Positions 1-64,000 of a stretch of 64,000 nt of DNA are shown here, in pieces. The translations under genes were made by a program, and so were the position numbers. Numbering within the stretch: the first letter of the stretch is position 1; every line of letters starts with the position of its first letter. The notes under the pieces are model-generated. The model ran no database searches. It had not been told where the DNA came from and was given only the letters and a program-made list of their open reading frames with translations. The DNA comes from Starkeya sp. ORNL1 (GTDB lineage: Bacteria > Pseudomonadota > Alphaproteobacteria > Rhizobiales > Xanthobacteraceae): NCBI RefSeq assembly GCF_012971745.1, contig NZ_CP048834.1:5279001-5343000 (forward strand), read 5' to 3'.

Positions 1-134
1 AACTCGTTGATGATGACGGCGGTGTCCGTCATCGCCGGGTCGCGCAGCAGATTGTTCAGCAAGGTGGTCTTGCCGCTGCCGAGAAACCCGGTGACCAGCG
101 TGATCGGGATCATCGCGCTCGCGCCATCCGTCAT
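1..134 (-). CDS. COG0523 (CobW/G3E) GTPase, 5' fragment
   Basis: Only the first ~44 codons lie in the window; the gene runs off the left edge. Reading leftward from the ATG at 134 gives a start followed by a P-loop, GFLGSGKTTLLN, which is the COG0523 Walker A signature, and then VIINE, the family's beta-strand after the P-loop. COG0523 proteins are metal-linked GTPases (cobalamin, zinc, nitrile hydratase subfamilies); which subfamily this is cannot be told without the CxCC motif and C-terminal domain. A second member of the same family lies at 41716-42708 next to the zinc transporter. It sits 97 bp downstream of the LVIVD-type gene on the same strand, with a strong hairpin between them, so co-transcription is doubtful. 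Confidence 0.8.
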   Translation of the reverse strand, partial: MTDGASAMIPITLVTGFLGSGKTTLLNNLLRDPAMTDTAVIINE

Positions 135-191
135 GGTGCCGCCCTCAGTGTCTGGCTCAGAATCACAATCGCCGTGCCGCGATGGCGACTT

Positions 192-216
192 CCCCCTCTC
201 CCGAGGGGAGAGGGGG
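192..216. terminator. Perfect 11-bp hairpin between two minus-strand genes
   Basis: CCCCCTCTCCC (192-202), loop GAG, then the exact complement (206-216). There is no clear T-run on either side, so it may act as a transcription barrier or be one of the dispersed intergenic palindromes. A closely related hairpin with the same GAG loop occurs at 48132-48154. Confidence 0.45.
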
Positions 217-231
217 AGTAAGAGCTGATTC

Positions 232-1473
232 TCAGATGTCGAGTTCCAGCACATAGAGCCCGCCAATGTGGCGGTCGACGCAATAGACGATGCCGTTCTC
301 GTCGACATAGACGTCGTTGATCTGCGCGGTACCGGCACGCGAACCCTTCGGCGTCGCCGGCACGAAGGCCGCAACCTCGCGAGGCTGGAGCGGGTTGTTG
401 ATGTCGTGGACCCGCAAGCCGCCATTGAACATGGTCGAGAAGATCAGCGTGTCGGAGCGCAGCGCGGTGTCGCGCGGCGGGTTCTCATGGAGGTTGTGGC
501 AGCCGAAGCGCCCGCCCTTGCGGGCATATTCCTCGACCGGCGGCATCGGCAGCGTCGAGATCGGGACGAGATTGTCTTCCTTGCGGGCGTCGACCAGCCA
601 GTTGAGCTTCGGCCAGTCGAGACCGTTGTCGTGCACGCATTCATGGGTGACGACCAGCAATTCGCGGCTGAACAGCGGCATCACCGTGTGGGTGAAGCCG
701 GGGAAGGGCGGGTTCGGATTGAACGCCGAGATCACCTTCGGACGCGACTTGTCGGAGATGTCCATCACATAGCCGCCGCCGTCGATATAGCCGAGATAGC
801 AGCGGTCCGGACGCTCCGGATAGACATTGGTGTTGTGGGCGCGCACGCCGCTGTCGATGGCGAGGCGAGTCGGCGGTGCGGCATCGTCGCCGTCCATGGT
901 GCCGGGCTGCCACCAGCGGCCGGCCTCGATCGGCTTCGAGGGATCGCGCACGTCGATGATGCGGTAGACCTGGTCGTCCTTCTGGTTGCGCGGCTTGAGA
1001 TCGGCAGCGCCGGAAGCGCAATGGATATATTCGCCATCGACGAACCACACCTGGTGGACGCCGCGCGAATAGGGGCCGGAACAATCGAAGAAGCTGATGG
1101 AGCGCGGATTCTCCGGCACCGAGATATCGAACAGTTCGATGCCCGCCGGCTTCAGGCCCGGCTCATAGGTCTGGTAGGCGACGGCCATGATGTTGCCGAC
1201 CGTCTCCAGCGAGTTGGAGCGCACCTTGTTGTGCGGCAGGTCGGTCTGCACGACGACGCGGGGATTGCGCGGATCGGTGACATCGACGCCGGTGAAGTTC
1301 TTCGGCGGGCCTTCATGGGCCATCCACATGATGCGCCGGCCATCGGGCGCGCGCTGCAGCGACATGCCCTCGCCGACGCCGCCGAAACCGGCGAGCAAAT
1401 CATGCCCGATCAGGCGCATGCCATTGATGAGGTCGGGCTTTCCGGCGGAATCCACAGCGGCATCGGCGAGCAT
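232..1473 (-). CDS. LVIVD-type beta-propeller protein, function unknown
   Basis: 413 aa. Repeated blocks of the kind [I/L]xxxD[I/V]xxPxxPxxx are spread along the chain (GIELFDISVPENPRSI, VYRIIDVRDPSKPIEAG, YVMDISDKSRPKVI, LRVHDINNPLQPREV), ending in GLYVLELDI. This is the LVIVD repeat pattern, predicted to form a beta-propeller. No signal peptide or membrane segment is visible. Histidines recur at blade ends (AHNTN, FTHTV, VTHE, CHNLHENP), which would suit a central metal site, but this is inference. The start at 1473 follows GGGAGGA by about 10 bases. The neighbouring GntR gene and a TTCGAA palindrome at 1557-1568 suggest local control. No reaction can be assigned. Confidence 0.8.
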   Translation of the reverse strand: MLADAAVDSAGKPDLINGMRLIGHDLLAGFGGVGEGMSLQRAPDGRRIMWMAHEGPPKNFTGVDVTDPRNPRVVVQTDLPHNKVRSNSLETVGNIMAVAYQTYEPGLKPAGIELFDISVPENPRSISFFDCSGPYSRGVHQVWFVDGEYIHCASGAADLKPRNQKDDQVYRIIDVRDPSKPIEAGRWWQPGTMDGDDAAPPTRLAIDSGVRAHNTNVYPERPDRCYLGYIDGGGYVMDISDKSRPKVISAFNPNPPFPGFTHTVMPLFSRELLVVTHECVHDNGLDWPKLNWLVDARKEDNLVPISTLPMPPVEEYARKGGRFGCHNLHENPPRDTALRSDTLIFSTMFNGGLRVHDINNPLQPREVAAFVPATPKGSRAGTAQINDVYVDENGIVYCVDRHIGGLYVLELDI

Positions 1474-1556
1474 AGGCGGTCATCCTCCCAATATGCGCCC
1501 TGCACGTAGTGCGTGCAATCGTTTGCAGGGCAGCTCTATGATTGTTAATATAAAGA

Positions 1557-1568
1557 ATGTTCGAACAT
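1557..1568. promoter_or_regulatory. 12-bp palindrome ATGTTCGAACAT, candidate operator
   Basis: A perfect palindrome 84 bp upstream of the LVIVD-type gene start. ATGTTCGAA recurs at 2485-2493 upstream of the adjacent GntR gene, and GAGTTCGAACTC lies at 2399-2410 just inside that gene. Repetition around both promoters suggests the GntR protein binds here; this is inference. Confidence 0.4.
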
Positions 1569-1662
1569 CGCGGATGAGTCAATGCAAGGGGCGGGTTTTA
1601 TGAACGCGGGCGGCTTCGTGGCTGGACAAGGCCATAACGAGCGTTGGGGTATCCAAGTCCGG

Positions 1663-2418
1663 CTAGGCGCCGACCTGTCCGGAGATGTCCCGCGCGATCG
1701 CCTCATAGTTTCGGGCTACCACCTCGACGCTGCCCTGGAAATGGCGCGCGAGGATATCCGTGGCGACGTCCGCGTCGCGGGCGATGGCGGCTTCGGCGAC
1801 GGCACGGTGCTGGTCGCGCACGCGCTTCAGTAGTTCCTCGGACGAAGAGGTGACGACGATGACGGCGCGCCGATAACGCTGGAAATGATCGGACAGCGCG
1901 CCGCAGAAATGCAGCAGCCAGGGCGAGTTGCAGGCCGAGATCAGGCTGAAATGGAAGCGGTCATGGCGCTGCTCCCACTCGTCGATGGTCTTGCGCTCGC
2001 TGATCGAATGCGGCAGCGGGCTGCGTTCCAGCCGATGCAGGGCGGCGAGGATCTCGGCCTCCCAATCATCGTCGCCACGCTCGATGGATTGGCGCAGTGC
2101 CTTGCAGCTGAGTTCGGTGCGTAGCGCGCAGAGGTCATACAGATCGTGCAGCGACAACGGCGCGACGGTATAGCCGCGATGTCCCTCGAAGCGCACCAGC
2201 TGATCCGACACCAGCCGCGACAGCGCCTCGCGCAGCGGTGCGATGCCGACGCCATAGGCGGCGCTGAGCTGGCGGAAACGCAGCCGCTCGCCGGGCTGGA
2301 GGTGGCCGGCGATCAGGTCACGTCGCAGCCGCGAATAGATCTCGACGCCCAGCGTACTGGTATCGTCTTCGCCGCCGACTGCATGCTGCAGGGACAAAGA
2401 GTTCGAACTCCAATGCAT
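1663..2418 (-). CDS. GntR-family regulator, FadR (FCD) subfamily
   Basis: 251 aa from the ATG at 2418; a TTG at 2433 in the same frame would add five residues, and neither has a good Shine-Dalgarno. The N-terminal winged helix is clear: EIYSRLRRDLIAGHLQPGERL, then LAxxYGV-like FRQLSAAYGV and PLREALSRL. The C-terminal half is an FCD effector domain with the expected metal ligands spread as D/H..H..H (HDRFHFSLISA, RDQHRAV, ARHFQG). Such proteins respond to small organic acids. It is transcribed toward the LVIVD-type gene and is probably its regulator, given shared TTCGAA palindromes. It is separate from the TetR gene upstream by a 220-bp gap with a dispersed repeat. Confidence 0.88.
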   Translation of the reverse strand: MHWSSNSLSLQHAVGGEDDTSTLGVEIYSRLRRDLIAGHLQPGERLRFRQLSAAYGVGIAPLREALSRLVSDQLVRFEGHRGYTVAPLSLHDLYDLCALRTELSCKALRQSIERGDDDWEAEILAALHRLERSPLPHSISERKTIDEWEQRHDRFHFSLISACNSPWLLHFCGALSDHFQRYRRAVIVVTSSSEELLKRVRDQHRAVAEAAIARDADVATDILARHFQGSVEVVARNYEAIARDISGQVGA

Positions 2419-2484
2419 AGGAGGCGCCCGCAAGGACGCCGTACCGTCATAATGTCGCGACGCGGGTTTTCAATCAAGAACAGG

Positions 2485-2495
2485 ATGTTCGAAAT
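2485..2495. promoter_or_regulatory. Half-matching copy of the ATGTTCGAA palindrome
   Basis: ATGTTCGAAAT, 67 bp upstream of the GntR start, shares nine bases with the palindrome at 1557-1568. Candidate autoregulatory site; inference only. Confidence 0.3.
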
Positions 2496-2519
2496 TTTTG
2501 CCGGGAGGCCCCCAACGTC

Positions 2520-2628
2520 GTCATCCCCGGACGGCCGCGGGCCAATCCGGGATCGTAGCAAGGTAGGGGGCACCTTTCGCGGCACGCGATCCCGGCTCTC
2601 CGCCCTGCGGGCTGCGGCCGGGATGACG
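2520..2628. repeat. Class B palindromic intergenic repeat, copy 1
   Basis: Two inverted arms beginning GTCATCCC.GGACGGCC and ending GGCCGGGATGAC, with GATCCGGGATC-like sequence inside each arm. Similar copies are at 27491-27583 and 63032-63129, always between genes. It separates the GntR gene from the TetR operon and may fold into an mRNA hairpin. Confidence 0.75.
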
Positions 2629-2638
2629 GCATAAAGGC

Positions 2639-3337
2639 TCACCGCTTCCTGGCCGGCTTCTTCGCAATCCGCTTGAGCACCGAGGCGACGCCTTCGAGGA
2701 AGGTGTCCACCGAATTGTGGATCATGGTCGGGCGGTCGACCGGCATCTGGAAGCCGTAGACCACCTCGCGGACGCCGTAATAGAAGATGCCGCCCTGCAG
2801 CGTCCAGAACAGCTCCAACTCCTCCGCCGTCAGCGCTTCCTTCTCGGACAGTCCGAAGGCCTTGCGGGTGGCGGTGGCGATCGGGCGGATGATCTCCTGC
2901 TCCACAGTCGCCGAATAGCGCTTGTTGATGTCGACGCCGCGCAGGCCGGCGAACAGATAGATGCGCAGCCATTCCGGCGTGAAGATCGTGTTGGTGTAGT
3001 CCTCATAGAAAGCGAGGATGCGCTCGCGGATCGGCCGGCTCTCGTCGAGCAGTGCCTCGCGCCATTGCGGCTTCCAGCGGTCGACATAGATCTCGCGATA
3101 GACGGCGGTGATCAGATCGTCCTTGCTCGGGAAGTAACGATAGAGCAGCGGCTGGGTGACGCCGAGGCGCTGGGCGAGTTCGCGCGTGCCGGCCTCGAAG
3201 CCGACCTCCGAGAACAGCTCCACCGCCTTGCGGACGAACTCCTTGTGGCGTTCCTGCGGACTGATCCTCGCCCGACGCGGCGTTGCCGCGTCGTCCGGCA
3301 GGGTTGGTGCCGCATCAATGTCGAGCCGGGATACCAT
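2639..3337 (-). CDS. TetR/AcrR-family regulator, candidate controller of the catabolic regulon
   Basis: 232 aa from the ATG at about 3337 (MVSRLDIDAAP); the open frame extends upstream to a TTG at 3472, but that stretch overlaps the preceding gene and reads as repeat-like low complexity (WSEG twice). The N-terminal HTH is typical: ELFSEVGFEAGTRELAQRL, GVTQPLLYRYFPSKDDL. The C-terminal ligand domain is not diagnostic. It is the third gene of an operon with a VOC protein and a flavin monooxygenase. The operon promoter carries the palindrome TTATC-N4-GATAA 19 bp from the first start codon, and the same site is found before four more units in this region. Two five-base arms with a 4-bp spacer resemble known TetR sites such as that of PsrA, so this protein is the best candidate to bind it. 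Confidence 0.88.
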   Translation of the reverse strand: MVSRLDIDAAPTLPDDAATPRRARISPQERHKEFVRKAVELFSEVGFEAGTRELAQRLGVTQPLLYRYFPSKDDLITAVYREIYVDRWKPQWREALLDESRPIRERILAFYEDYTNTIFTPEWLRIYLFAGLRGVDINKRYSATVEQEIIRPIATATRKAFGLSEKEALTAEELELFWTLQGGIFYYGVREVVYGFQMPVDRPTMIHNSVDTFLEGVASVLKRIAKKPARKR

Positions 3338-3392
3338 CGTGTCCTGTCTTGCGTCCTTCAAACCCAGGTAACCTTCAGACCACGGGCAACCT

Positions 3393-4604
3393 TCAGACCA
3401 CGGGATTGTCGGTCTCAAAGCCGAGCGCAACACGGCCATAGGCAGCGTTCGCCATGTCGGCGCTGAAAGCAATATGCGCGCTTATAGCATGTGCGTCGCG
3501 GAAGCGGCGCTGCTGCGCGCCCGCGAGGAACAATGCCTGCGCGCCGCTGCCGGTATTGATCTCATCGACGGCAGCGGTGGCGAGATTGGTGGCGTAGGCA
3601 AGGTCGCGCCGATAGGCCTGCTTGGTGACGATGTCCGGCACATGGCCGCGCTCGGCATCGCGCATCGCCTCCTCGCATATGCCGATCATGACGCGCCGCG
3701 AATGCGAAAGCTTGCTCGCCGCCGCGCCGATGCGGATCTGCGTGCTCTGCAGTTCGGACAGCCGCGCGCCGGTATAGCTGGCGGTACGCTTCTTCGTGGA
3801 ATCGACGAAGGCGTTGAGCGCGCCTTCGCCATTGCCGAGCCCGACGCCGGAGAGGATCGCCGGGAATAGAGCGAACACCGGCAGCCGATAGAGCGGGGCG
3901 GGATGGCGCTCGGTGCCCGGTGTCACGCCGCCCTTCAGGTGGGCGACCGGGACGGTCATCGCCTCCGGCACGAACACCTCGTTGCAGACTACATCCTGCG
4001 AGCCGGTGCCCTTCAATCCGGTGACGTGCCAGGTGTCGAGGATCTCATAGTCGCTGCGCGGCAGCAGGAAGATGCGGTGGTCGGGCGCTCCGCCCTCTTC
4101 CCTCACGATGCCGGCGAGCATGTTCCACTGGCAGACATCGACGCCGGAGGAGAACGGCCAGCGGCCGGAGAGCACATAGCCGCCCGGTGCCTTCGCCACC
4201 TTGGCGGCGGGGAAGACGAAGGAGGAGGCGATCAGCGCGTCGCGATCCTCGCCCCAGATGCGGTCCTGCGCCTGCGGCGGGAACATCGCCAGCATCCAGT
4301 GATGGCTGGCGAGATTGGTGAGGTTCCAGGCGGTGGAGGCGCAGCCCGCCGCGAGTGCCGAGCCGATGGTGATGAGGCAGGTATAGTCGAGTTCGGCGCC
4401 GCCGAGGCTCAAGGGCTGCAGCATGCGGTAGAGGCCGGCCTCGTGCAGGTCGCGCTCATTTTCCGGCGGCAGGCGGCGCAACTCTTCCGCATGCGGGGCG
4501 CGCTCCGCGAGGACGGCGGCGAGATCGGTGGCGCGGGCCAGCAATTCGGCGTGGCGCCGGACGGTGCCGGGCTGGATGAGGGCGGGGGAGGCGAGGGTCG
4601 TCAT
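3393..4604 (-). CDS. Acyl-CoA dehydrogenase-fold flavin monooxygenase (HsaA/DszC/HpaB-like)
   Basis: 403 aa. The fold family is shown by the N-terminal helix bundle motif LPPENERDLHEAGLYRMLQP, the LGGAELDY turn, AAGCASTAWN, the central GGYVLSGRWPFSSGVD block and TGLKGTGSQDV before the C-terminal helical domain, which ends with the family's RFRDAHAIS..H segment. Enzymes with this pattern (oxygenase component of two-component aromatic hydroxylases, DszC, HsaA) use reduced FMN/FAD and O2 to hydroxylate aromatic or N-/S-heterocyclic substrates. They need a separate flavin reductase; none is adjacent. The catalytic Glu of true acyl-CoA dehydrogenases is not recognisable, which favours an oxygenase. 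Overlaps the VOC gene by 4 bp (ATGA), so the two are translationally coupled. Confidence 0.8.
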   Translation of the reverse strand: MTTLASPALIQPGTVRRHAELLARATDLAAVLAERAPHAEELRRLPPENERDLHEAGLYRMLQPLSLGGAELDYTCLITIGSALAAGCASTAWNLTNLASHHWMLAMFPPQAQDRIWGEDRDALIASSFVFPAAKVAKAPGGYVLSGRWPFSSGVDVCQWNMLAGIVREEGGAPDHRIFLLPRSDYEILDTWHVTGLKGTGSQDVVCNEVFVPEAMTVPVAHLKGGVTPGTERHPAPLYRLPVFALFPAILSGVGLGNGEGALNAFVDSTKKRTASYTGARLSELQSTQIRIGAAASKLSHSRRVMIGICEEAMRDAERGHVPDIVTKQAYRRDLAYATNLATAAVDEINTGSGAQALFLAGAQQRRFRDAHAISAHIAFSADMANAAYGRVALGFETDNPVV

Positions 4605-5095
4605 ACCCGATCTCCCCAGACATCATCGCGGCGGCCGAGGTAGAGAGTTGCCTGAAGATTTTCGCCCTTCTGCTCGAAGCGATCGGCGAGGCGCTTCAGT
4701 TCCGGGATACGCGACGTGTCGAGAGTTGTGACATCGGGCCAATCGACCTCGACCAGATTGCCGCCGGGATCGCGCAGATAGAGCTGCACCGTGCCGTCCG
4801 GCATCTCGTTGACGCCATTGCCAAAGGTCTCGTGGTCGATGATGCCGGCGGCCCTGGCGCGCTCATACACCGCCATGAAGTCATCGACGTTCATCGCGAA
4901 ATGCTGGTAGCGCGTCGCCGCGTCCGGCAAGCTGAAAATGTGCACCTGCTGGTTGCCGCAGCGCAGATACTGGGTGCGGAAGCCGAAATTATAGGTCGGG
5001 ATCGGCTCCATGCCGAACATCTCGGCATAGAAGCGGACGGAGGCATCGACGTCCCTGGCGCCGATCGACAGATGGTTCAGGCCGGTAGCCTTCAT
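4601..5095 (-). CDS. VOC-family (glyoxalase/extradiol dioxygenase-like) protein
   Basis: 164 aa, two beta-alpha-beta-beta-beta modules. Likely metal ligands are the His in LNHLSIGARD, the His in RYQHFAMNVDD, and the Glu in DPGGNLVEVDW, which is the VOC pattern for Fe(II), Mn or Zn. VOC enzymes include extradiol dioxygenases, glyoxalases, epimerases and C-P/C-S cleaving enzymes, so the reaction is open. As first gene of the operon with a flavin monooxygenase, ring cleavage of the hydroxylated product is attractive but unproven. Start at 5095 is followed upstream by CCGGAGGACGCC. An operator-like palindrome sits 19 bp upstream. Confidence 0.85.
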   Translation of the reverse strand: MKATGLNHLSIGARDVDASVRFYAEMFGMEPIPTYNFGFRTQYLRCGNQQVHIFSLPDAATRYQHFAMNVDDFMAVYERARAAGIIDHETFGNGVNEMPDGTVQLYLRDPGGNLVEVDWPDVTTLDTSRIPELKRLADRFEQKGENLQATLYLGRRDDVWGDRV

Positions 5096-5113
5096 GGCGT
5101 CCTCCGGTTATAA

Positions 5114-5133
5114 TTATCAGTCGATAAATAAAC
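5114..5133. promoter_or_regulatory. Operator site 1: TTATC-AGTC-GATAA
   Basis: TTATCAGTCGATAAATAAAC. Perfect 5-bp arms with a 4-bp spacer, 19 bp from the VOC start and about 100 bp from the HisD-like start. Site 2 of the same type lies 76 bp away in the same divergent promoter region. Shares the extended arm CGATAAATAA with sites at 5190, 12117 and (reverse strand) 17610. Confidence 0.7.
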
Positions 5134-5189
5134 CTCTGCGACCGGCTTGGCAAGCCCGCTGTCCGGCTTGACATCGGGGTCCGCTTTAG

Positions 5190-5208
5190 TTTTCACTCGA
5201 TAAATAAG
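5190..5208. promoter_or_regulatory. Operator site 2: TTTTC-ACTC-GATAA
   Basis: TTTTCACTCGATAAATAAG, 28 bp upstream of the HisD-like start codon. Four of five left-arm bases match the consensus and the right arm CGATAAATAAG is complete. Confidence 0.65.
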
Positions 5209-5235
5209 AGGCGCTCGCAGCGCCGGGAGGAAATC

Positions 5236-6552
5236 ATGGCTCGCCATCTGAAGACCGCGCGCTCGGCAACCGAGCGGGCCGACGCCGACGCCAAGGTCCG
5301 CACCACCGTCGAGGGGATTCTTGCGGAAATCGAGGCCGAGGGCGACGCCGCGGTGCGGCGCTATTCCGAGCGCTTCGATCATTGGTCGCCGGCGAGCTTC
5401 CGCCTCTCCGCGCAAGAGATCGAGGCGGCGCTGTCCAAGGTCTCGAAGTCCGACCTCGACGATATCCGCTTCGCGCAGGCGCAGGTGCGCAATTTCGCCG
5501 AGAAGCAGCGCGCCTGTCTCACCGACCTCGAGGTGGAGACGCTGCCGGGCGTCATTCTCGGGCACAAGAACGTGCCGGTGGCACGCGTCGGCTGCTACGT
5601 GCCGGGCGGCAAGTATCCGATGGTCGCCTCCGCCCATATGAGCGTGGTCACTGCCAAGGTCGCCGGCGTGCCGAGCGTGGTCGCCGCCGCGCCGCCGTTC
5701 CAGAATGGGCCGCATCCGGCGATCGTCGCCGCCATGCATCTCGCCGGCGCCGACGAGATACTCGTGCTGGGCGGCATCCAGGCGGTGGCGGCGATGGCGC
5801 TGGGAACCGAGAGCGTCGCGCCGGTGGACATGCTGGTCGGGCCCGGCAATGCCTTCGTCGCCGAGGCCAAGCGCCAGCTCTATGGCCGCGTCGGCATCGA
5901 CCTGTTCGCCGGCCCGACCGAGACGCTGGTCATCGCCGACGACACCGTCGATGCCGAAATCTGCGCCACCGACCTGTTGGGCCAGGCCGAACATGGGCCG
6001 ACCTCGCCGGCGATCCTGCTGACCAATTCGGAGAAGCTGGCGCGCGAGACGCTGGCCGAGGTGGAGCGGCTGCTGACCATCCTGCCGACCGCGGAGATCG
6101 CCTCCGCCTCCTGGCGCGATTTCGGCGAGGTGATCGTCTGCGACAGCGTGGAGGAGATGGTGCGCGAGGCCGACCGCATCGCTTCCGAGCATGTGCAGGT
6201 GATGACCGCCGATCCGGACTATTTCCTCAACAACATGCGCAATTACGGCGCGCTGTTCCTCGGCCCGCGCACCAATGTCGCCTATGGCGACAAGGTGATC
6301 GGCACCAATCACACGCTGCCGACCAAGCGCGCGGCGCGCTACACCGGCGGGCTGTGGGTCGGCAAGTTCATCAAGACCTGCACCTATCAGAAGGTTACCA
6401 CCGACGCGGCGAGCGCCATGGTCGGTGAATACTGCTCGCGGCTGTGCGTGCTCGAAGGCTTCCTCGGCCATGCCGAGCAGGCGAATGTGCGCGTGCGCCG
6501 CTATGGCGGCGGCAATGTCCCCTATGCCGGGGCGGCAGCGAAGGCCAGCTGA
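5236..6552 (+). CDS. HisD-like zinc alcohol dehydrogenase (HpsN-type rather than histidine biosynthesis)
   Basis: 438 aa, the length of histidinol dehydrogenase. Zinc and catalytic residues of HisD are all recognisable: GQAEHG (Gln and His ligands), [13 protein letters not shown] (Asp ligand plus His), SEHVQV (catalytic Glu-His) and the late His in EGFLGHA. The substrate-side motif is [11 protein letters not shown]. HisD paralogs of this kind include HpsN, which oxidises sulfopropanediol, and other diol or amino alcohol dehydrogenases. No his gene is nearby. Divergent from the VOC operon with two operator-like palindromes in the shared 140-bp promoter, it belongs to the same regulon. RBS is GGGAGGAA before ATG. 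A strong terminator follows, so it is probably monocistronic. Confidence 0.85.
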
Positions 6553-6584
6553 AACTTCCCTCGATCTGGACCCTTCCCCTGGCT

Positions 6585-6614
6585 GGCCGGAGCGATGAGC
6601 TCCGGCCTTTTTTC
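6585..6614 (+). terminator. Rho-independent terminator of the HisD-like gene
   Basis: GGCCGGAGC, loop GATGA, GCTCCGGCC, then TTTTTT. The loop and half-stem are repeated in the terminator at 12147-12175. Confidence 0.9.
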
Positions 6615-6666
6615 TTTGTGCAGGTGGATGCGAGCGGACGGATCTGTCATCACACCTTGAGGTAAA

Positions 6667-6774
6667 ATGATATATGACCGTGTCATGGCGTCGCTCCTCA
6701 CCTTCATATGGTGGCTCTACGGCTACCGGCTCTGGAAGCGGGCACGCCGCGAGGGCTGTTTCGCGATCATCTGA
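6667..6774 (+). CDS. Candidate 35-aa small aromatic/membrane protein
   Basis: Not a recognised family. ATG at 6667 follows TTGAGGTAAA, so GAGG is 4 bases away; an in-frame ATG at 6685 would give 29 aa. The product has a hydrophobic, Trp/Tyr-rich stretch (LLTFIWWLYGYRLW) followed by a basic tail (KRARREG) and ends CFAII, which would suit a single small inner-membrane or membrane-surface protein with a cytoplasmic positive patch. It stands alone between the HisD-like terminator and a dispersed repeat. The ORF is short enough to occur by chance; conservation is the only real test. Confidence 0.35.
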   Translation: MIYDRVMASLLTFIWWLYGYRLWKRARREGCFAII

Positions 6775-6852
6775 CGGGCGTTGCCCGTCCGCGACCGGAC
6801 ACAGTCGGGTCATCGGCTCAAGCTTCAGCTCTTGCGCAACATGACGAGTGCC

Positions 6853-6933
6853 GTCATGGCCGGGCTCGTCTCGGCCATCCACGGTTGCGCCGTCGTTGCG
6901 GTCGTGGATGCCGGGGACAGGCCCGGGCATGAC
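6853..6933. repeat. Class C palindromic repeat, copy 1
   Basis: GTCATGGCCGGGCTCGTC and the inverted GGCCCGGGCATGAC arm flank a GGCCATCCACG / CGTGGATGCC inner pair. Copies at 33475-33557 and 41608-41690. The 6553-7115 gap otherwise holds the terminator, the small ORF above and a GntR promoter. Confidence 0.7.
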
Positions 6934-7079
6934 GATCACCCTGCTTCAGTGAAGAAGCACCGATGCATCAAGACAGAAGCACTGACATATCTGACTGACG
7001 TTTCGAGTACGCCGCAAGACGTTTGATTTTGCGTGCTTTGTTCGTTGATTTCCTTGTGTGATGCTGCATCGCAGCGACG

Positions 7080-7093
7080 TTTCCCTAGGGAAA
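7080..7093. promoter_or_regulatory. 14-bp perfect palindrome TTTCCCTAGGGAAA, candidate GntR operator
   Basis: Ends 22 bp before the GntR start at 7116. Position and symmetry suit autoregulation by that protein. A further smaller palindrome, GATGCTGCATC, lies at 7061-7071. No second copy was seen before the downstream ABC genes. Confidence 0.45.
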
Positions 7094-7115
7094 GTGGCAT
7101 CTCCTCATCTCTGTC

Positions 7116-7823
7116 ATGTTGACGTTATCGGTCGATCAATATAGCCTTCCTGATATTCCACGAAGGGTCGCTTCGGCTATGAACCTCGTTCGCAACAGGG
7201 TCTATGAGTTGGTCCGGCGGGAGATCCTCTCCTGCTCGATCCGGCCCGGCGCCGAGCTGCGGGAAGCCGATCTGGCGGTGCGCTTCGGGGTCTCGAAGTC
7301 GCCGGTGCGCGACGCCATGCAGAAGCTGGAGCTGGAAGGCCTCGTCGAGATCGAGCCGCGGCGCGGGCATCGCGTCCGTCCGATCTCGATCAAGGACGCC
7401 GAGGACATGCTGGAACTGCGGCAGATCCTGGAGAGCGCCTGCGTGCGCAAGGTCGCCACTGTCGCCTCCGATGCGGAGCTCAAGGCACTCGACCGTTATC
7501 GCGATGCCGATCGTTCCTCCGTGCCCGTGTTCGTGGAATACAACCGCAATTTCCACCACCATCTCGCCGTGCTGTCGCAGAACCACCGTCTGGCGGAGGA
7601 GACGCGGCGGGTGATGGATCTCTATGAGCGGCTCTGCATGGTGAGCCTCTCGGCCATTGGCGATCCCGGCGGCTCGGAAGGGCCGCTGCGCGACCACAAT
7701 GAGATCATCGATGCGCTGCAGGCGCGCAACGGCAATGCCGCGGCGCGGGTGGTGCGGCGTCACGTCGGCAAATCGCAGAGCCAGATCCTGCGTGCGCTGG
7801 AAAGCCGGTCGATCGTCGCCTGA
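7116..7823 (+). CDS. GntR-family regulator, FCD subfamily
   Basis: 235 aa from 7116; an internal ATG at 7179 (MNLVRNRVYEL) gives 214 aa and begins closer to the winged helix, and neither start has a clear RBS. DNA-binding motifs: REILSCSIRPGAELREADLA, FGVSKSPVRDAMQKLELEGLV, RRGHRV. The FCD domain carries LELRQILE, then metal-ligand histidines in NFHHHLAVLS, DHNEII and RRHVGKS. It precedes an ABC importer operon in the same direction with a 181-bp gap, and is probably its regulator, responding to the imported compound or an intermediate. Confidence 0.88.
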   Translation: MLTLSVDQYSLPDIPRRVASAMNLVRNRVYELVRREILSCSIRPGAELREADLAVRFGVSKSPVRDAMQKLELEGLVEIEPRRGHRVRPISIKDAEDMLELRQILESACVRKVATVASDAELKALDRYRDADRSSVPVFVEYNRNFHHHLAVLSQNHRLAEETRRVMDLYERLCMVSLSAIGDPGGSEGPLRDHNEIIDALQARNGNAAARVVRRHVGKSQSQILRALESRSIVA

Positions 7824-8004
7824 CGACCGCCGGTCGAGAGAAGGCGCCTGCGAACAAAGGCGCCCGCGAGCAATCAACTAAAGGGAACTGCCGAGGACCG
7901 GTCCGCTTGAAGCCCGGCATCGGCGCAGGAAACACCCACGTCGTCCCAACGCCGCTCCGGGCGAATGCACCCGGTTGCGCGTTCGGCGAGGAGGAGCCGA
8001 ATAT

Positions 8005-8811
8005 ATGAATGCTCTAGCCGCCAACATCATCCCGGCCCGCACGGCCCCAGCGCCGCTGGCCGACGATGCCGTCATCTCCGCCACGGGGGTGGCCAAAGTC
8101 TTCAATCGCGACGTCGTCGCACTGGAGAGCGCCAGTTTCGACATCAAGCGCGGCACCTTCGTTTCGCTGGTCGGGCCGAGCGGCTGCGGCAAGTCGACCT
8201 TGCTGCGGCTGATCGCCGGGCTGATCGGCAAGACCTCCGGCAGCCTCGACGTGCTGGGCCGGCAAGTGAACGGGCCATCCCCCGATGTCGGCATGATGTT
8301 CCAGCGCCCGACCTTGCTGGAATGGCGCACGGCGGTGGAGAACGTGCTGCTGCCCACCGAAGTTCGCGGCACGCCGACCGGCGCCGACAAGGAGCGCGCC
8401 ATCGATCTCCTGCGCCTCGTCGGCCTCAAGGATTTCGAGTTCGCCTTTCCGCGCCAGCTGTCCGGCGGCATGCAGCAGCGCGTCGCGCTCGCTCGCCTGT
8501 TGCAGACCGGGGCGAAGATCCTGCTGCTCGACGAGCCGTTCGGCGCGCTCGACGAGTTCACCCGCGAGCGGCTGAACCTCGAATTGCTGCGCATCGTCGA
8601 CGATGTCGACGCAACCACGCTCTTCGTCACCCACAACATCTCCGAGGCCATCTTCCTCGCCGACCAGGTGATGGTGATGACGCCGCGTCCCGGCCGTCTG
8701 GCCAAGATCGTCGATGTGCCGTTCGCCCGTCCGCGCGAGATCTCGCTGATGCAGACGCCGGCCTTCAACGAGATGGTCTCGGAAGTCCGTTCCATCCTGG
8801 GAGGGCATTGA
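8005..8811 (+). CDS. NitT/TauT-type ABC transporter ATP-binding protein
   Basis: 268 aa; ATG at 8005 follows GAGGAGGAG. Walker [11 protein letters not shown]-loop MFQRPTLLEW, signature LSGGMQQR, Walker [13 protein letters not shown] and H-loop VTHN are all present. The family (SsuB/TauB/NrtD-like) powers import of sulfonates, nitrate, aromatic acids or thiamine precursors. It is followed after one base by the permease and then the binding protein. The first ~25 residues are unusually Ala/Pro-rich. Confidence 0.9.
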   Translation: MNALAANIIPARTAPAPLADDAVISATGVAKVFNRDVVALESASFDIKRGTFVSLVGPSGCGKSTLLRLIAGLIGKTSGSLDVLGRQVNGPSPDVGMMFQRPTLLEWRTAVENVLLPTEVRGTPTGADKERAIDLLRLVGLKDFEFAFPRQLSGGMQQRVALARLLQTGAKILLLDEPFGALDEFTRERLNLELLRIVDDVDATTLFVTHNISEAIFLADQVMVMTPRPGRLAKIVDVPFARPREISLMQTPAFNEMVSEVRSILGGH

Positions 8812-8812
8812 G

Positions 8813-9679
8813 ATGAGCCTTGCCACGAATGATTCCTTTGCCGGCGTCGTAGATACCGGAACTCCGCGCGGCGTCGTGCTCGGGCGTGTCGCCCGCCACC
8901 TGGCGCTGTTCCTCTCGATCATCGCGGTTTGGGAAGCCTCCAGCGCCTTCGGCCTGGTCGACTCGCTCATCCTGCCGCGGCCGAGCGCGATCGTGGTCGC
9001 GCTGTGGGACATGCTCTTCGTGCGTGGCAATGCCTGGTACCATATGGGCATCACGCTGTGGGAGGCGCTCGCGGGCTTCGTCATCGGCTCGGTGGTCGGC
9101 ATCTTGCTCGCGGTCGCGGCGGGCCTCAGCGAGACTTTCCGGCGTTACATCTCGCCTTATGTGATCGTGCTGCAGGTCATTCCGCGCATCGCGCTGGCGC
9201 CGATCATCATCGCCTGGCTCGGCTTCGGCACCAGCCCGAAGATCGCCATCGGCGCCTTGATCTGCTTCTTCCCGCCCTTCATCAATACATTGACCGGACT
9301 CATCAATATCGATGAGGACGCGCACGAGATGTTCCGCTCGATCGGCGCCAAGAAGAGCCAGATCTTCTTCAGCCTGATGCTGCCGAGCGCCATGCCGATC
9401 ATCATGGCCGGCCTGAAGGCGGCGATCTCGCTGGCTTTGATCGGCGCCATCGTCGGCGAATTCATCTCCGCCGGCGAAGGCATGGGCGTACTGATGCAGC
9501 GCTACAGCTTCGCGCTGAACATGGCCGCCTCCTTCGCCGTGCTGGTGATGCTGACCGTGGTCGGCTACCTGCTCTTCATGGCCATGGAGAAGGTCGACGA
9601 CCACCTCGTCTACTGGCGCAACGACGCCCGCATGGCGGCGATGAGCCGGAAGCGTGCCAAGGCTTGGCGGACCCGCTAG
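8813..9679 (+). CDS. NitT/TauT-type ABC transporter permease
   Basis: 288 aa, six hydrophobic segments; the EAA loop is FRSIGAKKSQIFFSLMLPSAMP. SsuC/TauC family. Translation is coupled to the ATPase gene (one-base gap, GGGAGG before the start). The C-terminus is basic (MSRKRAKAWRTR). Substrate follows from the binding protein and is unknown. Confidence 0.9.
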   Translation: MSLATNDSFAGVVDTGTPRGVVLGRVARHLALFLSIIAVWEASSAFGLVDSLILPRPSAIVVALWDMLFVRGNAWYHMGITLWEALAGFVIGSVVGILLAVAAGLSETFRRYISPYVIVLQVIPRIALAPIIIAWLGFGTSPKIAIGALICFFPPFINTLTGLINIDEDAHEMFRSIGAKKSQIFFSLMLPSAMPIIMAGLKAAISLALIGAIVGEFISAGEGMGVLMQRYSFALNMAASFAVLVMLTVVGYLLFMAMEKVDDHLVYWRNDARMAAMSRKRAKAWRTR

Positions 9680-9774
9680 AGCATGTTCCGCAAAAGTTGA
9701 AGACTTTTGCGAGAAGAACATGCTCCAGCAACCAAAGTCGCTTCCTTCGGATGGCTCATCCGAAGGAAGGGTTT
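9677..9774. repeat. Class E paired short palindromes, copy 1
   Basis: Two hairpins: GAGCATGTTCCGCAAAAG with its inverted partner ending GAACATGCTC, then CTTCCTTCGGATGGCTC with its inverted ATCCGAAGGAAG. They lie between permease and binding-protein genes of one operon, where a stem can protect upstream mRNA or lower downstream levels. Related copies: 28130-28243, 34671-34785, 59717-59823, and part at 51427-51460. Confidence 0.65.
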
Positions 9775-9856
9775 GGGGACCGCCACGCAGACTGACGACC
9801 CTGACATTCCACGTCCAATGAAACGGCGCGCAAAGCGCCGATGGGAGGAACTTGCC

Positions 9857-10930
9857 ATGTTGAAGGGATCTAAAATGATTGCTGGCAAACTATCAGCCGG
9901 TCTCGCCACGGTGGCGCTGGCGGCACTGATGCTGCCCGCTGGCATCACCGAGGCCGGGGCGCAGAAGCTGCGCACCGTCAATGTCATCATGCCGCTGCCG
10001 CGCTCGGCGAATTTCTATCCGATCGTCGCCGGCGAGGCGCTCGGCTATTTCAAGGACGAGGGCATCGAGGTCAATCTGCTGCCGTCCTCGACCACGGTTC
10101 CCTATGTCGCCTTCGTGCAGAACGGCCAGGCCGAGCTCGCCATGCTCGACGCGCCGCAGACCTTCCAGGCGGTGCAGGCCGGCATCAAGATCAAGACCAT
10201 CTATGAAGCCCACCAGAAGGCACCGGAAGGCATCGCCGTGCTCGCCGACAGCCCGGCGCAATCGGTGGCCGACCTGAAGGGCAAGACCGTCGGCCTCGTC
10301 AGCGACCGCGACCTCGTCACCCTCACCGTCGCGCTCAACACCAAGAACATTCCGATCTCGGATGTGAAGACGGTGGTGGTGGGTGATGCCGGCCCGACGC
10401 AGGCCACCGCCATGAAGAACGGCACCGTGGCGGCGATCGCCGGCGCGACGCCGGACTGGCTGTCGCTGCAGGCCGCCGGCATGAAGATCCGCCTCATCAC
10501 CCCGCCGGAAGTGGCCGAGCAGCCGGCCAATTCCTTCGTGGTGTCGGCTGCGCGGATGGATGAGCTGCGCAAGACGATGGAAGGCTTCTTCCGCGCTTAT
10601 TCCAAGGGCATGGAGGTCGCCAAGATCGACCCTGGCGTGCTTGCCGCCATGTGCAAGAAGGCGGTGCCGGAAGAGTGGCCGAACGACGCCTTCGGCCAGG
10701 AATTCCTCAACGCCTCGATCGAGCTCGCCTATTCCACCACCAAGAAGCTCGGCGATCTGCAGCCGGAGGTGTGGAAGGCCGTGCAGCCGCCGCTGGTGAA
10801 GATCGGCGAGCTGAAGGCGGAGATCGATCCGGCGACCTTCCTCGACGCCTCGATCATCGGACCGGCGAACGACTTCTCGCGTGACAAGGTCAAGGCCGAC
10901 GTCGCCGCCTGGAAAGCCAAGAACATGTGA
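9857..10930 (+). CDS. ABC transporter substrate-binding protein (NMT1/SsuA-like)
   Basis: 357 aa. ATG at 9857 follows GGGAGGAA. N-terminal signal peptide: basic MLKGSK, hydrophobic LSAGLATVALAALML, likely cleavage near EAGAQ-K. The mature part is a type II binding fold: YPIVAGEALGYFKDEGIEVNLLP, NGQAELAMLD, LKGKTVGLVSDRD. It delivers an unidentified anion or aromatic compound to the importer encoded just upstream. Following the gene after ~100 bp is an amidohydrolase that may act on the imported compound. Confidence 0.88.
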   Translation: MLKGSKMIAGKLSAGLATVALAALMLPAGITEAGAQKLRTVNVIMPLPRSANFYPIVAGEALGYFKDEGIEVNLLPSSTTVPYVAFVQNGQAELAMLDAPQTFQAVQAGIKIKTIYEAHQKAPEGIAVLADSPAQSVADLKGKTVGLVSDRDLVTLTVALNTKNIPISDVKTVVVGDAGPTQATAMKNGTVAAIAGATPDWLSLQAAGMKIRLITPPEVAEQPANSFVVSAARMDELRKTMEGFFRAYSKGMEVAKIDPGVLAAMCKKAVPEEWPNDAFGQEFLNASIELAYSTTKKLGDLQPEVWKAVQPPLVKIGELKAEIDPATFLDASIIGPANDFSRDKVKADVAAWKAKNM

Positions 10931-11027
10931 TCGGCGACATGTGATCGACGGCCGGCGGCGCTGGTCTCCCGCGCCGCCGGCCCTTCTGCAGGACGCTTGC
11001 GAGGACGCTCAGTTCAAGGACGCATTC

Positions 11028-12119
11028 ATGGACCACAGCATCATCGATACCGAGACGCTCGGCGGCAATGTGAACCGCTATGGGCCGACCTCGGCCCGCC
11101 CGCCCGCACTGAGCCCGGCGCGGCTGAACACCACGACGGTGGACATCCACGCCCATGTCGGCGTGCCGGAGGCGGCGGCATTCATCCAGCCGCATCTCGA
11201 TGTCAGCACCATCGCGATGGCGAAGTACTCGAACGAGGAAACCCGCGCCGTCAATCAGCGCCAGGACCAGGATCGCGCCACTGCGATGGTCGACATCGAC
11301 GACCGCATGAAGGTGCTCGACAAGCTCGGCATCGACATTCAGGTCGTCGCGCCGCCGCCGTTCCAGTGCTACTACACGGTCGATCCCGAATACGCGGTAC
11401 CCGCCTCGCGCATGGTGAATGACGGCGTCGCCGCCTTCGTGGCGAAGCGCCCCGATCGCCTCGCCGGGCTCGGCACCGTCGCCTTGCATGATCCCGCATC
11501 CGCCGTCAGCGAACTGGAGCGCGCGGTGAAGGAGCTCGGCCTCAAGGGCGTGCAGCTTCTCACCAATGTCGACGGGCGCGAACTGTCTTCGCCCGAGTTC
11601 GAGCCGGTCTTCGCCAAGGCCGAGGAGCTCGGCGCGCTGATCATGATTCATCCCAACGGCTTCACCGGCGGCGAGCGCTTCACCCGCTTCTATTTCAGCA
11701 ATGTCATCGGCAATCCGCTAGAGACCACGGTGGCGTTGCACTACCTCATCTTCGACGGCGTGCTGGAGCGGCACCCGAAACTGAAGCTGCTGGCGGTGCA
11801 TGGCGGCGGCTTCCTGCCCGCCTATTCCGGGCGCATCGACCATGCCTGGGGCGCGCGCAAGGATTCCAATGGCAGCCTGCCGCGCCCGCCGAGCGAATAT
11901 CTGCGCCGGGTCTATTTCGACACCGTGGTGTTCACCCCGCACCAGCTCAAATACCTGGTCGAGACCTATGGAGCGGACAAAATCGTGCTCGGCACCGACT
12001 ATCCGTTCGACATGGCCGAGTACGACCCCGTAGGCCATGTGCTGAGCGTCGAGGGCTTCTCTGACGAAGTCCGCGCCAAGATCGCGGGCGGCACCGCGAA
12101 GGCGCTGCTGGGCTTGTGA
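11028..12119 (+). CDS. ACMSD/gamma-resorcylate decarboxylase-like amidohydrolase
   Basis: 363 aa, Amidohydro_2 family. Metal motifs: DIHAHVG near the N-terminus (HxH), HPNGF (third His), HGGGFLPAYSGRI (fourth His) and GTDYPFDM (Asp). Members decarboxylate aromatic or muconate-type acids (ACMSD, LigW, 2,6-dihydroxybenzoate decarboxylase) or hydrolyse lactones. ATG at 11028 follows AAGGA; upstream frame is not needed. Last gene of the GntR-ABC unit before a terminator. A decarboxylation step in the local catabolic route is plausible; substrate is not known. Confidence 0.85.
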   Translation: MDHSIIDTETLGGNVNRYGPTSARPPALSPARLNTTTVDIHAHVGVPEAAAFIQPHLDVSTIAMAKYSNEETRAVNQRQDQDRATAMVDIDDRMKVLDKLGIDIQVVAPPPFQCYYTVDPEYAVPASRMVNDGVAAFVAKRPDRLAGLGTVALHDPASAVSELERAVKELGLKGVQLLTNVDGRELSSPEFEPVFAKAEELGALIMIHPNGFTGGERFTRFYFSNVIGNPLETTVALHYLIFDGVLERHPKLKLLAVHGGGFLPAYSGRIDHAWGARKDSNGSLPRPPSEYLRRVYFDTVVFTPHQLKYLVETYGADKIVLGTDYPFDMAEYDPVGHVLSVEGFSDEVRAKIAGGTAKALLGL

Positions 12120-12135
12120 TCGGACGATAAATAAG
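12117..12135. promoter_or_regulatory. Operator site 3: TGATC-GGAC-GATAA
   Basis: TGATCGGACGATAAATAAG begins at the amidohydrolase stop codon and ends 69 bp before the deacetylase start. Right arm CGATAAATAAG is complete, left arm four of five. The terminator just downstream lies between this site and the deacetylase, so its role as a promoter element is less certain than at the other sites. Confidence 0.5.
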
Positions 12136-12146
12136 CGAGCCTATCC

Positions 12147-12178
12147 GGGCGGGGCGATGAGCTCCGCCCGTTCGTTCT
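12147..12178 (+). terminator. Rho-independent terminator after the amidohydrolase
   Basis: GGGCGGGGC, loop GATGA, GCTCCGCCC (one G-U pair), then GTTCGTTCTTC. It has the same pentaloop as the terminator at 6585. Confidence 0.8.
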
Positions 12179-12203
12179 TCATGTGACATGCCCGGACAGC
12201 ATC

Positions 12204-13079
12204 ATGAGCAAATTGAGCGACCGCGCGCCCTATCAGGCGTTCGTGGACCGGCCGAGACTGCATCTGCCGAACGACGCCCGCCTCGCCGTGTGGGTGATCG
12301 TCAATGTCGAGGAATGGTCGATCGAGCGGCCGCAGCCGCGCACCGTGCTCCCGGCGCCGATGAGCCAGCCCTTGATGCCGGACCTGCCGAACTGGGCCTG
12401 GCACGAATACGGCATGCGGGTCGGCTTCTGGCGCATCCTGAGCGCGCTGGAGAAGCGCGGCATCCGCGCCACGTTTGCGGTCAATGGAAATGTCATCAAC
12501 TCGTATGAGCGCGTCGCCGGGGCCGCGCGCGATGCCGGCTGGGAGTTCATGGGCCACGGCTTCGTGCAGCGGCCGATGCATCATCTGGAAGACCAGCGAA
12601 AGGCGATCTTCGACACGGTGGACACCATCCGCGCCTTCACCGGCAAGATTCCGCCAGGCTGGGAAAGCCCGGGCCTCACCGAGAATGAGGAGACGCTGGA
12701 CCTGCTGAAGGAGGCCGGCATCGGCTATGTCGCCAACTGGGTGATCGACGACCTGCCGCTTGAGCTTGCCACCCGGCACGGCCCGATCCTCTCGGTACCC
12801 TATACGGTAGAGACCAACGACATCGTGGTTCATGCCGTGCAGCACCAGCCGTCGGACGGCTTCAAGCGGCGCTCCATCGACCAGTTCGACCGGCTGTGGG
12901 AGGAGGGCGCGGAGAACGCCAGGGTGATGGCGATCAGCACGCACCCGTACCTGACCGGCGTGCCGCACCGCATCCGCTATTTCGAGGAGTTGCTGGATTA
13001 CGTGCTGGCGCGGGAGAAGACCGCGGTGATGACCGGCGAGGAGATCGCCGACTGGTATCGCGAGGCGATGGCGGGGTGA
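12204..13079 (+). CDS. Polysaccharide deacetylase-family (PuuE-like) hydrolase
   Basis: 291 aa from ATG 12204; a GTG at 12183 would add seven residues. NodB-homology features: the acidic motif in VNVEEW, ALEKRGIRATFAVNG, GHGFVQRPMHH (His pair) and ISTHPYLTG at the end. Members without signal peptide and with this layout act on small amides such as allantoin rather than on polymers, so an amidase role in the local pathway is reasonable. No signal peptide is visible. No neighbour follows on this strand; the next 100 bp is a dispersed repeat. Confidence 0.85.
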   Translation: MSKLSDRAPYQAFVDRPRLHLPNDARLAVWVIVNVEEWSIERPQPRTVLPAPMSQPLMPDLPNWAWHEYGMRVGFWRILSALEKRGIRATFAVNGNVINSYERVAGAARDAGWEFMGHGFVQRPMHHLEDQRKAIFDTVDTIRAFTGKIPPGWESPGLTENEETLDLLKEAGIGYVANWVIDDLPLELATRHGPILSVPYTVETNDIVVHAVQHQPSDGFKRRSIDQFDRLWEEGAENARVMAISTHPYLTGVPHRIRYFEELLDYVLAREKTAVMTGEEIADWYREAMAG

Positions 13080-13098
13080 GGGGGCGCGCTGTGCGGGT

Positions 13099-13193
13099 AT
13101 CCTTCGAGGCTCGCTGCGCTCGCGCCTCAGGATGACGTCGCCTTTAACCACGTCATCCTGAGGTGCCGCCGCAGGCGGCCTCGAAGGATGCTC
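13099..13193. repeat. Class A palindromic repeat, copy 1
   Basis: ATCCTTCGAGGC..CTCAGGATGACG, then its inverted partner CGTCATCCTGAGG..CCTCGAAGGATG. Each arm contains its own small hairpin. Seven such copies occur in the window, all intergenic. Confidence 0.8.
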
Positions 13194-13206
13194 ACGCAGA
13201 TGAGCT

Positions 13207-13926
13207 TCAAAATTCCGGCAGTCCCCGCGTCCCCGGGGCGGAGGGCAAAGCCTCGCCCTCCCAGAACCGGCATCCTTGCTCGCGAAGGACACGCGCGAAC
13301 AGCCCGAACTCTGCATCGGCCAAGTCCGTCGCGCCACAGGCGAAGACCGTCACCCCCGCCGCCGCCAGCCGCTCGTCGCGCCGCCGCGCCGCGCCGGGTG
13401 TGAGCGGGGAGGGGGCGGCCAGGAGGGCGACAGGCGCGGCCCCAAGCCAGAAGGCGAAATCGACCTGCATATAATCCGCCGGCGTTGGCTCTCCGCCATG
13501 TGCCTCCACCGGCGCGAACAGGCAGGCGCGCGGCAGCGGCAGCGGGGCTGAATGGATGAAATCCTCCGGCGCGAACAGGCCGTCGAACGGCGCGAGCCTG
13601 GCCACCAACTCGCTTCGATGAGTCTCGATCTGCCGGTCGAGGAAGGCGAAATAGCGCTCGATGAAACGGGCCGCCGGCGCGTTCCACGCCCCGGCGAGGC
13701 GCGTCAGATGAGCGGCGACGCGCTCGGCCACGGACATATCGGGCTCGCCGATGCCGGGAGCCGGTAGATCGAGCCCGGCATTGTTGATGCGCAGCATCTC
13801 ACCTGGACGGACGACGGCTACCGGCAAGCCGGCCGGAGCCTCGCCAGCTCCGGGCAGGATGCGGGCGAGCGACGCAGCGTCGATGCCATAGGGAATCGGC
13901 GTCGCGCCGGGAATGCTCGTCCGCAT
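13207..13926 (-). CDS. Conserved-looking protein of unknown function
   Basis: 239 aa, family not recognised. No signal peptide, membrane segment or cofactor motif stands out. The start MRTSIPGATPIPYGID reads like an effector- or ligand-binding protein; the middle has DRQIETHRSELVARL, and the C-terminal half has alternating strand/helix pattern ending GLPEF. It begins 18 bp after the stop of the second ABC operon's last permease on the same strand, so it is likely the fifth gene of that operon and may act on or sense the imported compound. No function is proposed. Confidence 0.65.
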   Translation of the reverse strand: MRTSIPGATPIPYGIDAASLARILPGAGEAPAGLPVAVVRPGEMLRINNAGLDLPAPGIGEPDMSVAERVAAHLTRLAGAWNAPAARFIERYFAFLDRQIETHRSELVARLAPFDGLFAPEDFIHSAPLPLPRACLFAPVEAHGGEPTPADYMQVDFAFWLGAAPVALLAAPSPLTPGAARRRDERLAAAGVTVFACGATDLADAEFGLFARVLREQGCRFWEGEALPSAPGTRGLPEF

Positions 13927-13944
13927 GGTCTCTGCCTGCCAGAT

Positions 13945-14784
13945 TCAGCGCCGCGATTCCGGGTGCCAGATCAGCAGGCGGCGGCGCACCAGTTCCAGGC
14001 TCTTTACCACGATGAAGCCGAGAATGATGATCTCGACGATGCCGGCGAACACGCCGACGGAATCGGCAAAGCGCCCGGCCATGATCATGGTGCCGCCGAT
14101 ACCGCGCCCGCCCATCAGCATCTCGGTGACGATGGTGGTGATCATGCCGGTCGGCAGGGCCACCTGGAGGCCGGTCAGGATCTGCGGCATGGCCATGGGC
14201 AGGTAGACCTCCCACAGCAATTCGCGGTCCCTGGCGCCCATCGAGCGGGCCGACCAGATCGGCCATTTGTCGATGCCCATGCAGCCGGCATAGGTCGCCG
14301 AGACGATGGGGAAGAAGCAGGCGAACGCCACCATGATGATCTTCGAGGTGTCGTAGATGTCGAACCACAGGATGAAGATCGGGAGGAAGGCGATCTTCGG
14401 CATCGGGAAGCCGATGGAGACCAGTGGATCGAAGAACCAGCGGACCAGCGCCGAGCGCGCCATCAGGATGCCGACCGGGATGCCGACCACGGCGCCGATA
14501 AAGAAGCCGAGCAGCGCGCGATAGAGCGTCAGCCCAAGATCGATGAAGACGGCGCCGGTGGCGACGTCGTCGCCGAGCCGTTCCAGCACGGTGGAGAGCG
14601 GCGGCAGCAGGAACGGGTTGATCGCGCCATAGCGGGCGCCGAACTCCCAGATCGCCGCCAGCGCAACGATGACCCCGATCTGCACGCCGGTGTCGACCAG
14701 CTTGGGCGAGATGTGCCGGCGCGGCGGCGGGGTCTTCTGCTCGGGCGTGTGCGCGAGCGGGTGGGCCTCGGCCATCTGCATCAT
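13945..14784 (-). CDS. ABC transporter permease, second of two
   Basis: 279 aa, SsuC/TauC type. EAA loop: SMGARDRELLWEVYLPMAMP. Long hydrophilic N-terminus (AEAHPLAHTPEQ, then PPPRR) before the first membrane segment. ATGATG at 14784 overlaps the upstream permease stop (ATGA) and follows GGAGAGAGG. With 14781-15596 it makes a heteromeric membrane pair, less usual in NitT/TauT systems, which generally encode one permease. Confidence 0.9.
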   Translation of the reverse strand: MMQMAEAHPLAHTPEQKTPPPRRHISPKLVDTGVQIGVIVALAAIWEFGARYGAINPFLLPPLSTVLERLGDDVATGAVFIDLGLTLYRALLGFFIGAVVGIPVGILMARSALVRWFFDPLVSIGFPMPKIAFLPIFILWFDIYDTSKIIMVAFACFFPIVSATYAGCMGIDKWPIWSARSMGARDRELLWEVYLPMAMPQILTGLQVALPTGMITTIVTEMLMGGRGIGGTMIMAGRFADSVGVFAGIVEIIILGFIVVKSLELVRRRLLIWHPESRR

Positions 14785-15596
14785 GCCTCTCTCCAGCGCA
14801 GCAGCCTGCGCACCAGCACCGCATAGCCGCGATCCGCCGCGAAGCCGATGGCGGCGACGAAGAAGATCACCGCGAACATGCCGGGATAGAGACCGCCATC
14901 GCCGAGCGAGGAGATCATGTAGCCGACGCCGTCGGTGGCAATGACGAACTCCGAACTCACCATCAGGATGAAGGAGAAGGCGAGCGCGGTGCGGCAGCCG
15001 CTGAGGATGTCCGGCATCGCCGCCGGCAGCACCACCTCGCGCAGCACCTCGATGCGCGAGGCACCGAGGCTGGCGGCGGACCACAGCAGGAACGGGTTCA
15101 CGCCGCGGGCGCCGTTGTAAGTGCCGACCACCACCGGCAGCAGGCAGCCGAGGAAGATCAGCAGGATTTTCGAGGAATCGCCGAGGCCGAGCCAGATCAT
15201 CACCACCGGGATCAGCGCCGATTTCGGCATCGGGTAGAAGATCTGCACGATCGGGTTGAGCAGCAGCCGCACCGAACGGAACGTCGCCATCAACAGGCCG
15301 ATCAGCATCCCGACTACGATGGCGCAGCCGAGCCCGGCCGCGGCGCGGCTGATCGAGCGCGCGGTGTTGTAGAGCAGGTCGCCGGTGAACAGCATGCGGA
15401 AGAATTCGGAGCCGATCTCGCCGAGGCCGGGCAGCATCTGCTTGGCGACGAGGCCGGACAGCCCGAGGAACTCCCACAGCACGCACAGGACGAGGATCGG
15501 CGAGAAGCGCAGCGCCACGTTCAGGAGGCCGAACAGCGCGCCGTTGCCGCCGCTGGTGCCGCCACCGCGCGAAGGGGTGATGACCGCATCCGCCAT
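14781..15596 (-). CDS. ABC transporter permease, first of two
   Basis: 271 aa, SsuC/TauC type with six predicted membrane segments. EAA loop: SLGASRIEVLREVVLPAAMP. The Gly-rich N-terminus (SRGGGTSGGNG) is probably disordered. Start overlaps the ATPase stop (TGATG). Sequence clearly differs from its partner permease, so the pair is not a recent duplication. Confidence 0.9.
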   Translation of the reverse strand: MADAVITPSRGGGTSGGNGALFGLLNVALRFSPILVLCVLWEFLGLSGLVAKQMLPGLGEIGSEFFRMLFTGDLLYNTARSISRAAAGLGCAIVVGMLIGLLMATFRSVRLLLNPIVQIFYPMPKSALIPVVMIWLGLGDSSKILLIFLGCLLPVVVGTYNGARGVNPFLLWSAASLGASRIEVLREVVLPAAMPDILSGCRTALAFSFILMVSSEFVIATDGVGYMISSLGDGGLYPGMFAVIFFVAAIGFAADRGYAVLVRRLLRWREA

Positions 15597-16426
15597 CAGT
15601 GTGCCCCCCGCGTCGCCGCCACCGCCTGTTCGCGCACCAGCCGCCAGATCTGCTCGCTCAGCTGGATAAAGCGTTGGTCCTCGAGGATTTCCTCACCGCG
15701 GTCCTTCGGCAGGTCGACATCGATGATGTGCTGGATGCGGCCGGGGCGTGCGCTCATGATGGAGATGCGGTCGGCGAGGAACACCGCCTCCTGCACGTCA
15801 TGGGTGACGAACACCACGGTCTTGCGGGTACGCCGCCAGATCGCGCGCAGCTCTTCCTGCATGACGCGCCGGGTCTGCGCGTCGAGCGCGCCGAACGGCT
15901 CGTCCATCAAGAGGATGCGCGGGTCGATGGCGAGCGTGCGTGCAATGGCAGCGCGTTGCTGCATGCCGCCGGACAGCTGCGAGGGGTAGGAGTTCTCGAA
16001 GCCGGTGAGATGGACCATGTCGATATAGTCCTGTGCCCGCTTTTCCCGCTCCGCGGCGTTGAAGCCGGCCTTCTTCAGGCCGTAGAGCACATTGTCCTTC
16101 ACCGTCTTCCAGGGAAACAGCGCGAAGTTCTGGAACACGATGCTGCGATCCGGGCCCGGTGCGAAGACCGGGCCCTTCTCGGTGATGATCTGACCCTGCT
16201 GCACCGGGATGAAGCCGCCAATGAGATAGAGCAGCGTGCTCTTGCCGCATCCCGACGGGCCGAGCAGCGCGTGGAACTCGCAATCGCGGATGTCGAGATT
16301 GATGCGATCGAGCGCCAGCACGCCCTGCGTGGCGCGACCACCATAGGTGTGGGACACATCATTGATGGAGATGCCGCCGGGAGCGGCCTCGAGGGCGGGC
16401 TTCAACTTGGGAGCAGCCATCATCAT
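15596..16426 (-). CDS. NitT/TauT-type ABC transporter ATP-binding protein
   Basis: 276 aa from the first of three consecutive ATGs (16426, 16423, 16420). Walker [13 protein letters not shown]-loop [12 protein letters not shown], signature LSGGMQQR, Walker [14 protein letters not shown]-loop [11 protein letters not shown]. Overlaps the binding-protein stop. Second gene of a five-gene operon (binding protein, ATPase, two permeases, unknown protein). Confidence 0.92.
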
Positions 16427-17451
16427 TGACCGGCCTCGATGCGACGCTGGGCCTCCTTCACGAAGGAAAGGTCGACATAGTTCGGGTCGATGGTGATGCC
16501 CTTCGGCGCCAGGCCGAGATCGACGGTGAGGTTGATATTATCCTGCAGCGTCTTGAGGTTCGGCACCATGAAGGGATCACGGTAATAGTCGTCCTTGGAG
16601 AACAGGTAGGACAGCGTCTCCGGCGGCTGCTGCATGAAGTTGGCGACGATCTTCACCGCCTCGTCATGGTTCTTCGGATCGGTAAACCAGCGCACGGCGC
16701 GTATGTGGTCCTCGAAGAAATCCATCAGCGCAGCGCGGTTGGCGTCGAGGAACTTGCCGTTCGCGGTGAGGAAGACCAGCTCGGACGGGCCGATGGCGTC
16801 CTTCGAGGTGAACAGCACCTTGTACTTGCCGCTGGCGAGCATCTGGCCGGACATCGGCTGCAGCACGGTGCCGAGGTCGATCTTGCCCTCGTCGAGCATG
16901 GCCGGAATGTTGGGGAAGGCGACCTCCACCATGGTGAAGTCGCGCTTGTCCTGCATGCCCTTGGAGCGGAACATGGCGCGGATCGCGGTGTCGGAGGCCG
17001 AGCCGATGGCATTGGTGCCGATCCGCTTGCCCTTCATGTCCTCCAGCTTGGTGATGCCGGAATCGGCGCGCACCATGAAGGTCTCGGAATGCGAGTCGCC
17101 GACGCCGTCCTGGATGATGTCGGCCACCACCTTGGCGTCGATCCGCGCATTGTTCACCGCGAGCGCCAGCGTCAGCGCGCCGAACGCGGCCATGTCGATC
17201 TCGCCCGCCGCCATCGCCGCGATCTGCGGGGAGGAGCCGCGGAAGCGGATCGGCTCCACCGTGTAGCTCTTGCCGTAATGCTTGAGGATCTCCGGCTTGG
17301 AGTAGAGCACCGGGATCATGTGGCCCGGCATGGTGGACCAGCCGATCCGGATCTTGACCGGGTCGGCCTTCGCCACATCGGGGGCCGCGGTGGTGAAGGT
17401 CAGCGCGGCAAGCGCCGCCGCGAACGCAATTGCGCCCGTTATTCTCGCCAT
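16423..17451 (-). CDS. ABC transporter substrate-binding protein
   Basis: 342 aa. Signal peptide MARITGAIAFAAALAALTFT with cleavage probably after the VAKAD region. Mature fold as in SsuA/TauA: RIGWSTMPGHMIPVLYSKPE, RGSSPQIAAMAAGEIDMAAF, MKGKRIGTNAIGSASD. First gene of the operon, RBS GGGAGA. Operator site 4 lies about 160 bp upstream in the 363-bp gap, linking this importer to the VOC/HisD/cyclase units. Ligand unknown. Confidence 0.88.
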   Translation of the reverse strand: MARITGAIAFAAALAALTFTTAAPDVAKADPVKIRIGWSTMPGHMIPVLYSKPEILKHYGKSYTVEPIRFRGSSPQIAAMAAGEIDMAAFGALTLALAVNNARIDAKVVADIIQDGVGDSHSETFMVRADSGITKLEDMKGKRIGTNAIGSASDTAIRAMFRSKGMQDKRDFTMVEVAFPNIPAMLDEGKIDLGTVLQPMSGQMLASGKYKVLFTSKDAIGPSELVFLTANGKFLDANRAALMDFFEDHIRAVRWFTDPKNHDEAVKIVANFMQQPPETLSYLFSKDDYYRDPFMVPNLKTLQDNINLTVDLGLAPKGITIDPNYVDLSFVKEAQRRIEAGQ

Positions 17452-17603
17452 GGTCGTCGTCTCCCATCGCTCCCGGATCTTGCCGGGATGCTTCTTGTTT
17501 TGGGTGCGTCCGCCGGGCGGTTCCGCCGCCTTCCCACTGCGGTCGCGGTGGCACTGCCGGTCGGTATACGCCGATCGTCACCGGTTTCCGGGCGACGTCG
17601 GTA

Positions 17604-17623
17604 GCTTATTTATCGGTAGATAA
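17604..17623. promoter_or_regulatory. Operator site 4: TTATC-N4-GATAA (perfect)
   Basis: Plus strand GCTTATTTATCGGTAGATAA; on the minus strand it reads TTATCTACCGATAAATAAGC, matching sites 1-3 including the extended arm. It lies in the 17452-17814 gap upstream of the second importer operon. Nothing else convincing was seen in that gap. Confidence 0.7.
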
Positions 17624-17814
17624 TCCTGTAGATTTTCGATCATGTCAACGATGGAAAGACGAAACGCAACTCTTTCGAATAGAGCAGGAAAGCACCGCGA
17701 CATCGTCTTCCGACAAGTTTGCAGACGCACGAATGCAGGCGGCGCGCGACTTGCGCACCACCTGCGATTCCGGTCCCAAATCTTCGTGAACGGAGGTGGT
17801 GCCGACCCCGCCGC

Positions 17815-18573
17815 TCACCGACCGCCGGAGACCGGCACTACGGCGGAGGTCACATAGGCGGCCGCCGGGGAGGCGAGCCAGAGCACCACCTCGGCCACTT
17901 CCTCCGGTTCGCCGGGCCGTCCCATCGGTACGTTGGGGCCGAGGCGCGCCAGCCGGTCCGGGGCGCCGGCGGCGGCGTGGAGGTTGGTGGCAATGAGGCC
18001 GGGCGCCACCGCATTGACGCGGATACCTTCGCCGGCGACCTCGCGGCCGAGGCCGAAGGTCAGGCTGTCGACCGCGCCCTTGGTGGCGGCGTAGTGGATC
18101 CACTCGCCGGCGCCGCCGAGTTCCGCGGCGCGCGAGGACATGTTGACGATGACGCCGCCGCGTCCGCCACGCTTGGTCGACATGCGCTTCACCGCCTCGC
18201 GGCAGCAGAGAAAACTGCCGGTGACATTGATGGCGAGGACGTCATTGAGCGTCTGCGCGCTTACCTGTTCGAGGCGGCCGAGCGGGCCGACCACGCCGGC
18301 ATTGTTCACCAGCACGTCGGGTGCGCCGAAGGTGCTGTCCACCTCCTCGAACAGCCTGATGATGTCGGCCTCGAGGGCGACGTCGCCATTGACGATGAGC
18401 GCCTTGCCGCCCGCCGCCTCGACCTCGCCGGCCACCGCCCTGGCGCCCTCAAGGTCGCCCTTGTAGGTGAGCGCGACATTATAGCCGGCGGCTGCCGCGG
18501 CCCGGCAGATGGAGGCGCCGATGCCCTTCGAGCCGCCGGTGACGATCATGGTTTTACGCGCGGTCTCGCTCAT
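17815..18573 (-). CDS. Short-chain dehydrogenase/reductase (FabG-like)
   Basis: 252 aa. NAD(P) motif TGGSKGIG, NNAG, catalytic Ser in NMSSRAAE and Tyr-Lys in YAATKGAVD. The C-terminus ends VVPVSGGR. Lys/Arg positioning for NADP preference is not decisive. Nine bases downstream of the Gfo/Idh gene and co-directional, so co-transcribed. The likely role is oxidation of a hydroxyl intermediate. Confidence 0.88.
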   Translation of the reverse strand: MSETARKTMIVTGGSKGIGASICRAAAAAGYNVALTYKGDLEGARAVAGEVEAAGGKALIVNGDVALEADIIRLFEEVDSTFGAPDVLVNNAGVVGPLGRLEQVSAQTLNDVLAINVTGSFLCCREAVKRMSTKRGGRGGVIVNMSSRAAELGGAGEWIHYAATKGAVDSLTFGLGREVAGEGIRVNAVAPGLIATNLHAAAGAPDRLARLGPNVPMGRPGEPEEVAEVVLWLASPAAAYVTSAVVPVSGGR

Positions 18574-18582
18574 GCTCGGTCC

Positions 18583-19593
18583 TCAATTGATAGGGATGAA
18601 GCGATCCTGGCCGACGGCGGCGACGATCGCCTCGAACACCGCCACGCCGTGGATCATCTCGCTATGGGAAATCGGGTAGGGCGCTCCGTCATCAGTGGCG
18701 CGGGCAAAGGCTTCGAGTTCGGCGCGCACCGTGTCGGCGTCGGTCACCTCGAAGCTCACCAGCGGCTTCGGCACCGGTTTGGCCGAGACCGGCCCATCGG
18801 GAGCAGGCTGGAACAGGAAGCTCGCCAGCGACGGCTTGCTGATCTCGGCGACGCCCTTCGAGCCATAGGCAGCGAAGCGATAGGTCGGCGTCGTCGCATT
18901 CATGGTGAGCAGCGAGCCGGTGGCGCCGGAGCGGAAGCGCAGCAGCACCGAGGTGGTGTCGTGCAGGCCGGACGGCGCGGCGCGGCTGACGCTCTGGCAG
19001 GCGACCGTCTCGATCTCGCCGAACAGGTCGATCATGGCGTCGACCAGATGGATGCCCATGCCGGTCATGCCGCCGGCGGGTGACTGTTCCGGATCGGTGC
19101 GCCAGATGCCCTTGGGCAGGAACAGCCCGCTCGGTCCGCTCATCACCGTCTCGACATGGAGGATGGTGCCGAGTTCGCCCTCGCGCACCATGTCGCGCAG
19201 CCGCGTCATGTTCGGATGGAAGCGGCGATTATGGCCAAGGCCGAGCGTGACGCCTGCGGCCTCGACCGCACGCACCGCGGCCTCCGCGCTTTCCTTCGTC
19301 ATGGTGAAGGGCTTCTCGACGAAGACATCCTTGCCGGCGAGCGCCGCCGCTTCGACCTGGCTGGCGTGGTCGAGATGCGGGGTGGCCAGCACCACCGCAT
19401 CGATCGACGTGTCGGCCAGCACCGCCTCATAGCTGTCGAACAACGCGATGCCGGCCTTCTCCGCATACTCCGCCGCCTTCTCGCGGGTGCGGGTGGCGCC
19501 GGCGGTGAAGCGTATGTCGGCGCTCTTGCCCTGGACGGAATCGACCAGCGTGCGCCCCCACCAGCCCATTCCCACGATCGCGGCGTTCAGCAT
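18583..19593 (-). CDS. Gfo/Idh/MocA-family oxidoreductase
   Basis: 336 aa. N-terminal Rossmann fold GMGWWGRTL and the family signature EKPF (VFVEKPFTM), followed by GHNRRFHP and the C-terminal alpha/beta domain with GGMTGMGIHLVDA, where the His is the usual catalytic position. Members act on sugars, inositols, biliverdin or other cyclic alcohols. It starts downstream of a class A repeat that separates it from the BKACE gene. Confidence 0.88.
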   Translation of the reverse strand: MLNAAIVGMGWWGRTLVDSVQGKSADIRFTAGATRTREKAAEYAEKAGIALFDSYEAVLADTSIDAVVLATPHLDHASQVEAAALAGKDVFVEKPFTMTKESAEAAVRAVEAAGVTLGLGHNRRFHPNMTRLRDMVREGELGTILHVETVMSGPSGLFLPKGIWRTDPEQSPAGGMTGMGIHLVDAMIDLFGEIETVACQSVSRAAPSGLHDTTSVLLRFRSGATGSLLTMNATTPTYRFAAYGSKGVAEISKPSLASFLFQPAPDGPVSAKPVPKPLVSFEVTDADTVRAELEAFARATDDGAPYPISHSEMIHGVAVFEAIVAAVGQDRFIPIN

Positions 19594-19630
19594 GCATGTT
19601 CTCCAGCAAGTAAGTGCGTTCTGCGGTGGG

Positions 19631-19738
19631 CATCCTTCGAGGCTCGCTTGCCGCTCGCACCTCAGGATGACGTGGCTCTCCCGGAGGATAGAACCAACGT
19701 CATGCTGAGGTGCCGCCCGCAGGGCGGCCTCGAAGCAC
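19631..19738. repeat. Class A palindromic repeat, copy 2
   Basis: CATCCTTCGAGGCTCGC..CACCTCAGGATGACG and the inverted AACGTCATGCTGAGG..CCTCGAAGCACG arm, the second with two base changes. It lies between the Gfo/Idh and BKACE genes of what would otherwise look like one operon. Confidence 0.8.
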
Positions 19739-19752
19739 GCAGGCCCGCAATA

Positions 19753-20685
19753 TCAGAACGCCACCTTGTCCGGACCCTTGAGCTCTAGGATCTCGCGCGC
19801 CTCGTCCGGCGACGCGAGCTCCAGCCCCATGCCTTCGAGGATCTGCCGCGCCTTGCGCACCTGGTCGCCGGAGGAAGTGGCGAGCTGGCCCGGGCCAAGC
19901 CAGAGCGAATCTTCCAGCCCGACGCGCACATTGGCGCCCATCGAGGCGGCCATGGCGGCGATGCGCAGCTGCGAGGCGCCGGCACCCAGCACCGACCAGC
20001 GATACTTGTCGCCGAACAGCCGGTCGGCGGTGCGCTTCATGTGGATGATGTCTTCGGGATGCGTGCCGATGCCGCCGAGAATGCCGAACACCGACTGCAC
20101 GAACAGCGGCGGCTTCACCAGCCCGCGGTCGAGAAAGTGTTTGAGATTATAGAGATGCGCGATGTCGTAGCACTCGAACTCGAAACGCGTGCCATTATCG
20201 TAGCAGGTCTCAAGAATATACTCGATGTCCTTGAACGAGTTGCGGAAGACAAGGTCGCGCGTGGCTTCGAGATGCTGGCGCTCCCACTCGAACTTGAAGT
20301 CCTTGTAGCGGTCGAGCAGATGGTAGAGGCCGAAATTGATCGAGCCCATGTTGAGCGAGGCGACTTCCGGCTTGTAGGTCGCAGCGGGGAGCACGCGCTC
20401 CTCGACCTTCATGTAGGGGCTGCCGCCGGTGGTGATGTTGATGGCGGCGTTGGTCTGCTGCTTGATCTGCGGCAGGAAGCGGCCGAACGCCTCGGGCGTC
20501 TGGTCGGGCTTGCCGGTTTCCGGATTGCGGGCGTGCAGATGCAGGATCGCCGCGCCGGCCTCCGCTGCGCCGACCGCGTCGGCGATGATCTGGTCCGGCG
20601 TGATCGGCAGATGCGGCGACATTGACGGGGTATGGATCGCGCCCGTGCAGGCGCAGGTGACAATGACCTTTCGGGCGGCGGCCAT
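19753..20685 (-). CDS. BKACE-family beta-keto acid cleavage enzyme (DUF849)
   Basis: 310 aa; ATG at 20685 follows GGAGAGAG. Known signature elements of the Kce/BKACE family: TCACTGAIHTPSMSP at the N-terminus (His ligand), LHLHARNPETG (HxH zinc ligands), NITTGG, SLNMGSINF and the late acidic residue in VGLEDSLWL. These Zn enzymes condense a beta-keto acid with acetyl-CoA and release a CoA thioester plus acetoacetate. Here it implies the pathway generates a beta-keto acid. It is followed by Gfo/Idh and SDR genes and preceded by the cyclase-family gene. Confidence 0.9.
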   Translation of the reverse strand: MAAARKVIVTCACTGAIHTPSMSPHLPITPDQIIADAVGAAEAGAAILHLHARNPETGKPDQTPEAFGRFLPQIKQQTNAAINITTGGSPYMKVEERVLPAATYKPEVASLNMGSINFGLYHLLDRYKDFKFEWERQHLEATRDLVFRNSFKDIEYILETCYDNGTRFEFECYDIAHLYNLKHFLDRGLVKPPLFVQSVFGILGGIGTHPEDIIHMKRTADRLFGDKYRWSVLGAGASQLRIAAMAASMGANVRVGLEDSLWLGPGQLATSSGDQVRKARQILEGMGLELASPDEAREILELKGPDKVAF

Positions 20686-20756
20686 GGCTCTCTCCGATAT
20701 AATCAGGACAGGGAAACGGCGGCGGTGGATCCGCCGCCGCAAGAGTGTGGCTGGCG

Positions 20757-21710
20757 CTATTTGAAGGCCTGCGGATTGATCGGCGAGCCGGTGCCGCCGG
20801 TGATGATGAGCGGCGGGCCGCAGAAGAAGAATTCATAGACGCCATCGGCGGCGCAGTCTTCGGCGAGTTCCTTCACATAGAAGATCTCGCCCATGCACAG
20901 TCCCATCGCCGGGATCACCACCCAGTGCCAGGGCTGGTTGGCCTCGTCGGTCTCGTTCGGCCGCACCTCGACACCCCAGGTGTCGGAGCAGATCGCGGCG
21001 ACCTGCTTTTCCTGGCACCAGTAGCAATTCTCGAACTTCACGCCGGGCGCGTCGCCGCCGGCATAGCCGCCCCACTCGCCCTCCTTGAGGCAGCGTTCCA
21101 TCTGGCCGGTGCGGATGATGACGAAGTCCGCCTTGCGGATCTCCACGCCCTGCTTCTTCGCGCAGGCGTCGAGCTCCTCATTGGAAATGCTCTCGCCGTC
21201 CTGCAGCCAGTCGACGCCGCGGTAGCGGGCAATGTCGAGAAGCACGCCGCGCCCGCTCATCTTCGACTTGGAATGCTCGATGCCGAGCACCGAGAGGCCG
21301 CGCGAGTCGATCAGCTTGGCGTCATGGCCATTGTAGGCCTTGTCCTCATAGAAGACATGACCGAGCGCGTCCCAGTGGGTGGCGCCCTGCACGCACAGGT
21401 TCAGCGTATCGTCGGCGTAGCGGATCTTGTTCCAGTCCTGCTGGCCGGAGATGGCGTCGGTGCCGGTGGCGAGCATCTGGTGGATCGGGTTGAAGCGGCC
21501 GCCGAACAGGCCGTTCTGCGGCCCGTCGCGATCGAGCGGGATGCCGAGCGCGAACACCTTGCCCTTCTTCACCAGCCTGGCGGCCTCGACCACGTCCTGC
21601 GGCGTCACGTGATTGAGGGTGCCGCTATGGTCGTCCTCGCCCCAGCGCCCCCAATTGGAAAGCTTCTTCGAGGCTTCTTCGATGGCGGCCCTGCCGACCT
21701 TGATGTCCAT
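20757..21710 (-). CDS. Cyclase-family metal-dependent hydrolase (PF04199)
   Basis: 317 aa; ATG 21710 follows AGGGAGA. The metal motif HxGTHxDxPxH appears as QGATHWDALGH, so the first His is replaced by Gln and the Pro by Leu; a later H in GIEHSKSKMSGRGVLLDIARYRGVD and the C-terminal PWHWVVIPAMGL are in the usual places. The family includes kynurenine formamidase and isatin hydrolase, which open an amide or lactam. Operator site 5, a perfect palindrome, lies 162 bp upstream. It probably opens a ring or amide before BKACE cleavage. Confidence 0.88.
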   Translation of the reverse strand: MDIKVGRAAIEEASKKLSNWGRWGEDDHSGTLNHVTPQDVVEAARLVKKGKVFALGIPLDRDGPQNGLFGGRFNPIHQMLATGTDAISGQQDWNKIRYADDTLNLCVQGATHWDALGHVFYEDKAYNGHDAKLIDSRGLSVLGIEHSKSKMSGRGVLLDIARYRGVDWLQDGESISNEELDACAKKQGVEIRKADFVIIRTGQMERCLKEGEWGGYAGGDAPGVKFENCYWCQEKQVAAICSDTWGVEVRPNETDEANQPWHWVVIPAMGLCMGEIFYVKELAEDCAADGVYEFFFCGPPLIITGGTGSPINPQAFK

Positions 21711-21871
21711 GGGATCTCCCTGCCGTTTCACTGTGTGAGTTCGGGCGATGGCAGGGCGAGAGGGCGCACGCCGGCACTGCTCCGCGTCGCGCAGAGGCGA
21801 CCGGAACCGGCGTCACTTCAGTCCTCCCGCACCGCCGTTTGCCGACGATGTTTCATCTTGCGGATGATTGT

Positions 21872-21887
21872 TTATCGTCCGATAAAT
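21872..21887. promoter_or_regulatory. Operator site 5: TTTATC-GTCC-GATAAA (perfect)
   Basis: Six-base arms, the best copy in the window, in the 407-bp divergent region between the cyclase-family gene (start 21710) and the enol-lactonase-like gene (start 22118). A half-site CCGATAAAC follows at 21936-21944. It could serve either direction. No other feature was seen in this gap. Confidence 0.72.
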
Positions 21888-22117
21888 GTCGGCGAGCTTC
21901 GCCGCCTTGTCAATCCGTCCCGTTCGCCGAGAGGGCCGATAAACGTGGAATCCCACTCCCGGTTGCCGATCAACATTCCTGATTGCCGACATCAGTTCTT
22001 ATGGTTTCTGCCCGCGCCTGCCGCCCAGCTAGCGTCTCGCGCAATCGTGACGACACGGCTCAGGAGGGCGGCAATGCAATCAGGCTTCTTCACGCAACGG
22101 GCTTGCGGGGCGGTGGC

Positions 22118-22933
22118 ATGAGCGGGGCGAGCGACATCGTCCGGGCCGGCGACGCCGACATCCATGTGCGCGTCGACGGCCCGGAGCATCTGCCCTGGCT
22201 GGTGCTCTCCAACTCGCTGGCGGCCGATCTCACCATGTGGGACGACCAGGTGCCGACGCTGACCCGCACCCATCGCATGCTGCGCTACGACACCCGCGGC
22301 CACGGCAAATCCTCGGCGCCGGCGGGGCCGTACAGCTTCGACCTGCTGGTCGGCGACCTCGTCGCGGTGATGGACCATTTCAAGGTGGGCCGCGCCGACA
22401 TTCTCGGCCTCTCGCTCGGCGGCATGACCGCGCTCGGCCTCGGCCTCGATCATCCCGAGCGCGTCGACCGGCTGATCTGCGCCGATGCCCGCGCCGATGC
22501 GCCAGCACCGTTCGTCGCCGGCTGGGAGCAGCGTATCGCCGCGGTCTCCGCCGGCGGCATGGGCAGCGTGCTCGCCGGCACCATGGAGCGCTGGTTCACC
22601 CCGGCGACGCGTGAGCATCGCCCGCACATCGCCGATCGCGCCGCCCGCATGGTACTCGCCACCTCGCCGGTCGGCTATATCGGCTGCGCCGAGGCACTGA
22701 AGGGTCTCGATTATCTGCGCCGCCTGCCGCAGCTGGAGCCGGAGACGCTCTACATTGTCGGCGCGCTCGACACCGGCGCCCCGCAGGAGGCGATGCGCGC
22801 CATGGCGGCGGCAACCCCGGGCGCGCAATTCGAAATCCTCCCCGACGTGGCGCATATCGCCAATATGGAGGACGTCGCCGCCTTCGATGCGGTGGTGACG
22901 AACTTCCTCGCCAATCCCCGACCTGCGGAGTGA
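22118..22933 (+). CDS. Alpha/beta hydrolase, 3-oxoadipate enol-lactonase-like
   Basis: 271 aa from ATG 22118. Catalytic triad visible: nucleophile Ser in GLSLGGM, Asp in VGALDTGAP, His in DVAHIANME; the ending of the last motif is typical of PcaD. PcaD hydrolyses 3-oxoadipate enol-lactone to 3-oxoadipate, itself a beta-keto acid, but no other pca gene is present, so a related lactone or ester is likely. First of three tightly spaced plus-strand genes with the HIBADH-type and SDR genes. Confidence 0.85.
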   Translation: MSGASDIVRAGDADIHVRVDGPEHLPWLVLSNSLAADLTMWDDQVPTLTRTHRMLRYDTRGHGKSSAPAGPYSFDLLVGDLVAVMDHFKVGRADILGLSLGGMTALGLGLDHPERVDRLICADARADAPAPFVAGWEQRIAAVSAGGMGSVLAGTMERWFTPATREHRPHIADRAARMVLATSPVGYIGCAEALKGLDYLRRLPQLEPETLYIVGALDTGAPQEAMRAMAAATPGAQFEILPDVAHIANMEDVAAFDAVVTNFLANPRPAE

Positions 22934-22939
22934 AAACAC

Positions 22940-23848
22940 GTGACGGCTGAAGACGACAAGCGAGCGCGGACCGTCGGCATCGTCGGCCTGGGCATCATGG
23001 GCTCGGCCTATGCGAAGAACCTCCTTGAAGCCGGTTTCGCCATCGTCGGCACCGACGTGGCGCAGCCGGCGCTCGACGACCTCAAATCGCGCGGCGGCAC
23101 GCTCGCGGCCTCGGCCCGCGAGGTGGCGAAGGCGGCCGATATCATCCTGCTCGCGCTGCCCTCGGTGAAGGCGCTGGAGAAGGTCACCGCGGAACTCGTC
23201 GCCGGAATCCGCGCCGGTGCGGTGGTCTGCGAGATGGGCACGCTGCCGCTGGAGGCGAAGGAGGCCTGCCGCACCGCGCTGGCGGCGGTCGGCGTCGAGG
23301 TGCTGGACTGTCCGGTCAGCGGCACCGGGGCGCAGGCCGCGGTGCGCGACCTCGCGGTCTATGCCAGCGGTGACGAGGCGGCGTTCCGCAAGGTGGAAAC
23401 GGCGTTCAAGGGCTTCGCCCGCGATGTGCGGTATGCGGGCGCCTTCGGCACTGGCATGAAGCTGAAATACATCGCCAACCTTCTGGTCACCATCCACAAT
23501 CTGTCGACTGCGGAGGCGCTGCTGCTCGCCGAGCGCGCCGGGCTCGATCTCAACATGGTGTTCGAGGCGATCCGCTCCGGGGCCGGCAATTCGCGCATGT
23601 TCGAGGTGCGCGCGCCCTTGATGATCGAAGGCCGCTACGAGCCGGCGACGATGAAGCACGACATCTATGTCAAGGATCTCGAACTCATCATCGATTTCGC
23701 TCGCGAGATGCGCTCGCCCACCCCGCTGATGGCGGCGAGCCTGCCTTTCTATTTCGCCGCCCTGGCGGAAGGGCGCGGCAAGCAGGACACCGCCTCGCTG
23801 TTCGCGGTGCTGAAAGGCATGACCACGCCGCGCGAGAGTGAGGACTGA
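22940..23848 (+). CDS. NAD(P)-dependent beta-hydroxyacid dehydrogenase (HIBADH/GarR type)
   Basis: 302 aa, GTG start. Motifs: GLGIMGSAYAKNL (dinucleotide), LALPS, DCPVSGTGAQAA (family signature 'DAPVSGG' variant) and the catalytic Lys in GMKLKYIANLL. The family oxidises beta-hydroxy acids such as 3-hydroxyisobutyrate, tartronate semialdehyde or sulfolactate-like compounds. Six bases after the hydrolase stop and three before the SDR, so one transcript. Confidence 0.87.
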   Translation: MTAEDDKRARTVGIVGLGIMGSAYAKNLLEAGFAIVGTDVAQPALDDLKSRGGTLAASAREVAKAADIILLALPSVKALEKVTAELVAGIRAGAVVCEMGTLPLEAKEACRTALAAVGVEVLDCPVSGTGAQAAVRDLAVYASGDEAAFRKVETAFKGFARDVRYAGAFGTGMKLKYIANLLVTIHNLSTAEALLLAERAGLDLNMVFEAIRSGAGNSRMFEVRAPLMIEGRYEPATMKHDIYVKDLELIIDFAREMRSPTPLMAASLPFYFAALAEGRGKQDTASLFAVLKGMTTPRESED

Positions 23849-23851
23849 GCG

Positions 23852-24577
23852 ATGGCGGGCGTGCTCGCAGGCAAGAAGGCGCTCGTCACCGGGGCCGGGC
23901 GCGGCATCGGGCGTGCTGCCGCGCTGGCGCTGGCCGAGGCCGGCGCGCAGGTGGTGGCGGTATCGCGCACGCTGGCCGACCTCGAATCGCTGGCCGACGA
24001 GGCGGGCGGCGCGGTGACGCCGCTGGCGGCGGATGTGCTCGATCCCGCTTTCCATGCGCAGATCGAGGCGATGGGAGACCTCGCCATCCTGGTCAACAAT
24101 GCCGGGGGCAACCGCCCGAAGCTGATGGTCGATGTCGATGACGAGACGCTCGACTGGATGATCGACCTCAATATCCGCTCGGTCTACAAGGTCGCCCGTG
24201 CCGCGGCGCGGGCGATGCAGTCCGGCGGCGTCATCATCAACATGTCCTCGCAGATGGGCCATGTCGGCTCGCCCAAGCGCACCGTCTATTGCATGACCAA
24301 GCACGCGGTCGAAGGGCTGACCAAGGCGATGGCGGTGGAACTGGCGCCACGCGGTATCCGCGTGGTCTCGGTGGCGCCGACCTTCGTCGTCACGCCGATG
24401 ACCGAGGGCATGTTCCGCGACGAGGAATTCCGGCGCTTCGTCTATGACATGGTGCCGCTGGGCGCGCTCCCGGTCCCGGAGGACATCGCGCAGGCCATCG
24501 TGTTCCTCGCCTCGCCGGCAGCACGCTTCGTCACCGGCGACAGCCTGCGCATCGATGGCGGCTGGACGGCGCGCTAA
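23852..24577 (+). CDS. Short-chain dehydrogenase/reductase
   Basis: 241 aa. TGAGRGIG, NNAG, Ser in NMSSQMG, and YCMTKHA for the Tyr/Lys pair. SRTLADL after beta-2 suggests NADP binding by the Arg, by family analogy. Its last four bases overlap the convergent inhibitor gene. Third gene of the hydrolase-HIBADH-SDR operon. Confidence 0.88.
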   Translation: MAGVLAGKKALVTGAGRGIGRAAALALAEAGAQVVAVSRTLADLESLADEAGGAVTPLAADVLDPAFHAQIEAMGDLAILVNNAGGNRPKLMVDVDDETLDWMIDLNIRSVYKVARAAARAMQSGGVIINMSSQMGHVGSPKRTVYCMTKHAVEGLTKAMAVELAPRGIRVVSVAPTFVVTPMTEGMFRDEEFRRFVYDMVPLGALPVPEDIAQAIVFLASPAARFVTGDSLRIDGGWTAR

Positions 24578-25320
24578 GGACCCGTCCCAACGGAAGGCGC
24601 CGGATCCTCGGGCGGGGCGTCGGTCCTGGTCAGCAGCAGCGGGCGGTTGCTTTCGGGAACCTTGGCCCAGCCGCCTTCCTCCTGCAGCGCGAAGCGAAGC
24701 GTCTCGCCCTTGGCGGAGGCCAGCACCAGGTCGCCGCGCTCCAACCGCCAGCTTACCGGGCCGAAGCGGACGATCCCGGCGTCGCAGTCCGGCGCCAGCG
24801 CCAGCTGGTAGCCGCCATCGTCGGTCACGTCCTGCTTGAACTCCATGCGGCAGACCGGCTTGCCGGCGGTGCGCGCGGCGTTCCAGCTGCCGAACAAATC
24901 CGCAGGCTGCGCCTGCTTGGCGGGATCGGCCAGGCTCGGATTGGTCAGGAAATAGACGCCGTCGCCCTCGCGTAGCGCTTCCCAATTGCCGCCGACGCCT
25001 TCGGTAAACTCGGCAATCAGCACGCCCTTGGCGCCCAGCAGCCGGATGGAATCGCCGGGGCCCGGAGTCCAGGCGGTGACGTCGCCGGTGAAGGCGATGG
25101 CGTCGGCGCAGGCGGCCTTGTCGAAGCTGACGGCAAAGGCCGCGCCCGCAGCGTCCGGTTTCAGCGTCATGGCACAGACGCGGTCGCCATCGGCATTGGC
25201 GAGTTGATAGGCCGCGGCGAGCTGGGTCGGGTCCGGCTTGTCCTGTGCCTGCACGGGTGCTGCGGCAAGCAGGGCCAGGGCTGCGGTGACGGCGGCAGCG
25301 ATCAGGGCAATCGGACGCAT
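24574..25320 (-). CDS. Exported protein with two tandem AprI/Inh-type inhibitor domains
   Basis: 248 aa from ATG 25320. Signal peptide: MRPIALIAAAVTAALALLAAAP with cleavage near VQAQ-D. Two similar halves follow: domain 1 (about 32-130) starts LANADGDRVCAMTLK and domain 2 (about 142-235) starts WNAARTAGKPVCRMEFK. Each has one Cys pair (VCAM..KAACAD; VCRM..PDCDAG) and ends in a short phrase (YFLTN; LLLTR) like the small lipocalin-type inhibitors of serralysin proteases. Single-domain length in that family is ~100-130 aa, so this is a duplication. No metalloprotease is nearby. Acts in the periplasm or outside, if it is an inhibitor at all. Confidence 0.72.
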   Translation of the reverse strand: MRPIALIAAAVTAALALLAAAPVQAQDKPDPTQLAAAYQLANADGDRVCAMTLKPDAAGAAFAVSFDKAACADAIAFTGDVTAWTPGPGDSIRLLGAKGVLIAEFTEGVGGNWEALREGDGVYFLTNPSLADPAKQAQPADLFGSWNAARTAGKPVCRMEFKQDVTDDGGYQLALAPDCDAGIVRFGPVSWRLERGDLVLASAKGETLRFALQEEGGWAKVPESNRPLLLTRTDAPPEDPAPSVGTGP

Positions 25321-25390
25321 TGTCGGGCCGCGGCTCCGCTCGTTCGAAACGGGAGGGAAGCTAGCACCGCGGTTGCGAACGGTCACGCAC

Positions 25391-26377
25391 TCACCCGCGC
25401 AACGGTGTCTCCGGCACCGGCGTCAGCGGCGGGCGCCCTTCCGCCCAGGCGACGAGATTGTCGACCACGAGCTGGCCCATGGCGCGCCGCGTCAGATGCG
25501 TCGCCGAGGCGACATGCGGCAGCAGCACGACATTCTCCATGGCGATCAATGCATCCGGCACGCGGGGCTCGTTCTCATAGACGTCGAGGCCGGCCGCCGC
25601 GATGGTGCCGTTCGCCAGCGCCCGGATCAGCGCTTCCTCGTCGACAACAGAGCCCCGGGCGACATTGATGAGGATGCCGGTCGGGCCGAGCGCGGCGAGC
25701 ACTTCCTCATTGATCATGTGCTGGGTCTCGGCGCCGCCGGGAACGATGGCGATCAACACGTCGACCTCGCGCGCCATTTCCAGCAAGTCGCCATAATAGC
25801 GATAGGGCACGTCATGGGCGGGGCGCCGGCTGTGATAGGCGATCGGGCGGCCGAAGCCGACCAGGCGGCGGCCGATCGCCTTGCCGATGCGGCCCATGCC
25901 GATGATGCCGATGGTACGGTCGCGCAGTGTTGCGGTGAGGGGGAAGCCGCCCTGCAGCCACTTGCCGGCGCGCAGATGGCGCTCGGCCTGCGGCAATTGG
26001 CGGATGGTGGCGAGCAGCAGCGCGACGGTGAGATCGGCGACGTCGTCGTCGAGCACGCCGGGCGTATTGGTGACGACGATGCTGCGCTCGGCCGCCGCCA
26101 CGACGTCCACCGCGTCATAGCCGACGCCGAAATTGGCGACGATCTCGGCCTTGGGCAGCCGCGCCAGCAATTCGCGCGTCACCCGGTACTTGCCGTTGCC
26201 GGTCGCCCCGACGCCGGTGGCGACCGCACGGATGCGTGGGCCAGCCTCATTCAGCACGGCTTCGGCGTCGTCCGCATCGAGCCGATGGACGAGGAACCGG
26301 TTCGCGAGCTGTGCCTCGATCATCGGCATCATCGGGCCGGTCTGGAGAAGTTCGATCCGGTCTGCGTCGCCTGCCAT
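25391..26377 (-). CDS. D-2-hydroxyacid dehydrogenase (GhrB/hydroxypyruvate reductase type)
   Basis: 328 aa. NAD(P) motif GMGRIGKAIGRRL, HSRRPAHD where the basic residues after beta-2 favour NADP, catalytic Arg in VARGSVVDE, Glu in YENEP and His in LLPHVASAT. Reduces glyoxylate, hydroxypyruvate or related 2-oxo acids. The start at 26377 has no strong RBS. Stands alone between the inhibitor and an EamA transporter. Confidence 0.88.
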   Translation of the reverse strand: MAGDADRIELLQTGPMMPMIEAQLANRFLVHRLDADDAEAVLNEAGPRIRAVATGVGATGNGKYRVTRELLARLPKAEIVANFGVGYDAVDVVAAAERSIVVTNTPGVLDDDVADLTVALLLATIRQLPQAERHLRAGKWLQGGFPLTATLRDRTIGIIGMGRIGKAIGRRLVGFGRPIAYHSRRPAHDVPYRYYGDLLEMAREVDVLIAIVPGGAETQHMINEEVLAALGPTGILINVARGSVVDEEALIRALANGTIAAAGLDVYENEPRVPDALIAMENVVLLPHVASATHLTRRAMGQLVVDNLVAWAEGRPPLTPVPETPLRG

Positions 26378-26438
26378 GCCGATCCCCTAATCAAGAATGC
26401 ATATAGGTCGCGAAATCCGGCGACGCTTGCAAGGGTGA

Positions 26439-27419
26439 TTATTCGGTTACCGTCGCTTCGATCGCCTTGTCGGCGTGGAGCGTGCGCTCGCGGTTGATGA
26501 GATAAAGGCCGGAGGCGACCACGATGGCGGCGCCGATCAGTGTCCAGTGGCTTGGCACCTGGGCAAACAACAGCCACCCGAACAGCACCATCCAGATGAT
26601 CTGCATATAGAGGAACGGCGCCAGCACCGCCGCCGGCGCCCGGCGGTGGGCAAGCACCAGCAACAGATGGCCAGCGCCGCCATAAAGGCCGGTCAGCGCC
26701 ATGTTGATGATGACCGAGGCTTCCGTCGGCGCGGTCCAGAACCAGGGCAGCGGCAAGGTGCTGAGCAAGGTGCCGATCGCCGAGGAATAGAACATCAGCG
26801 TCGCGGTGGACTCGGTGGCCGCGAGCAGGCGCGTGGTGATGTTGTAGAGCGCGTAGCACAGCGCGGCGGCGAGTGAGGCCAGCATCGCCGGATGCACGCC
26901 TGCCGCACTCGGCTGGACGATGACCAATATGCCGGCAAAGCCGACCATGGTCGCAATCCAGCGCCGCAGACCGATCCATTCGCCGAGTATCGGGCCGGCA
27001 AGCAGCGCCACGAAGAACGGCATCGAGAAGGTGATCGATATGGTCTGGTCGAGCTGGAGATAGCGCAGCGCGACGAAGTTGGCGAAGGTAATGCCGAACA
27101 GGAACAGCGAGCGCACAATGTGCAGCCAGGGCCGCGAGGTGCGCCACACGCCGGGCATGGTCCAGGGATTGACGACGAAACAGGTCAGCACGAACTGCCC
27201 GGTGTAGCGCACCCAGACGATCTCGGCCGCGCTGATGCTGTCGGTGAGCCATTTGGCGGTGGCGTCGAGCACGGCGAAGAAGAAGAGTGCCGCGCACATC
27301 AGTCCGATGCCGGCAAGGCGTACCTTTGGATCAGCTGCGTCCGACAGGCTGTGGCCGGCGGCGGCGGTGGACGGTTGATTCACGGGTAAGCAATCCGGAA
27401 GGCACTGCCGGAAAGGCAT
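26439..27419 (-). CDS. EamA/DMT-family transporter
   Basis: 326 aa, about ten hydrophobic segments in two EamA repeats (for example IGLMCAALFFFAVLDATAKWL at the first, which is trimmed here only in description; the second begins near AGVHPAMLASLAAAL). N-terminal ~30 residues are hydrophilic. RarD/YdcZ-like drug-metabolite exporters or uptake carriers; substrate not predictable. It precedes the hydroxyacid dehydrogenase on the same strand with a ~60-bp gap. Confidence 0.85.
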   Translation of the reverse strand: MPFRQCLPDCLPVNQPSTAAAGHSLSDAADPKVRLAGIGLMCAALFFFAVLDATAKWLTDSISAAEIVWVRYTGQFVLTCFVVNPWTMPGVWRTSRPWLHIVRSLFLFGITFANFVALRYLQLDQTISITFSMPFFVALLAGPILGEWIGLRRWIATMVGFAGILVIVQPSAAGVHPAMLASLAAALCYALYNITTRLLAATESTATLMFYSSAIGTLLSTLPLPWFWTAPTEASVIINMALTGLYGGAGHLLLVLAHRRAPAAVLAPFLYMQIIWMVLFGWLLFAQVPSHWTLIGAAIVVASGLYLINRERTLHADKAIEATVTE

Positions 27420-27490
27420 GCGGGCCTTCGCTATAAAGCATCGCCCGCGAGCGGGCGAGCCGGCCTTTCGAGGGACGCCTTCCAGCGGGA

Positions 27491-27583
27491 CGTCATCCCG
27501 GACGGCCGAAGGCCGATCCGGGATCGCGCAAACACTGGTGAGCGATGCCGGCTCTCCGCCCTGCGGGCTCCGGCCGGGATGAC
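27491..27583. repeat. Class B palindromic repeat, copy 2
   Basis: CGTCATCCCGGACGGCC..GATCCGGGATC and the inverted arm ending GGCCGGGATGACG, between the MarR and EamA genes. Confidence 0.75.
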
Positions 27584-27602
27584 GAAATCGGCAGAAGAGC
27601 CG

Positions 27603-28109
27603 TCACGCGATCTCTTCGGCTGCCTCGGCTTCGTCCTCGGCGTCGGTGTCGGCAGTACCGAGCTTGGTGCCGAGCTTGGCGGCGAGGTTCTTCTCGATGC
27701 GGCGCAGCAGCTTGCGCAGGCGCTTGCGCTCCTTGCCGTCGAGGCCGTCGCCCATCGTGTCCTCGATCTTGTCCCAGACACCGTCGATCGCCGCTGCACG
27801 CGTGCGGCCTTCATCGGTGAGGAACACCCGGACCAGCCGGCCATCGCCTTCGCCGCCGGCTGCGCGGCGGGCGAGCAGCCCCTGCGCAGAGAGGCGGCCG
27901 ACGGTCTTCGACGCGGTGGGCGGGCGCACGCGGAGCGCGCTCGCCAGCTCGGTCATGGTGCGGCCGTCATCCTCCAGGAGAAGCTTCAGCACCGTCTCCT
28001 GGCCGGGGAACAGCCCCAGTTCGGCGAGATGGCGTGCGGCAAGCGCACGCTGCAGCCGGGCCGCATGATGCAGCCTGTGACCGATGGTCTTGTCGAAACC
28101 TTCTTTCAT
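27603..28109 (-). CDS. MarR-family regulator with acidic tail
   Basis: 168 aa. The wHTH core is clear: FPGQETVLKLLLEDDGRTMTELA.. split as LRVRPPTASKTVGRLSAQGLL and a wing with GGEGDGRLVRVFLT. The C-terminus is a low-complexity Asp/Glu/Ala tail (DTDAEDEAEAAEEIA). No obvious target; both neighbours are separated from it by repeats. Confidence 0.87.
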   Translation of the reverse strand: MKEGFDKTIGHRLHHAARLQRALAARHLAELGLFPGQETVLKLLLEDDGRTMTELASALRVRPPTASKTVGRLSAQGLLARRAAGGEGDGRLVRVFLTDEGRTRAAAIDGVWDKIEDTMGDGLDGKERKRLRKLLRRIEKNLAAKLGTKLGTADTDAEDEAEAAEEIA

Positions 28110-28129
28110 GGCCGATTCCCCCGTCCGAC

Positions 28130-28243
28130 CCAGAGCATATCCGGCAAAGATGAAGCCACTTCTGCGATCAGGATATGCTCCACCTCGTAAAGCCAGAGCA
28201 CTTTCCTGTCGTTCGGATGTTATCCGAACGGAAAGCGCTCCGG
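28130..28243. repeat. Class E paired short palindromes, copy 2
   Basis: AGAGCATATCCGGCAAAG with the partner CAGGATATGCTC, then AGAGCACTTTCCTGTCG with ATCCGAACGGAAAGCGCT. Fills the gap upstream of the MarR gene; the remaining ~120 bp to 28364 shows no gene. Confidence 0.6.
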
Positions 28244-28364
28244 GTATTTATTCGGCTGACGACAACCGGAAGATGACTGTAAATCGCTTCGCCGTCAAAG
28301 ATTACCTCTGCCTGCGGCCGGAGCGGTCGGTCCTGCTTCAGCGCCTTGATTCCAGGGGTATTTC

Positions 28365-28997
28365 TCATTGCTCCGTTGATGCCGTCTGAACCGAATCCGC
28401 CCCGATATTTGTTAAGCCGGCGAAACGCCGTTCCACCCGAACCAGAAAAGCGGCGCGGGCCGCCGCGCTTGCCGTATCCATGGAATGCAGGCCGAGCCAC
28501 AGCCGGCGCGCCTTCGCATGGATGATCTCGCCAATGCCGGCGAACAGGATACGCCGACCAGGCTGGCCGATCCATAGCCACCAGAACCACGGGCAGCCCA
28601 GCGTCGTCACCGCCGCCAGCAGACGGATATTGGTCAGCCTGCGGTCGAGCCCGCGCAGCGTGCCGGGCATGCCGAAGGTCTCGTGCGGCACGAGCACGCG
28701 GTCGATCCAGCCCTTGAGCATGGCCGGCTGGCTGTACCACCAGGTCGGATACACCAACACCAGCGCGTCGGCGCGCTTCACCCGTTCGAGATGATCGGCG
28801 ACGTGAAGGCGGTTGAGTTCTGGCGTGTGATAATTGCGGCGATCCTCCGCCGACATCACCGGGTCGAAACCCTCGGCATAGAGGTCGAGCAGATCGATCT
28901 CATAGCCGGCATTGGTGAGGCCGCGGATCGCGGCGTCACGCACTGCGGCATTGAAGCTCTCGGGAACCGGATGGCAATAAACCACGAGCGCGCGCAT
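28365..28997 (-). CDS. Flavodoxin-fold NAD(P)H:quinone oxidoreductase (KefF/NQO1-like)
   Basis: 210 aa from ATG 28997, which overlaps the previous stop as TGATG. Motifs: VVYCHPVPESFNAAV (phosphate/flavin loop), VLVYPTWWYSQPAMLKGWIDRV, and TLGCPWFWW at the third flavin loop. Two-electron reduction of quinones or nitro-compounds with FAD/FMN. The coupled upstream gene is an FAD-linked oxidase. Confidence 0.87.
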   Translation of the reverse strand: MRALVVYCHPVPESFNAAVRDAAIRGLTNAGYEIDLLDLYAEGFDPVMSAEDRRNYHTPELNRLHVADHLERVKRADALVLVYPTWWYSQPAMLKGWIDRVLVPHETFGMPGTLRGLDRRLTNIRLLAAVTTLGCPWFWWLWIGQPGRRILFAGIGEIIHAKARRLWLGLHSMDTASAAARAAFLVRVERRFAGLTNIGADSVQTASTEQ

Positions 28998-30412
28998 CAA
29001 CGGCCACCCGAAAGGCCGGGAAACAGATAGGTCCGCCCGGTTTCGAAATCGAAATCCGGATGCTCCCAGGCGATCATCTTGCCGGGGTTGAGCAGGCCGT
29101 TCGGGTCGGCCTCGCGCTTGAAGGCGAGTTGTATGGCATCGGTCTGCTTCATGCCGCCTTCCTCGAGCGTATAGCGGTGCGGGTTGAAGATCGGCGCGCC
29201 CATTTCCTCATGGATGGCAATGATCTCTGCGAGCCGCTGCTCGGTGGTGAAACGCACCAGCGGCAGGCCGAAGCACGTCACCTTGCCGTCGAAGCGCACG
29301 AATTCGAGATGCGCCGGCAGTTCGGCGCCAAACCGCTCATGGATGCGGGCAACGAGATCGAGCTGATCGGGGAAGGGATAGAGCACCTGGAGATAGGTGA
29401 TCGACGGATCGACGCGCAGTGCGCGCAGCGTGCTGTGGTTCCACGACAATTCATAGACCGGCGGCAGGCCCTTCATCTCGTCGGCCGTGGCGAGGTCGGA
29501 GCGGAACAGCGTCTCGCCGCCAAAGCGTGCGTTGAAGGCGGCGAATGCATCGCGGGCGAACGGCGCCACCATGATGAGTGCCACATGCTTTCCCGCCGGC
29601 ACATATTTACGGTGGCGCAGGAAATAGTCCTGCGGGATCGGCGCGGCGATCACAGAGACCAGTTTCTTGAGGATGGCATCATGCTCGCCGAGTGCATTGC
29701 CATAGGCGCTCGCGCGGCCGAAGTCGTCGAAGCCGATGATCGCCTCGATCCACTCATAGGCCGGGCCGAGCGGCACCGTTGCCTCGGTGATGATGCCGTT
29801 GGTGCCGTAGGCGTGGGAAACCTTCTGCAGGTCCTCACCGGTGAGGTCGAGCACGCGCGGGCTCGCCTCCATGGTGACGACGCGCAGGCGGATGATGTTG
29901 CCGAGATCGCGCAATCCGCCCCAGGTGATGGAGCCGATGCCGCCGGAGCCGCCGGCAATGAAGCCGCCTATCGAGGCGGTATTGTAGGTGGAAGGCGAGA
30001 GCCGCAATTCCTGCCGGCTATCGGTGCGGGTCGCCTCATCGATCTTCGCCAGCACGGCACCGGCTTCGGCGCGCACGAAACCCTGACCGATCTCAAGCAC
30101 CTGATCCATGCCGGAAAGGTCCAGCACCACGCCGCCGGCGAGCGGCATGGCCTGGCCGTAATTGCCGGTGCCGGAGCCGCGCGGCGTCACCGGAATACCG
30201 AGCGCGAAGCATGCCGCGAGGATGCGCACGACGTCGGCTTCGCTCCTGGCAAAGGCGACGATGTCGGCGGAAACGTCGTCGAGCTGGCGCTTCAACGTCG
30301 GCGAGTACCAGTAGAAGTCGCGGCTCTTCTGCCGAATGAGCGCGGGATTGTCCTCGAACCGAATGCCGTCCAGCCTGGCGCGCAGCGCCGCGATGTCGTA
30401 GCGGGCGCTCAT
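28997..30412 (-). CDS. FAD-binding oxidase (GlcD/D-lactate dehydrogenase-like)
   Basis: 471 aa from ATG 30412. PCMH-type FAD domain: VTPRGSGTGNYGQA, GGVVLDLSGMDQVL, GGFIAGGSGGIGSITWGGLRD; C-terminal oxidase domain with FNPHRYTLEEGG and the typical end DPNGLLNPGKM. Oxidises a 2-hydroxy acid or similar. The electron acceptor could be the flavodoxin-type partner or the quinone pool. Coupled to that gene by a one-base overlap. Confidence 0.88.
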   Translation of the reverse strand: MSARYDIAALRARLDGIRFEDNPALIRQKSRDFYWYSPTLKRQLDDVSADIVAFARSEADVVRILAACFALGIPVTPRGSGTGNYGQAMPLAGGVVLDLSGMDQVLEIGQGFVRAEAGAVLAKIDEATRTDSRQELRLSPSTYNTASIGGFIAGGSGGIGSITWGGLRDLGNIIRLRVVTMEASPRVLDLTGEDLQKVSHAYGTNGIITEATVPLGPAYEWIEAIIGFDDFGRASAYGNALGEHDAILKKLVSVIAAPIPQDYFLRHRKYVPAGKHVALIMVAPFARDAFAAFNARFGGETLFRSDLATADEMKGLPPVYELSWNHSTLRALRVDPSITYLQVLYPFPDQLDLVARIHERFGAELPAHLEFVRFDGKVTCFGLPLVRFTTEQRLAEIIAIHEEMGAPIFNPHRYTLEEGGMKQTDAIQLAFKREADPNGLLNPGKMIAWEHPDFDFETGRTYLFPGLSGGR

Positions 30413-30419
30413 TGCTTCA

Positions 30420-30510
30420 CCCTCGTCCCCGGGCTTGACCCGGGGATCCAGCCCATCCGCATGCACCCGGTCGAAGTCTGGATCCCCGGGTCAAGCCTGG
30501 GGATGAGGGC
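30420..30510. repeat. Class D palindromic repeat, copy 1
   Basis: CCTCGTCCCCGGGCTTGACC and the inverted GGGTCAAGCCTGGGGATGAG arm around a short spacer. A half copy is at 57336-57368. Confidence 0.7.
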
Positions 30511-30520
30511 CGGTTGGGGG

Positions 30521-31858
30521 CTAAACATTCCGCGGCTCCATCAGGTCGTCGAGCTCGGCATAGTCGGGGGGCGTGGTGTCGATGGCGCGCCCGCCGCGCA
30601 GCACGATGCGGTCGGATTGCGGGCGGGCGAGGAATTCGTTGAGGCTGCGGGCGCGGAACAGCAGGAGATCGGCGCGCCGGCCGGGGGCGATCAGGCCGAG
30701 GCTGTTATAGCCCATCACGTCGGCCGGGGTGCTGGTGACGATGCGCGGCCAGTCGCCCACCGGATGGTCGAGATGCAGGATGCGGGTCGCCTCGCGATAG
30801 GTCTCGACCAGGTCGAGGTCGCCATACGCATGGAAGGCGTCGCGCGCATTGTCATTGGCGACCATGACCGGGATGCCGCGGGCCTTCATCTCGTGCAGCA
30901 GCGTGACGCCGCGCCACCGTGGGGTTCGGCCCGGCACGCGATCCTGCAGGTACATGTTGCACATCGGCAATGAGACGACGGAGATGCGGGTGGTGGCCAT
31001 CTCGTCGAGCGTGCGGTCGATCTCCGCCTCGTCCTGGCGTGCCAGCGAGCAGCAATGGCCGACCATGATGCGGCCTTCGAACCGGCGCCGATTGGCAACT
31101 TCGGCGATGCGGCGCAGGGATCGGGCGGTCGGGTCTGCCGTCTCGTCGACATGGAAGTCGAGGTCGAGACCGAGGCGCTCGGCGGCGTCGAACACCCGCT
31201 CCAGCCCGGCATCGAGGCTCGGCGTCATATAGGTGACGGCACCGAGGATGCTGCCGGTGGAGGCAACCGCATCGAGCATCGGCTGAAATTCGGCGTCGTC
31301 GAGCACGTGGTCGATGGTGGTGAGGCTTACCGCCTGCAGCGCGATGCGGTCGGCCCATTGCGCGCGGGCTTGCGCAAACACCGGCCAGGAAATGGCGGTC
31401 TGCTTGCCGATGGAATCGAGATGGGTGCGGATCGCCACCGTACCGTGCGCATAGGCACAACGCAGGCCGAAATCCATGCGGCGGCGGACGTCCTCGCTGG
31501 TCCAGTTTGCCTCGCGGTCGGCATCGGAGGTGCGCAAGGCGCCGGCGAAGGTGCCGTCCGGATTGCGCGCTCGCGGCCAGATGAAGCCCTTGTCGAGATG
31601 GGTGTGGGCGTCGACGAGGCCTGGCAGCACCAGCCGGCCGCCGAGCTCGACGCGCGGCATCGGATCCGGCGTGCCGGCGGGATGCACCTCGGCAATGCCG
31701 CCATGGGTGACGACGATGTCGATTGCCACCAGCCCCTCGCGGTCTGGTTGGCCGTATATACCGGGCACCAGGCAGGACGGCGCCCGTGCATCGGCGAGCA
31801 CGAAGAAGGCGGGTGGCGCGGAGAGGTCGATAATGGGTTCGGGGGGCACGCTGTTCAC
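30521..31858 (-). CDS. Cytosine-deaminase-like amidohydrolase
   Basis: 445 aa. The start is GTG at 31858, overlapping the permease stop as GTGA. Metal and substrate motifs: GLVDAHTHLDKGF (HxH), AIRTHLDS, DFHVDET (third His), VGHCCSL (fourth His) and ANDNARDAF (Asp), the CodA/TrzF-like pattern; a C-terminal PGRRADLLLF strand closes the fold. Such enzymes deaminate or hydrolyse cytosine, isopropylammelide or other N-heterocycles. It is the last gene of an importer operon, so it probably acts on the imported compound. Confidence 0.88.
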   Translation of the reverse strand: MNSVPPEPIIDLSAPPAFFVLADARAPSCLVPGIYGQPDREGLVAIDIVVTHGGIAEVHPAGTPDPMPRVELGGRLVLPGLVDAHTHLDKGFIWPRARNPDGTFAGALRTSDADREANWTSEDVRRRMDFGLRCAYAHGTVAIRTHLDSIGKQTAISWPVFAQARAQWADRIALQAVSLTTIDHVLDDAEFQPMLDAVASTGSILGAVTYMTPSLDAGLERVFDAAERLGLDLDFHVDETADPTARSLRRIAEVANRRRFEGRIMVGHCCSLARQDEAEIDRTLDEMATTRISVVSLPMCNMYLQDRVPGRTPRWRGVTLLHEMKARGIPVMVANDNARDAFHAYGDLDLVETYREATRILHLDHPVGDWPRIVTSTPADVMGYNSLGLIAPGRRADLLLFRARSLNEFLARPQSDRIVLRGGRAIDTTPPDYAELDDLMEPRNV

Positions 31859-32631
31859 CTGCGCTGCGGCAACTCGCTCTCGTGCCAGCGCCTGAGCGCA
31901 AGCCAGGAGACGAGGCTGAGGATAAAATAGATCAATATGCCGGCGAGCGAGATCAGCAGCAGCGCCGCGAACATGCGGGGTATGTTGAGGCGGTAGCCGG
32001 ATTCCACGATGCGGAAGGCAAGCCCCGAGCCCTGTCCCGCCGAGCCGGCGGCGATCTCGGCGACGATGGCGCCGATCAGCGCAAGCCCGCCGGCAATGCG
32101 CAGCCCGCCGAGGAAATAGGGCAGCGCCGAGGGCGCGCGCAGCAGCGTCAGCGTCTGCAACGGGCCGGCACCCGACAGCGCGAACAGGTCGCGCAGATTC
32201 GGATCGACCGAGTTCAGCCCCAGCGTCGTGTTGGCGAGAATGGGGAAGAAGGCCACCACCCAGGCGCAGACCAGCACGGCGGTATCCGGCTGGAGATAGA
32301 TCAGCATCAGCGGCGCGATGGCGACGATGGGGGTGACCTGAAGGATCACCGCGATCGGGAACAGCGACAATTCGACGATGCGCGATGAGGCGAAGACGAA
32401 GGCGAGCGCGACGCCGCCAATGACCGCAGCAAGAAGCGCCAGCAGCGTCACCCGCAGTGTCACCAGGAAGGAATCGAACAGAACGATGCGGTCCTTCCAC
32501 AGCGTCTCCAGGACGAGACCGGGTGAGGGGAGGACATAAGGCGGCAGATGATTGAGCCGCACGATCAGGTCCCAGCCATAGATGACGATGGCGAGCACCG
32601 CGACCGGCAACAGGAACCGGAACGCCCGCAT
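31855..32631 (-). CDS. ABC transporter permease (NitT/TauT or pyrimidine-type)
   Basis: 258 aa. Six membrane segments; EAA-like loop ALSGAGPLQTLTLLRAPSALP. TGATG overlap with the ATPase upstream and GTGA overlap with the amidohydrolase downstream. Confidence 0.9.
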   Translation of the reverse strand: MRAFRFLLPVAVLAIVIYGWDLIVRLNHLPPYVLPSPGLVLETLWKDRIVLFDSFLVTLRVTLLALLAAVIGGVALAFVFASSRIVELSLFPIAVILQVTPIVAIAPLMLIYLQPDTAVLVCAWVVAFFPILANTTLGLNSVDPNLRDLFALSGAGPLQTLTLLRAPSALPYFLGGLRIAGGLALIGAIVAEIAAGSAGQGSGLAFRIVESGYRLNIPRMFAALLLISLAGILIYFILSLVSWLALRRWHESELPQRR

Positions 32632-33422
32632 CAGGCGGGCTCCGCCAGAGTGGGCTCCGGTGGGCTGGCGCCCATCGCCGCGGCGAGCGCCTGCGAGGTG
32701 CGCCGGCACAGCGCGGCATATTCCGGCGAGGTGCGGAACGTCTCGTCGCGCGGCTGGCCCGGATCGATCTCCAGTTCCGCCGCGATCCGCCCCGGCCGGG
32801 CGCGGAACACCAGGATGCGCGAGGACAGGAACACCGATTCGAACACCGAATGGGTGACGAAGATCACGGTGCAGTGCAGCCGCTGCCACACTTCGAGCAG
32901 GTCGTCATTCAGCTTGAAGCGGGTGATCTCGTCGAGCGCGGCGAAGGGTTCGTCCATCAGCAGCAGGCGGGGCTTGGTCACCAATGCGCGGGCAATGGAG
33001 ACGCGCATCTTCATGCCGCCGGACAGTTCGCGCGGAAAAGCGTCGCGGAAGCCGGCGAGACCGACCAGTTCCAGCGCCTCCATGATGGCGGGCTCCGCCG
33101 CGCGCTTCGACTGGCCGGCGAGCTTGAGCGGCAGATGCACATTGCCGAACACGCTGGCCCACGGCATCAGGGTCGGCTCCTGGAACACGAAGCCGATGGA
33201 CGGGCGTCCGCGGGTGCCGGAATTCCAGCGGATGGTGCCAGCGGTCGGCTCGGCGAGGCCGGAGATCAGCCGCAGCGCCGTCGACTTGCCGCAACCGGAC
33301 GGGCCGAGCAGCGAGAGGAACTCGCCCTCACGCACCGCAATATCCAGCCCCTCCAGCGCGGTGACGCCGTTCGGGAAGGACTTGCCGATGCCGTCGAGGG
33401 TGAGGAGAGGGGAAGGGGGCAT
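32631..33422 (-). CDS. ABC transporter ATP-binding protein
   Basis: 263 aa from ATG 33422. Walker [15 protein letters not shown]-loop VFQEPTLMPW, signature LSGGMKMR (Lys-Met variant of the usual QQR), Walker B LLLMDEPFAALD, H-loop VTHSVFESVFL. A class C repeat separates it from the binding-protein gene, so expression may differ within the operon. Confidence 0.9.
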   Translation of the reverse strand: MPPSPLLTLDGIGKSFPNGVTALEGLDIAVREGEFLSLLGPSGCGKSTALRLISGLAEPTAGTIRWNSGTRGRPSIGFVFQEPTLMPWASVFGNVHLPLKLAGQSKRAAEPAIMEALELVGLAGFRDAFPRELSGGMKMRVSIARALVTKPRLLLMDEPFAALDEITRFKLNDDLLEVWQRLHCTVIFVTHSVFESVFLSSRILVFRARPGRIAAELEIDPGQPRDETFRTSPEYAALCRRTSQALAAAMGASPPEPTLAEPA

Positions 33423-33474
33423 CAAGCGGACTTTCGGACGCAGAACAGGCTCTTTGCGAACGTTATCAATGTAC

Positions 33475-33557
33475 GTCATCCCGGGCCTTGTGCCGGGGAT
33501 CTCGATTCCGGACAGCGCATCGGGAATCGAGATGGCCGGCACAAGGCCGGCCATGAC
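33475..33557. repeat. Class C palindromic repeat, copy 2
   Basis: CGTCATCCCGGGCCTTGTGC.. with ATCTCGATTCC, and the inverted GGAATCGAGAT..GGCCGGCCATGACG. Located inside the importer operon. Confidence 0.7.
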
Positions 33558-33591
33558 GGGAATATACGGGCGTTCGGGTAGCCCGCCGCCC

Positions 33592-34590
33592 TCACTTCCG
33601 CAGTTCCTTGCCGACGCCCTTGTTCACGAACTTCGTGGTGTAGGACGCCTTATAGTCGATATCGCCGCTCACCACCTTGGCCCGCACCATCTTGTCGAAG
33701 AAGCTCTTGATGTGGGCGTCGGTCATTGAGCCGATGCCGAGATTGAGCGCCTCGCCGGAATCGACGATGCCATACGCCTTCATCTTGTCGATGGAGAAGG
33801 CGATCATCTCATCCGTCATCTCCGGATTGTCTCGCCTGATCAGCGCATTGGCCTTGGCGTTGTCGCCATAGAGATAATTGTACCAGCCGATGATCGAGGC
33901 ATCGACGAAGCGCTGCACCAGGTCGGGGTTCTGCGCCACCAGTTCGGTGCGGGTCTCGATGGTGGTGGAATAGGTGTCGAACCCATAGTCCGCCAGCAGG
34001 AACAGCTTCGGCGTGAAGCCGCCCTGCTTCTCCACCGCATAAGGCTCGGAGGTGATGTAGCCCTGCATGGCGCTGTTCTTGTCGGCGAGGAATGGCGCGG
34101 CGTTGAAGGTGTAGGGCTTCACCTGCTTCTCGCTGAAGCCGTAATCCGCCACCAGCCACTGATAATAGGTGGCGATGCCTTCCTTGGAGACGAAGATGGT
34201 GCGGGTCTTCAGATCCTCGAACTTCGCCACGTCGGGATGGGCGAGGAAGACCTGCGGGTCCTTCTGGAAGATGGCGGCGACGATGACCGTCGGGATCTTC
34301 TCCTGCACCGAGGAAAAGGCCTGCAGCATGTTGGCGCCCATATAGAAATCGATCTTGCCGACGGGCAGCAGCAGGCGGTTATTGGCCTGCGGGCCGCCGG
34401 GCAGGATGGTGACGTCGAGGCCGTATTTCGCGTAGGTGCCGTCGACCACCGCCTGGTAGAAGCCGCCATGCTCGGCCTGCGCCACCCAATTGGTGCCGAA
34501 CGTCACCTTGTCAGCGGCCGAGGCGGGCCCGGCGAAGACGGCGAGACCCAGCGCGAGGAAGGCGGCGAGGGGGCGGAAGGCGAAGCGCAT
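33592..34590 (-). CDS. ABC transporter substrate-binding protein, NMT1/THI5-like
   Basis: 332 aa from ATG 34590, RBS AGGAGA. Signal peptide MRFAFRPLAAFLALGLAVFA, cleavage near ASA-A. The mature N-terminus (TNWVAQAEHGGFYQAVVDG, YGLDVTILPGGP) is the ThiY/RibY-type pattern of proteins binding pyrimidine, riboflavin or thiamine precursors. With the cytosine-deaminase-like enzyme this points to uptake of an N-heterocycle; exact ligand unknown. Confidence 0.88.
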   Translation of the reverse strand: MRFAFRPLAAFLALGLAVFAGPASAADKVTFGTNWVAQAEHGGFYQAVVDGTYAKYGLDVTILPGGPQANNRLLLPVGKIDFYMGANMLQAFSSVQEKIPTVIVAAIFQKDPQVFLAHPDVAKFEDLKTRTIFVSKEGIATYYQWLVADYGFSEKQVKPYTFNAAPFLADKNSAMQGYITSEPYAVEKQGGFTPKLFLLADYGFDTYSTTIETRTELVAQNPDLVQRFVDASIIGWYNYLYGDNAKANALIRRDNPEMTDEMIAFSIDKMKAYGIVDSGEALNLGIGSMTDAHIKSFFDKMVRAKVVSGDIDYKASYTTKFVNKGVGKELRK

Positions 34591-34670
34591 CAGCGTCTCC
34601 TGTCGGCGCAAAGCAGCGGGAAGCGGGGCGGTTGTGCCACCATATTAGGCGAGCGCAAAGCAGATGCACA

Positions 34671-34785
34671 TAGAGCCCCTTCCGTTCGGATGAATTCATC
34701 CGAACGATCAGAAAGTGCTCTATATTCAATACGATGGAGCATTTTCTTGTCGCAAAAGCGCTTCACTTTTGCGGAAAATGCGCTG
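34671..34785. repeat. Class E paired short palindromes, copy 3
   Basis: AGAGCCCCTTCCGTTCGGAT with inverted ATCCGAACGATCAGAAAG, then GAGCATTTTCTTGTCGCAAA with inverted TTTGCGGAAAATGC. Sits between the divergent binding-protein and RidA-like genes. Confidence 0.6.
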
Positions 34786-34837
34786 TCGGCCGGTGTCGCG
34801 GTTGCGATCCGATGACGTCATGCTTACCGTCGTTGTC

Positions 34838-35227
34838 ATGCTGCGTCATTTCATCCCCGCCGCCATCCGCAAGCCATTCGCCCGCTACAGCCATGCCGTG
34901 GAGATCCCGGCGGGCGCGCGGCTGCTGCTCATCTCCGGCCAGCTCGGCATCGGCGTCGATGATGCCGTGCCGGAGAGTGCGGAAGCGCAGGCCGATCTCT
35001 GCTTTCGCGCCATTGCCGCCTGCCTTGCGGAGGCCGGCATGGCACCGAGGGACATCGTGCGGCTGAACGCCTATGTCACGGATCGCGTTCATCTTCCCGC
35101 CTATATGGCGGCGCGCGACCGCTTCATCGCGGATCCGCCGCCAGCCTCGACATTGATGATCGTCTCCGGCTTCGCGCGCGAGGTGTTCAAGGTCGAAATA
35201 GAGGCGCTGGCGGCCAAGGTCGGCTAG
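34838..35227 (+). CDS. RidA/YjgF-family protein lacking the usual active-site Arg
   Basis: 129 aa from ATG 34838; an ATG at 34820 would add six residues. Fold motifs: FARYSHAVEIPAG, LLISGQLGIG, LAEAGMAPRDIVRLNAYVTD, and FKVEIEALA at the end. In RidA the imine-hydrolysing Arg lies in PARS; here the aligned stretch is PASTLMIV, with Ser. So it is probably not a classic enamine/imine deaminase. It lies upstream of a creatininase-type gene, ~98 bp apart, and next to an N-heterocycle importer. Confidence 0.82.
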   Translation: MLRHFIPAAIRKPFARYSHAVEIPAGARLLLISGQLGIGVDDAVPESAEAQADLCFRAIAACLAEAGMAPRDIVRLNAYVTDRVHLPAYMAARDRFIADPPPASTLMIVSGFAREVFKVEIEALAAKVG

Positions 35228-35324
35228 AGCCGGGCTTGAGCCACACTCAAGCATTGCTTGAGTTTTGCCATGGCCGGGCTTTATGACAGGCGCCAAGATA
35301 CAGTGTGCGGCTATTGGTGCCCAA

Positions 35325-36131
35325 ATGCCCCCGAAACGCTTCTGGACCGAACTGACCTGGCCCGACTTCGCCAATGGCGATACCGCGGAATGGATCGCCG
35401 TGCTGCCGGTGGCGGCGGTGGAGCAGCATGGTCCGCACCTTCCCGTCGGCGTCGACGCGATGATCGGGCAGGGCTATCTCGACGCGGCTATGGAATTGCT
35501 GCCGGACGATCTGCCGGCGGTGTTCCTGCCGATGCAGGCCATCGGCAAGTCGAACGAGCATGTCGGCTTTCCCGGGACGCTGTCGCTGTCCGCCGAGACG
35601 GTGATCCGCGCCTGGACCGAGATCGGCGAGAGCGTTCACCGCGCCGGGGTGCGCAAGCTGGTGCTGGTGAACTCGCACGGCGGCAATGTGCCGATGATCG
35701 ACATAGTGGCCCGCGATTTGCGCGCCCGGCTCGGCATGCTGGCGGTGACGATTTCCTGGCACCGCTTCGGCTATCCGGAAGGCCTGTTCAGCGAGCGCGA
35801 GCGGGTGCACGGCATCCATGCCGGTGGCATCGAGACGGCGCTGATGCAGGCGTTCCGCCCCGAAGTGGTGCGCACCGACAAGATCGCCGATTTCCCGGCG
35901 GCGACGCTCGGCATGGAGCAGGAATTCGCCTATCTGCGCGCCGGCACGCCGGCCGGCTTCGGCTGGATGGCGCAGGACATTTCGCCTGAGGGCGCCATCG
36001 GCGATGCCGGCGAGGGCACCGCCGAGAAGGGCGCCGCCTGCGCCAAGTTCGGCGCGCGGGCGTTCATCGAATTGCTGTCCGACGTGCACCGCTTCGAGCT
36101 GTCCCGCCTGTCGCCGGGGCCGCTGGGCTGA
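35325..36131 (+). CDS. Creatininase-family amidohydrolase
   Basis: 268 aa from ATG 35325 (MPPKRFW). Binuclear metal site as in creatininase: VEQHGPHLPVGVD (Glu, His, Asp), NSHGGNVP (His) and HAGGIETALM (Glu). The family hydrolyses creatinine, formamides of FAPy, or cyclic amides and also includes the mycofactocin peptidase MftE. With the importer and the deaminase-like enzyme it may open a cyclic amide. The last ~20 residues are not part of the core. Confidence 0.87.
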   Translation: MPPKRFWTELTWPDFANGDTAEWIAVLPVAAVEQHGPHLPVGVDAMIGQGYLDAAMELLPDDLPAVFLPMQAIGKSNEHVGFPGTLSLSAETVIRAWTEIGESVHRAGVRKLVLVNSHGGNVPMIDIVARDLRARLGMLAVTISWHRFGYPEGLFSERERVHGIHAGGIETALMQAFRPEVVRTDKIADFPAATLGMEQEFAYLRAGTPAGFGWMAQDISPEGAIGDAGEGTAEKGAACAKFGARAFIELLSDVHRFELSRLSPGPLG

Positions 36132-36148
36132 GCGTGGCTCTGCTTGAG

Positions 36149-36250
36149 CATCTTTCGAGGCCCGGCTTTGCCGGGCACCTCAGGATGAGGTTGCTCGTAA
36201 AAATGAACCTCATCCTGAGGCGAGAGCGCAGCGAGCCTCGAAGGATGCTC
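36149..36250. repeat. Class A palindromic repeat, copy 3
   Basis: GCATCTTTCGAGGCCCGG..GGGCACCTCAGGATGAGG and the inverted CCTCATCCTGAGGCGAGAG..CTCGAAGGATGC. Between convergent genes, where a bidirectional transcription stop would fit. Confidence 0.8.
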
Positions 36251-36260
36251 AAGCCGAGTG

Positions 36261-36626
36261 TCACTCGCACATCGTAAGCGTCACCGGGTCGGCATTGGCC
36301 GGCAGCAATTCCCCCATCAGCCGGCACGTCCCAGAGTAACAAACGCTCCAGTCCGCCGTCGCGCCCGAGCGGCGCAGTTCGACGGCTTGCTGGGGCGGCA
36401 GCTTCGGCGTCCAGTGCCAGGTGCCATCCCTCAGCACCGCATCGTCCGCTGGGTCCATGCCGGCGCCGGAGCCTTGTATGCGGGCCTCGGTGATGACGAG
36501 GCCGGCCGGCGTCGCGCGCCAGTCCTCCTCCCAGCGGGTCTTCTGCACCGAATGCGTCCACACCAGCGTGACCACCGCGGCGAGCTTCACCGTGGTGCCG
36601 GCAGCAGTGAGGCAGACGAGGCTCAT
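36261..36626 (-). CDS. DUF1850 protein
   Basis: 121 aa from ATG 36626. Family signature is strong: VWTHSVQKTRWEEDW, then ARIQGSGAGMDP and a C-terminal WSVCYSGTC. The N-terminus (MSLVCLTAAGTTVKLA) is weakly hydrophobic but no clean signal peptide. DUF1850 genes normally sit beside TAXI-type TRAP transporter genes, and here it is 58 bp downstream of a TAXI binding protein. Exact role unknown. Confidence 0.85.
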   Translation of the reverse strand: MSLVCLTAAGTTVKLAAVVTLVWTHSVQKTRWEEDWRATPAGLVITEARIQGSGAGMDPADDAVLRDGTWHWTPKLPPQQAVELRRSGATADWSVCYSGTCRLMGELLPANADPVTLTMCE

Positions 36627-36684
36627 GCGGTGGCCGGCGCGGTGGGGGGCATCTTCCAAGGCGACGGGTGGTGGGCGATCAGCC

Positions 36685-37647
36685 TCAGAGCCCGACGCCC
36701 CTTTCCTTGTAATAGCGCACCGCACCCGGATGCAGCGGCACTGGGGAGCCCTTGGCGGCGTCCTCCAGCTTGATCGAGCGCGCAGCGGCCTGGGCGGCGG
36801 CCATTTCCGGCAGGTTCTCGAACATCGCCTTGGTCATCTCATAGACCAGGTCGTCATTGGCATCGGCGCGGGTGACGAGGAAGTTCTGCACCGCGGCGGT
36901 GGAGATCGGCGTGTCCTGCCCGGAATAGGTGCCAGCCGGAATGGTCACGGCCTGGTAGGGGACGCCGACCTTGGCGATGACCGCGGCCGGCACCTCGACC
37001 ACGGTGATCGGCACCGAGGTGGCGAGATCCTTGATCGAGGCGACGCCGAGACCGGCCGATTGCAGCGTGGCGTCGAGCTGGCGGTTCTTCATCAGCTCCA
37101 CGGATTCGGCAAAAGGCAGATACTCCACCTTGCCGAGGTCCTCGTACTTGATACCGGCGGCCTTGAGGATGGCGCGGGCGTTCAGTTCGGTGCCGGACTT
37201 CGGCGCGCCGACAGAGAGCCGCTTGCCCTTGAGGTCGGCGAGCGTCTTGATGCCGCTTTCCTTGGAGGCGACGATCTGGATGTAGTTCGGATAGATGCCG
37301 GCGATGGCGCGCAGCTTGCCGAGCTTGGTCTTGAAGCCGGCCTCCTCATTGCCCGCCCACGCCTGGGCGAGGCTGTCGGCCAGCGTGAAGGCGACCTCGC
37401 CCTTGCCCTGCTGGATCAGGTTGAGATTCTCGACAGAGGCCTTGGTCGCCTGCACCGATGGGCGCACATCCGGGATCTTGTCGGCATAGATCTTGGCCAG
37501 CGCGACGCCGAGCGGATAATAGACGCCGGAGGTGCCGCCGGTGAGCACATTGATGATTTCCGAGGCCCTCGCCGACGCCAGTGCTGAGAGTGCGAGCACC
37601 GCGGCGAGCGCCGCCGTCCTGATGCGGACCATCCTGATGCCGACCAT
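36685..37647 (-). CDS. TAXI-family TRAP substrate-binding protein
   Basis: 320 aa. Signal peptide MVGIRMVRIRTAALAAVLAL, cleavage near ARASE. TAXI motifs: TGGTSGVYYPLGVALAKIY, LKGKRLSVGAPKSGTELNARAIL, and HPGAVRYYKERG at the end. TAXI proteins deliver carboxylates (for example glutamate/2-oxoglutarate) to a fused TRAP permease. No permease gene is in the window on either side, so the transporter is incomplete here. Confidence 0.9.
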   Translation of the reverse strand: MVGIRMVRIRTAALAAVLALSALASARASEIINVLTGGTSGVYYPLGVALAKIYADKIPDVRPSVQATKASVENLNLIQQGKGEVAFTLADSLAQAWAGNEEAGFKTKLGKLRAIAGIYPNYIQIVASKESGIKTLADLKGKRLSVGAPKSGTELNARAILKAAGIKYEDLGKVEYLPFAESVELMKNRQLDATLQSAGLGVASIKDLATSVPITVVEVPAAVIAKVGVPYQAVTIPAGTYSGQDTPISTAAVQNFLVTRADANDDLVYEMTKAMFENLPEMAAAQAAARSIKLEDAAKGSPVPLHPGAVRYYKERGVGL

Positions 37648-37792
37648 CTCGATTCCTCCCCGAAAGCGTAACCCGAACCGGCTCTTGGCGGCCGGCGTTT
37701 TGCGAAAGAGTAGCGAGGCGCGCTGGAATGGCGAGGGGGAATTTCGAAGGGGCGTGAAATTGCTGAGGAAAGAGCGGGTTGTGCGGCGATGG

Positions 37793-37892
37793 GCATCCTT
37801 CGAGGCTCACTGCGTTCGCACCTCGGGATGACGTTGCTTTTAATAACCACGTCATCCTGAGATGCCGGCCAGCGGCCGGCCTCGAAGGATGC
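37793..37892. repeat. Class A palindromic repeat, copy 4
   Basis: GCATCCTTCGAGGCTCAC..CACCTCGGGATGACG and inverted CGTCATCCTGAGATGCCGG..CCTCGAAGGATGC. Part of the 323-bp gap 37648-37970, which also contains a short class C-like hairpin (ATGGCCGGGACGAG.. at about 37919-37943) and no gene. Confidence 0.8.
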
Positions 37893-37970
37893 TGAAGCAG
37901 ATCAACCCCAGAACGAAAATGGCCGGGACGAGCCCGGCCATCACGCGTCTCGAACTGAATACGCCGAAGA

Positions 37971-38501
37971 CTACTTCTTCGCGCCAGCCGCGATCGACTT
38001 GCGGATGATGTCCTTGGCGAGCTCCGGGGGTGCCCAGTCGGCGACCGAGACCTTCTTGCCGGGCTCGAGATCCTTGTAGTGGGTGAAGAAGTGCGCCACC
38101 TGCTCGATGACCAGCGGCGGCAGTTCGCTATAGCTGCGCACTCCGGCATAGAAGGGGTGCACGCGGTCGGCCGGCACGGCGAGGATCTTCTCGTCGGCGC
38201 CCTTCTCGTCCGTCATCATCAAGACTCCGATCGGACGGCACGGCACTACGCAGCCCGGCACCAGCGAGACCGGGGCCAGCACCAGCACGTCGAGCGGGTC
38301 GCCGTCATCGGCCAGCGTCTGCGGGATGAAGCCGTAATTGCCGGGATAGAACATCGCGGTGTGCAGGAAGCGGTCGACCATCAGGGCGCCGGAATCCTTG
38401 TCGAGCTCATACTTCACCGGCTGCCCGCCGAGCGGGATCTCGATGAAGGCGTGGATCTCATCCGGCGGGTTGTCTCCGGCCGTGACGCGCGAAATGTCCA
38501 T
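37971..38501 (-). CDS. ppa: Inorganic pyrophosphatase
   Basis: 176 aa, family I soluble enzyme (usual 170-180 aa). Key motifs: KYELDKDSGALMVDR, YPGNYGFIPQT, DDGDPLDVLVL (metal-binding Asp cluster D-x-D-P-x-D), and THYKDLEPGKKV. Hydrolyses PPi to two phosphates in the cytosol. Divergent from the zinc-uptake operon with a 259-bp gap; Zur boxes are closer to the zinc genes. Confidence 0.95.
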   Translation of the reverse strand: MDISRVTAGDNPPDEIHAFIEIPLGGQPVKYELDKDSGALMVDRFLHTAMFYPGNYGFIPQTLADDGDPLDVLVLAPVSLVPGCVVPCRPIGVLMMTDEKGADEKILAVPADRVHPFYAGVRSYSELPPLVIEQVAHFFTHYKDLEPGKKVSVADWAPPELAKDIIRKSIAAGAKK

Positions 38502-38680
38502 ATCAATGGGCTCCGAAGGGCGTGGTTTTCCGAAAGCGGGGGCGTCGCAGGGGTCCGGCCGAGCGTCCGGAACGAAGTGGCGCTTCCTATATGTCGCGGG
38601 AGAGGCGGCGTCGAGGTGCTGCACCGCATCAATTCGGCGCAGGGCTAACGCAAGCGGTTGCCGGGTATGGCAAAGTTGGC

Positions 38681-38695
38681 TGATACAACATATCA
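38681..38695. promoter_or_regulatory. Zur box 1: TGATACAACATATCA
   Basis: Imperfect palindrome TGATA-CAACA-TATCA with perfect 5-bp arms, matching the alphaproteobacterial Zur pattern. The 16-bp stretch 38681-38696 is the exact reverse complement of 38715-38730. Confidence 0.8.
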
Positions 38696-38715
38696 AACGG
38701 CTGGACAGGGCGAAT

Positions 38716-38730
38716 TGATATGTTGTATCA
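38716..38730. promoter_or_regulatory. Zur box 2: TGATATGTTGTATCA
   Basis: Same palindrome in the opposite orientation, centre-to-centre 35 bp from box 1 and 31 bp before the small His-rich ORF. Two boxes at ~3.3 helical turns put bound Zur dimers on about the same DNA face. Confidence 0.82.
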
Positions 38731-38760
38731 CTCCGCTCGCCACCGGCTTGCGGAGACCGC

Positions 38761-38994
38761 ATGAGCAACGCGCCGACCCTTGTTTCGCCTCGCATTCCCA
38801 CCGGCGGACACGACCGTGATCATGACCACGGACATCCGCACAGCCATGCGCCCGCGGCCAGGAACGTGCACCGCGCCTCGGTGCCGCCCTCGCTGCTGCG
38901 CGCTTCGCTATTGCAGCGGCTCGCGGTGGCGCTGCCCGTCGCCATTGTCGTCTGGGTGCTCGCCTTGTGGGTGATCTATGGAGGCGCGTCATGA
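38761..38994 (+). CDS. Small His-rich single-pass membrane protein leading the zinc operon
   Basis: 77 aa. N-terminal soluble part with a dense metal-binding stretch (HDRDHDHGHPHSH, residues ~17-29), a linker, then one hydrophobic segment near the C-terminus (LAVALPVAIVVWVLALWVIY) ending GGAS. Overlaps the ATPase gene by ATGA, so it is translated with it. Position under two Zur boxes and the histidines point to zinc capture or sensing at the inner membrane. No family name is known to me. The topology would place the His region on the side opposite the short tail. Confidence 0.75.
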   Translation: MSNAPTLVSPRIPTGGHDRDHDHGHPHSHAPAARNVHRASVPPSLLRASLLQRLAVALPVAIVVWVLALWVIYGGAS

Positions 38995-39734
38995 GCGTGC
39001 TGGCATTTCGCGACCTCACGCTCGGCTATGACCGCCATCCGGCGGTGCACCATCTCGACGGCGAGGTGAAGGACGGCGCGCTGCTCGCGGTGTGCGGGCC
39101 GAACGGCGCCGGCAAGTCGACGCTGCTGAAGGGGATTGCCGGCGCGCTGCGCCCGCTCTCCGGCACCATCAATCGTACCGCGTTTTCGGCAGAGGAGATC
39201 GCCTATCTGCCGCAGGCGGCCGAACTCGACCGCAGCTTTCCGATCCCGGTCTATGACCTCGTCGCCATGGGGCTGTGGCATCGCCTCGGCCTGTTCGGCG
39301 GGGTGAAGCGCGCCGACCGCGAGAAGATCGAAGCGGCGATTTCCGCTGTCGGGCTGGAGGGCTTCGAGGCGCGCCCGGTCGGCACGCTGTCCGGGGGGCA
39401 GATGCAGCGCGCGCTGTTCGCCCGCCTGCTGCTCCAGGACGCGAGGCTGATCCTGCTGGACGAGCCCTTCACCGCGCTCGATGCCGGCACCGTCGCCGAC
39501 CTCGTGGCGCTGATCGAGCGCTGGAACGGCGAGGGCCGCACCGTGATCGCCGTGCTGCACGACATGGATCTGGTGCGCGAGCATTTCCGCGAGGTGCTGC
39601 TGCTGGCGCGCTCCAAGGTGGCCTGGGGCACGACCGCCGAAGTGCTGACGGCCGAGAACCTGCTGCAGGCGCGGCGCATGTGCGAGGCCTGGGACGAAGC
39701 CGCCCACGCCTGCGCGCCGGGGATCGCGGCATGA
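38991..39734 (+). CDS. znuC: Zinc ABC transporter ATP-binding protein (ZnuC/AztA-like)
   Basis: 247 aa. Walker A GPNGAGKSTLL, Q-loop YLPQAAELD, signature LSGGQMQR, Walker B LILLDEPFTALD, H-loop LHDMD. Metal-type (FecE/ZnuC) subfamily. ATGA overlaps at both ends with the small His-rich gene and the permease. Gene order is ATPase, permease, binding protein. Confidence 0.9.
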   Translation: MSVLAFRDLTLGYDRHPAVHHLDGEVKDGALLAVCGPNGAGKSTLLKGIAGALRPLSGTINRTAFSAEEIAYLPQAAELDRSFPIPVYDLVAMGLWHRLGLFGGVKRADREKIEAAISAVGLEGFEARPVGTLSGGQMQRALFARLLLQDARLILLDEPFTALDAGTVADLVALIERWNGEGRTVIAVLHDMDLVREHFREVLLLARSKVAWGTTAEVLTAENLLQARRMCEAWDEAAHACAPGIAA

Positions 39735-40603
39735 ACCTCTATGATCTCCTGATCGCGCCGTTCGCCGAGTTCGATTTCATGCGCCGGGCGCTGGTCGGCG
39801 TGCTTGCGCTCGCCGCCGGCGCCGGGCCGATCGGCGTGCTCTTGATGCTGCGACGCATGAGTCTCACCGGCGACGCCATGGCCCATGCCATTTTGCCCGG
39901 CGCGGCGGTCGGCTTTCTCGCCGCCGGGCTCAACCTGTTCGCCATGACCGCGGGCGGGCTGGTGGCGGGCTTCGCGGTGGCGCTGGGCGCAGGCGCGGTG
40001 GCCCGCGCTACCGACATGAAGGAGGACGCGGCGCTCGCCGCCTTCTACCTCACCTCGCTGGCGCTCGGCGTGATGCTGGTCTCGCTGCGCGGCTCCAATG
40101 TCGACCTGTTGCACGTGCTGTTCGGCACCGTGCTGGCGCTCGACGACGCGACGCTGCTGCTCATCGTCTCCATCAGTTCCATCACCGTGCTGATGCTCGC
40201 CGTGCTGTGGCGCCCCTTGGTGCTGGAATGCGTCGATCCCGGCTTCCTGCGCTCGGTCAGCCGGGCGGGCGCGCCCTCGCACCTCGCTTTCCTGGGCCTG
40301 GTGGTGCTGAACCTGGTCGGCGGCTTCCATGCATTGGGCACGCTGCTTGCGGTCGGGCTGATGATGCTGCCGGCCGCCGCCGCCCGCTTCTGGGTGCGCG
40401 ACCTCACCTCGATGGTCGCGCTGGCGAGCCTGATCGCCGCCGGCTCCGGCGCGGTGGGATTGCTGGTCTCCTATCATTCCGGCGCGCCTTCCGGGCCCGC
40501 CATCATCCTCGTCGCCGGCGGCGCTTACGCGCTGTCCGTCTTTCTCGGGCCGGTCGGCGGGCTCATTCCCCGCCTCGCGCCGCGCCGCCATCTCGAAGCC
40601 TGA
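39731..40603 (+). CDS. znuB: Zinc ABC transporter permease (ZnuB/AztB-like)
   Basis: 290 aa, ABC3 family, about eight membrane segments. Signature LLMLRRMSLTGDAMAHAILPG (the conserved 'S..GDAMSHA' loop) and LLAVGLMMLPAAAAR near the end. Transfers Zn(II), or less probably Mn(II), across the inner membrane. Confidence 0.9.
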   Translation: MNLYDLLIAPFAEFDFMRRALVGVLALAAGAGPIGVLLMLRRMSLTGDAMAHAILPGAAVGFLAAGLNLFAMTAGGLVAGFAVALGAGAVARATDMKEDAALAAFYLTSLALGVMLVSLRGSNVDLLHVLFGTVLALDDATLLLIVSISSITVLMLAVLWRPLVLECVDPGFLRSVSRAGAPSHLAFLGLVVLNLVGGFHALGTLLAVGLMMLPAAAARFWVRDLTSMVALASLIAAGSGAVGLLVSYHSGAPSGPAIILVAGGAYALSVFLGPVGGLIPRLAPRRHLEA

Positions 40604-40621
40604 ATCACCACAGGAGTTCGC

Positions 40622-41581
40622 ATGATTTCCCGCAGAACCGCTCTGGCCGTCGCCTTCGCCGCGGCGCTCGTCTCGCCGGCCGCCGCCCAGTCCGCGGCGC
40701 CCCAATCTGCCGCATCCCCGCTGCCGGTGGTCGCCACCTTCTCCATCCTCGGCGATATCGTGAAGCAGGTCGGCGGCGATCGCGTCGCGGTTAAGACCCT
40801 GGTCGGGCCGGACGGCGACACCCACGTCTATCAGCCGACGCCGGCGGATGCGAAGGCGGTGGCCGGTGCGGTCATCGTGTTCGAGAACGGCCTCGGGCTC
40901 GAGGGCTGGATGGAACGCCTCACCAAGGCCTCCGGCGGCAAGGCCGAGCTGGTGGTGGTGACGGAGGGGGTGACCCCGCGCTACCGCACCAAAAGCGAGC
41001 CGCAGGACGACGACGAGGCGGACGCCTCCGCGCACAAGAGCCACGACCATGGCGCGCTCGATCCGCACGCCTGGCAGTCGGTGAAGAACGTGCAGATCTA
41101 TGCCCGCAATATCCGCGACGCGCTGATCGCCGCCGACCCTGCCGGCAAGGACGCCTATAATGCGCAGGCCGACGCCTATCTCGCCAAGCTCGCCGATCTC
41201 GACAGGGAAGTAAGCGAGACCATGGCCCGCATTCCCGTCGGCCAGCGTCGCATCATCACCTCGCACGATGCCTTCGGCTATTTCGGCCAGGCCTATGGGC
41301 TGACGCTGCTTGCGCCGCAAGGCGTCTCCACCGATACCGAGGCGTCCGCCAAGGACGTCGCCCGGATCATCCGCCAGATCAAGGCGGATAAGATCCCGGC
41401 GGTGTTCCTGGAGAACATTTCCGATCCGCGGCTTGCCGAGCGCATCGCCAAGGAGTCCGGGGCCAAGGTCGGCGGCACGCTCTATTCCGACGCGCTGTCC
41501 GATGACAAAGGCCCGGCGAGCACCTACATCGACCTGATGCGCAACAATATCCGCGAATTCTCGGCCGCGCTGTCGAGCTGA
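40622..41581 (+). CDS. znuA: Zinc ABC transporter substrate-binding protein (ZnuA/AztC-like)
   Basis: 319 aa. Signal peptide [22 protein letters not shown]. Cluster A-I metal ligands: His in [10 protein letters not shown], His in LDPHAWQS, His in TSHDAFGYF, and Asp in LYSDALS. A short His/Asp loop ([16 protein letters not shown]) precedes the second ligand; it is much shorter than in E. coli ZnuA. RBS AGGAG 6 bases before ATG. Last gene of the operon. Confidence 0.9.
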
Positions 41582-41607
41582 GCAGTTCGCCTTCAATAGT
41601 CGTCAGT

Positions 41608-41690
41608 CGTCATGGCCGGGCTTGTCCCGGCCATCCACGAACGCTCCCAGCCAAGGACGTGGATGCCCGGGACAAGCCCGGGCATGACGT
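41608..41690. repeat. Class C palindromic repeat, copy 3
   Basis: GTCATGGCCGGGCTTGTCCC..CCATCCACG and inverted CGTGGATGCCCGGGACAAG..GGCATGACG, filling the gap before the GTPase gene. No Zur box is visible here, so the GTPase may rely on read-through from the zinc operon. Confidence 0.75.
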
Positions 41691-41715
41691 TTGTGGAGAC
41701 ATATCGAGGTTTATC

Positions 41716-42708
41716 ATGCCCGACGCCCAGGCCGACAAGATCCCGCAGCCCGCCAAGATCCCCGTCACCGTGCTCACCGGCTATCTCGGTGCCGGCAAGA
41801 CGACGCTGCTCAACCGCATCCTCTCCGAGCCGCACGGCAAGAAGTTCGCCGTCGTCGTCAACGAGTTCGGCGAAATCGGCATCGACAACGACCTCGTGGT
41901 CGGCGCCGACGAGGAAGTGTTCGAGATGAACAACGGGTGCATCTGCTGCACCGTGCGCGGCGACCTGATCCGCATCATCGACGGGCTGTTGAAGCGCAAG
42001 GGCGATTTCGACGGCATCATCGTCGAGACCACCGGCCTTGCCGATCCGGCGCCGGTGGCGCAGACCTTCTTCGTCGACGAGACGGTGGGCGCCAAGACCA
42101 CGCTCGACGCCGTCGTCACCGTCGCCGACGCCAAATGGCTGAAGGACCGGCTGAAGGACGCCCCCGAGGCGAAGAACCAGATCGCGTTTGCCGACGTCAT
42201 CCTGCTCAACAAGACCGACCTCGTCTCCGAGACCGAGCTGAAGGATGTCGAGATGCGCATCCGGGCGATCAACCCGTTCGCGCGCATCCACCGCACCCAG
42301 CGCTCGGATATCGCCATTGACAAGGTGCTGGGGCAGGGCGCCTTCGACCTCGACCGCATCACCGCCATCGACCCCGATTTTCTGGAAGGCGGCCACAAGC
42401 ACTTCCACGACGAGGAGATGCAGTCTTTCTCCTTTTCGAGCGACAAGCCGCTGGACCCGGACAAGTTCTTCCCGTGGATCCAGGAACTGACGCAGACGGA
42501 AGGGCCGAACATATTGCGCTCCAAGGGCATCCTCGCCTTCAAGGACGATCCGGACCGCTTCGTGTTCCAAGGCGTGCACATGATCCTCGACGGCGATCAC
42601 CAGCGCCCGTGGCGCGCGGACGAGCCGAAGAACAGCCGCATCGTCTTCATCGGGCGCAAGCTCGACAAGAACGCACTGGAGCAGGGGTTCCGCGCCTGCG
42701 TGGCGTGA
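41716..42708 (+). CDS. COG0523 zinc-type GTPase metallochaperone
   Basis: 330 aa from ATG 41716 (CGAGGT upstream). Walker [12 protein letters not shown], the metal motif GCICCT (CxCC) at about residue 75, Walker B ETTGLADP, and NKTDL for guanine. The C-terminal CobW_C domain contains a metal-like HKHFHDEE patch ([13 protein letters not shown]). Lies just after the znu-like genes, so it fits the zinc-transfer (ZigA/ZagA/ZNG1) branch, which passes zinc to client enzymes when the metal is scarce. Confidence 0.88.
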
Positions 42709-42727
42709 GGGTCTTGTCGAAGGAGGA

Positions 42728-42840
42728 CGTCATCCTGAGGTGCCCGGCCTAAGCCGGGCCTCGAAGGATGCCCGTCCCCGATGGCCCTCTGCCTCAAAAT
42801 CCTTCGAGGCTCGCCTTTGGCTCGCGCCTCAGGATGACGT
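42728..42840. repeat. Class A palindromic repeat, copy 5
   Basis: ACGTCATCCTGAGGTGCCCGG..GCCTCGAAGGATG, then CCTTCGAGGCTCGC..GCGCCTCAGGATGACGT, i.e. the two arms in the reverse order to copy 1. Between the GTPase and WD40 genes. Confidence 0.8.
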
Positions 42841-42931
42841 TGTGCGGGAGAGGTGAGTACGAGCCACAAACGTGACGCCGCGCGCAAATTCCGCTAACCC
42901 GGCGTCTCACCTCCTCGACGCCGAGCTGCCC

Positions 42932-43927
42932 ATGCCCGCCTCATCGCTCCCCGCTTCGCTCACCTCCAAGCTTCGCGACGTCGATCTCGGCGGCGAGGCG
43001 GTGGGCGTGCGCTTCCTCGGCACGCAGGCCGTGTTCGCGCTCGCCACCGGCGAGATCGTCCTTGCCGATGGCGAGAACGAGCAGCGCCTCGCCGCGCACA
43101 ACGGCACCATCCTCTCCGTCGCCGGCGATGCGCGCCGCGTGCTGACCGGCGGTGATGACGGGCGCGTGGTGGCGACGAAAGGCGACGGCACCTTCGAGGC
43201 GCTGTTCGAGCAGAAGGGCCGCTGGATCGACCAGGTGGCGAGCGGGCCGGACGGCGCCGTCGCCTTCTCCGCCGGCAAGACCGCGCATTTCCGTCCCGGC
43301 AAGGGCGAGGCCAAGTCGTTCGACTTCCCCTCCACCGTCGGCGGCCTCGCCTTCGCACCGAAGGGCACAAGGCTCGCCGTGGCGCATTATGGCGGGGCCA
43401 GCCTGTGGTTTCCCAATGCGGTGGCCAAGCCCGAATTCCTTGAATGGAAGGGCTCGCATCGTGGCGTCATCTGGCATCCCGAGGCGCGCTTCCTTGTAAC
43501 CACCATGCAGGAGCCGGCGCTGCATGGCTGGAAGCTGCCCGAGGGCACGCATATGCGCATGAGCGGCTACCCTTCGCGCGTGCGCTCCATGGAGTTCACC
43601 GCGGGCGGGCGCTTCCTCGTCACCTCGGGCGCGACCGAGGCGATCCTCTGGCCGTTCGCCTCCAAGGAGGGGCCGATGGGCAAGCCGCCGACCATGCTGG
43701 CGCCGCGCGATGTCCGCGTTTCCGCGGTCGCCGCGCATCCCAAGGACGAGGTGGTCGTGGTCGGCTATGAAGACGGCCTCGCGCTCATGGTGCGCATTGC
43801 CGATGCCGCGGAAATCCTGATCCGCGCCCCTGGTGGCGGCGCGGTGACCGCTCTCGCCTGGCGCCCGGACGGGGGGGCGGTGGCGATCGGCACCGAGGAC
43901 GGCAAGGGCGGATTGCTGGTGCTCTGA
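42932..43927 (+). CDS. WD40-like beta-propeller protein
   Basis: 331 aa from ATG 42932 (MPASSLPASL); the frame is open further upstream, but that part is repeat-derived. At least six degenerate WD-type blades: LAAHNGTILSVAGDARRVLTG, GDDGRVVATKGDG, LAFAPKGTRLAVAHYGG, GVIWHPEARFLVTT, VRSMEFTAGGRFLVTSG, VTALAWRPDGGAVAIGTEDG. No signal peptide, so cytosolic. It pairs with the zinc GTPase. Propeller proteins such as AztD serve as zinc chaperones in some alphaproteobacteria, but those are periplasmic, so any parallel is weak. Confidence 0.82.
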   Translation: MPASSLPASLTSKLRDVDLGGEAVGVRFLGTQAVFALATGEIVLADGENEQRLAAHNGTILSVAGDARRVLTGGDDGRVVATKGDGTFEALFEQKGRWIDQVASGPDGAVAFSAGKTAHFRPGKGEAKSFDFPSTVGGLAFAPKGTRLAVAHYGGASLWFPNAVAKPEFLEWKGSHRGVIWHPEARFLVTTMQEPALHGWKLPEGTHMRMSGYPSRVRSMEFTAGGRFLVTSGATEAILWPFASKEGPMGKPPTMLAPRDVRVSAVAAHPKDEVVVVGYEDGLALMVRIADAAEILIRAPGGGAVTALAWRPDGGAVAIGTEDGKGGLLVL

Positions 43928-43928
43928 G

Positions 43929-43971
43929 ATCAAATTTAGCCGGCTTTGTATTTGCGGCCGGAAATTGATCC
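43929..43971. terminator. Imperfect hairpin after the WD40 gene
   Basis: GATCAAATTTAGCCGGC pairs imperfectly with GGCCGGAAATTGATC across a TTTGTATTTGC loop. There is no T-run, so its strength as a terminator is uncertain. The rest of the 227-bp gap to the autotransporter has no gene. Confidence 0.4.
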
Positions 43972-44104
43972 CGGAATCCGTACAACGTTGCCGCTTCGCC
44001 ACAGCAGATTATTGAATCATTCTCGTACCAATGAATCTCCGGCGCTCCGTCGGAGCTGTCGCCCGACTGTCATGTGGGCTCTCTAGCCAACCAGTTCTGA
44101 CTTT

Positions 44105-44129
44105 CCGGAGGGGTAATTGGGGCCTCCGG
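44105..44129. promoter_or_regulatory. Leader hairpin before the autotransporter
   Basis: CCGGAGG and CCTCCGG pair around an 11-base loop, ending 25 bases before the ATG. It could shape translation of a very long outer membrane protein, or be part of the promoter. Inference. Confidence 0.3.
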
Positions 44130-44154
44130 TTCTGTGCAAAGCTGGGGATTTCAC

Positions 44155-47100
44155 ATGACCACGATGTTCTCGTCGACGAGCCGCATTGCGCTGCTCGCGG
44201 CCGGCTGCCTCACCATGGCGCCGCTGCCCGCGCTCGCCGGCACCTTCTCGATTGCCGGCACGGAGACCAACCCGCAGACGCTGCAGGGCGTCGAGACTGG
44301 CGTCATCGGCGCAGGCGCCGAGCTCAATGTCACCGGCACCGCCATCACCTGGAACGGCAATGCCACCGGCGCCGGCGTGGTCATCACCAATCTCGGCACC
44401 GTGACGGCGACGACCCGGGCCATCGATTCGGCGAACAACGTCACCGGCAACATCACCATCAATAACGAAGTCGACGGTCTCATCAGTTCGAGCAATGACG
44501 CGATCCGCATCAACAGCCCGCTGGCCAGCGGCTCGACGGTGACCATCACCAATTCCGGCACCATCCGCTCGGCGACCGGCCAGGCGCTCGACCTGCGCGC
44601 GGTGACGAACGGCTATACCTTCGTCACCAACAACAGCACCGGCACCATTGACGGCCAGCATGATGACGGCGTGCGCCTCGGCGCCGGCGGCCGGCTGGCC
44701 AATTACGGCGACGTGGTCGGCGGTAGCCTGAACACCGTCGACACCGACGTGAACAAGGCCGACGGCGTCGACTTCGGCGACGATCTCGGCGGCACCGTCG
44801 ACAATTATTCCGGCGCCACCATCACCGGCTCGCGCCACGGCGTCACTGCCGGCCAATACATCAATGTCACCAACTACGAGAACGCCTCGATCGTCGGCCT
44901 CAACGGCTCCGGCGTCGGCTCGGACGGCACCGGCGTCGTCTGGAACTACGGCACCATCGAGGGCCGCATCGACAGCGTCTCGGCCAATGGCGACGGCGAC
45001 GGCGTCGATATCGACCTTGCGGGTACCGTCATCAATTACGGCACCATCAAGGGCCTCGGCGCCAAGGGCTCGAAGGACGGCCAGCTCAACAAGTCCGAAG
45101 GCGTCGCCATGGGCGGCGGCACCATCACCAATGCCGATGCCGACTCGCTGATCTACGGCAAGGACAACGGCATCCTGATCGACGACGGCAATGACGGCTC
45201 GGCGGTCGCCGCCACCACCATCACCAATCACGGCTCGATCACCGGCGAGAACGGCTTCGGCGTGAAGCTGGTCGGCGAGTATGGCGACATCTTCTACAAT
45301 TACGGCTCGATCGTCGGCGGCAACGGCACCGCGGTCGACATGGGAGCGGGCAACGACAGCTTCATCCGCTACAATGGCAGCAGCGTCAGCGGCATCGTCG
45401 ACGGCGGCACCGGCAGCGACCAGCTCGCCTTCGGCGACAGCGGCAGCTTCAATCTCGACGAGGTCGGCAACACCAAGACCTATCGCAACTTCGAGGAACT
45501 GTACGTCGCGGTGAGCGCCGGCGTTACCTTCACCGGCTCGACCGATTTCGCCGGCTCGACCCGCGTCAGCTGGGGCACGCTGATCCTCGACGACGCCGAT
45601 CTCGGCAACTCGGTGGTGACGCTCGAAGGCGCCGCGGTCTATGGCGACATTCGCGGCACGCTGCGCGGCAACGGCATCATTGGCGGCCTCACGAACAGCG
45701 GCCGCGCCTTGATCGCGCCGGGTGCCGCTGGCGAGGTCGGCACGCTGACCATCAACGGCAATGCGGCCTTCAACGAGCTGGCCGAATATGAAGTGACCGC
45801 GACCGCCGGCGGCGAGAGCGACCTCATCATCGTCAAGGGCGAGACCACCATCGACGAGGATGCCAAGGTACTGGTCGACGCCGTCGGCAGCGACTTCACC
45901 TATGGCACCCGCTACACCATCCTGACTTCGGAAGGCGGCATTGACGGCGCGTTCGGCGACGTTGTCTCCGACTTCGCCTTCCTCACTCCGACGCTCAGCT
46001 ATGACGAGACCACCGTCTATCTGATGCTGAACCGCAACGACGTCACATTCTCCAGCATCGGCGCCACGCGCAACCAGCGCTCCGTCGGGGGGGCGGTCGA
46101 GGCGGGCGGCCCAGGCTGGAAGGTCTATGACAACATCCTGGTCTCGACCACCGAAGAAGCGCAGCGGGCGTTCGACCTGCTCTCGGGCGAAGCGCACGCT
46201 TCGGTCGGCGCGGTGCTGTTCAGCCAGAACACGCTGGTGACCGACACGCTGGTCAGCCGCCTGCGCCAGGCTCCGGTGGGCACCTCCGGCGCGCTCGCCG
46301 CGCTCAATGCCGACGGCCCGGCCACCGCTTATGCGACCAAGGCGCCGGAACCCGCTGCCTTCAAGGCGCTGAAGGCGCCGGCGGCGCCGGTCGGTCCGGT
46401 CTATGCGACCTGGGCGCAGGGCTTCGGCCAGTGGATCGACGCCAATAGCGACGGCAACGCGGCCGCGGTCAACGGCACGGTCGGCGGCTTCCTTGCCGGC
46501 GCCGACGTGACCATGAACAACTTCACCTTCGGTCTTGCCGGCGGCTATTCCTCCGCCGAAAGCGATGTCGATGATCGCTCCTCCAGCGTGAACGCCGACA
46601 CCGTGCTGATCGCCGCCTATGCCGGCGCCAGCTTCGATGCCTTCAAGGTCCGCGGCGGCGGTTCCTATGGCTGGAGCGAGCTCGACAGCCACCGCACCGT
46701 GGTGGTCGGCGACGTCACCGAGAAGCCGACCGCGTCCTATGACGGCTCCACCGCAAGCCTGTTCGCCGAGGCCGCCTACGTGTTCCAGGTGGCCAACGCT
46801 GCCCTGGAGCCGTTCGCGCAGATCGCCTGGAGCCGGATCGAGACCGACGGCTTCACCGAGAAGAACGCACCGATCACCGGCCTCACCTCGGACGGCCTCG
46901 ACTTCGACACCACCTACACCACGCTCGGTGCGCGCGTGGCGACCACCTTCGAGATGTCGGGCGCGGCGGTCACCCCGCATGCGTCGCTGGCCTGGCGCCA
47001 TGCCTTTGACGGCGTGACCCCGGAAATGGCGATGGCGTTCTCGGCTACGGGTGCCGGCTTCACCGTGGCGGGCACGCCGATCGCCGAGGACAGCCTCGTC

Positions 47101-47223
47101 GTCGGTGCCGGCCTCGATGTCGGCATCAGCACCGGCCTGTCGCTGAACATCAGCTATGAAGGCCAGTTCGCCGACGAGACCGAGTACAATGCGGTGAAGG
47201 GCGGCCTCGTCTACAAGTTCTGA
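44155..47223 (+). CDS. Autotransporter (type Va) with beta-helix passenger
   Basis: 1022 aa. ATG 44155 follows GGGGA. Signal peptide MTTMFSSTSRIALLAAGCLT with likely cut after PALA-G. Passenger (~30-640) is rich in Gly/Asn/Thr/Ser with recurring TITNSGTI / NYGTIEG / ITNHGSIT phrases, typical of a right-handed beta-helix; it closes with a PL-type GTLTINGNAAFNELAEYEV region (autochaperone-like, ~535-620). The C-terminal ~260 residues are the beta-barrel (starts near YATWAQGFGQWIDANSDG) and end in the outer-membrane signal GGLVYKF with terminal Phe. No protease, RGD or SGNH motif was seen in the passenger, so it is probably an adhesin or surface structural protein. Expressed alone, with its own terminator. 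Confidence 0.92.
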   Translation: MTTMFSSTSRIALLAAGCLTMAPLPALAGTFSIAGTETNPQTLQGVETGVIGAGAELNVTGTAITWNGNATGAGVVITNLGTVTATTRAIDSANNVTGNITINNEVDGLISSSNDAIRINSPLASGSTVTITNSGTIRSATGQALDLRAVTNGYTFVTNNSTGTIDGQHDDGVRLGAGGRLANYGDVVGGSLNTVDTDVNKADGVDFGDDLGGTVDNYSGATITGSRHGVTAGQYINVTNYENASIVGLNGSGVGSDGTGVVWNYGTIEGRIDSVSANGDGDGVDIDLAGTVINYGTIKGLGAKGSKDGQLNKSEGVAMGGGTITNADADSLIYGKDNGILIDDGNDGSAVAATTITNHGSITGENGFGVKLVGEYGDIFYNYGSIVGGNGTAVDMGAGNDSFIRYNGSSVSGIVDGGTGSDQLAFGDSGSFNLDEVGNTKTYRNFEELYVAVSAGVTFTGSTDFAGSTRVSWGTLILDDADLGNSVVTLEGAAVYGDIRGTLRGNGIIGGLTNSGRALIAPGAAGEVGTLTINGNAAFNELAEYEVTATAGGESDLIIVKGETTIDEDAKVLVDAVGSDFTYGTRYTILTSEGGIDGAFGDVVSDFAFLTPTLSYDETTVYLMLNRNDVTFSSIGATRNQRSVGGAVEAGGPGWKVYDNILVSTTEEAQRAFDLLSGEAHASVGAVLFSQNTLVTDTLVSRLRQAPVGTSGALAALNADGPATAYATKAPEPAAFKALKAPAAPVGPVYATWAQGFGQWIDANSDGNAAAVNGTVGGFLAGADVTMNNFTFGLAGGYSSAESDVDDRSSSVNADTVLIAAYAGASFDAFKVRGGGSYGWSELDSHRTVVVGDVTEKPTASYDGSTASLFAEAAYVFQVANAALEPFAQIAWSRIETDGFTEKNAPITGLTSDGLDFDTTYTTLGARVATTFEMSGAAVTPHASLAWRHAFDGVTPEMAMAFSATGAGFTVAGTPIAEDSLVVGAGLDVGISTGLSLNISYEGQFADETEYNAVKGGLVYKF

Positions 47224-47256
47224 GCCCGGTAAAGCATCGCTCGGTTCCACACATCG

Positions 47257-47284
47257 AATGCCCGGCCTTGCGCCGGGCATTTTC
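47257..47284 (+). terminator. Rho-independent terminator of the autotransporter
   Basis: TGCCCGGC, loop CTTGC, GCCGGGCA, then TTTTCGTTT. Confidence 0.88.
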
Positions 47285-47382
47285 GTTTCCAGGTCCCGTC
47301 ATCGTGCGGTCGCGAATGCTGGGGTCTGTTGCAATGCGGAAAACCTGCCTAATCTGGCACCGCCCGCATCGAGGATATCCCC

Positions 47383-48123
47383 ATGAAGATCGAAGACGTG
47401 CGCAAGACGGCGACTTCCATGCCGCTGACCAGCCCTTCCTATCCGCCGGGACCCTATCGCTTCTTCGACCGCGAATATTTCATCATCACCTACCGCACCG
47501 ATCCGGCGGCGCTGGAGAAGGTGGTGCCCGAGCCGCTCAAGATCACCGAGCCGCTGGTGAAGTACGAGTTCATCCGCATGCCGGATTCGACCGGCTTCGG
47601 TGACTATACCGAGACCGGGCAGGTGATCCCCGTCACCTTCAACGGCAAGGCCGGCGGCTATGTGCATTCCATGTATCTCGACGACGACGCGCCGATCGCC
47701 GGCGGCCGCGAGATCTGGGGCTTTCCGAAGAAGCTGGCCAAGCCCAAGATCGCGGTGGAGAGCGACGTGCTGGTGGCGAGCCTCTATTATGGCAGCGTGC
47801 TCTGCGCCTCCGGCACCATGGGCTACAAGCACCGCAAGGCCGACCATGACGCGGTGCTGAAGTCGATGCTCACCCCGAGCTATCTCGTCAAGATCATTCC
47901 GCATGTCGATGGCACGACGCGGATCTGCGAACTGGTCGAATACTATCTGGAGGAGGTCACGCTGAAGGAGGCCTGGACCGGCCCGGCCGCGCTCGGCCTG
48001 TTCCCGCACGCCATCGCCGACGTCGCCAAGCTGCCGGTGCTCGAAGTGGTCTCCGCCCTGCATTGCAAGGCGGACCTCACCCTCGGCCTCGGCACCGTGG
48101 TGCACGACTATATGAAGGACTGA
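47383..48123 (+). CDS. adc: Acetoacetate decarboxylase
   Basis: 246 aa, close to the usual ~245. The Schiff-base lysine motif is clear, [11 protein letters not shown], with the conserved REIWGFPKK context, and the N-terminal [12 protein letters not shown] and C-terminal [13 protein letters not shown] agree with the family. Catalyses acetoacetate to acetone and CO2 in the cytosol. ATG preceded by AGGATATCCCC. A 3-hydroxybutyrate dehydrogenase at 55069 is a possible functional partner in ketone-body metabolism. Some Adc-fold proteins have other activities. Confidence 0.88.
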
Positions 48124-48131
48124 GACCTTCT

Positions 48132-48291
48132 CCCTCTCCCCGAGGGGGAGAGGGTTGGGGTGAGGGGGCTCGGAACTCGGCAGCCGCGTCGCCCTTCACC
48201 GACCCGCTACGCGGGCCACCTCTCCCGTCAAAGTCGGATGTATCCGACTTTGATCTTCTGGAATGCAGAACTCGGTAACAGCCGAGTTCTG
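48132..48291. repeat. Three consecutive perfect hairpins
   Basis: CCCTCTCCCC-GAG-GGGGAGAGGG (48132-48154), CAAAGTCGGAT-GT-ATCCGACTTTG (48229-48252) and CAGAACTCGG-TAACAG-CCGAGTTCTG (48266-48291). They lie between the convergent Adc and ligase-like genes, and the last one is 37 bp beyond the ligase-like stop codon. The first is akin to the hairpin at 192. Confidence 0.75.
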
Positions 48292-48327
48292 TGGGGGAGA
48301 GGGAAGTGGGAAGGCACTTGGCCTTCC

Positions 48328-49383
48328 TCACCCGCGCGGCGTCGCTGCACCCTGCCAGCCCGAGAGCCGCAGATTGGTGCGTCCGCACGACGAGATACCG
48401 GGTCGCTCGGTGGTGAGCTGGCCGGTGGCGAGGCGGATCAGCGGGTGGTGCGGGTCGAAGGAGGTGACGACCAGTTCGCCTTGCTCGAAGGGCGTCGCCG
48501 GCGTGCCGGTGCCGGGGCGTACGATCTCGGCGACCAGCCCCTCATTCAGCACGAAGCCGTCATGCGCCTCGGTCTCGAAGGCGATGACGCCGAGTTCCGG
48601 CGTGGTCATCGCCTCGAACACCGCGATGCCGCGCGCATTGAGCGCGCCGCGTGCCGCCGGCTCGGTCTCGCCCTCCGGCACGAAGGCGACGCGCAGCGAG
48701 GAAAGCGGCCGCCCGGCCGCTTCCGCGCGCTCGATCAGGCGCACCGCGAGCTCGGCCGTGCCGGCATAGGCGACCGGCTCCAGATGGGCGATGATCTCGA
48801 CTCGCGCATCGAGCTCTTCCTGGAATTCGGCGGGACCGGCCGGGATCACCGGGCAGCCCAGCGCCCGGCAGCCGGAATCGACGATGAAGCCCGAGGGCGC
48901 GAGGTGGTAGGAGAGGCAATTGACCACGAGGTCGCCCTTGCGGATGCCGGCGGCGAACAGCGCGCGTGCCGCACGCCAGGTGTCGTAACCGGCGCCTTCC
49001 GGATCATAGGTGCCGGCTGCCGCGAAGATGCGCTTGAAGGCCGAGACCGGCTCCGGCACCAGCCCGCCAAAGGGCGGCTTGCCGGCCTGCATCAAGGCGA
49101 GGTCGCGCCGGCGCAACACCGGGAGCTTCGCCAGCGCCTCGCGGGAGAAGATCGCCCGGCTCTCGAAGCTGGAGAGCATCCAGGCCCAGCCCTTCGCCAC
49201 CTTGGCGCTGCGCACCAGGTTCGGCAGGCGCGCCATCAGCTCCTGCTCGCGATCAGCCGCCGGGCGCGTCTCGTTGCCGTCGAAATAATGCTGGCCGGTG
49301 TGATGGCCGCCCGGAATATCCGGGGCGAGGCCAACGCCGCCAAAGGCAGCCATGGGCGCGGGGCCGGCGGCGAAAGACATCAT
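48328..49383 (-). pseudogene. Phenylacetate-CoA ligase-like gene, frameshifted and 3'-truncated
   Basis: 351 aa open frame from ATGATG at 49383. The N- and middle part fits the PaaK-like AMP-forming ligase family: ETRPAADREQELM, LPVLRRRDL, TYDPEGAGYD, LGCPVIPAG, YAGTAELAVRLIE, FVPEGE, FEAMTTPELGVI, ELVVTSFDPHHPLIRLATGQLT and CGRTNLRLSGW. The family then continues GRADQTTKVRGMF plus ~90 residues, but here the frame ends GWQGAATPRG-stop. In another frame beginning near 48352 it reads GCSDAARVRKAK, resembling the missing motif, then runs into repeat DNA. So it has lost its C-terminal lid and is probably inactive. Earlier it would have activated an aromatic or acyl acid to its CoA thioester. Confidence 0.75.
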
Positions 49384-49650
49384 GCGGTCCACCTCTCGAT
49401 GTCGACCGGCGGCCTTGCCGTGAACGGAACAGTGATGCGGGGTGGGGCGCTGCTGATGGTTTCGGCCTGTCACGGCCAGCGACGCCGTCGCCTGCCTCTT
49501 CCTCCCGATTCGCGGCGTGGGCATCAGCCCGGCCGTGGTCCGTTGGCGTTTCCTCTGCGGGTGCCGTTCGCCGGCACCTCGTATGAGCGAATAGTGGACG
49601 CGTGGGAGCGGACGTCAAGTCATGTGCGTGCAAGTCACAGGCGTGTTGCG

Positions 49651-50628
49651 TCAGCCGAGCGCGAGACGCTCGCTCGCCATGTAGCCGGTGAGGAGGGCAA
49701 GGCCGAAGGCGATGAGCGCGAGGCTCGCCGCGAATTCGACGCCGCGCAGCAGGACAGCGCCGCCATTGCCTTGCCGGTTGGCGGCAAGCCGCACCGCGAT
49801 GCGCTTGCCGAACACCGCGATGGCGGCGATGGCGGTGACCGTCAGCGCCGTGCCGAACCCCATCAGCAGCGTGGAGGCAGCGCCGACCCAGAAGATGCCC
49901 TGGGCGAGGGCGAACACCAGCACGAAGATGGCGCCGGAGCAGGGGCGCAGGCCCACCGAGAGCACCGCGCTCCACCAGGCGCGCCAGCCGTCTTCCTTCG
50001 GCAGGTCCTCCGGCGCCGGCATATGGGCATGGGCATCGCCGCAATCGCAGTCTGGCCCGTGGAGATGTGCCGGGGTGCCGCGCCAGGCGGCGAGGAGGGC
50101 GCGGCCCTTCACATAAGCCAGGCGCACGCCCATCACGACGATCAGCCCATAGGCGGCGATCTCGATCAGGGAGACCGCGCGCTGGGTTGCGAGCGCAGTG
50201 GCGCCGAGCACCACGGCGAAGATGCCGGCGATGAGGATGGCGGCGAGCGCCTGGGCGAGCGCGCTGGCGAAGGCGAGGCCGGCGCCGCGCTTGAGCGTCG
50301 CCTCATTGGCCAGCAGATAGGAGGAGATCACCGCCTTGCCGTGGCCGGGGCCGGCGGCGTGGAACACCCCATAGGCGAACGAGATGGCGCCAAGCGTGCC
50401 GAAGGCGCTGCCGTCGGCCTTGGCGGCGCGCACCGCGCCGGTCAGCAGCCGGTAGAATTCCGCCTGCTTGCCGAGGATATAGCCGGTGATTCCGCCGATC
50501 TGCTGCGGCTCCGCAGCGCTCGGGCCGACGCCGAACGGGCCGGCCGCATGGGCCGCCGCCGCGCCGGCGATGAGCGCAAGCGCTGCGACACAAGCGCAGC
50601 CGAGGGCACGCCGGGTGATGGGGCTCAC
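49651..50628 (-). CDS. NicO/RcnA-family nickel/cobalt exporter
   Basis: 325 aa from GTG 50628, whose start overlaps the DUF1007 stop (GTGA). Six-plus membrane segments. Family motifs: FHAAGPGHGKAVISSYLL in the N-terminal half and LSVGLRPCSGAIFVLVFAL in the C-terminal half. The central cytoplasmic/periplasmic loop is His/Cys-rich (HLHGPDCDCGDAHAHM), a likely Ni/Co site. Exports excess metal. Operon with the DUF1007 partner. Confidence 0.87.
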   Translation of the reverse strand: MSPITRRALGCACVAALALIAGAAAAHAAGPFGVGPSAAEPQQIGGITGYILGKQAEFYRLLTGAVRAAKADGSAFGTLGAISFAYGVFHAAGPGHGKAVISSYLLANEATLKRGAGLAFASALAQALAAILIAGIFAVVLGATALATQRAVSLIEIAAYGLIVVMGVRLAYVKGRALLAAWRGTPAHLHGPDCDCGDAHAHMPAPEDLPKEDGWRAWWSAVLSVGLRPCSGAIFVLVFALAQGIFWVGAASTLLMGFGTALTVTAIAAIAVFGKRIAVRLAANRQGNGGAVLLRGVEFAASLALIAFGLALLTGYMASERLALG

Positions 50629-51263
50629 GGGCAAGTCACCGTGGCGCGGTTGGCGAATTGCGATCCGAATTGGCTCGACGTGGTCAAGGCGTTGAAGAAG
50701 CTCTCGGAAAGCGTCTGCGTCGAGCCGCCGACCGCCGGGTCCGGGCGGTGGAGGCCGAGCGTGCAGCCCTTCGGCGCCGCCTCCAGCTTCACCGGGTTCT
50801 CGTCGGCCAGCGCGAAGGCGACGAAATAGGTCGGGTCATAGACGTCGAGCGTGGTGGTGCCGGCGCTGGCGATCGGCTTGGCCAGCGGCAAGATGAAATG
50901 CAGCGTCAGCGCGGTGCCGTCATAGGTCAGGCCGTAGTCCCGAGGCGTGGCGAAGGCGAGCTTCTCCTTGCCGCGCTGGGCGAAGGTGAAATAGTCGAAT
51001 TCCTTCATGGAATCGATGTTGGTCTGGGCAAGCTCCTTGAGCACCGTGTCGCTCGGCTTGCCGCCTTCGCCCTCGGTCAGGCCCTGCAGCGCGAAGGCGG
51101 AGAAGCCCTCATCGAAGGTCCAGACATGGCGCACGCCGGTCAAGGCGCCGTCCGGGCCATATTCGAGCTGCGAGCGCACATCCACCCAGACATGAGGGTG
51201 GGCGAGCGCCGGGCCGGCACTGAGCGTGAGCGCGCAGGCGAGTGTGGCGACGCGATTCAGCAC
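50625..51263 (-). CDS. DUF1007 exported protein, partner of the NicO exporter
   Basis: 212 aa. Signal peptide MLNRVATLACALTLSAGPALA, then the mature N-terminus HPHVWVDVRSQLEY, the family signature. FTFDEGFS-type segment (VWTFDEGFSAF), and a late CTLGLHRP. The N-terminal HPH may bind metal. DUF1007 genes are nearly always next to NicO-type exporters, as here; its role is probably periplasmic metal handling. Confidence 0.87.
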   Translation of the reverse strand: MLNRVATLACALTLSAGPALAHPHVWVDVRSQLEYGPDGALTGVRHVWTFDEGFSAFALQGLTEGEGGKPSDTVLKELAQTNIDSMKEFDYFTFAQRGKEKLAFATPRDYGLTYDGTALTLHFILPLAKPIASAGTTTLDVYDPTYFVAFALADENPVKLEAAPKGCTLGLHRPDPAVGGSTQTLSESFFNALTTSSQFGSQFANRATVTCP

Positions 51264-51426
51264 GGCATCTCCCCCGATTCATCCTGCCAAGATACATCCC
51301 GCGTCGTGGTGCGGCCCGAGTGCGGCGGAAAGGTGATGGTGCGTTCACCGTTTCGGGAGGGGAAGTTGGGGAAGACGATCACGCACGTTCCTCGTGTCCG
51401 GGCCATGGTTGACCTATGGGAGCGCT

Positions 51427-51460
51427 CTCTAGAGCAGTTTCTTGTCGTTCGGATGATCGT
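51427..51460. repeat. Class E partial copy
   Basis: CTCTAGAGCAGTTTCTTGTC followed by GTTCGGATGATC, matching one arm of the copies at 28195 and 34690. No clear second arm. Confidence 0.4.
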
Positions 51461-51481
51461 GTCCGGAAGGGTGTCGGGACC

Positions 51482-51595
51482 ACGTCATCCTGAGGTGCGA
51501 GCGAAGCGAGCCTCGAAGGATGCTCATCGGCGATGGCCGTCGCTCTGCTTCAGCATCCTTCCAGGCCGCCCACGGGCGGCACCTCAGGATGACGT
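51482..51595. repeat. Class A palindromic repeat, copy 6
   Basis: ACGTCATCCTGAGGTGCGAG..CTCGAAGGATGC, then GCATCCTTCCAGGCCGCC..CACCTCAGGATGACG. With the terminator below and the partial class E element it fills the 419-bp gap 51264-51682, which has no gene. Confidence 0.8.
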
Positions 51596-51616
51596 CGCCC
51601 GTTTGGCGTTGTCACC

Positions 51617-51649
51617 AAAGAAAAAGCCGAGGCTGTTGCCCCGGCTTTC
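51617..51649 (-). terminator. Terminator of the asd gene
   Basis: On the minus strand: AAAGCCGGGG, loop, CCTCGGCTTT followed by TTCTTTG. Stem has one mismatch. Begins 34 bp past the asd stop. Confidence 0.82.
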
Positions 51650-51682
51650 ACCGTCTTTGTCCTTCGAGGCGGAGCGTTCTAC

Positions 51683-52717
51683 TCACGCCGCCTTCTGCTT
51701 CGGCGCCAGCAGCTTGCGGTTGACGAGGCATTCGGCGATCTGCACCGCGTTCAGCGCCGCGCCCTTGCGCAGATTGTCCGACACGCACCAGAAGGCGAGG
51801 CCGTTCTCCACCGTCGCATCCTCGCGGATGCGCGAAATGTAGGTGGCGTCTTCGCCCGCCGCCTCGTACGGCGTGATGTAGCCGCCGGGCTCGCGCTTAT
51901 CGACCACCAGGATACCCGGCGCATTGCGCAGCGCCGAGGTCGCCTCTTCCACCGTGATCGGCTTCTCGAACTCGACGTTCACCGCTTCGGAATGCGCGAC
52001 GAAGACCGGCACGCGCACGCAAGTGGCCGTGAGCTTGATCTTCGTATCGAGGATCTTCTTGGTCTCCGCCATCATCTTCCACTCTTCCTTGGTGAAGCCG
52101 TCTTCCATGAAGACGTCGATGTGGGGGATGACGTTGAAGGCGATGCGCTTCGGGAACTTCTTGGCCTCCACCGGGTCCGAGACGAACACGGCGCGGGTCT
52201 GGGTGAACAGTTCGTCCATGGCGTCCTTGCCGGCGCCGGAGACGGACTGGTAGGTCGAGACCACGACACGCTTGATGGTCGCCAGATCGTGCAGCGGCTT
52301 CAGCGCGACGACGAGCTGCGCGGTCGAGCAGTTCGGGTTGGCAATGATGTTCTTCTTGGTGAAGCCCTTCACCGCGTCGGCATTCACTTCCGGCACGACC
52401 AGCGGAACGTCGGAATCGTAGCGGAAGGCCGAGGAATTATCGATCACCACGCAGCCCTGGGCGCCGATCTTCGGCGACCACTGCTTCGACACATCGCCGC
52501 CGGCCGACATCAGGCAGATGTCGGTGTCGGAGAAGTCGTAGTTTTCCAGGGCTTTGACTTTGAGCGTCTTGTCACCGAAAGAGACCTCGGTGCCGACCGA
52601 GCGGCGCGAGGCGAGAGCAATGACCTCGTCCGCGGGGAAGCCCCGTTCGGCGAGGATGTCGAGCATTTCGCGGCCCACATTGCCAGTGGCGCCGACGACG
52701 GCGACCTTGTAGCCCAT
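51683..52717 (-). CDS. asd: Aspartate-semialdehyde dehydrogenase
   Basis: 344 aa from ATG 52717 (an ATG at 52720 adds one Met; GGAG spacing favours 52717). N-terminal NADP motif VVGATGNVGREML, catalytic Cys in NPNCSTAQ, and the active-site region RIAFNVIPHID and TCVRVPVFVAHSE. Converts aspartyl phosphate to aspartate semialdehyde in lysine, threonine and methionine synthesis. Stand-alone. Confidence 0.95.
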   Translation of the reverse strand: MGYKVAVVGATGNVGREMLDILAERGFPADEVIALASRRSVGTEVSFGDKTLKVKALENYDFSDTDICLMSAGGDVSKQWSPKIGAQGCVVIDNSSAFRYDSDVPLVVPEVNADAVKGFTKKNIIANPNCSTAQLVVALKPLHDLATIKRVVVSTYQSVSGAGKDAMDELFTQTRAVFVSDPVEAKKFPKRIAFNVIPHIDVFMEDGFTKEEWKMMAETKKILDTKIKLTATCVRVPVFVAHSEAVNVEFEKPITVEEATSALRNAPGILVVDKREPGGYITPYEAAGEDATYISRIREDATVENGLAFWCVSDNLRKGAALNAVQIAECLVNRKLLAPKQKAA

Positions 52718-52841
52718 CATATTCTCCGGATCAGACAGACGCCCGGCCCTGCACAGGCGCGGGAGGGCGCGCTTTTACGCTGAAAGTGGTGGGGAGGCAA
52801 CGGTGGGGCAAGGGGGCAGGTAGTCAGCGCTGCACTGCGTG

Positions 52842-52985
52842 GGCATCCTTCGAGGCTCGGGATTCTTTCTTTTGGCTTGCCAAGGACAAGACCCGAGCAG
52901 GCTCGCACCTCACGATGACGTGGTTCCGTTAACAGCAACGTCATCCTGAGGTGCCCGGCAAAGCCGGGCCTCGAAGGATGATGAA
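52842..52985. repeat. Class A palindromic repeat, copy 7, with an internal insertion
   Basis: GCATCCTTCGAGGCTCG is followed by about 35 unrelated bases (from GATTCTTTC to GAGCAG) before GCTCGCACCTCACGATGACG; the inverted arm CGTCATCCTGAGGTGCCCGG..CCTCGAAGGATG is intact. Longest copy in the window. Confidence 0.8.
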
Positions 52986-53000
52986 GCAGAAGGGGCTTGC

Positions 53001-54272
53001 CTACTCCGCCGCCCCGGCCCGCACCACGCCGTAGCGGCGTGCGACATAGTCCGTGACGATCTTCTTGAAATCCTCGCGCAGCGTCGGGCCGCGCAGCGTC
53101 ATCGCCTTCTTGCCGTCGATATAGACCGGCGCGGTCGGGAACTCGCCGGTGCCGGGCAGCGAGATGCCGATATCGGCATGCTTGCTCTCGCCGGGGCCGT
53201 TGACGATGCAGCCCATCACCGCGACGTTCAAAGCCTCGACGCCGGGATAATGCCGCTTCCATTCCGGCATGCTGGTGCGGATGAAGTCCTGCACCTCGAA
53301 GGCCAGTTCCTGGAAGGTGGTGGAGGTGGTGCGGCCGCAGCCGGGGCAGGCGGCGACCAGCGGCACGAAGGTGCGCAGGCCCATGGTCTGCAGCATCTCC
53401 TGCGCCACCGTCACCTCGCGGGTGCGGTCGCCGCCGGGCTCCGGGGTCAGCGAGACGCGGATGGTGTCGCCGATGCCCTGCTGCAGCAGCACGCCCATCG
53501 CCGCGGTGGAGGCGACGATGCCCTTCGAGCCCATGCCGGCTTCGGTCAGGCCGAGATGCAACGCATAGTCGGCGCGGCGGGCCAACTCGGAATAGACGGT
53601 GATCAGGTCCTGTACCGCCGACACCTTGGCGGAGAGGATGATCCTCTCCCGTGCCATGCCGATCTCCTCGGCCAGCGCCGCGGAGAGCAGCGCCGAGCGG
53701 ATCAGCGCCTCGCGGGTGACGGCGCGGGCGTCCGCCGGACGCGGCAGCGCGGCGTTCTCGTCCATCAGCCGGGTGAGCATGTCGTCGTCGAGCGAACCCC
53801 AGTTCGCGCCGATGCGCACCGGCTTGTCGTGCTTCAGCGCCAGCTCGACGATGGTGGTGAAGTGCCGGTCGCGCTTCTCGCCGAAGCCGACATTGCCGGG
53901 ATTGATGCGGTATTTGTCGAGCGCGGCGGCGCAGTCCGGATGCTCGGCCAGCAGGATATGGCCATTATAGTGGAAGTCGCCGACGATCGGGACATCGAGC
54001 CCCATCTTCAGCAGCTTCTCCTTGATATGCGGGATCGCCGCGGCAGATTCGGTGCGGTCGACCGTCAGCCGCACCAGTTCCGAACCGGCGCGGGCGAGCG
54101 CCGCGGTCTGGCGCACCGTGGCCTCGACATCGGCGGTGTCGGTGTTGGTCATGGACTGCACCACGACCGGGGCGCCGCCGCCGACCGCAATGTTGCCGAC
54201 CATCACCGGCACGGTCCGGCGCCGGTCCGCTGGTCCGGCGGCTTCAAGCTCGGGGGCGACGACAGCGTTCAT
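53001..54272 (-). CDS. ispG: 4-hydroxy-3-methylbut-2-enyl-diphosphate synthase (flavodoxin)
   Basis: 423 aa. [14 protein letters not shown] near the start, RIGANWGSL, and the 4Fe-4S cysteines in CPGCGR and [10 protein letters not shown]. The latter motif is highly specific. Converts MEcPP to HMBPP in the MEP isoprenoid route. Followed on the same strand by a class A repeat, preceded by zur with a 52-bp gap. Confidence 0.96.
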
Positions 54273-54324
54273 ACGGACATCTCACAATGAGGCGCGGACG
54301 GAGTAGGCGTGGCGAGGCGCGCGG

Positions 54325-54852
54325 TCAACCGGCACCGCGCGAAGGATCAGTAACGGCACCGGCCTGGCACCGTGAACAGGTGCCGGCGATCTCGATCACC
54401 GGGGTGCGCGGCGTGAAGCCGGCGGCGCGGGTCGCCCAGGCGAGGTCGCGGCCGACCGCGTGCGAGGCGACCTCGGCAGCCTGGCCGCAGCGCTCGCAGA
54501 TCAGGAAGACGATGACGTCCTCGCTGCCATGCGCGCGCCCGCAGGCGAGATAGGCGTTGCGGCTCTCGATGCGGTGGGCGAGGCCCTCCGCCACCAGGAA
54601 ATCCAGCGCGCGATAGACCGACATCGGCGGCGGCTTCTCGCCGGAGCTGCCGAGCCGGTCCACCAGCTCATAGGCGCCGAGCGGCACATGGCTGTCGGCC
54701 AGCGTCTCCAGCACCCGGCGGCGCAGCGGAGTGAGCCGTACGCCGCGGACATCGCAGCACGCCTCGGCCCGCGCCAGCGCGTCGCTGACGCAAGCGCCGT
54801 GATCGTGGTCGTGCCCGATCGTCTCCGGACGTGCGGTGTCTAATGGCGTCAT
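54325..54852 (-). CDS. zur: Zinc uptake regulator, Fur family
   Basis: 175 aa. N-terminal His stretch GHDHDHGACVSD, winged helix (VRLTPLRRRVLETL, YELVDRLGS, SVYRALDFLVAEGL), then the structural zinc cysteines CERCGQ and CSRCQ. The Zur-type spacing and absence of the Fur iron-site HHDH motif favour Zur. It would repress the operon at 38761 through the two boxes at 38681 and 38716 when zinc is plentiful. Confidence 0.9.
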   Translation of the reverse strand: MTPLDTARPETIGHDHDHGACVSDALARAEACCDVRGVRLTPLRRRVLETLADSHVPLGAYELVDRLGSSGEKPPPMSVYRALDFLVAEGLAHRIESRNAYLACGRAHGSEDVIVFLICERCGQAAEVASHAVGRDLAWATRAAGFTPRTPVIEIAGTCSRCQAGAVTDPSRGAG

Positions 54853-55068
54853 GGCATCATCGTAGTCGAGCCATATGGATCAGGAAACCTTGACCGGCTT
54901 ATGACCCGGTTCTTTCCTTGCCGGCATCTTTGCAGCGGACGAGAGCGTGATACCGTATTGCGTCGCGACATTCCACGTCGCAGCGCCGATATGGGCAGGC
55001 CCGCCGGCGTCCGCAACGTTCTCTACCTCACGTCCCGTTGCCCACCGTTCCACCTCGAGGAGAAGCGC

Positions 55069-55851
55069 ATGCTGAAGGGAAAGACCGCCGTCGTCACCGG
55101 ATCGACCAGCGGCATCGGCCTCGCCATCGCCAAGGGGCTTGCGGGGGAAGGGTGCAACATCGTGCTCAACGGTTTCGGCGATGCCGGCGAGATCGAGAAG
55201 CTGCGTGCCGGCATCGAGGCCGAGCATGGCGTGAAGGTGGCCTATAACGCGGCCGACCTGACCAAGGGCTCCGAGTGTGCGGCGCTCATCAAGTTCGCCG
55301 AGGACACGTTCGGCTCGGTCGACGTGCTGGTGAACAATGCCGGCGTGCAGCATGTCGCGCCGATCGAAGAATTCCCGGCCGACAAATGGGACCTCATCAT
55401 CGCGCTCAACCTCTCGGCCGCCTTCCATGCCACCCGCGCCGCCGTGCCCGGCATGAAGGCGCGCAAATGGGGGCGCATCATCAACACCGCCTCGGCGCAC
55501 GCCCTTGTCGCCTCGCCGTTCAAATCCGCCTATGTCGCGGCCAAGCACGGCATCGCCGGGCTCACCAAGACGGTGGCGCTGGAGACCGCCACCTTCGGCA
55601 TCACCTGCAACGCCATCTGCCCCGGCTATGTGTGGACGCCGCTGGTGGAGAAGCAGATTCCCGACACCGCCAAGGCCCGCGGCATGACCGAGGAGCAGGT
55701 GAAGCACGACGTGATCCTGGCGGCGCAGCCGACCAAGGAGTTCATCACGGTAGAGGAAGTCGCGGCGCTTGCCGTGTTCCTCGCGTCGGACGCGGCACGG
55801 TCGATCACCGGCTCGATGCAGCAGATCGACGGCGGCTGGGTCGCTGAATAA
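55069..55851 (+). CDS. 3-hydroxybutyrate dehydrogenase (SDR)
   Basis: 260 aa from ATG 55069 (GAGGAG upstream). [18 protein letters not shown], Ser in [22 protein letters not shown], and [14 protein letters not shown], the last two being features of BdhA-type SDRs. Interconverts 3-hydroxybutyrate and acetoacetate with NAD. Overlaps the patatin gene by one base. Confidence 0.9.
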
Positions 55852-57326
55852 TGGCGGAGACCGGGAAGCCGAAGCGGGGACGGCCGGTGGTGCGGGGACG
55901 CCGCATTACGGCCCGGGCCGCCGCCAGCAAGCCGGCGGTCGAGAAGGCGGCCGCGCAGCAACCGGTGGCGCCGGAACCCGCCGCCAAGGTGGCTGCGGCC
56001 AAGAGGGCTGCGCCCAAGGCGACCGGGGCCAAGACGATCGCGGCCAAGACGACCGGGACCAACACGACCTTGTCCAAGACGACCGCGGCCAAGACGATTG
56101 TCGACGAGACGATGGCGCCCAAGGCTCCAGCGGCCAAGCCGCCGGCTCCGAAAAAGTCCGCCGCGAGCAAGCCTGCGGCGGTGGAGCAGGCCGCCGCTGA
56201 GTCCAAGGTCGAGACCGTCGCCAGCGCCATCTCGGTCCACGGCCCGGTCGGCGAAGAAGCAGTCAAGACCAAGGCCCCGGCGCCGGTCTCGCCCAAGCTG
56301 AAGCCGCTCAATCTGGCGCTCCAGGGTGGCGGCGCACATGGCGCCTTCACCTGGGGCGTGCTCGACCGGCTGCTGGAAGACGGCCGCATCGAGATCGAGG
56401 GGATATCCGGCACCAGCGCCGGCGCCATGAATGCGGCGGTGCTGGCCTCAGGCCTCGCTCATGGCGGCAATGAAGGCGCGCGCGCCGCGCTCGCCGGCTA
56501 TTGGCGCGACGTCTCCCGCGCCGGCCGCGCCAGCCCGTTGCAGCGCACGCTGCTCGATCGGCTGATGGGGCAGTGGTCGCTGAACGCCAACCCGGCCTAT
56601 ATCGCCTTCGACATGGCGAGCCGGTTCCTGTCGCCGTACGATTTCAACCCGCTCAACATCAATCCGCTGATGGATCTGATCGCCGAGCATGTCGATTTCG
56701 ACGCGGTGCAGTCCTGCGCCCATGTGCATGTCTTCGTCAGCGCCACCAATGTGCATACCGGCAAGGTGCGCATCTTCTCGAAGCACCAGCTCACCCCCGC
56801 GGCGATCATGGCCTCGGCCTGCCTGCCCTTCATGTTCCAGGCGGTCGAGATCGACGGCGTGCCCTATTGGGACGGCGGCTATATGGGCAACCCCGCCATG
56901 TTCCCATTCTACAATGCGGTGAAGACCGACGACATATTACTGGTTCAGATCAACCCGATCATCCGCCGCGAGACGCCGCGCACCGCGCGCGACATCCAGG
57001 ACCGGCTGAACGAAATCACCTTCAACGCCTCGCTGCTCGCCCAGCTGCGTGCTGCGGAATTCGTGACCCGCCTGCTCGGCCAGGGCAATCTCGACCGCAA
57101 GGGCGACGGCATGGCCGGCTACCGCGATCTGCGCCTGCACCGCATCGACGGTGCCGAGAAGCTGATCGCGCTCGACGCCTCGACCAAGATGAATGCGGAA
57201 TGGGAGTTCCTGCAGTTTCTGCGCGACATCGGGCGCGAGGCGGCCGACCGGTTCATCGAGGAGCATTTCGACGATATCGGCGTGCGCAGCACGCTCGATG
57301 TGCAGGAAGAACTGCGGAAGAGCTGA
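55851..57326 (+). CDS. Patatin-like phospholipase with histone-H1-like N-terminal tail
   Basis: 491 aa. Residues ~1-145 are low-complexity, rich in Ala, Lys, Pro and Thr ([25 protein letters not shown]) and start with a KPKRGRP AT-hook-like patch. Residues ~155-480 are a patatin domain: oxyanion [13 protein letters not shown], nucleophile [12 protein letters not shown], and the Asp of DGGYMGNPA. No signal peptide. A conserved pair with bdhA in Hyphomicrobiales; its proposed function is lipid or PHB-granule related, but this is inference. Confidence 0.88.
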
Positions 57327-57335
57327 TCAATAGAC

Positions 57336-57368
57336 CCGCATCCCCGGGTCAAGCCCGGGGATGAGGGC
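57336..57368. repeat. Class D partial repeat
   Basis: CGCATCCCCGGGTCAAGCCC then GGGGATGAGGGC, a half copy of the element at 30420. Confidence 0.6.
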
Positions 57369-57388
57369 GCATAGGGCCCTCCGGAGAC

Positions 57389-57793
57389 CTAAGCCGCCTT
57401 GCGGTCGCGGCCGAAGGGGTCGCCGAGCACCGATTCGGTGTGCAGCGTGCACAGCCACTTGCCGTCATGACGGACCCAGGTCGAGGCGTCGGCGGCCTCC
57501 ATGGTGAGCTTCTGGCCGTCCACCGTCAGCTTCTCCCGAACCTTGTAGCCGATGATGGCGACGTCCGGTGAGGGCGAGGCAACCTGTATTTCGTCGAACC
57601 AGAAAGCATGCAGATCCCATTTGCCGCCCTTCATCATCCGGGCGAAGGTCGCTTTGTCGATGCTGGCGACGCCTTGCGCGCCGGTGACGATGCAGGTGTC
57701 CGCCATGAGGCCGACGGCGGTATCGACATCGCGGTCGATCATGGTCTGCCAGAAGCGCTTTTCGAGGTCGATGATCTCCGTCCTGGTATCCAT
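57389..57793 (-). CDS. SnoaL/NTF2-like protein
   Basis: 134 aa from ATG 57793; the RBS is AGGGAGG. Cone-fold pattern: DLEKRFWQTMIDRDVDTAVGLMADTCIV, then strands and a C-terminal DASTWVRHDGKWLCTLH (DUF4440 pattern). No catalytic residues assigned. Stands alone between the patatin and RluA genes. Confidence 0.8.
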   Translation of the reverse strand: MDTRTEIIDLEKRFWQTMIDRDVDTAVGLMADTCIVTGAQGVASIDKATFARMMKGGKWDLHAFWFDEIQVASPSPDVAIIGYKVREKLTVDGQKLTMEAADASTWVRHDGKWLCTLHTESVLGDPFGRDRKAA

Positions 57794-57924
57794 CAAAGCC
57801 TCCCTGAGGAATGACGCACATGGCCGTTAACGCGGAGGTGGCGCAAAGGTGCCTCGGTCACGGAGAATCCAAAGCTGTAGGCATCAGGCTCGACGCCGCC
57901 CACGCTTTGTGATGTGACCGGGCG

Positions 57925-58671
57925 ATGAACTCTCCCGCTGATCCCATCGACATCGCCGCCCGCATCCTGCACCGCGACGGGATGGTGCTGGTCATCGACA
58001 AGCCCTACGGCCTGCCGGTGCACAAGGGGCCGAAGGGCGGCGTAACATTGGCCGACCATCTCGCCGAGCTGCAATTCGGCCTGCCCCATGCGCCGGAACT
58101 GGCGCACCGGCTCGACAAGGACACCTCGGGCTGCCTGGTGTTGGGACGCCATCGCAAGGCGCTGGCCGAGCTCGGCAAGGCCTTCGCCAATGGCACGGTC
58201 GGCAAGACCTATGTGGCGGTGGTGCGCGGCGTGCCCAAGGAGACGTCGGGGCGCATCGAGCTCAGGCTCGCCAAGCGCTCGCCGCATCGCGGCTGGTGGA
58301 TGGCGGTGGATCCCAAGGGACAGCAGGCGATCAGCGAATGGCGGCTGATCGGCGCCGGGGACGGGCTCGCCGTGGTGGCGCTGTCGCCGCTCACCGGGCG
58401 CACCCACCAGTTGCGCGTGCATCTCGACGCCATCGGCCACCCGATCCTCGGCGACCAGATCTATGGCGGCGCCTCGCGCCTGCCGGGCGGGCTGCGGTTG
58501 CATCTGCATTCGCGCCGCGTGGTGCTGCCGCAAGGCAGGAAGCCGCCGCTCGACGTGCGCGCGCCGCTGCCGAGCCATTTCCACGCGACACTGGACGCGC
58601 TCGGCCTCGATGCCGCGACCGTCGAGGCCGCGGCCGACGACGCGGAATTTACGAAGCTAGCCGCTGGCTGA
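57925..58671 (+). CDS. RluA-family pseudouridine synthase
   Basis: 248 aa. Catalytic motif HRLDKDTSGCLVLG, GKTYVAVVRG, and GRTHQLRVHLDAIGHPILGD near the C-terminus. No S4 domain, as in the RluA/TruC branch. Target rRNA or tRNA site cannot be told. Its last 23 bases overlap the convergent glucokinase gene. Confidence 0.9.
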   Translation: MNSPADPIDIAARILHRDGMVLVIDKPYGLPVHKGPKGGVTLADHLAELQFGLPHAPELAHRLDKDTSGCLVLGRHRKALAELGKAFANGTVGKTYVAVVRGVPKETSGRIELRLAKRSPHRGWWMAVDPKGQQAISEWRLIGAGDGLAVVALSPLTGRTHQLRVHLDAIGHPILGDQIYGGASRLPGGLRLHLHSRRVVLPQGRKPPLDVRAPLPSHFHATLDALGLDAATVEAAADDAEFTKLAAG

Positions 58672-59593
58672 TCTTCGCCGCCACCTGGCCGATGCCGATC
58701 AGGCCGGGCGTCGGATGGATGATGAGTTGCACCGGCGTTGCCATCAGGCGTGGGCCGAAGGGCGGGTGTTCCTCGAACGCCTCGCGGAACGGCGAAGCGG
58801 TGAAGAGCGGCGCGAGACCGGTCGCCACCCCGCCGGCGAGAAAGACGCCGCCGCGCGCATCGAAGGTCAGCGCCAGGTCGCCGGCGATCCGGCCGAACAG
58901 CCGCAGGAAGATCTGGCAGGTCTCGACAGCGGTCTCCTCGCCGGCCAGAGCGGCGGCGATCACCGCCTCCGGCGCCAGCCGGTCGCCGCTGAGCACGGTG
59001 TGGATGCGGGCGAGGCCGGAGCCGGAGAGCGCGTGCTCCACCACCACCGGGCCGAGGGCGCGTACCAGATGGGCGAGCAGGCGAGCCTCCTGCGCATTGG
59101 TGGCGCCCAGCCGGCAATGGCCACCTTCGCCCCTGACGACGATCAACTCGCCGCCGGAGCGGACGAGGCCGGCTACGCCGAAGCCGGTGCCCGGCCCGCA
59201 TACCAGCATCGGCGCGCCTTCGGCGGCGTGACCGCCGCCCACGCCAAGCAGGTCCGCAGAGCCGAGCGCCGGCACTCCGTAGGCCAGTGCCTCGAAATCG
59301 TTCACCACCACGAAGTCCTGCCAGCCGAACTTCTCGCGCATCGCAATCTTGGACAGCGACCAGTCGCGATTGGTCAGCTTCACATGATCGTCCTCGCTGG
59401 GGCCGGCGATGGCGAGCGCCGCGGCCACCACGGTCGCCCCGCGCTCAGCGAGATCGTGCGCGAGCAACTGCTCGAAGCCGGCGAACTCGTCATTGCGATG
59501 GATGCGCACCTCGTGCGGAACGCCGTCGGCGCCGACAAGGGCGAGGCGGGAGGAGGTGCCGCCGATATCGGCGATCAGGACGTTATTGGCCAT
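58649..59593 (-). CDS. glk: Glucokinase (bacterial Glk type)
   Basis: 314 aa. LIADIGGTSSRLALV (phosphate-1), VVNDFEALAYGVPAL, GPGTGFGVAGLV, EGGHCRLGATN and a late GGVATGLAPLF. ATG 59593 with GAAGG. ATP-dependent phosphorylation of glucose. Converges with the RluA gene. Confidence 0.88.
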   Translation of the reverse strand: MANNVLIADIGGTSSRLALVGADGVPHEVRIHRNDEFAGFEQLLAHDLAERGATVVAAALAIAGPSEDDHVKLTNRDWSLSKIAMREKFGWQDFVVVNDFEALAYGVPALGSADLLGVGGGHAAEGAPMLVCGPGTGFGVAGLVRSGGELIVVRGEGGHCRLGATNAQEARLLAHLVRALGPVVVEHALSGSGLARIHTVLSGDRLAPEAVIAAALAGEETAVETCQIFLRLFGRIAGDLALTFDARGGVFLAGGVATGLAPLFTASPFREAFEEHPPFGPRLMATPVQLIIHPTPGLIGIGQVAAKISQRLAS

Positions 59594-59716
59594 GAAACCT
59601 TCGTCGTCTGGTCTTGCGCGCTTGCGCGCGGGTGGGCGTTGAGGGGGCGATAGGAACCAATCCCACGCCGTTTCACAAGCCCCGACCCGCGGTTGTGTTC
59701 CCCACGACAAGCGCAG

Positions 59717-59823
59717 CATGTTCCGCAAAAGTTGAATGACTTTTGCGATCAGAACATGCTCGGCCTTAAGCTCGTGCACTTTCTTATCGTCCGGATGGGT
59801 TCCATCCGGACGGAAAGGGCTCT
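59717..59823. repeat. Class E paired short palindromes, copy 4
   Basis: AGCATGTTCCGCAAAAGTTG with GAACATGCTC, then GCACTTTCTTATCGTCCGG with ATCCGGACGGAAAGGGCTCT. Between the divergent glk and rsmB genes. Confidence 0.65.
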
Positions 59824-59835
59824 AGTTCGACCATT

Positions 59836-61161
59836 ATGGGAGAATCACCACAGACCGACGCTCAAGGACTCGCCGCCCGCCGCGCCGCGGCGGACGCGAT
59901 CGACGCCGTGCTGGCCAATGGCCGCCCGCTGGAAGAGGCGATGGAGCGGCTGACGCGCGGCCTCGAGGATCGCGACCGCGCACTCGCCCGCATGATCGCC
60001 TCGACGGTGCTGCGCCGGCTCGGCACGCTGCGGGCACTGGTGCGCTCCCTGCTGGAGAAGCCGCTGCCGGCCAGCGCCGCGCGGGTCGACACGCTGCTCT
60101 TCGTCGGCGCCGCGCAGATCGCGCTGATGGACGTGCCGGACCATGCCGCTGTCGACACCACGGTCGCGCTGGCCGGGGAAGCGCCGGCGACCGCCGGCTT
60201 CAAGGGCCTCGTCAATGCCGTGCTGCGCCGGCTGGTGCGCGAGGGCACCAAGGGCCTTGATGCGCTCGATCCCTATCTCGACGTGCCGGAATGGCTGCGC
60301 GACGGCTGGAGCGCGGCCTATGGCGGCGCGCTGGCGCGGGAGATCGCGATGGCCTCGCGCGTCGAAGCGCCGCTCGACATTACCGCGAAGGCCGATCCGG
60401 CCCTCTGGGCGGAAAAGCTCGGCGGCCGGCTGCTGCCGACCGGCTCGATCCGCCTCACCGAGGCCGGCAATGTCACCGCGCTGCCGGGCTTCACTGAAGG
60501 CGCCTGGTGGGTGCAGGACGCCGCCGCGGCTATTCCCGCGCGGCTCATCGGTGCCGCGCCAGGCATGCGCATCGCCGACCTGTGCGCCGCGCCCGGCGGC
60601 AAGACCGCGCAATTGGCAGCCAGTGGCGCCGAGGTCACCGCGGTGGACCGCTCCGGTCCGCGCCTGAAGCGGCTCAAGCAGAACCTCGCACGGCTTGGCC
60701 TCGAGGCGGCCATCGTCGAGGCGGACGCGACGCAATGGCGGCCGATGCGGCAATATGAGCAGTTCGATGCCGTGCTGCTGGATGCGCCCTGTTCCGCCAC
60801 CGGCACCATCCGCCGCCATCCAGACGTGGCCTGGACCAAGCGGCCGGCGGACATTGCCAGCCTCGTCAGCCTGCAGGCGCGCCTCATCGATCGCGCCGCG
60901 GATCTGGTGAAGCCGGGCGGGCTGCTGGTCTATTCGACCTGCTCGCTGGAGCTGGAGGAAGGCGAGCGCCAGGTCGAGCGGCTGCTGGCGAATCGGCCCG
61001 ACTACCGGATCGAATCGATTGGCCCAGGTGAGGACGGCATCGCCGCCGAGTGGCTGACTCCGGCGGGCTTCCTGCGCACTTTGCCGGTGCACCTGCCGGA
61101 CCCGGATCCTCGGCAGTCCGGGCTCGACGGATTCTTCGCGGCACGGTTGCGTAAAGCGTGA
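59836..61161 (+). CDS. rsmB: 16S rRNA (cytosine-5-)-methyltransferase RsmB
   Basis: 441 aa. N-terminal NusB-like domain (ASTVLRRLGTLR, NAVLRRLVREG) and C-terminal SAM domain (CAAPGGKTAQLA, DAPCSATGTIRRHPD, STCSLELEEGE) with both catalytic cysteines. Usual C967 methylase. Upstream of a heparinase-like gene and purH, the common Hyphomicrobiales order. Confidence 0.93.
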   Translation: MGESPQTDAQGLAARRAAADAIDAVLANGRPLEEAMERLTRGLEDRDRALARMIASTVLRRLGTLRALVRSLLEKPLPASAARVDTLLFVGAAQIALMDVPDHAAVDTTVALAGEAPATAGFKGLVNAVLRRLVREGTKGLDALDPYLDVPEWLRDGWSAAYGGALAREIAMASRVEAPLDITAKADPALWAEKLGGRLLPTGSIRLTEAGNVTALPGFTEGAWWVQDAAAAIPARLIGAAPGMRIADLCAAPGGKTAQLAASGAEVTAVDRSGPRLKRLKQNLARLGLEAAIVEADATQWRPMRQYEQFDAVLLDAPCSATGTIRRHPDVAWTKRPADIASLVSLQARLIDRAADLVKPGGLLVYSTCSLELEEGERQVERLLANRPDYRIESIGPGEDGIAAEWLTPAGFLRTLPVHLPDPDPRQSGLDGFFAARLRKA

Positions 61162-61287
61162 ATTTGGCCGCAAGGCGTGAATCATGCATGTTGATAGCGG
61201 TTCAATGCAGTTGCCGGAGACTGTTGCACGACTAAGCTGTTCCATCGGGGGCGGACGACGAGTCCGCGAGCGGTAGAGGACACGGAC

Positions 61288-63018
61288 ATGTCGTCCCGCG
61301 ACATTTATGCGGAGCGTGCCCGGTTGGCGTGGTTCGTCACCGGTTTCGGCTGGCGCATGGTGCGCGCACGCGCCATGGGCAAGCCGTCTTTGCCATGGCG
61401 AATCGCCACCATCCCGGTGCCCTCGCGGCTGCTCATCGCGCCGCAGGACATGCGTACCGGCGACGCCACGCGGGCCGGCGAGATCTATTCCGGCCGCTTC
61501 GCCTTCGCCGGCAAGGTGGCGAGCACGGATGGCCGCTCGCCGTTCGAGATCCCGCATCCCTCGCGCGAATGGGGCGAGGCGCTGCTATCCTTTGCCTGGC
61601 TGCGCCATCTGCGCGCCGCCGGCACCGCGCTGGCGCGGGCCAATGCGCGGGCGCTGGTGAACGACTGGATCATGCTGCGCGGCCGGCGCGATCCGATCGG
61701 CGCCGAGCCGGAAGTCGCGGCGCGGCGGATCATCAGCTGGCTGACGCAATCGCCGCTGATCCTGCAGGACGCCGACCAGACCTTCTATCGCCGCTTCATG
61801 CGCAGCCTGACAAAGCAGGTGCGCTATCTCAAGAACATCGAGCCGGACACCCAGGAGGGCTATACCCGCCTGCTCGCGACCATGACGCTGTGCCTGGCGG
61901 CGCTGTGCATGGCCGACCAGGCGCGGCTGCTGCGCACCGCCACAAGGCGGCTGGCCGAAGAGCTCGATCGCCAGATCCTGCCCGATGGCGGGCATGTCAG
62001 CCGCAATCCCGGCGTGCTGATCGAATTGCTGCTGGACCTGCTGCCGATCCGCCAGGCCTTCCATGCGCGCAATTTGCCGCCGCCGCCTGCGCTGATCAAC
62101 GCCATCGACCGCATGATGCCGATGCTGCGCTTCTTCCGGCACGGCGACGGCGCGTTCGCACATTTCAACGGCATGGGGCCGACGCCGGCAGATTCGCTCG
62201 CCACCGTGCTGGCTTATGACGATGCGCGCGGTACCCCAGTCTCCAACGCGCCGCATTCGGGCTATCAGCGCATCGAGGCCGCGGGCAGCGTCGTCATCGC
62301 CGATACCGGCCGGCCGCCGCCGATCGCCATCAGCCATGACGCCCATGCCGGCTGCCTTTCCTTCGAATTCTCCTCGGGCCGCAACCGCATCGTGGTCAAT
62401 TGCGGCATGCCGGCGATCAGCCGCGAGGCGTGGCTGCCGGCGGCGCGGCAGACCGCGGCGCAATCGACCGCGACCCTTGAAGGCACTTCCTCCTGCCGTT
62501 TCGTCGGCGGCGGTGCGATGATGCGGCTGTGCGGCACGCCGATCCTCGAAGGACCGGGCGAGGTGCAGGTCGAGCGCAAGCAGCGCGACGGCGCGCAGAT
62601 CGTGCGGGCGACGCATGACGGCTACGCCAAGCGCCTCGGCGTGGTGCACCAGCGCTCCTGGCGCCTCGCGCCGGACGGCACCCGCCTCGACGGCGAGGAC
62701 ATGTTCCGCGTCGCCCATGGCGAGGAATTCACCGGCAACGAGGCCGACAATTACGCGGTGCGCTTCCATCTGCACCCTTCGGTCGCGGCGAACCGGCTGG
62801 CCGACGGCCATACCGTGCTGATCGCACTGCCCACCGGCGAGAAATGGATCTTCACCGCGCCCAATGTGGCGGTGGATATCGAGGAGAGCGTCTATCTCGC
62901 CGCCAATGGCGGCCCGCGCCGCAGCGCGCAGATCGTGATCACGGGGAGCGGGCGCTATCAGCCCCGCGTGGTCTGGACCTTCATCCGCGCGGATGAGCCG
63001 AAGCTGCCGCATATCTAA
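61288..63018 (+). CDS. Heparinase II/III-like protein
   Basis: 576 aa. N-terminal alpha/alpha toroid (FAWLRHLRAAGTALARANAR, NPGVLIELLLDLLPI) and C-terminal beta domain (SHDAHAGCLSFEFSSGRNRIVVNCG, HQRSWRLAPDGTRLDGED). No signal peptide, and the substrate is probably a cell-envelope or extracellular polysaccharide rather than heparin. Upstream gap of 126 bp contains no recognisable element. Confidence 0.87.
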   Translation: MSSRDIYAERARLAWFVTGFGWRMVRARAMGKPSLPWRIATIPVPSRLLIAPQDMRTGDATRAGEIYSGRFAFAGKVASTDGRSPFEIPHPSREWGEALLSFAWLRHLRAAGTALARANARALVNDWIMLRGRRDPIGAEPEVAARRIISWLTQSPLILQDADQTFYRRFMRSLTKQVRYLKNIEPDTQEGYTRLLATMTLCLAALCMADQARLLRTATRRLAEELDRQILPDGGHVSRNPGVLIELLLDLLPIRQAFHARNLPPPPALINAIDRMMPMLRFFRHGDGAFAHFNGMGPTPADSLATVLAYDDARGTPVSNAPHSGYQRIEAAGSVVIADTGRPPPIAISHDAHAGCLSFEFSSGRNRIVVNCGMPAISREAWLPAARQTAAQSTATLEGTSSCRFVGGGAMMRLCGTPILEGPGEVQVERKQRDGAQIVRATHDGYAKRLGVVHQRSWRLAPDGTRLDGEDMFRVAHGEEFTGNEADNYAVRFHLHPSVAANRLADGHTVLIALPTGEKWIFTAPNVAVDIEESVYLAANGGPRRSAQIVITGSGRYQPRVVWTFIRADEPKLPHI

Positions 63019-63031
63019 CCTGTGGGTTGTG

Positions 63032-63129
63032 GTCATCCCGGACGGCCGGCAGGCCGATCCGGGATCGCGAAAACGTTCTTCACCTGCCTACGATCCCGGC
63101 CGTGCGGCTACGCCTCCGGCCGGGATGAC
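63032..63129. repeat. Class B palindromic repeat, copy 3
   Basis: GTCATCCCGGACGGCCGG..GATCCGGGATC and inverted GATCCCGGCC..CCGGCCGGGATGACG. In the gap between the heparinase-like gene and purH. Confidence 0.75.
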
Positions 63130-63223
63130 GCCGCTGGGGTTGGGAAACTAGTACGGGCGACGGTTCACGCCGGCCGCCATCCGTGTTAGTCGCGGCTCTC
63201 CCGCCACAAGCCGTGCTGCCGCC

Positions 63224-64000
63224 ATGTCGACCGATGTCCGTCCCATTTCCCGCGCTCTGCTCTCGGTCTCCGACAAGACCGGGCTCGTCGCCTTCGCCCA
63301 AAGGCTCGCCGCCAAGGGTGTCGAACTGGTCTCCACCGGCGGCACCGCTCGCGCGATCGCCGAGGCCGGACTGCCGGTGACCGACGTCTCCGAGGTGACC
63401 GGCTCGCCGGAGATGATGGACGGGCGGGTGAAGACGCTGCATCCGCGCATCCATGGCGGCATCCTTGCGGTGCGCGCCGATAGCGACCACCAGGCAGCGA
63501 TGTCCGAGCACGGCATAAAGCCCATCGACCTCGTGGTGGTGAACCTCTATCCGTTCGAGGCGACGGTGGCGAAGGAAGGCACGCTCGAGGAATGCATCGA
63601 GAATATCGATGTCGGCGGGCCGGCCATGATCCGCGCCGCGGCGAAGAACCACGAGGACGTCGCCGTCATCGTCGACCCCGCCGACTATGACGCGGTGGCC
63701 GAGGAGTTCGAGGAGCAGGGCGGTACCACGCGCGACACCCGCCGCCGCCTCGCCCAGGTCGCCTTCGCCCGCACCGCCGCCTATGACGCCGTCATCTCCG
63801 ACTGGTTCGCCACCGTCACCGGCGAGATCGCGCCGGCCGGCCGGGTGTTCGGCGGCAAGCTCTCGCAGTCGCTGCGCTACGGCGAGAATCCGCACCAGGA
63901 TGCCGCCTTCTATCTCGGCGGCGATTCCCGCCCCGGCGTCGCCAGCGCCCACCAGCTGCAGGGCAAGGCGCTCTCCTACAACAATCTCAACGACACCGAC
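63224..64000 (+). CDS. purH: Bifunctional AICAR formyltransferase/IMP cyclohydrolase, 5' part
   Basis: 259 codons to the window edge. IMP cyclohydrolase domain start: [53 protein letters not shown], and [14 protein letters not shown] entering the AICAR domain. Last two steps of de novo purine synthesis. ATG 63224 has a weak RBS. Gene continues past the window. Confidence 0.95.

Follow-up and report, generated by a model that had tools for sequence, protein, structure and literature searches.

The window, a 64,000-nucleotide stretch of the Starkeya sp. ORNL1 genome (contig NZ_CP048834.1), carries a cluster of regulatory, transport and enzyme genes in which six copies of one palindrome lie along 17 kb (Table 1). 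Its regulators include a TetR-family protein and two GntR/FCD proteins, GntR1 (1663-2433, CsiR-like) and GntR2. The TetR protein has an N-terminal helix-turn-helix domain (TetR_N, PF00440; 54.9 bits against a Pfam cut-off of 24), and its AlphaFold2 monomer model, of ten helices and a mean pLDDT of 86, is compatible with the all-helical TetR fold and its C-terminal ligand/dimer domain. Solved structures match it at no more than 48 bits, and none of the 17 curated NCBIfam equivalogs listed (FasR, TetR, AcuR, RutR, KstR and BetI among them) reached its cut-off, the best scoring 41.4 bits against 330.

Table 1. Genes, predicted operators and promoter-like elements of the cluster (window coordinates)
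Feature	Position	Strand	Remarks
TetR-family regulator	2639..3337	-	proposed binder of the sites; third gene behind operator 1
Flavin monooxygenase	3393..4604	-	like HsaA and HPA-hydroxylase C2 (PDB 2rfq, 2jbr)
VOC-family protein, possible dioxygenase	4601..5095	-	Pfam Glyoxalase
Operator 1 (predicted)	5110..5131		core 5114-5127 TTATCAGTCGATAA; promoter of VOC-monooxygenase-TetR genes, minus strand; exact arms
-35-like TTGCCA of VOC promoter	5148..5153	-	-10-like TATTTA 17 bp on, within operator 1
-35 TTGACA of HisD-like promoter	5168..5173	+	position 16-18 bp on is the left arm of operator 2
Operator 2 (predicted)	5186..5207		core 5190-5203 TTTTCACTCGATAA; promoter of HisD-like gene, plus strand; one mismatch
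HisD-like dehydrogenase	5236..6552	+	nearest solved relatives: sulfopropanediol/DHPS dehydrogenase
Operator 3 (predicted)	7121..7142		core 7125-7138 TTATCGGTCGATCA; upstream of GntR2; one mismatch
GntR/FCD regulator GntR2	7179..7823	+	predicted as target, not binder
ABC importer 1 (ATPase, permease, NMT1-type binding protein) and ACMSD-like decarboxylase	7975..12119	+	
Weak candidate site	12117..12130		TGATCGGACGATAA; covers stop codon of ACMSD-like gene
Polysaccharide-deacetylase-fold hydrolase	12183..13079	+	PuuE-allantoinase-like
ABC importer 2 (two permeases, ATPase, NMT1-type binding protein)	13945..17451	-	binding protein by Pfam; permeases and ATPase named from translations alone
Operator 4 (predicted)	17606..17627		core 17610-17623; promoter of ABC importer 2, minus strand; exact
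Promoter TTGACA-17-GATTAT	17620..17648	-	overlaps operator 4; 10/12 consensus matches
SDR, GFO/IDH oxidoreductase, BKACE and cyclase (PF04199) genes	17815..21731	-	
Operator 5 (predicted)	21868..21889		core 21872-21885 TTATCGTCCGATAA; between cyclase and alpha/beta-hydrolase genes; exact
-35 TTGACA of cyclase promoter	21908..21913	-	-10 position at operator 5 edge
Alpha/beta-hydrolase and HIBADH-like genes, then SDR	21983..24577	+	first two by Pfam, SDR named from translation

HsaA and HPA-hydroxylase C2 are among the nearest solved relatives of the cluster monooxygenase, which scores 315 bits against NCBIfam HsaA, under the cut-off of 450. ACMSD stands among those of the cluster amidohydrolase and PuuE allantoinase among those of the deacetylase-fold protein; to our knowledge, no single known pathway combines genes of these three kinds. 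The HisD-like protein is nearest to HpsN / (R)-DHPS dehydrogenase (PDB 8v35 and 8wwe; 402 and 387 bits), and we know of no sulfopropanediol catabolism with the genes that surround it here. Family, PDB and literature searches returned no matching pathway. A preliminary description of this DNA had grouped the genes as having no obvious common function. We infer that they plausibly share one, the import and degradation of an aromatic or N-heteroaromatic compound, so they need not be unrelated.

Palindromes and promoter-like elements

The preliminary description had placed a palindrome with common 5-bp arms at five promoters, and we found one at each position (5114, 5190, 12117, 17610 and 21872). 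Read in the orientation used there, the fourth spacer base is C in all five, and the longer right arm CGATAAATAA indeed recurs in four (5114, 5190, 12117 and, on the minus strand, 17610). The arms themselves are exact at 5114, 17610 and 21872; the left arm reads TTTTC at 5190 and TGATC at 12117. All matches outside the named gaps had been put down to coding coincidence, which overlooked a sixth site at 7125. No inverted repeats of at least 14 bases were found between HisD and GntR2.

At up to two mismatches, TTATCNNNCGATAA has 16 matches in the window, counted over both strands, a number reached by none of 100 shuffles (mean 3.9). Exact TTATCNNNNGATAA occurs three times in the 6.29-Mb genome, at 5114, 17610 and 21872, with every copy inside the cluster and none for the control, a frequency that is not random. 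Allowing one mismatch gives 26 places against 17 for the control; six of the 26 are in the cluster, and the others are thus close to background. Twelve of these 20 off-cluster places were inspected (loci L004-L015), and an open frame of more than 90 codons covers 11 of them, which is weak evidence at this G+C content. We rejected a regulon spread genome-wide beyond the cluster, as exact sites occur nowhere else in the genome.

The exact 14-bp sites of 80 TetR loci (see below), near relatives counted in, yielded a longer symmetric palindrome of about 22 bp, TTATTTATCRNNYGATAAATAA. When the window was scored with it, the six cluster places ranked top with 18, 18, 17, 16, 15 and 14 of 20; the next score, 13, is a shifted reading of the 17610 site, and 12 is reached by unrelated places. 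A few written forms of the palindrome were not found in print, in a searched literature that excludes most subscription journals.

At four promoters, a TTGACA or TTGCCA -35-like element lies 16-18 bp from an operator arm, and the operator overlaps or abuts the -10 position, which suggests repression; the -10 hexamers are weak. In the divergent gap between the VOC and HisD-like genes, all 11 aligned gaps have the same operator 1 arms around a variable spacer. Operator 2, despite its one mismatch, keeps TTTTCACTCGATAAA unchanged in all 11, as does the HisD-like promoter its TTGAC, and the CAAG (5151-5154) adjoining the VOC -35-like element is invariant or nearly so. This alignment omits L085, where the equivalent of operator 1, TTATCTTCCGATCA, has one mismatch and that of operator 2 is intact. 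Operator 3 is found 40 bp upstream of the probable GntR2 ATG (7179) and is conserved in near relatives: a site with up to one mismatch stands upstream of GntR2 in six of the eight loci with a close GntR2, a count that leaves aside L106 (GntR2 at 48%, no site). Among relatives whose sequence covered the region, operator 4 is exact in five of five and operator 5 in two of two.

Four of the five sites first described thus precede the genes assigned to them and are conserved before orthologous genes (5114, 5190, 17610 and 21872). The fifth, at 12117, had been assigned to the deacetylase. As it overlaps the ACMSD-like gene's stop codon and has a terminator-like stem downstream at 12146-12170 (5000-22100 holds 12 such stems, against 7.7 expected), it does not look like a deacetylase promoter. 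It is hardly conserved (one of six loci): the nearest relative, L076, has it with three spacer bases changed, and five further loci that have this gene pair lack an equivalent at up to one mismatch. We regard it as a weakly supported member of the operator set.

Linkage of the palindrome to a TetR subfamily

Of 80 loci retrieved for the similarity of their TetR, 54 have the exact palindrome and none the control, within a subfamily defined around carriers because eight of the nine query-alignment proteins came from genomes chosen for carrying the palindrome. These loci hold 67 exact sites in 1.45 Mb, 60 of them outside called genes, and at up to one mismatch 214 sites against 7 for the control. 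Six loci have a TetR at least 95% identical to one of the query-alignment proteins; when they are set aside, 48 of 74 have an exact site and 73 of 74 a site with up to one mismatch.

Across 198 family genomes, TTATCRNNYGATAA, the R/Y form, lies within 5 kb of 19 of the 25 TetR matches of at least 281 bits, of none of 12 at 250-281 bits and of one of 57 below (one of 69 combined); without the nine seed proteins, it accompanies 11 of 16 close homologues. G104 was scored here as a TetR without a site because its site, TTATCTTTTGATAA, misfits the R/Y form. Viewed from the sites, 34 of 59 exact copies in the family genomes lie within 25 kb of a TetR of at least 281 bits, and 25 lie farther from any, a number close to the 20 of the control pattern.

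Of 96 TetRs that bear the recognition-helix signature, 89 have a site with up to one mismatch no more than 3 kb away, and the other seven have none in that range; none of nine control palindromes exceeds 12 of 96. Removing the seeds leaves 82 of 89, and removing also 16 stretches hand-picked, with and without sites, from the family TetR matches leaves 74 of 77. The sample holds just five TetRs without the signature because the search used the peptide QPLLYRYF.

In several lineages, orthologous genes again have sites before them; the alpha/beta-hydrolase relatives in L084-L086 have no site with up to one mismatch before the gene. The VOC-monooxygenase-TetR order behind operator 1 is kept in relatives and, judged from gene order, places the TetR gene under its own predicted operator. 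As the third gene behind operator 1, TetR is probably autoregulated.

The predicted operators and their proposed binder

Very probably, the six palindromes are docking sites of the nearby TetR-type protein. The preliminary description had proposed a regulon run by this TetR, and the comparative evidence favors that assignment, as the palindrome tracks the TetR subfamily and persists without the GntR genes. We consider it likely that the palindromes are operators through which TetR represses the cluster promoters until a pathway compound releases it. In such a model, a TetR dimer would bind TTATTTATCRNNYGATAAATAA and block RNA polymerase at the VOC-monooxygenase-TetR promoter, repressing its own synthesis, and would likewise block the promoters of the HisD-like gene, ABC importer 2 and the cyclase genes, and probably that of GntR2 and importer 1. 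A pathway compound, perhaps an intermediate, would free TetR from its operators.

Binding by GntR2, including at its own promoter, became attractive with the 7125 site, as a conserved site 40 bp before the start is expected from autoregulation. We rejected it as very unlikely. Around 25 homologues from other genomes (about 40% identity), there are 0 exact sites within about 1.5 kb on each side and one one-mismatch site (L023), while 44 of 68 TetR loci without GntR1 or GntR2 retain the exact palindrome; sites are also present in G165, where no GntR2 match reaches E <= 1e-30. GntR1 is a still poorer candidate. Its gene neighbors that of TetR here and in eight of the 80 loci, all eight with the exact palindrome, but the remaining 72 stretches, 46 of them with the exact palindrome, gave no match to it, and we rejected it on this distribution. 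Across genomes, the sites do not follow a GntR gene as in a GntR/FCD-controlled regulon.

TetR might instead bind and activate, or another regulator such as a LysR protein or GntR2 might be the main switch, with TetR only tuning. LysR genes accompany TetR in 20 of the 80 loci, and a cascade could operate, given that GntR2 seems to be one of the targets. However, the operators at the four promoters overlap or abut the -10 position and do not lie upstream of the -35 element, and there is no LysR among the 20 window proteins profiled; we judge these alternatives unlikely. That the palindromes reflect chance, or a dispersed AT-rich repeat with no regulatory role, has next to no probability: single-mismatch copies are not far above the control genome-wide, but the exact copies are confined to the cluster, the arms stay fixed while the spacer changes, and the linkage is broad.

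Comparison with known systems

Region pRL80021-80038 of the Rhizobium johnstonii 3841 plasmid pRL8 resembles the cluster in that its TetR, 48% identical, belongs to the same subfamily, and the TetR gene has a palindrome with exact arms on each side, cyclase and SDR genes adjacent to it and a HisD-like gene about 6 kb off. It differs in that a molybdenum hydroxylase (CoxMSL-like) replaces the VOC/flavin monooxygenase pair and a HAAT-type importer replaces the NMT1-type importers; no site with up to one mismatch precedes the coxMSL, importer or HisD-like genes. In the portions of the pRL8 study consulted, pRL80036 and pRL80037 are elevated in the pea rhizosphere, the coxMSL and importer mutants are the ones assayed for competitiveness, and no mention of the TetR was found (PMC3333776). 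The TetR gene beside pRL80036 is thus a candidate sensor for at least the elevated cyclase and SDR genes, and the inducing root compound could be sought with a simple reporter. The predicted operator alone does not explain coxMSL and the importer, as no site lies there.

The TetR-site pair is found again next to comparable breakdown-pathway genes of other bacteria, one case being a plasmid of a pea-root Rhizobium. With its precise sequence, the operator can serve as a search tag for a catabolic regulon, apparently not yet described, of Xanthobacteraceae and other Alphaproteobacteria, and shows which regulon genes belong together. More tentatively, one TetR subfamily with a near-fixed 22-bp operator might govern a widespread modular catabolic system. 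Its constant part would be the regulator and the cyclase, HisD-like and SDR genes, whereas lineages would have exchanged the importer and the enzyme that first attacks the ring, be it a flavin monooxygenase with VOC protein, a luciferase-like enzyme or a molybdenum hydroxylase. TetR might then sense a downstream intermediate common to a family of heteroaromatic compounds from plants and, as sensor, account for some of the pea-specific pRL8 induction.

RutR, AcuR and KstR are TetR-family repressors of local catabolic operons. The TetR described here differs from them in NCBIfam equivalog scores far below the cut-offs and in an operator sequence that was not found in the literature searched. It is like them in its TetR_N domain, in a short palindromic operator, predicted here, over promoters and in having its own gene in the operon that it would regulate. 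Judged from sequence, the cluster is a sound predicted TetR regulon of an already known type.

Palindromes in the cluster and in the genome

The preliminary description listed five copies of the palindrome TTATC-N4-GATAA. All five are present, but only three match it exactly (operators 1, 4 and 5), the other two each carrying one left-arm mismatch. As that description had proposed, we scanned the whole genome (one contig, C1, of 6,286,188 bases; the window spans C1:5279001-5343000) with the 14-bp pattern and found exact copies only at these three positions, all within the cluster, and no occurrence of a reversed control pattern. Relaxing the pattern to one mismatch gives 26 places, six of them inside the 17-kb cluster; the control gives 17. 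From the pooled sites of the 80 TetR loci examined below, we built a 22-bp consensus, TTATTTATCRNNYGATAAATAA, which is symmetric; the 'longer right arm' noted earlier is present, but is therefore half of a longer palindrome. When the window was scored with this consensus, the six places in the cluster ranked top. The original set of sites appears to reflect a real operator, with one doubtful member (12117) and one member missed (operator 3).

Predicted operators and related features (window positions unless a genome or fetched locus, G or L, is named)
Feature	Position	Details
TetR gene	2639-3337 (-)
Operator 1 (VOC)	5114	exact
Operator 2 (HisD-like)	5186-5207, core 5190	TTTTCACTCGATAAA; left arm TTTTC
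Operator 3 (GntR2)	7125-7138	TTATCGGTCGATCA; one mismatch; 40 bp before ATG 7179 of GntR/FCD gene
Operator 4 (importer 2)	17610	exact
Operator 5 (cyclase/hydrolase)	21872	exact
Doubtful site	12117	left arm TGATC
Terminator-like stem	6585-6607	after HisD-like gene; loop region GCGATGAGCTCC
Terminator-like stem	12146-12170	after ACMSD-like gene; same loop region
Protein adjoining importer 2	13207-13926	relatives at 42-76% identity
Distant TetR paralogues	G000:C1:4347056-4347658, 3402219-3402827	same genome; 184-185 bits
pRL8 palindromes	L156:14881, L156:15780	exact arms
GCTAA-type pair	L104:19211-19304
GCTAA-type pair	L112:10664-10757
GCTAA-type pair	L113:12812-12905
GCTAA-type pair	L139:16694-16779
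GCTAA-type pair	L148:18437-18530

We aligned the VOC-HisD gap of the window with those of ten relatives (11 rows; locus L085, in which operator 1 has one mismatch, was excluded). The arms of operator 1 are identical in all 11 gaps, with four variable spacer bases. Operator 2 is invariant in 11/11, imperfect arm and spacer included, as is a TTGAC 5' of it. Thus, even its mismatch is conserved; a possible reason is that the left arm also forms part of a -10 element. For GntR2, ATG 7179 is the probable start, as the homologue in relative G062 aligns from about there, and six of the eight loci with a close GntR2 carry a site 5' of the gene, with no more than one mismatch (exceptions, L085 and L086). 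Operator 4 is exact in all five relatives covering its region (G062, G165, L078, L079 and L082), and operator 5 in both relatives covering the cyclase-hydrolase gap; in L084-L086, where the cyclase gene does not adjoin, the alpha/beta-hydrolase gene has no site at up to one mismatch. L076, the nearest relative, retains the 12117 site with three of its four spacer bases altered; five further loci sharing its gene pair (L077, L080, L081, L083 and L085) lack it. A terminator-like stem separates it from the deacetylase gene, and its role as an operator is doubtful.

Association of the palindrome with TetR

Relatives of TetR were searched, in one genome per species, with nine proteins (alignment A1): one from the window, the other eight from genomes selected because they carry an 18-bp version of the palindrome. 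Among the best 80 of at least 454 loci, taken with flanks of up to 10 kb, 54 contain an exact palindrome (67 sites in 1.45 Mb) and none the control; sites with at most one mismatch number 214 versus 7. As the query had been chosen around palindrome carriers, we recounted without the six loci whose TetR is at least 95% identical to a query row, and found an exact palindrome in 48/74 and one with at most one mismatch in 73/74. By a rough ORF call, 60 of the 67 exact sites in these best 80 loci fall outside called genes, and most genes that start no farther than 400 bp away are cyclase (26), VOC (22), monooxygenase (17), HisD-like (13), TetR (7) and OsmC-like (7) genes.

The 198 family genomes hold 94 TetR matches at E ≤ 1e-40 and 59 TTATCRNNYGATAA sites in 39 genomes (control, 20 sites in 19). 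At distances of up to 5 kb and up to 25 kb, a site accompanies 19 and 21, respectively, of the 25 TetRs scoring at least 281 bits; nine of the 25 are the query proteins themselves, and for the other 16 the counts are 11 and 13. No site accompanies the 12 TetRs of 250-281 bits, and for the 57 below 250 bits the counts at these distances are one and three. Per genome, 19 have both, 3 TetR only, 20 the site only and 156 neither (Fisher p = 5e-13, or 3e-8 when the nine seed genomes are left out; as the genomes are related, these values are not true probabilities). A count close to these 20 site-only genomes would be expected from the control pattern.

A signature, loosely written TRxLAxxLxxTQPLLYRYF, occurs in 96 of 101 distinct TetR proteins inspected, a share to which the sampling itself contributed, as the peptide QPLLYRYF was used in the scan. 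Of these 96, 89 have a site at no more than one mismatch within 3 kb (82/89 without seeds), versus at most 12/96 for each of nine control palindromes; the five TetRs without the signature have none. Two distant paralogues in the window's own genome have no palindrome at up to one mismatch within the fetched stretch.

Could a GntR protein be the regulator instead? Among 25 homologues of GntR2 (~40% identity), we found no exact site within ~1.5 kb on either side and a single one-mismatch site, and the sites persist in G165, a genome of the same genus in which GntR2 has no match. GntR1 or GntR2 appears in the fetched stretch of 12 of the best 80 of at least 454 loci; the exact palindrome is present in 44 of the 68 with neither. 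The site is linked to TetR and not to GntR2, and the TetR originally named as regulator is most probably the right protein.

Rhodobacteraceae-like loci repeatedly show pairs of variant palindromes that end in GCTAA rather than GATAA and are spaced 72-80 bp apart, perhaps a second operator class. One-mismatch sites also lie beside TetR homologues on a Bosea plasmid (L159, 46% identity) and a Paraburkholderia graminis plasmid (L161, 41%), so the operator may reach Betaproteobacteria; two homologues of ~40% identity (L160 and L162) have no such site next to the gene.

Promoter layout and predicted function

Four promoters (HisD-like, importer-2, cyclase and VOC) have a TTGACA/TTGCCA, oriented toward the gene, followed 16-18 bp on by a -10 position overlapping or adjoining the operator. 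The importer-2 promoter matches at 10/12 positions, the -10 hexamers of the others are weak, and at GntR2 a TTGACG directly abuts operator 3. This layout suggests that bound TetR would block polymerase. As the third gene behind operator 1, the TetR gene would be expected to be repressed by its own product. We consider it highly probable that the palindromes are operators through which TetR represses the cluster promoters, with confidence lowered somewhat because the query was chosen around palindrome carriers and repression was read from layout alone.

The sites precede genes for two NMT1-type importers, an HsaA-like flavin monooxygenase, a VOC protein, an ACMSD-like decarboxylase, a PuuE-like hydrolase, a cyclase, BKACE, HIBADH and dehydrogenases, suggesting that an aromatic, perhaps N-heteroaromatic, acid is broken down. 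The protein adjoining importer 2 has no Pfam match at 0.001. In the best 80 of at least 454 loci, counted over fetched stretches often ended by contig ends, the TetR gene stands near genes for molybdenum-hydroxylase subunits (each in 37 to 48 loci), luciferase-like monooxygenases (40) or flavin reductases (34), while cyclase (30) and HisD-like genes (25) recur.

Comparison with Rhizobium plasmid pRL8

Plasmid pRL8 of Rhizobium johnstonii 3841 (L156) encodes a TetR 48% identical to that of the window, with an exact-arm palindrome on either side of its gene, one toward the cyclase gene and the other toward moaA. The coxMSL, importer and HisD-like genes of pRL8 show no preceding site at up to one mismatch, so TetR may account for only part of the region, namely the cyclase-SDR and molybdopterin genes. 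PMC3333776 reports genes beside this TetR (pRL80036 and pRL80037) as elevated in the pea rhizosphere; by our own mapping from gene order, pRL80036 is the cyclase gene and the TetR gene would be pRL80035. The operator was not found in the literature searched when looked up by its sequence. The prediction of a TetR regulon is well supported, and such a regulon is a known kind of system.
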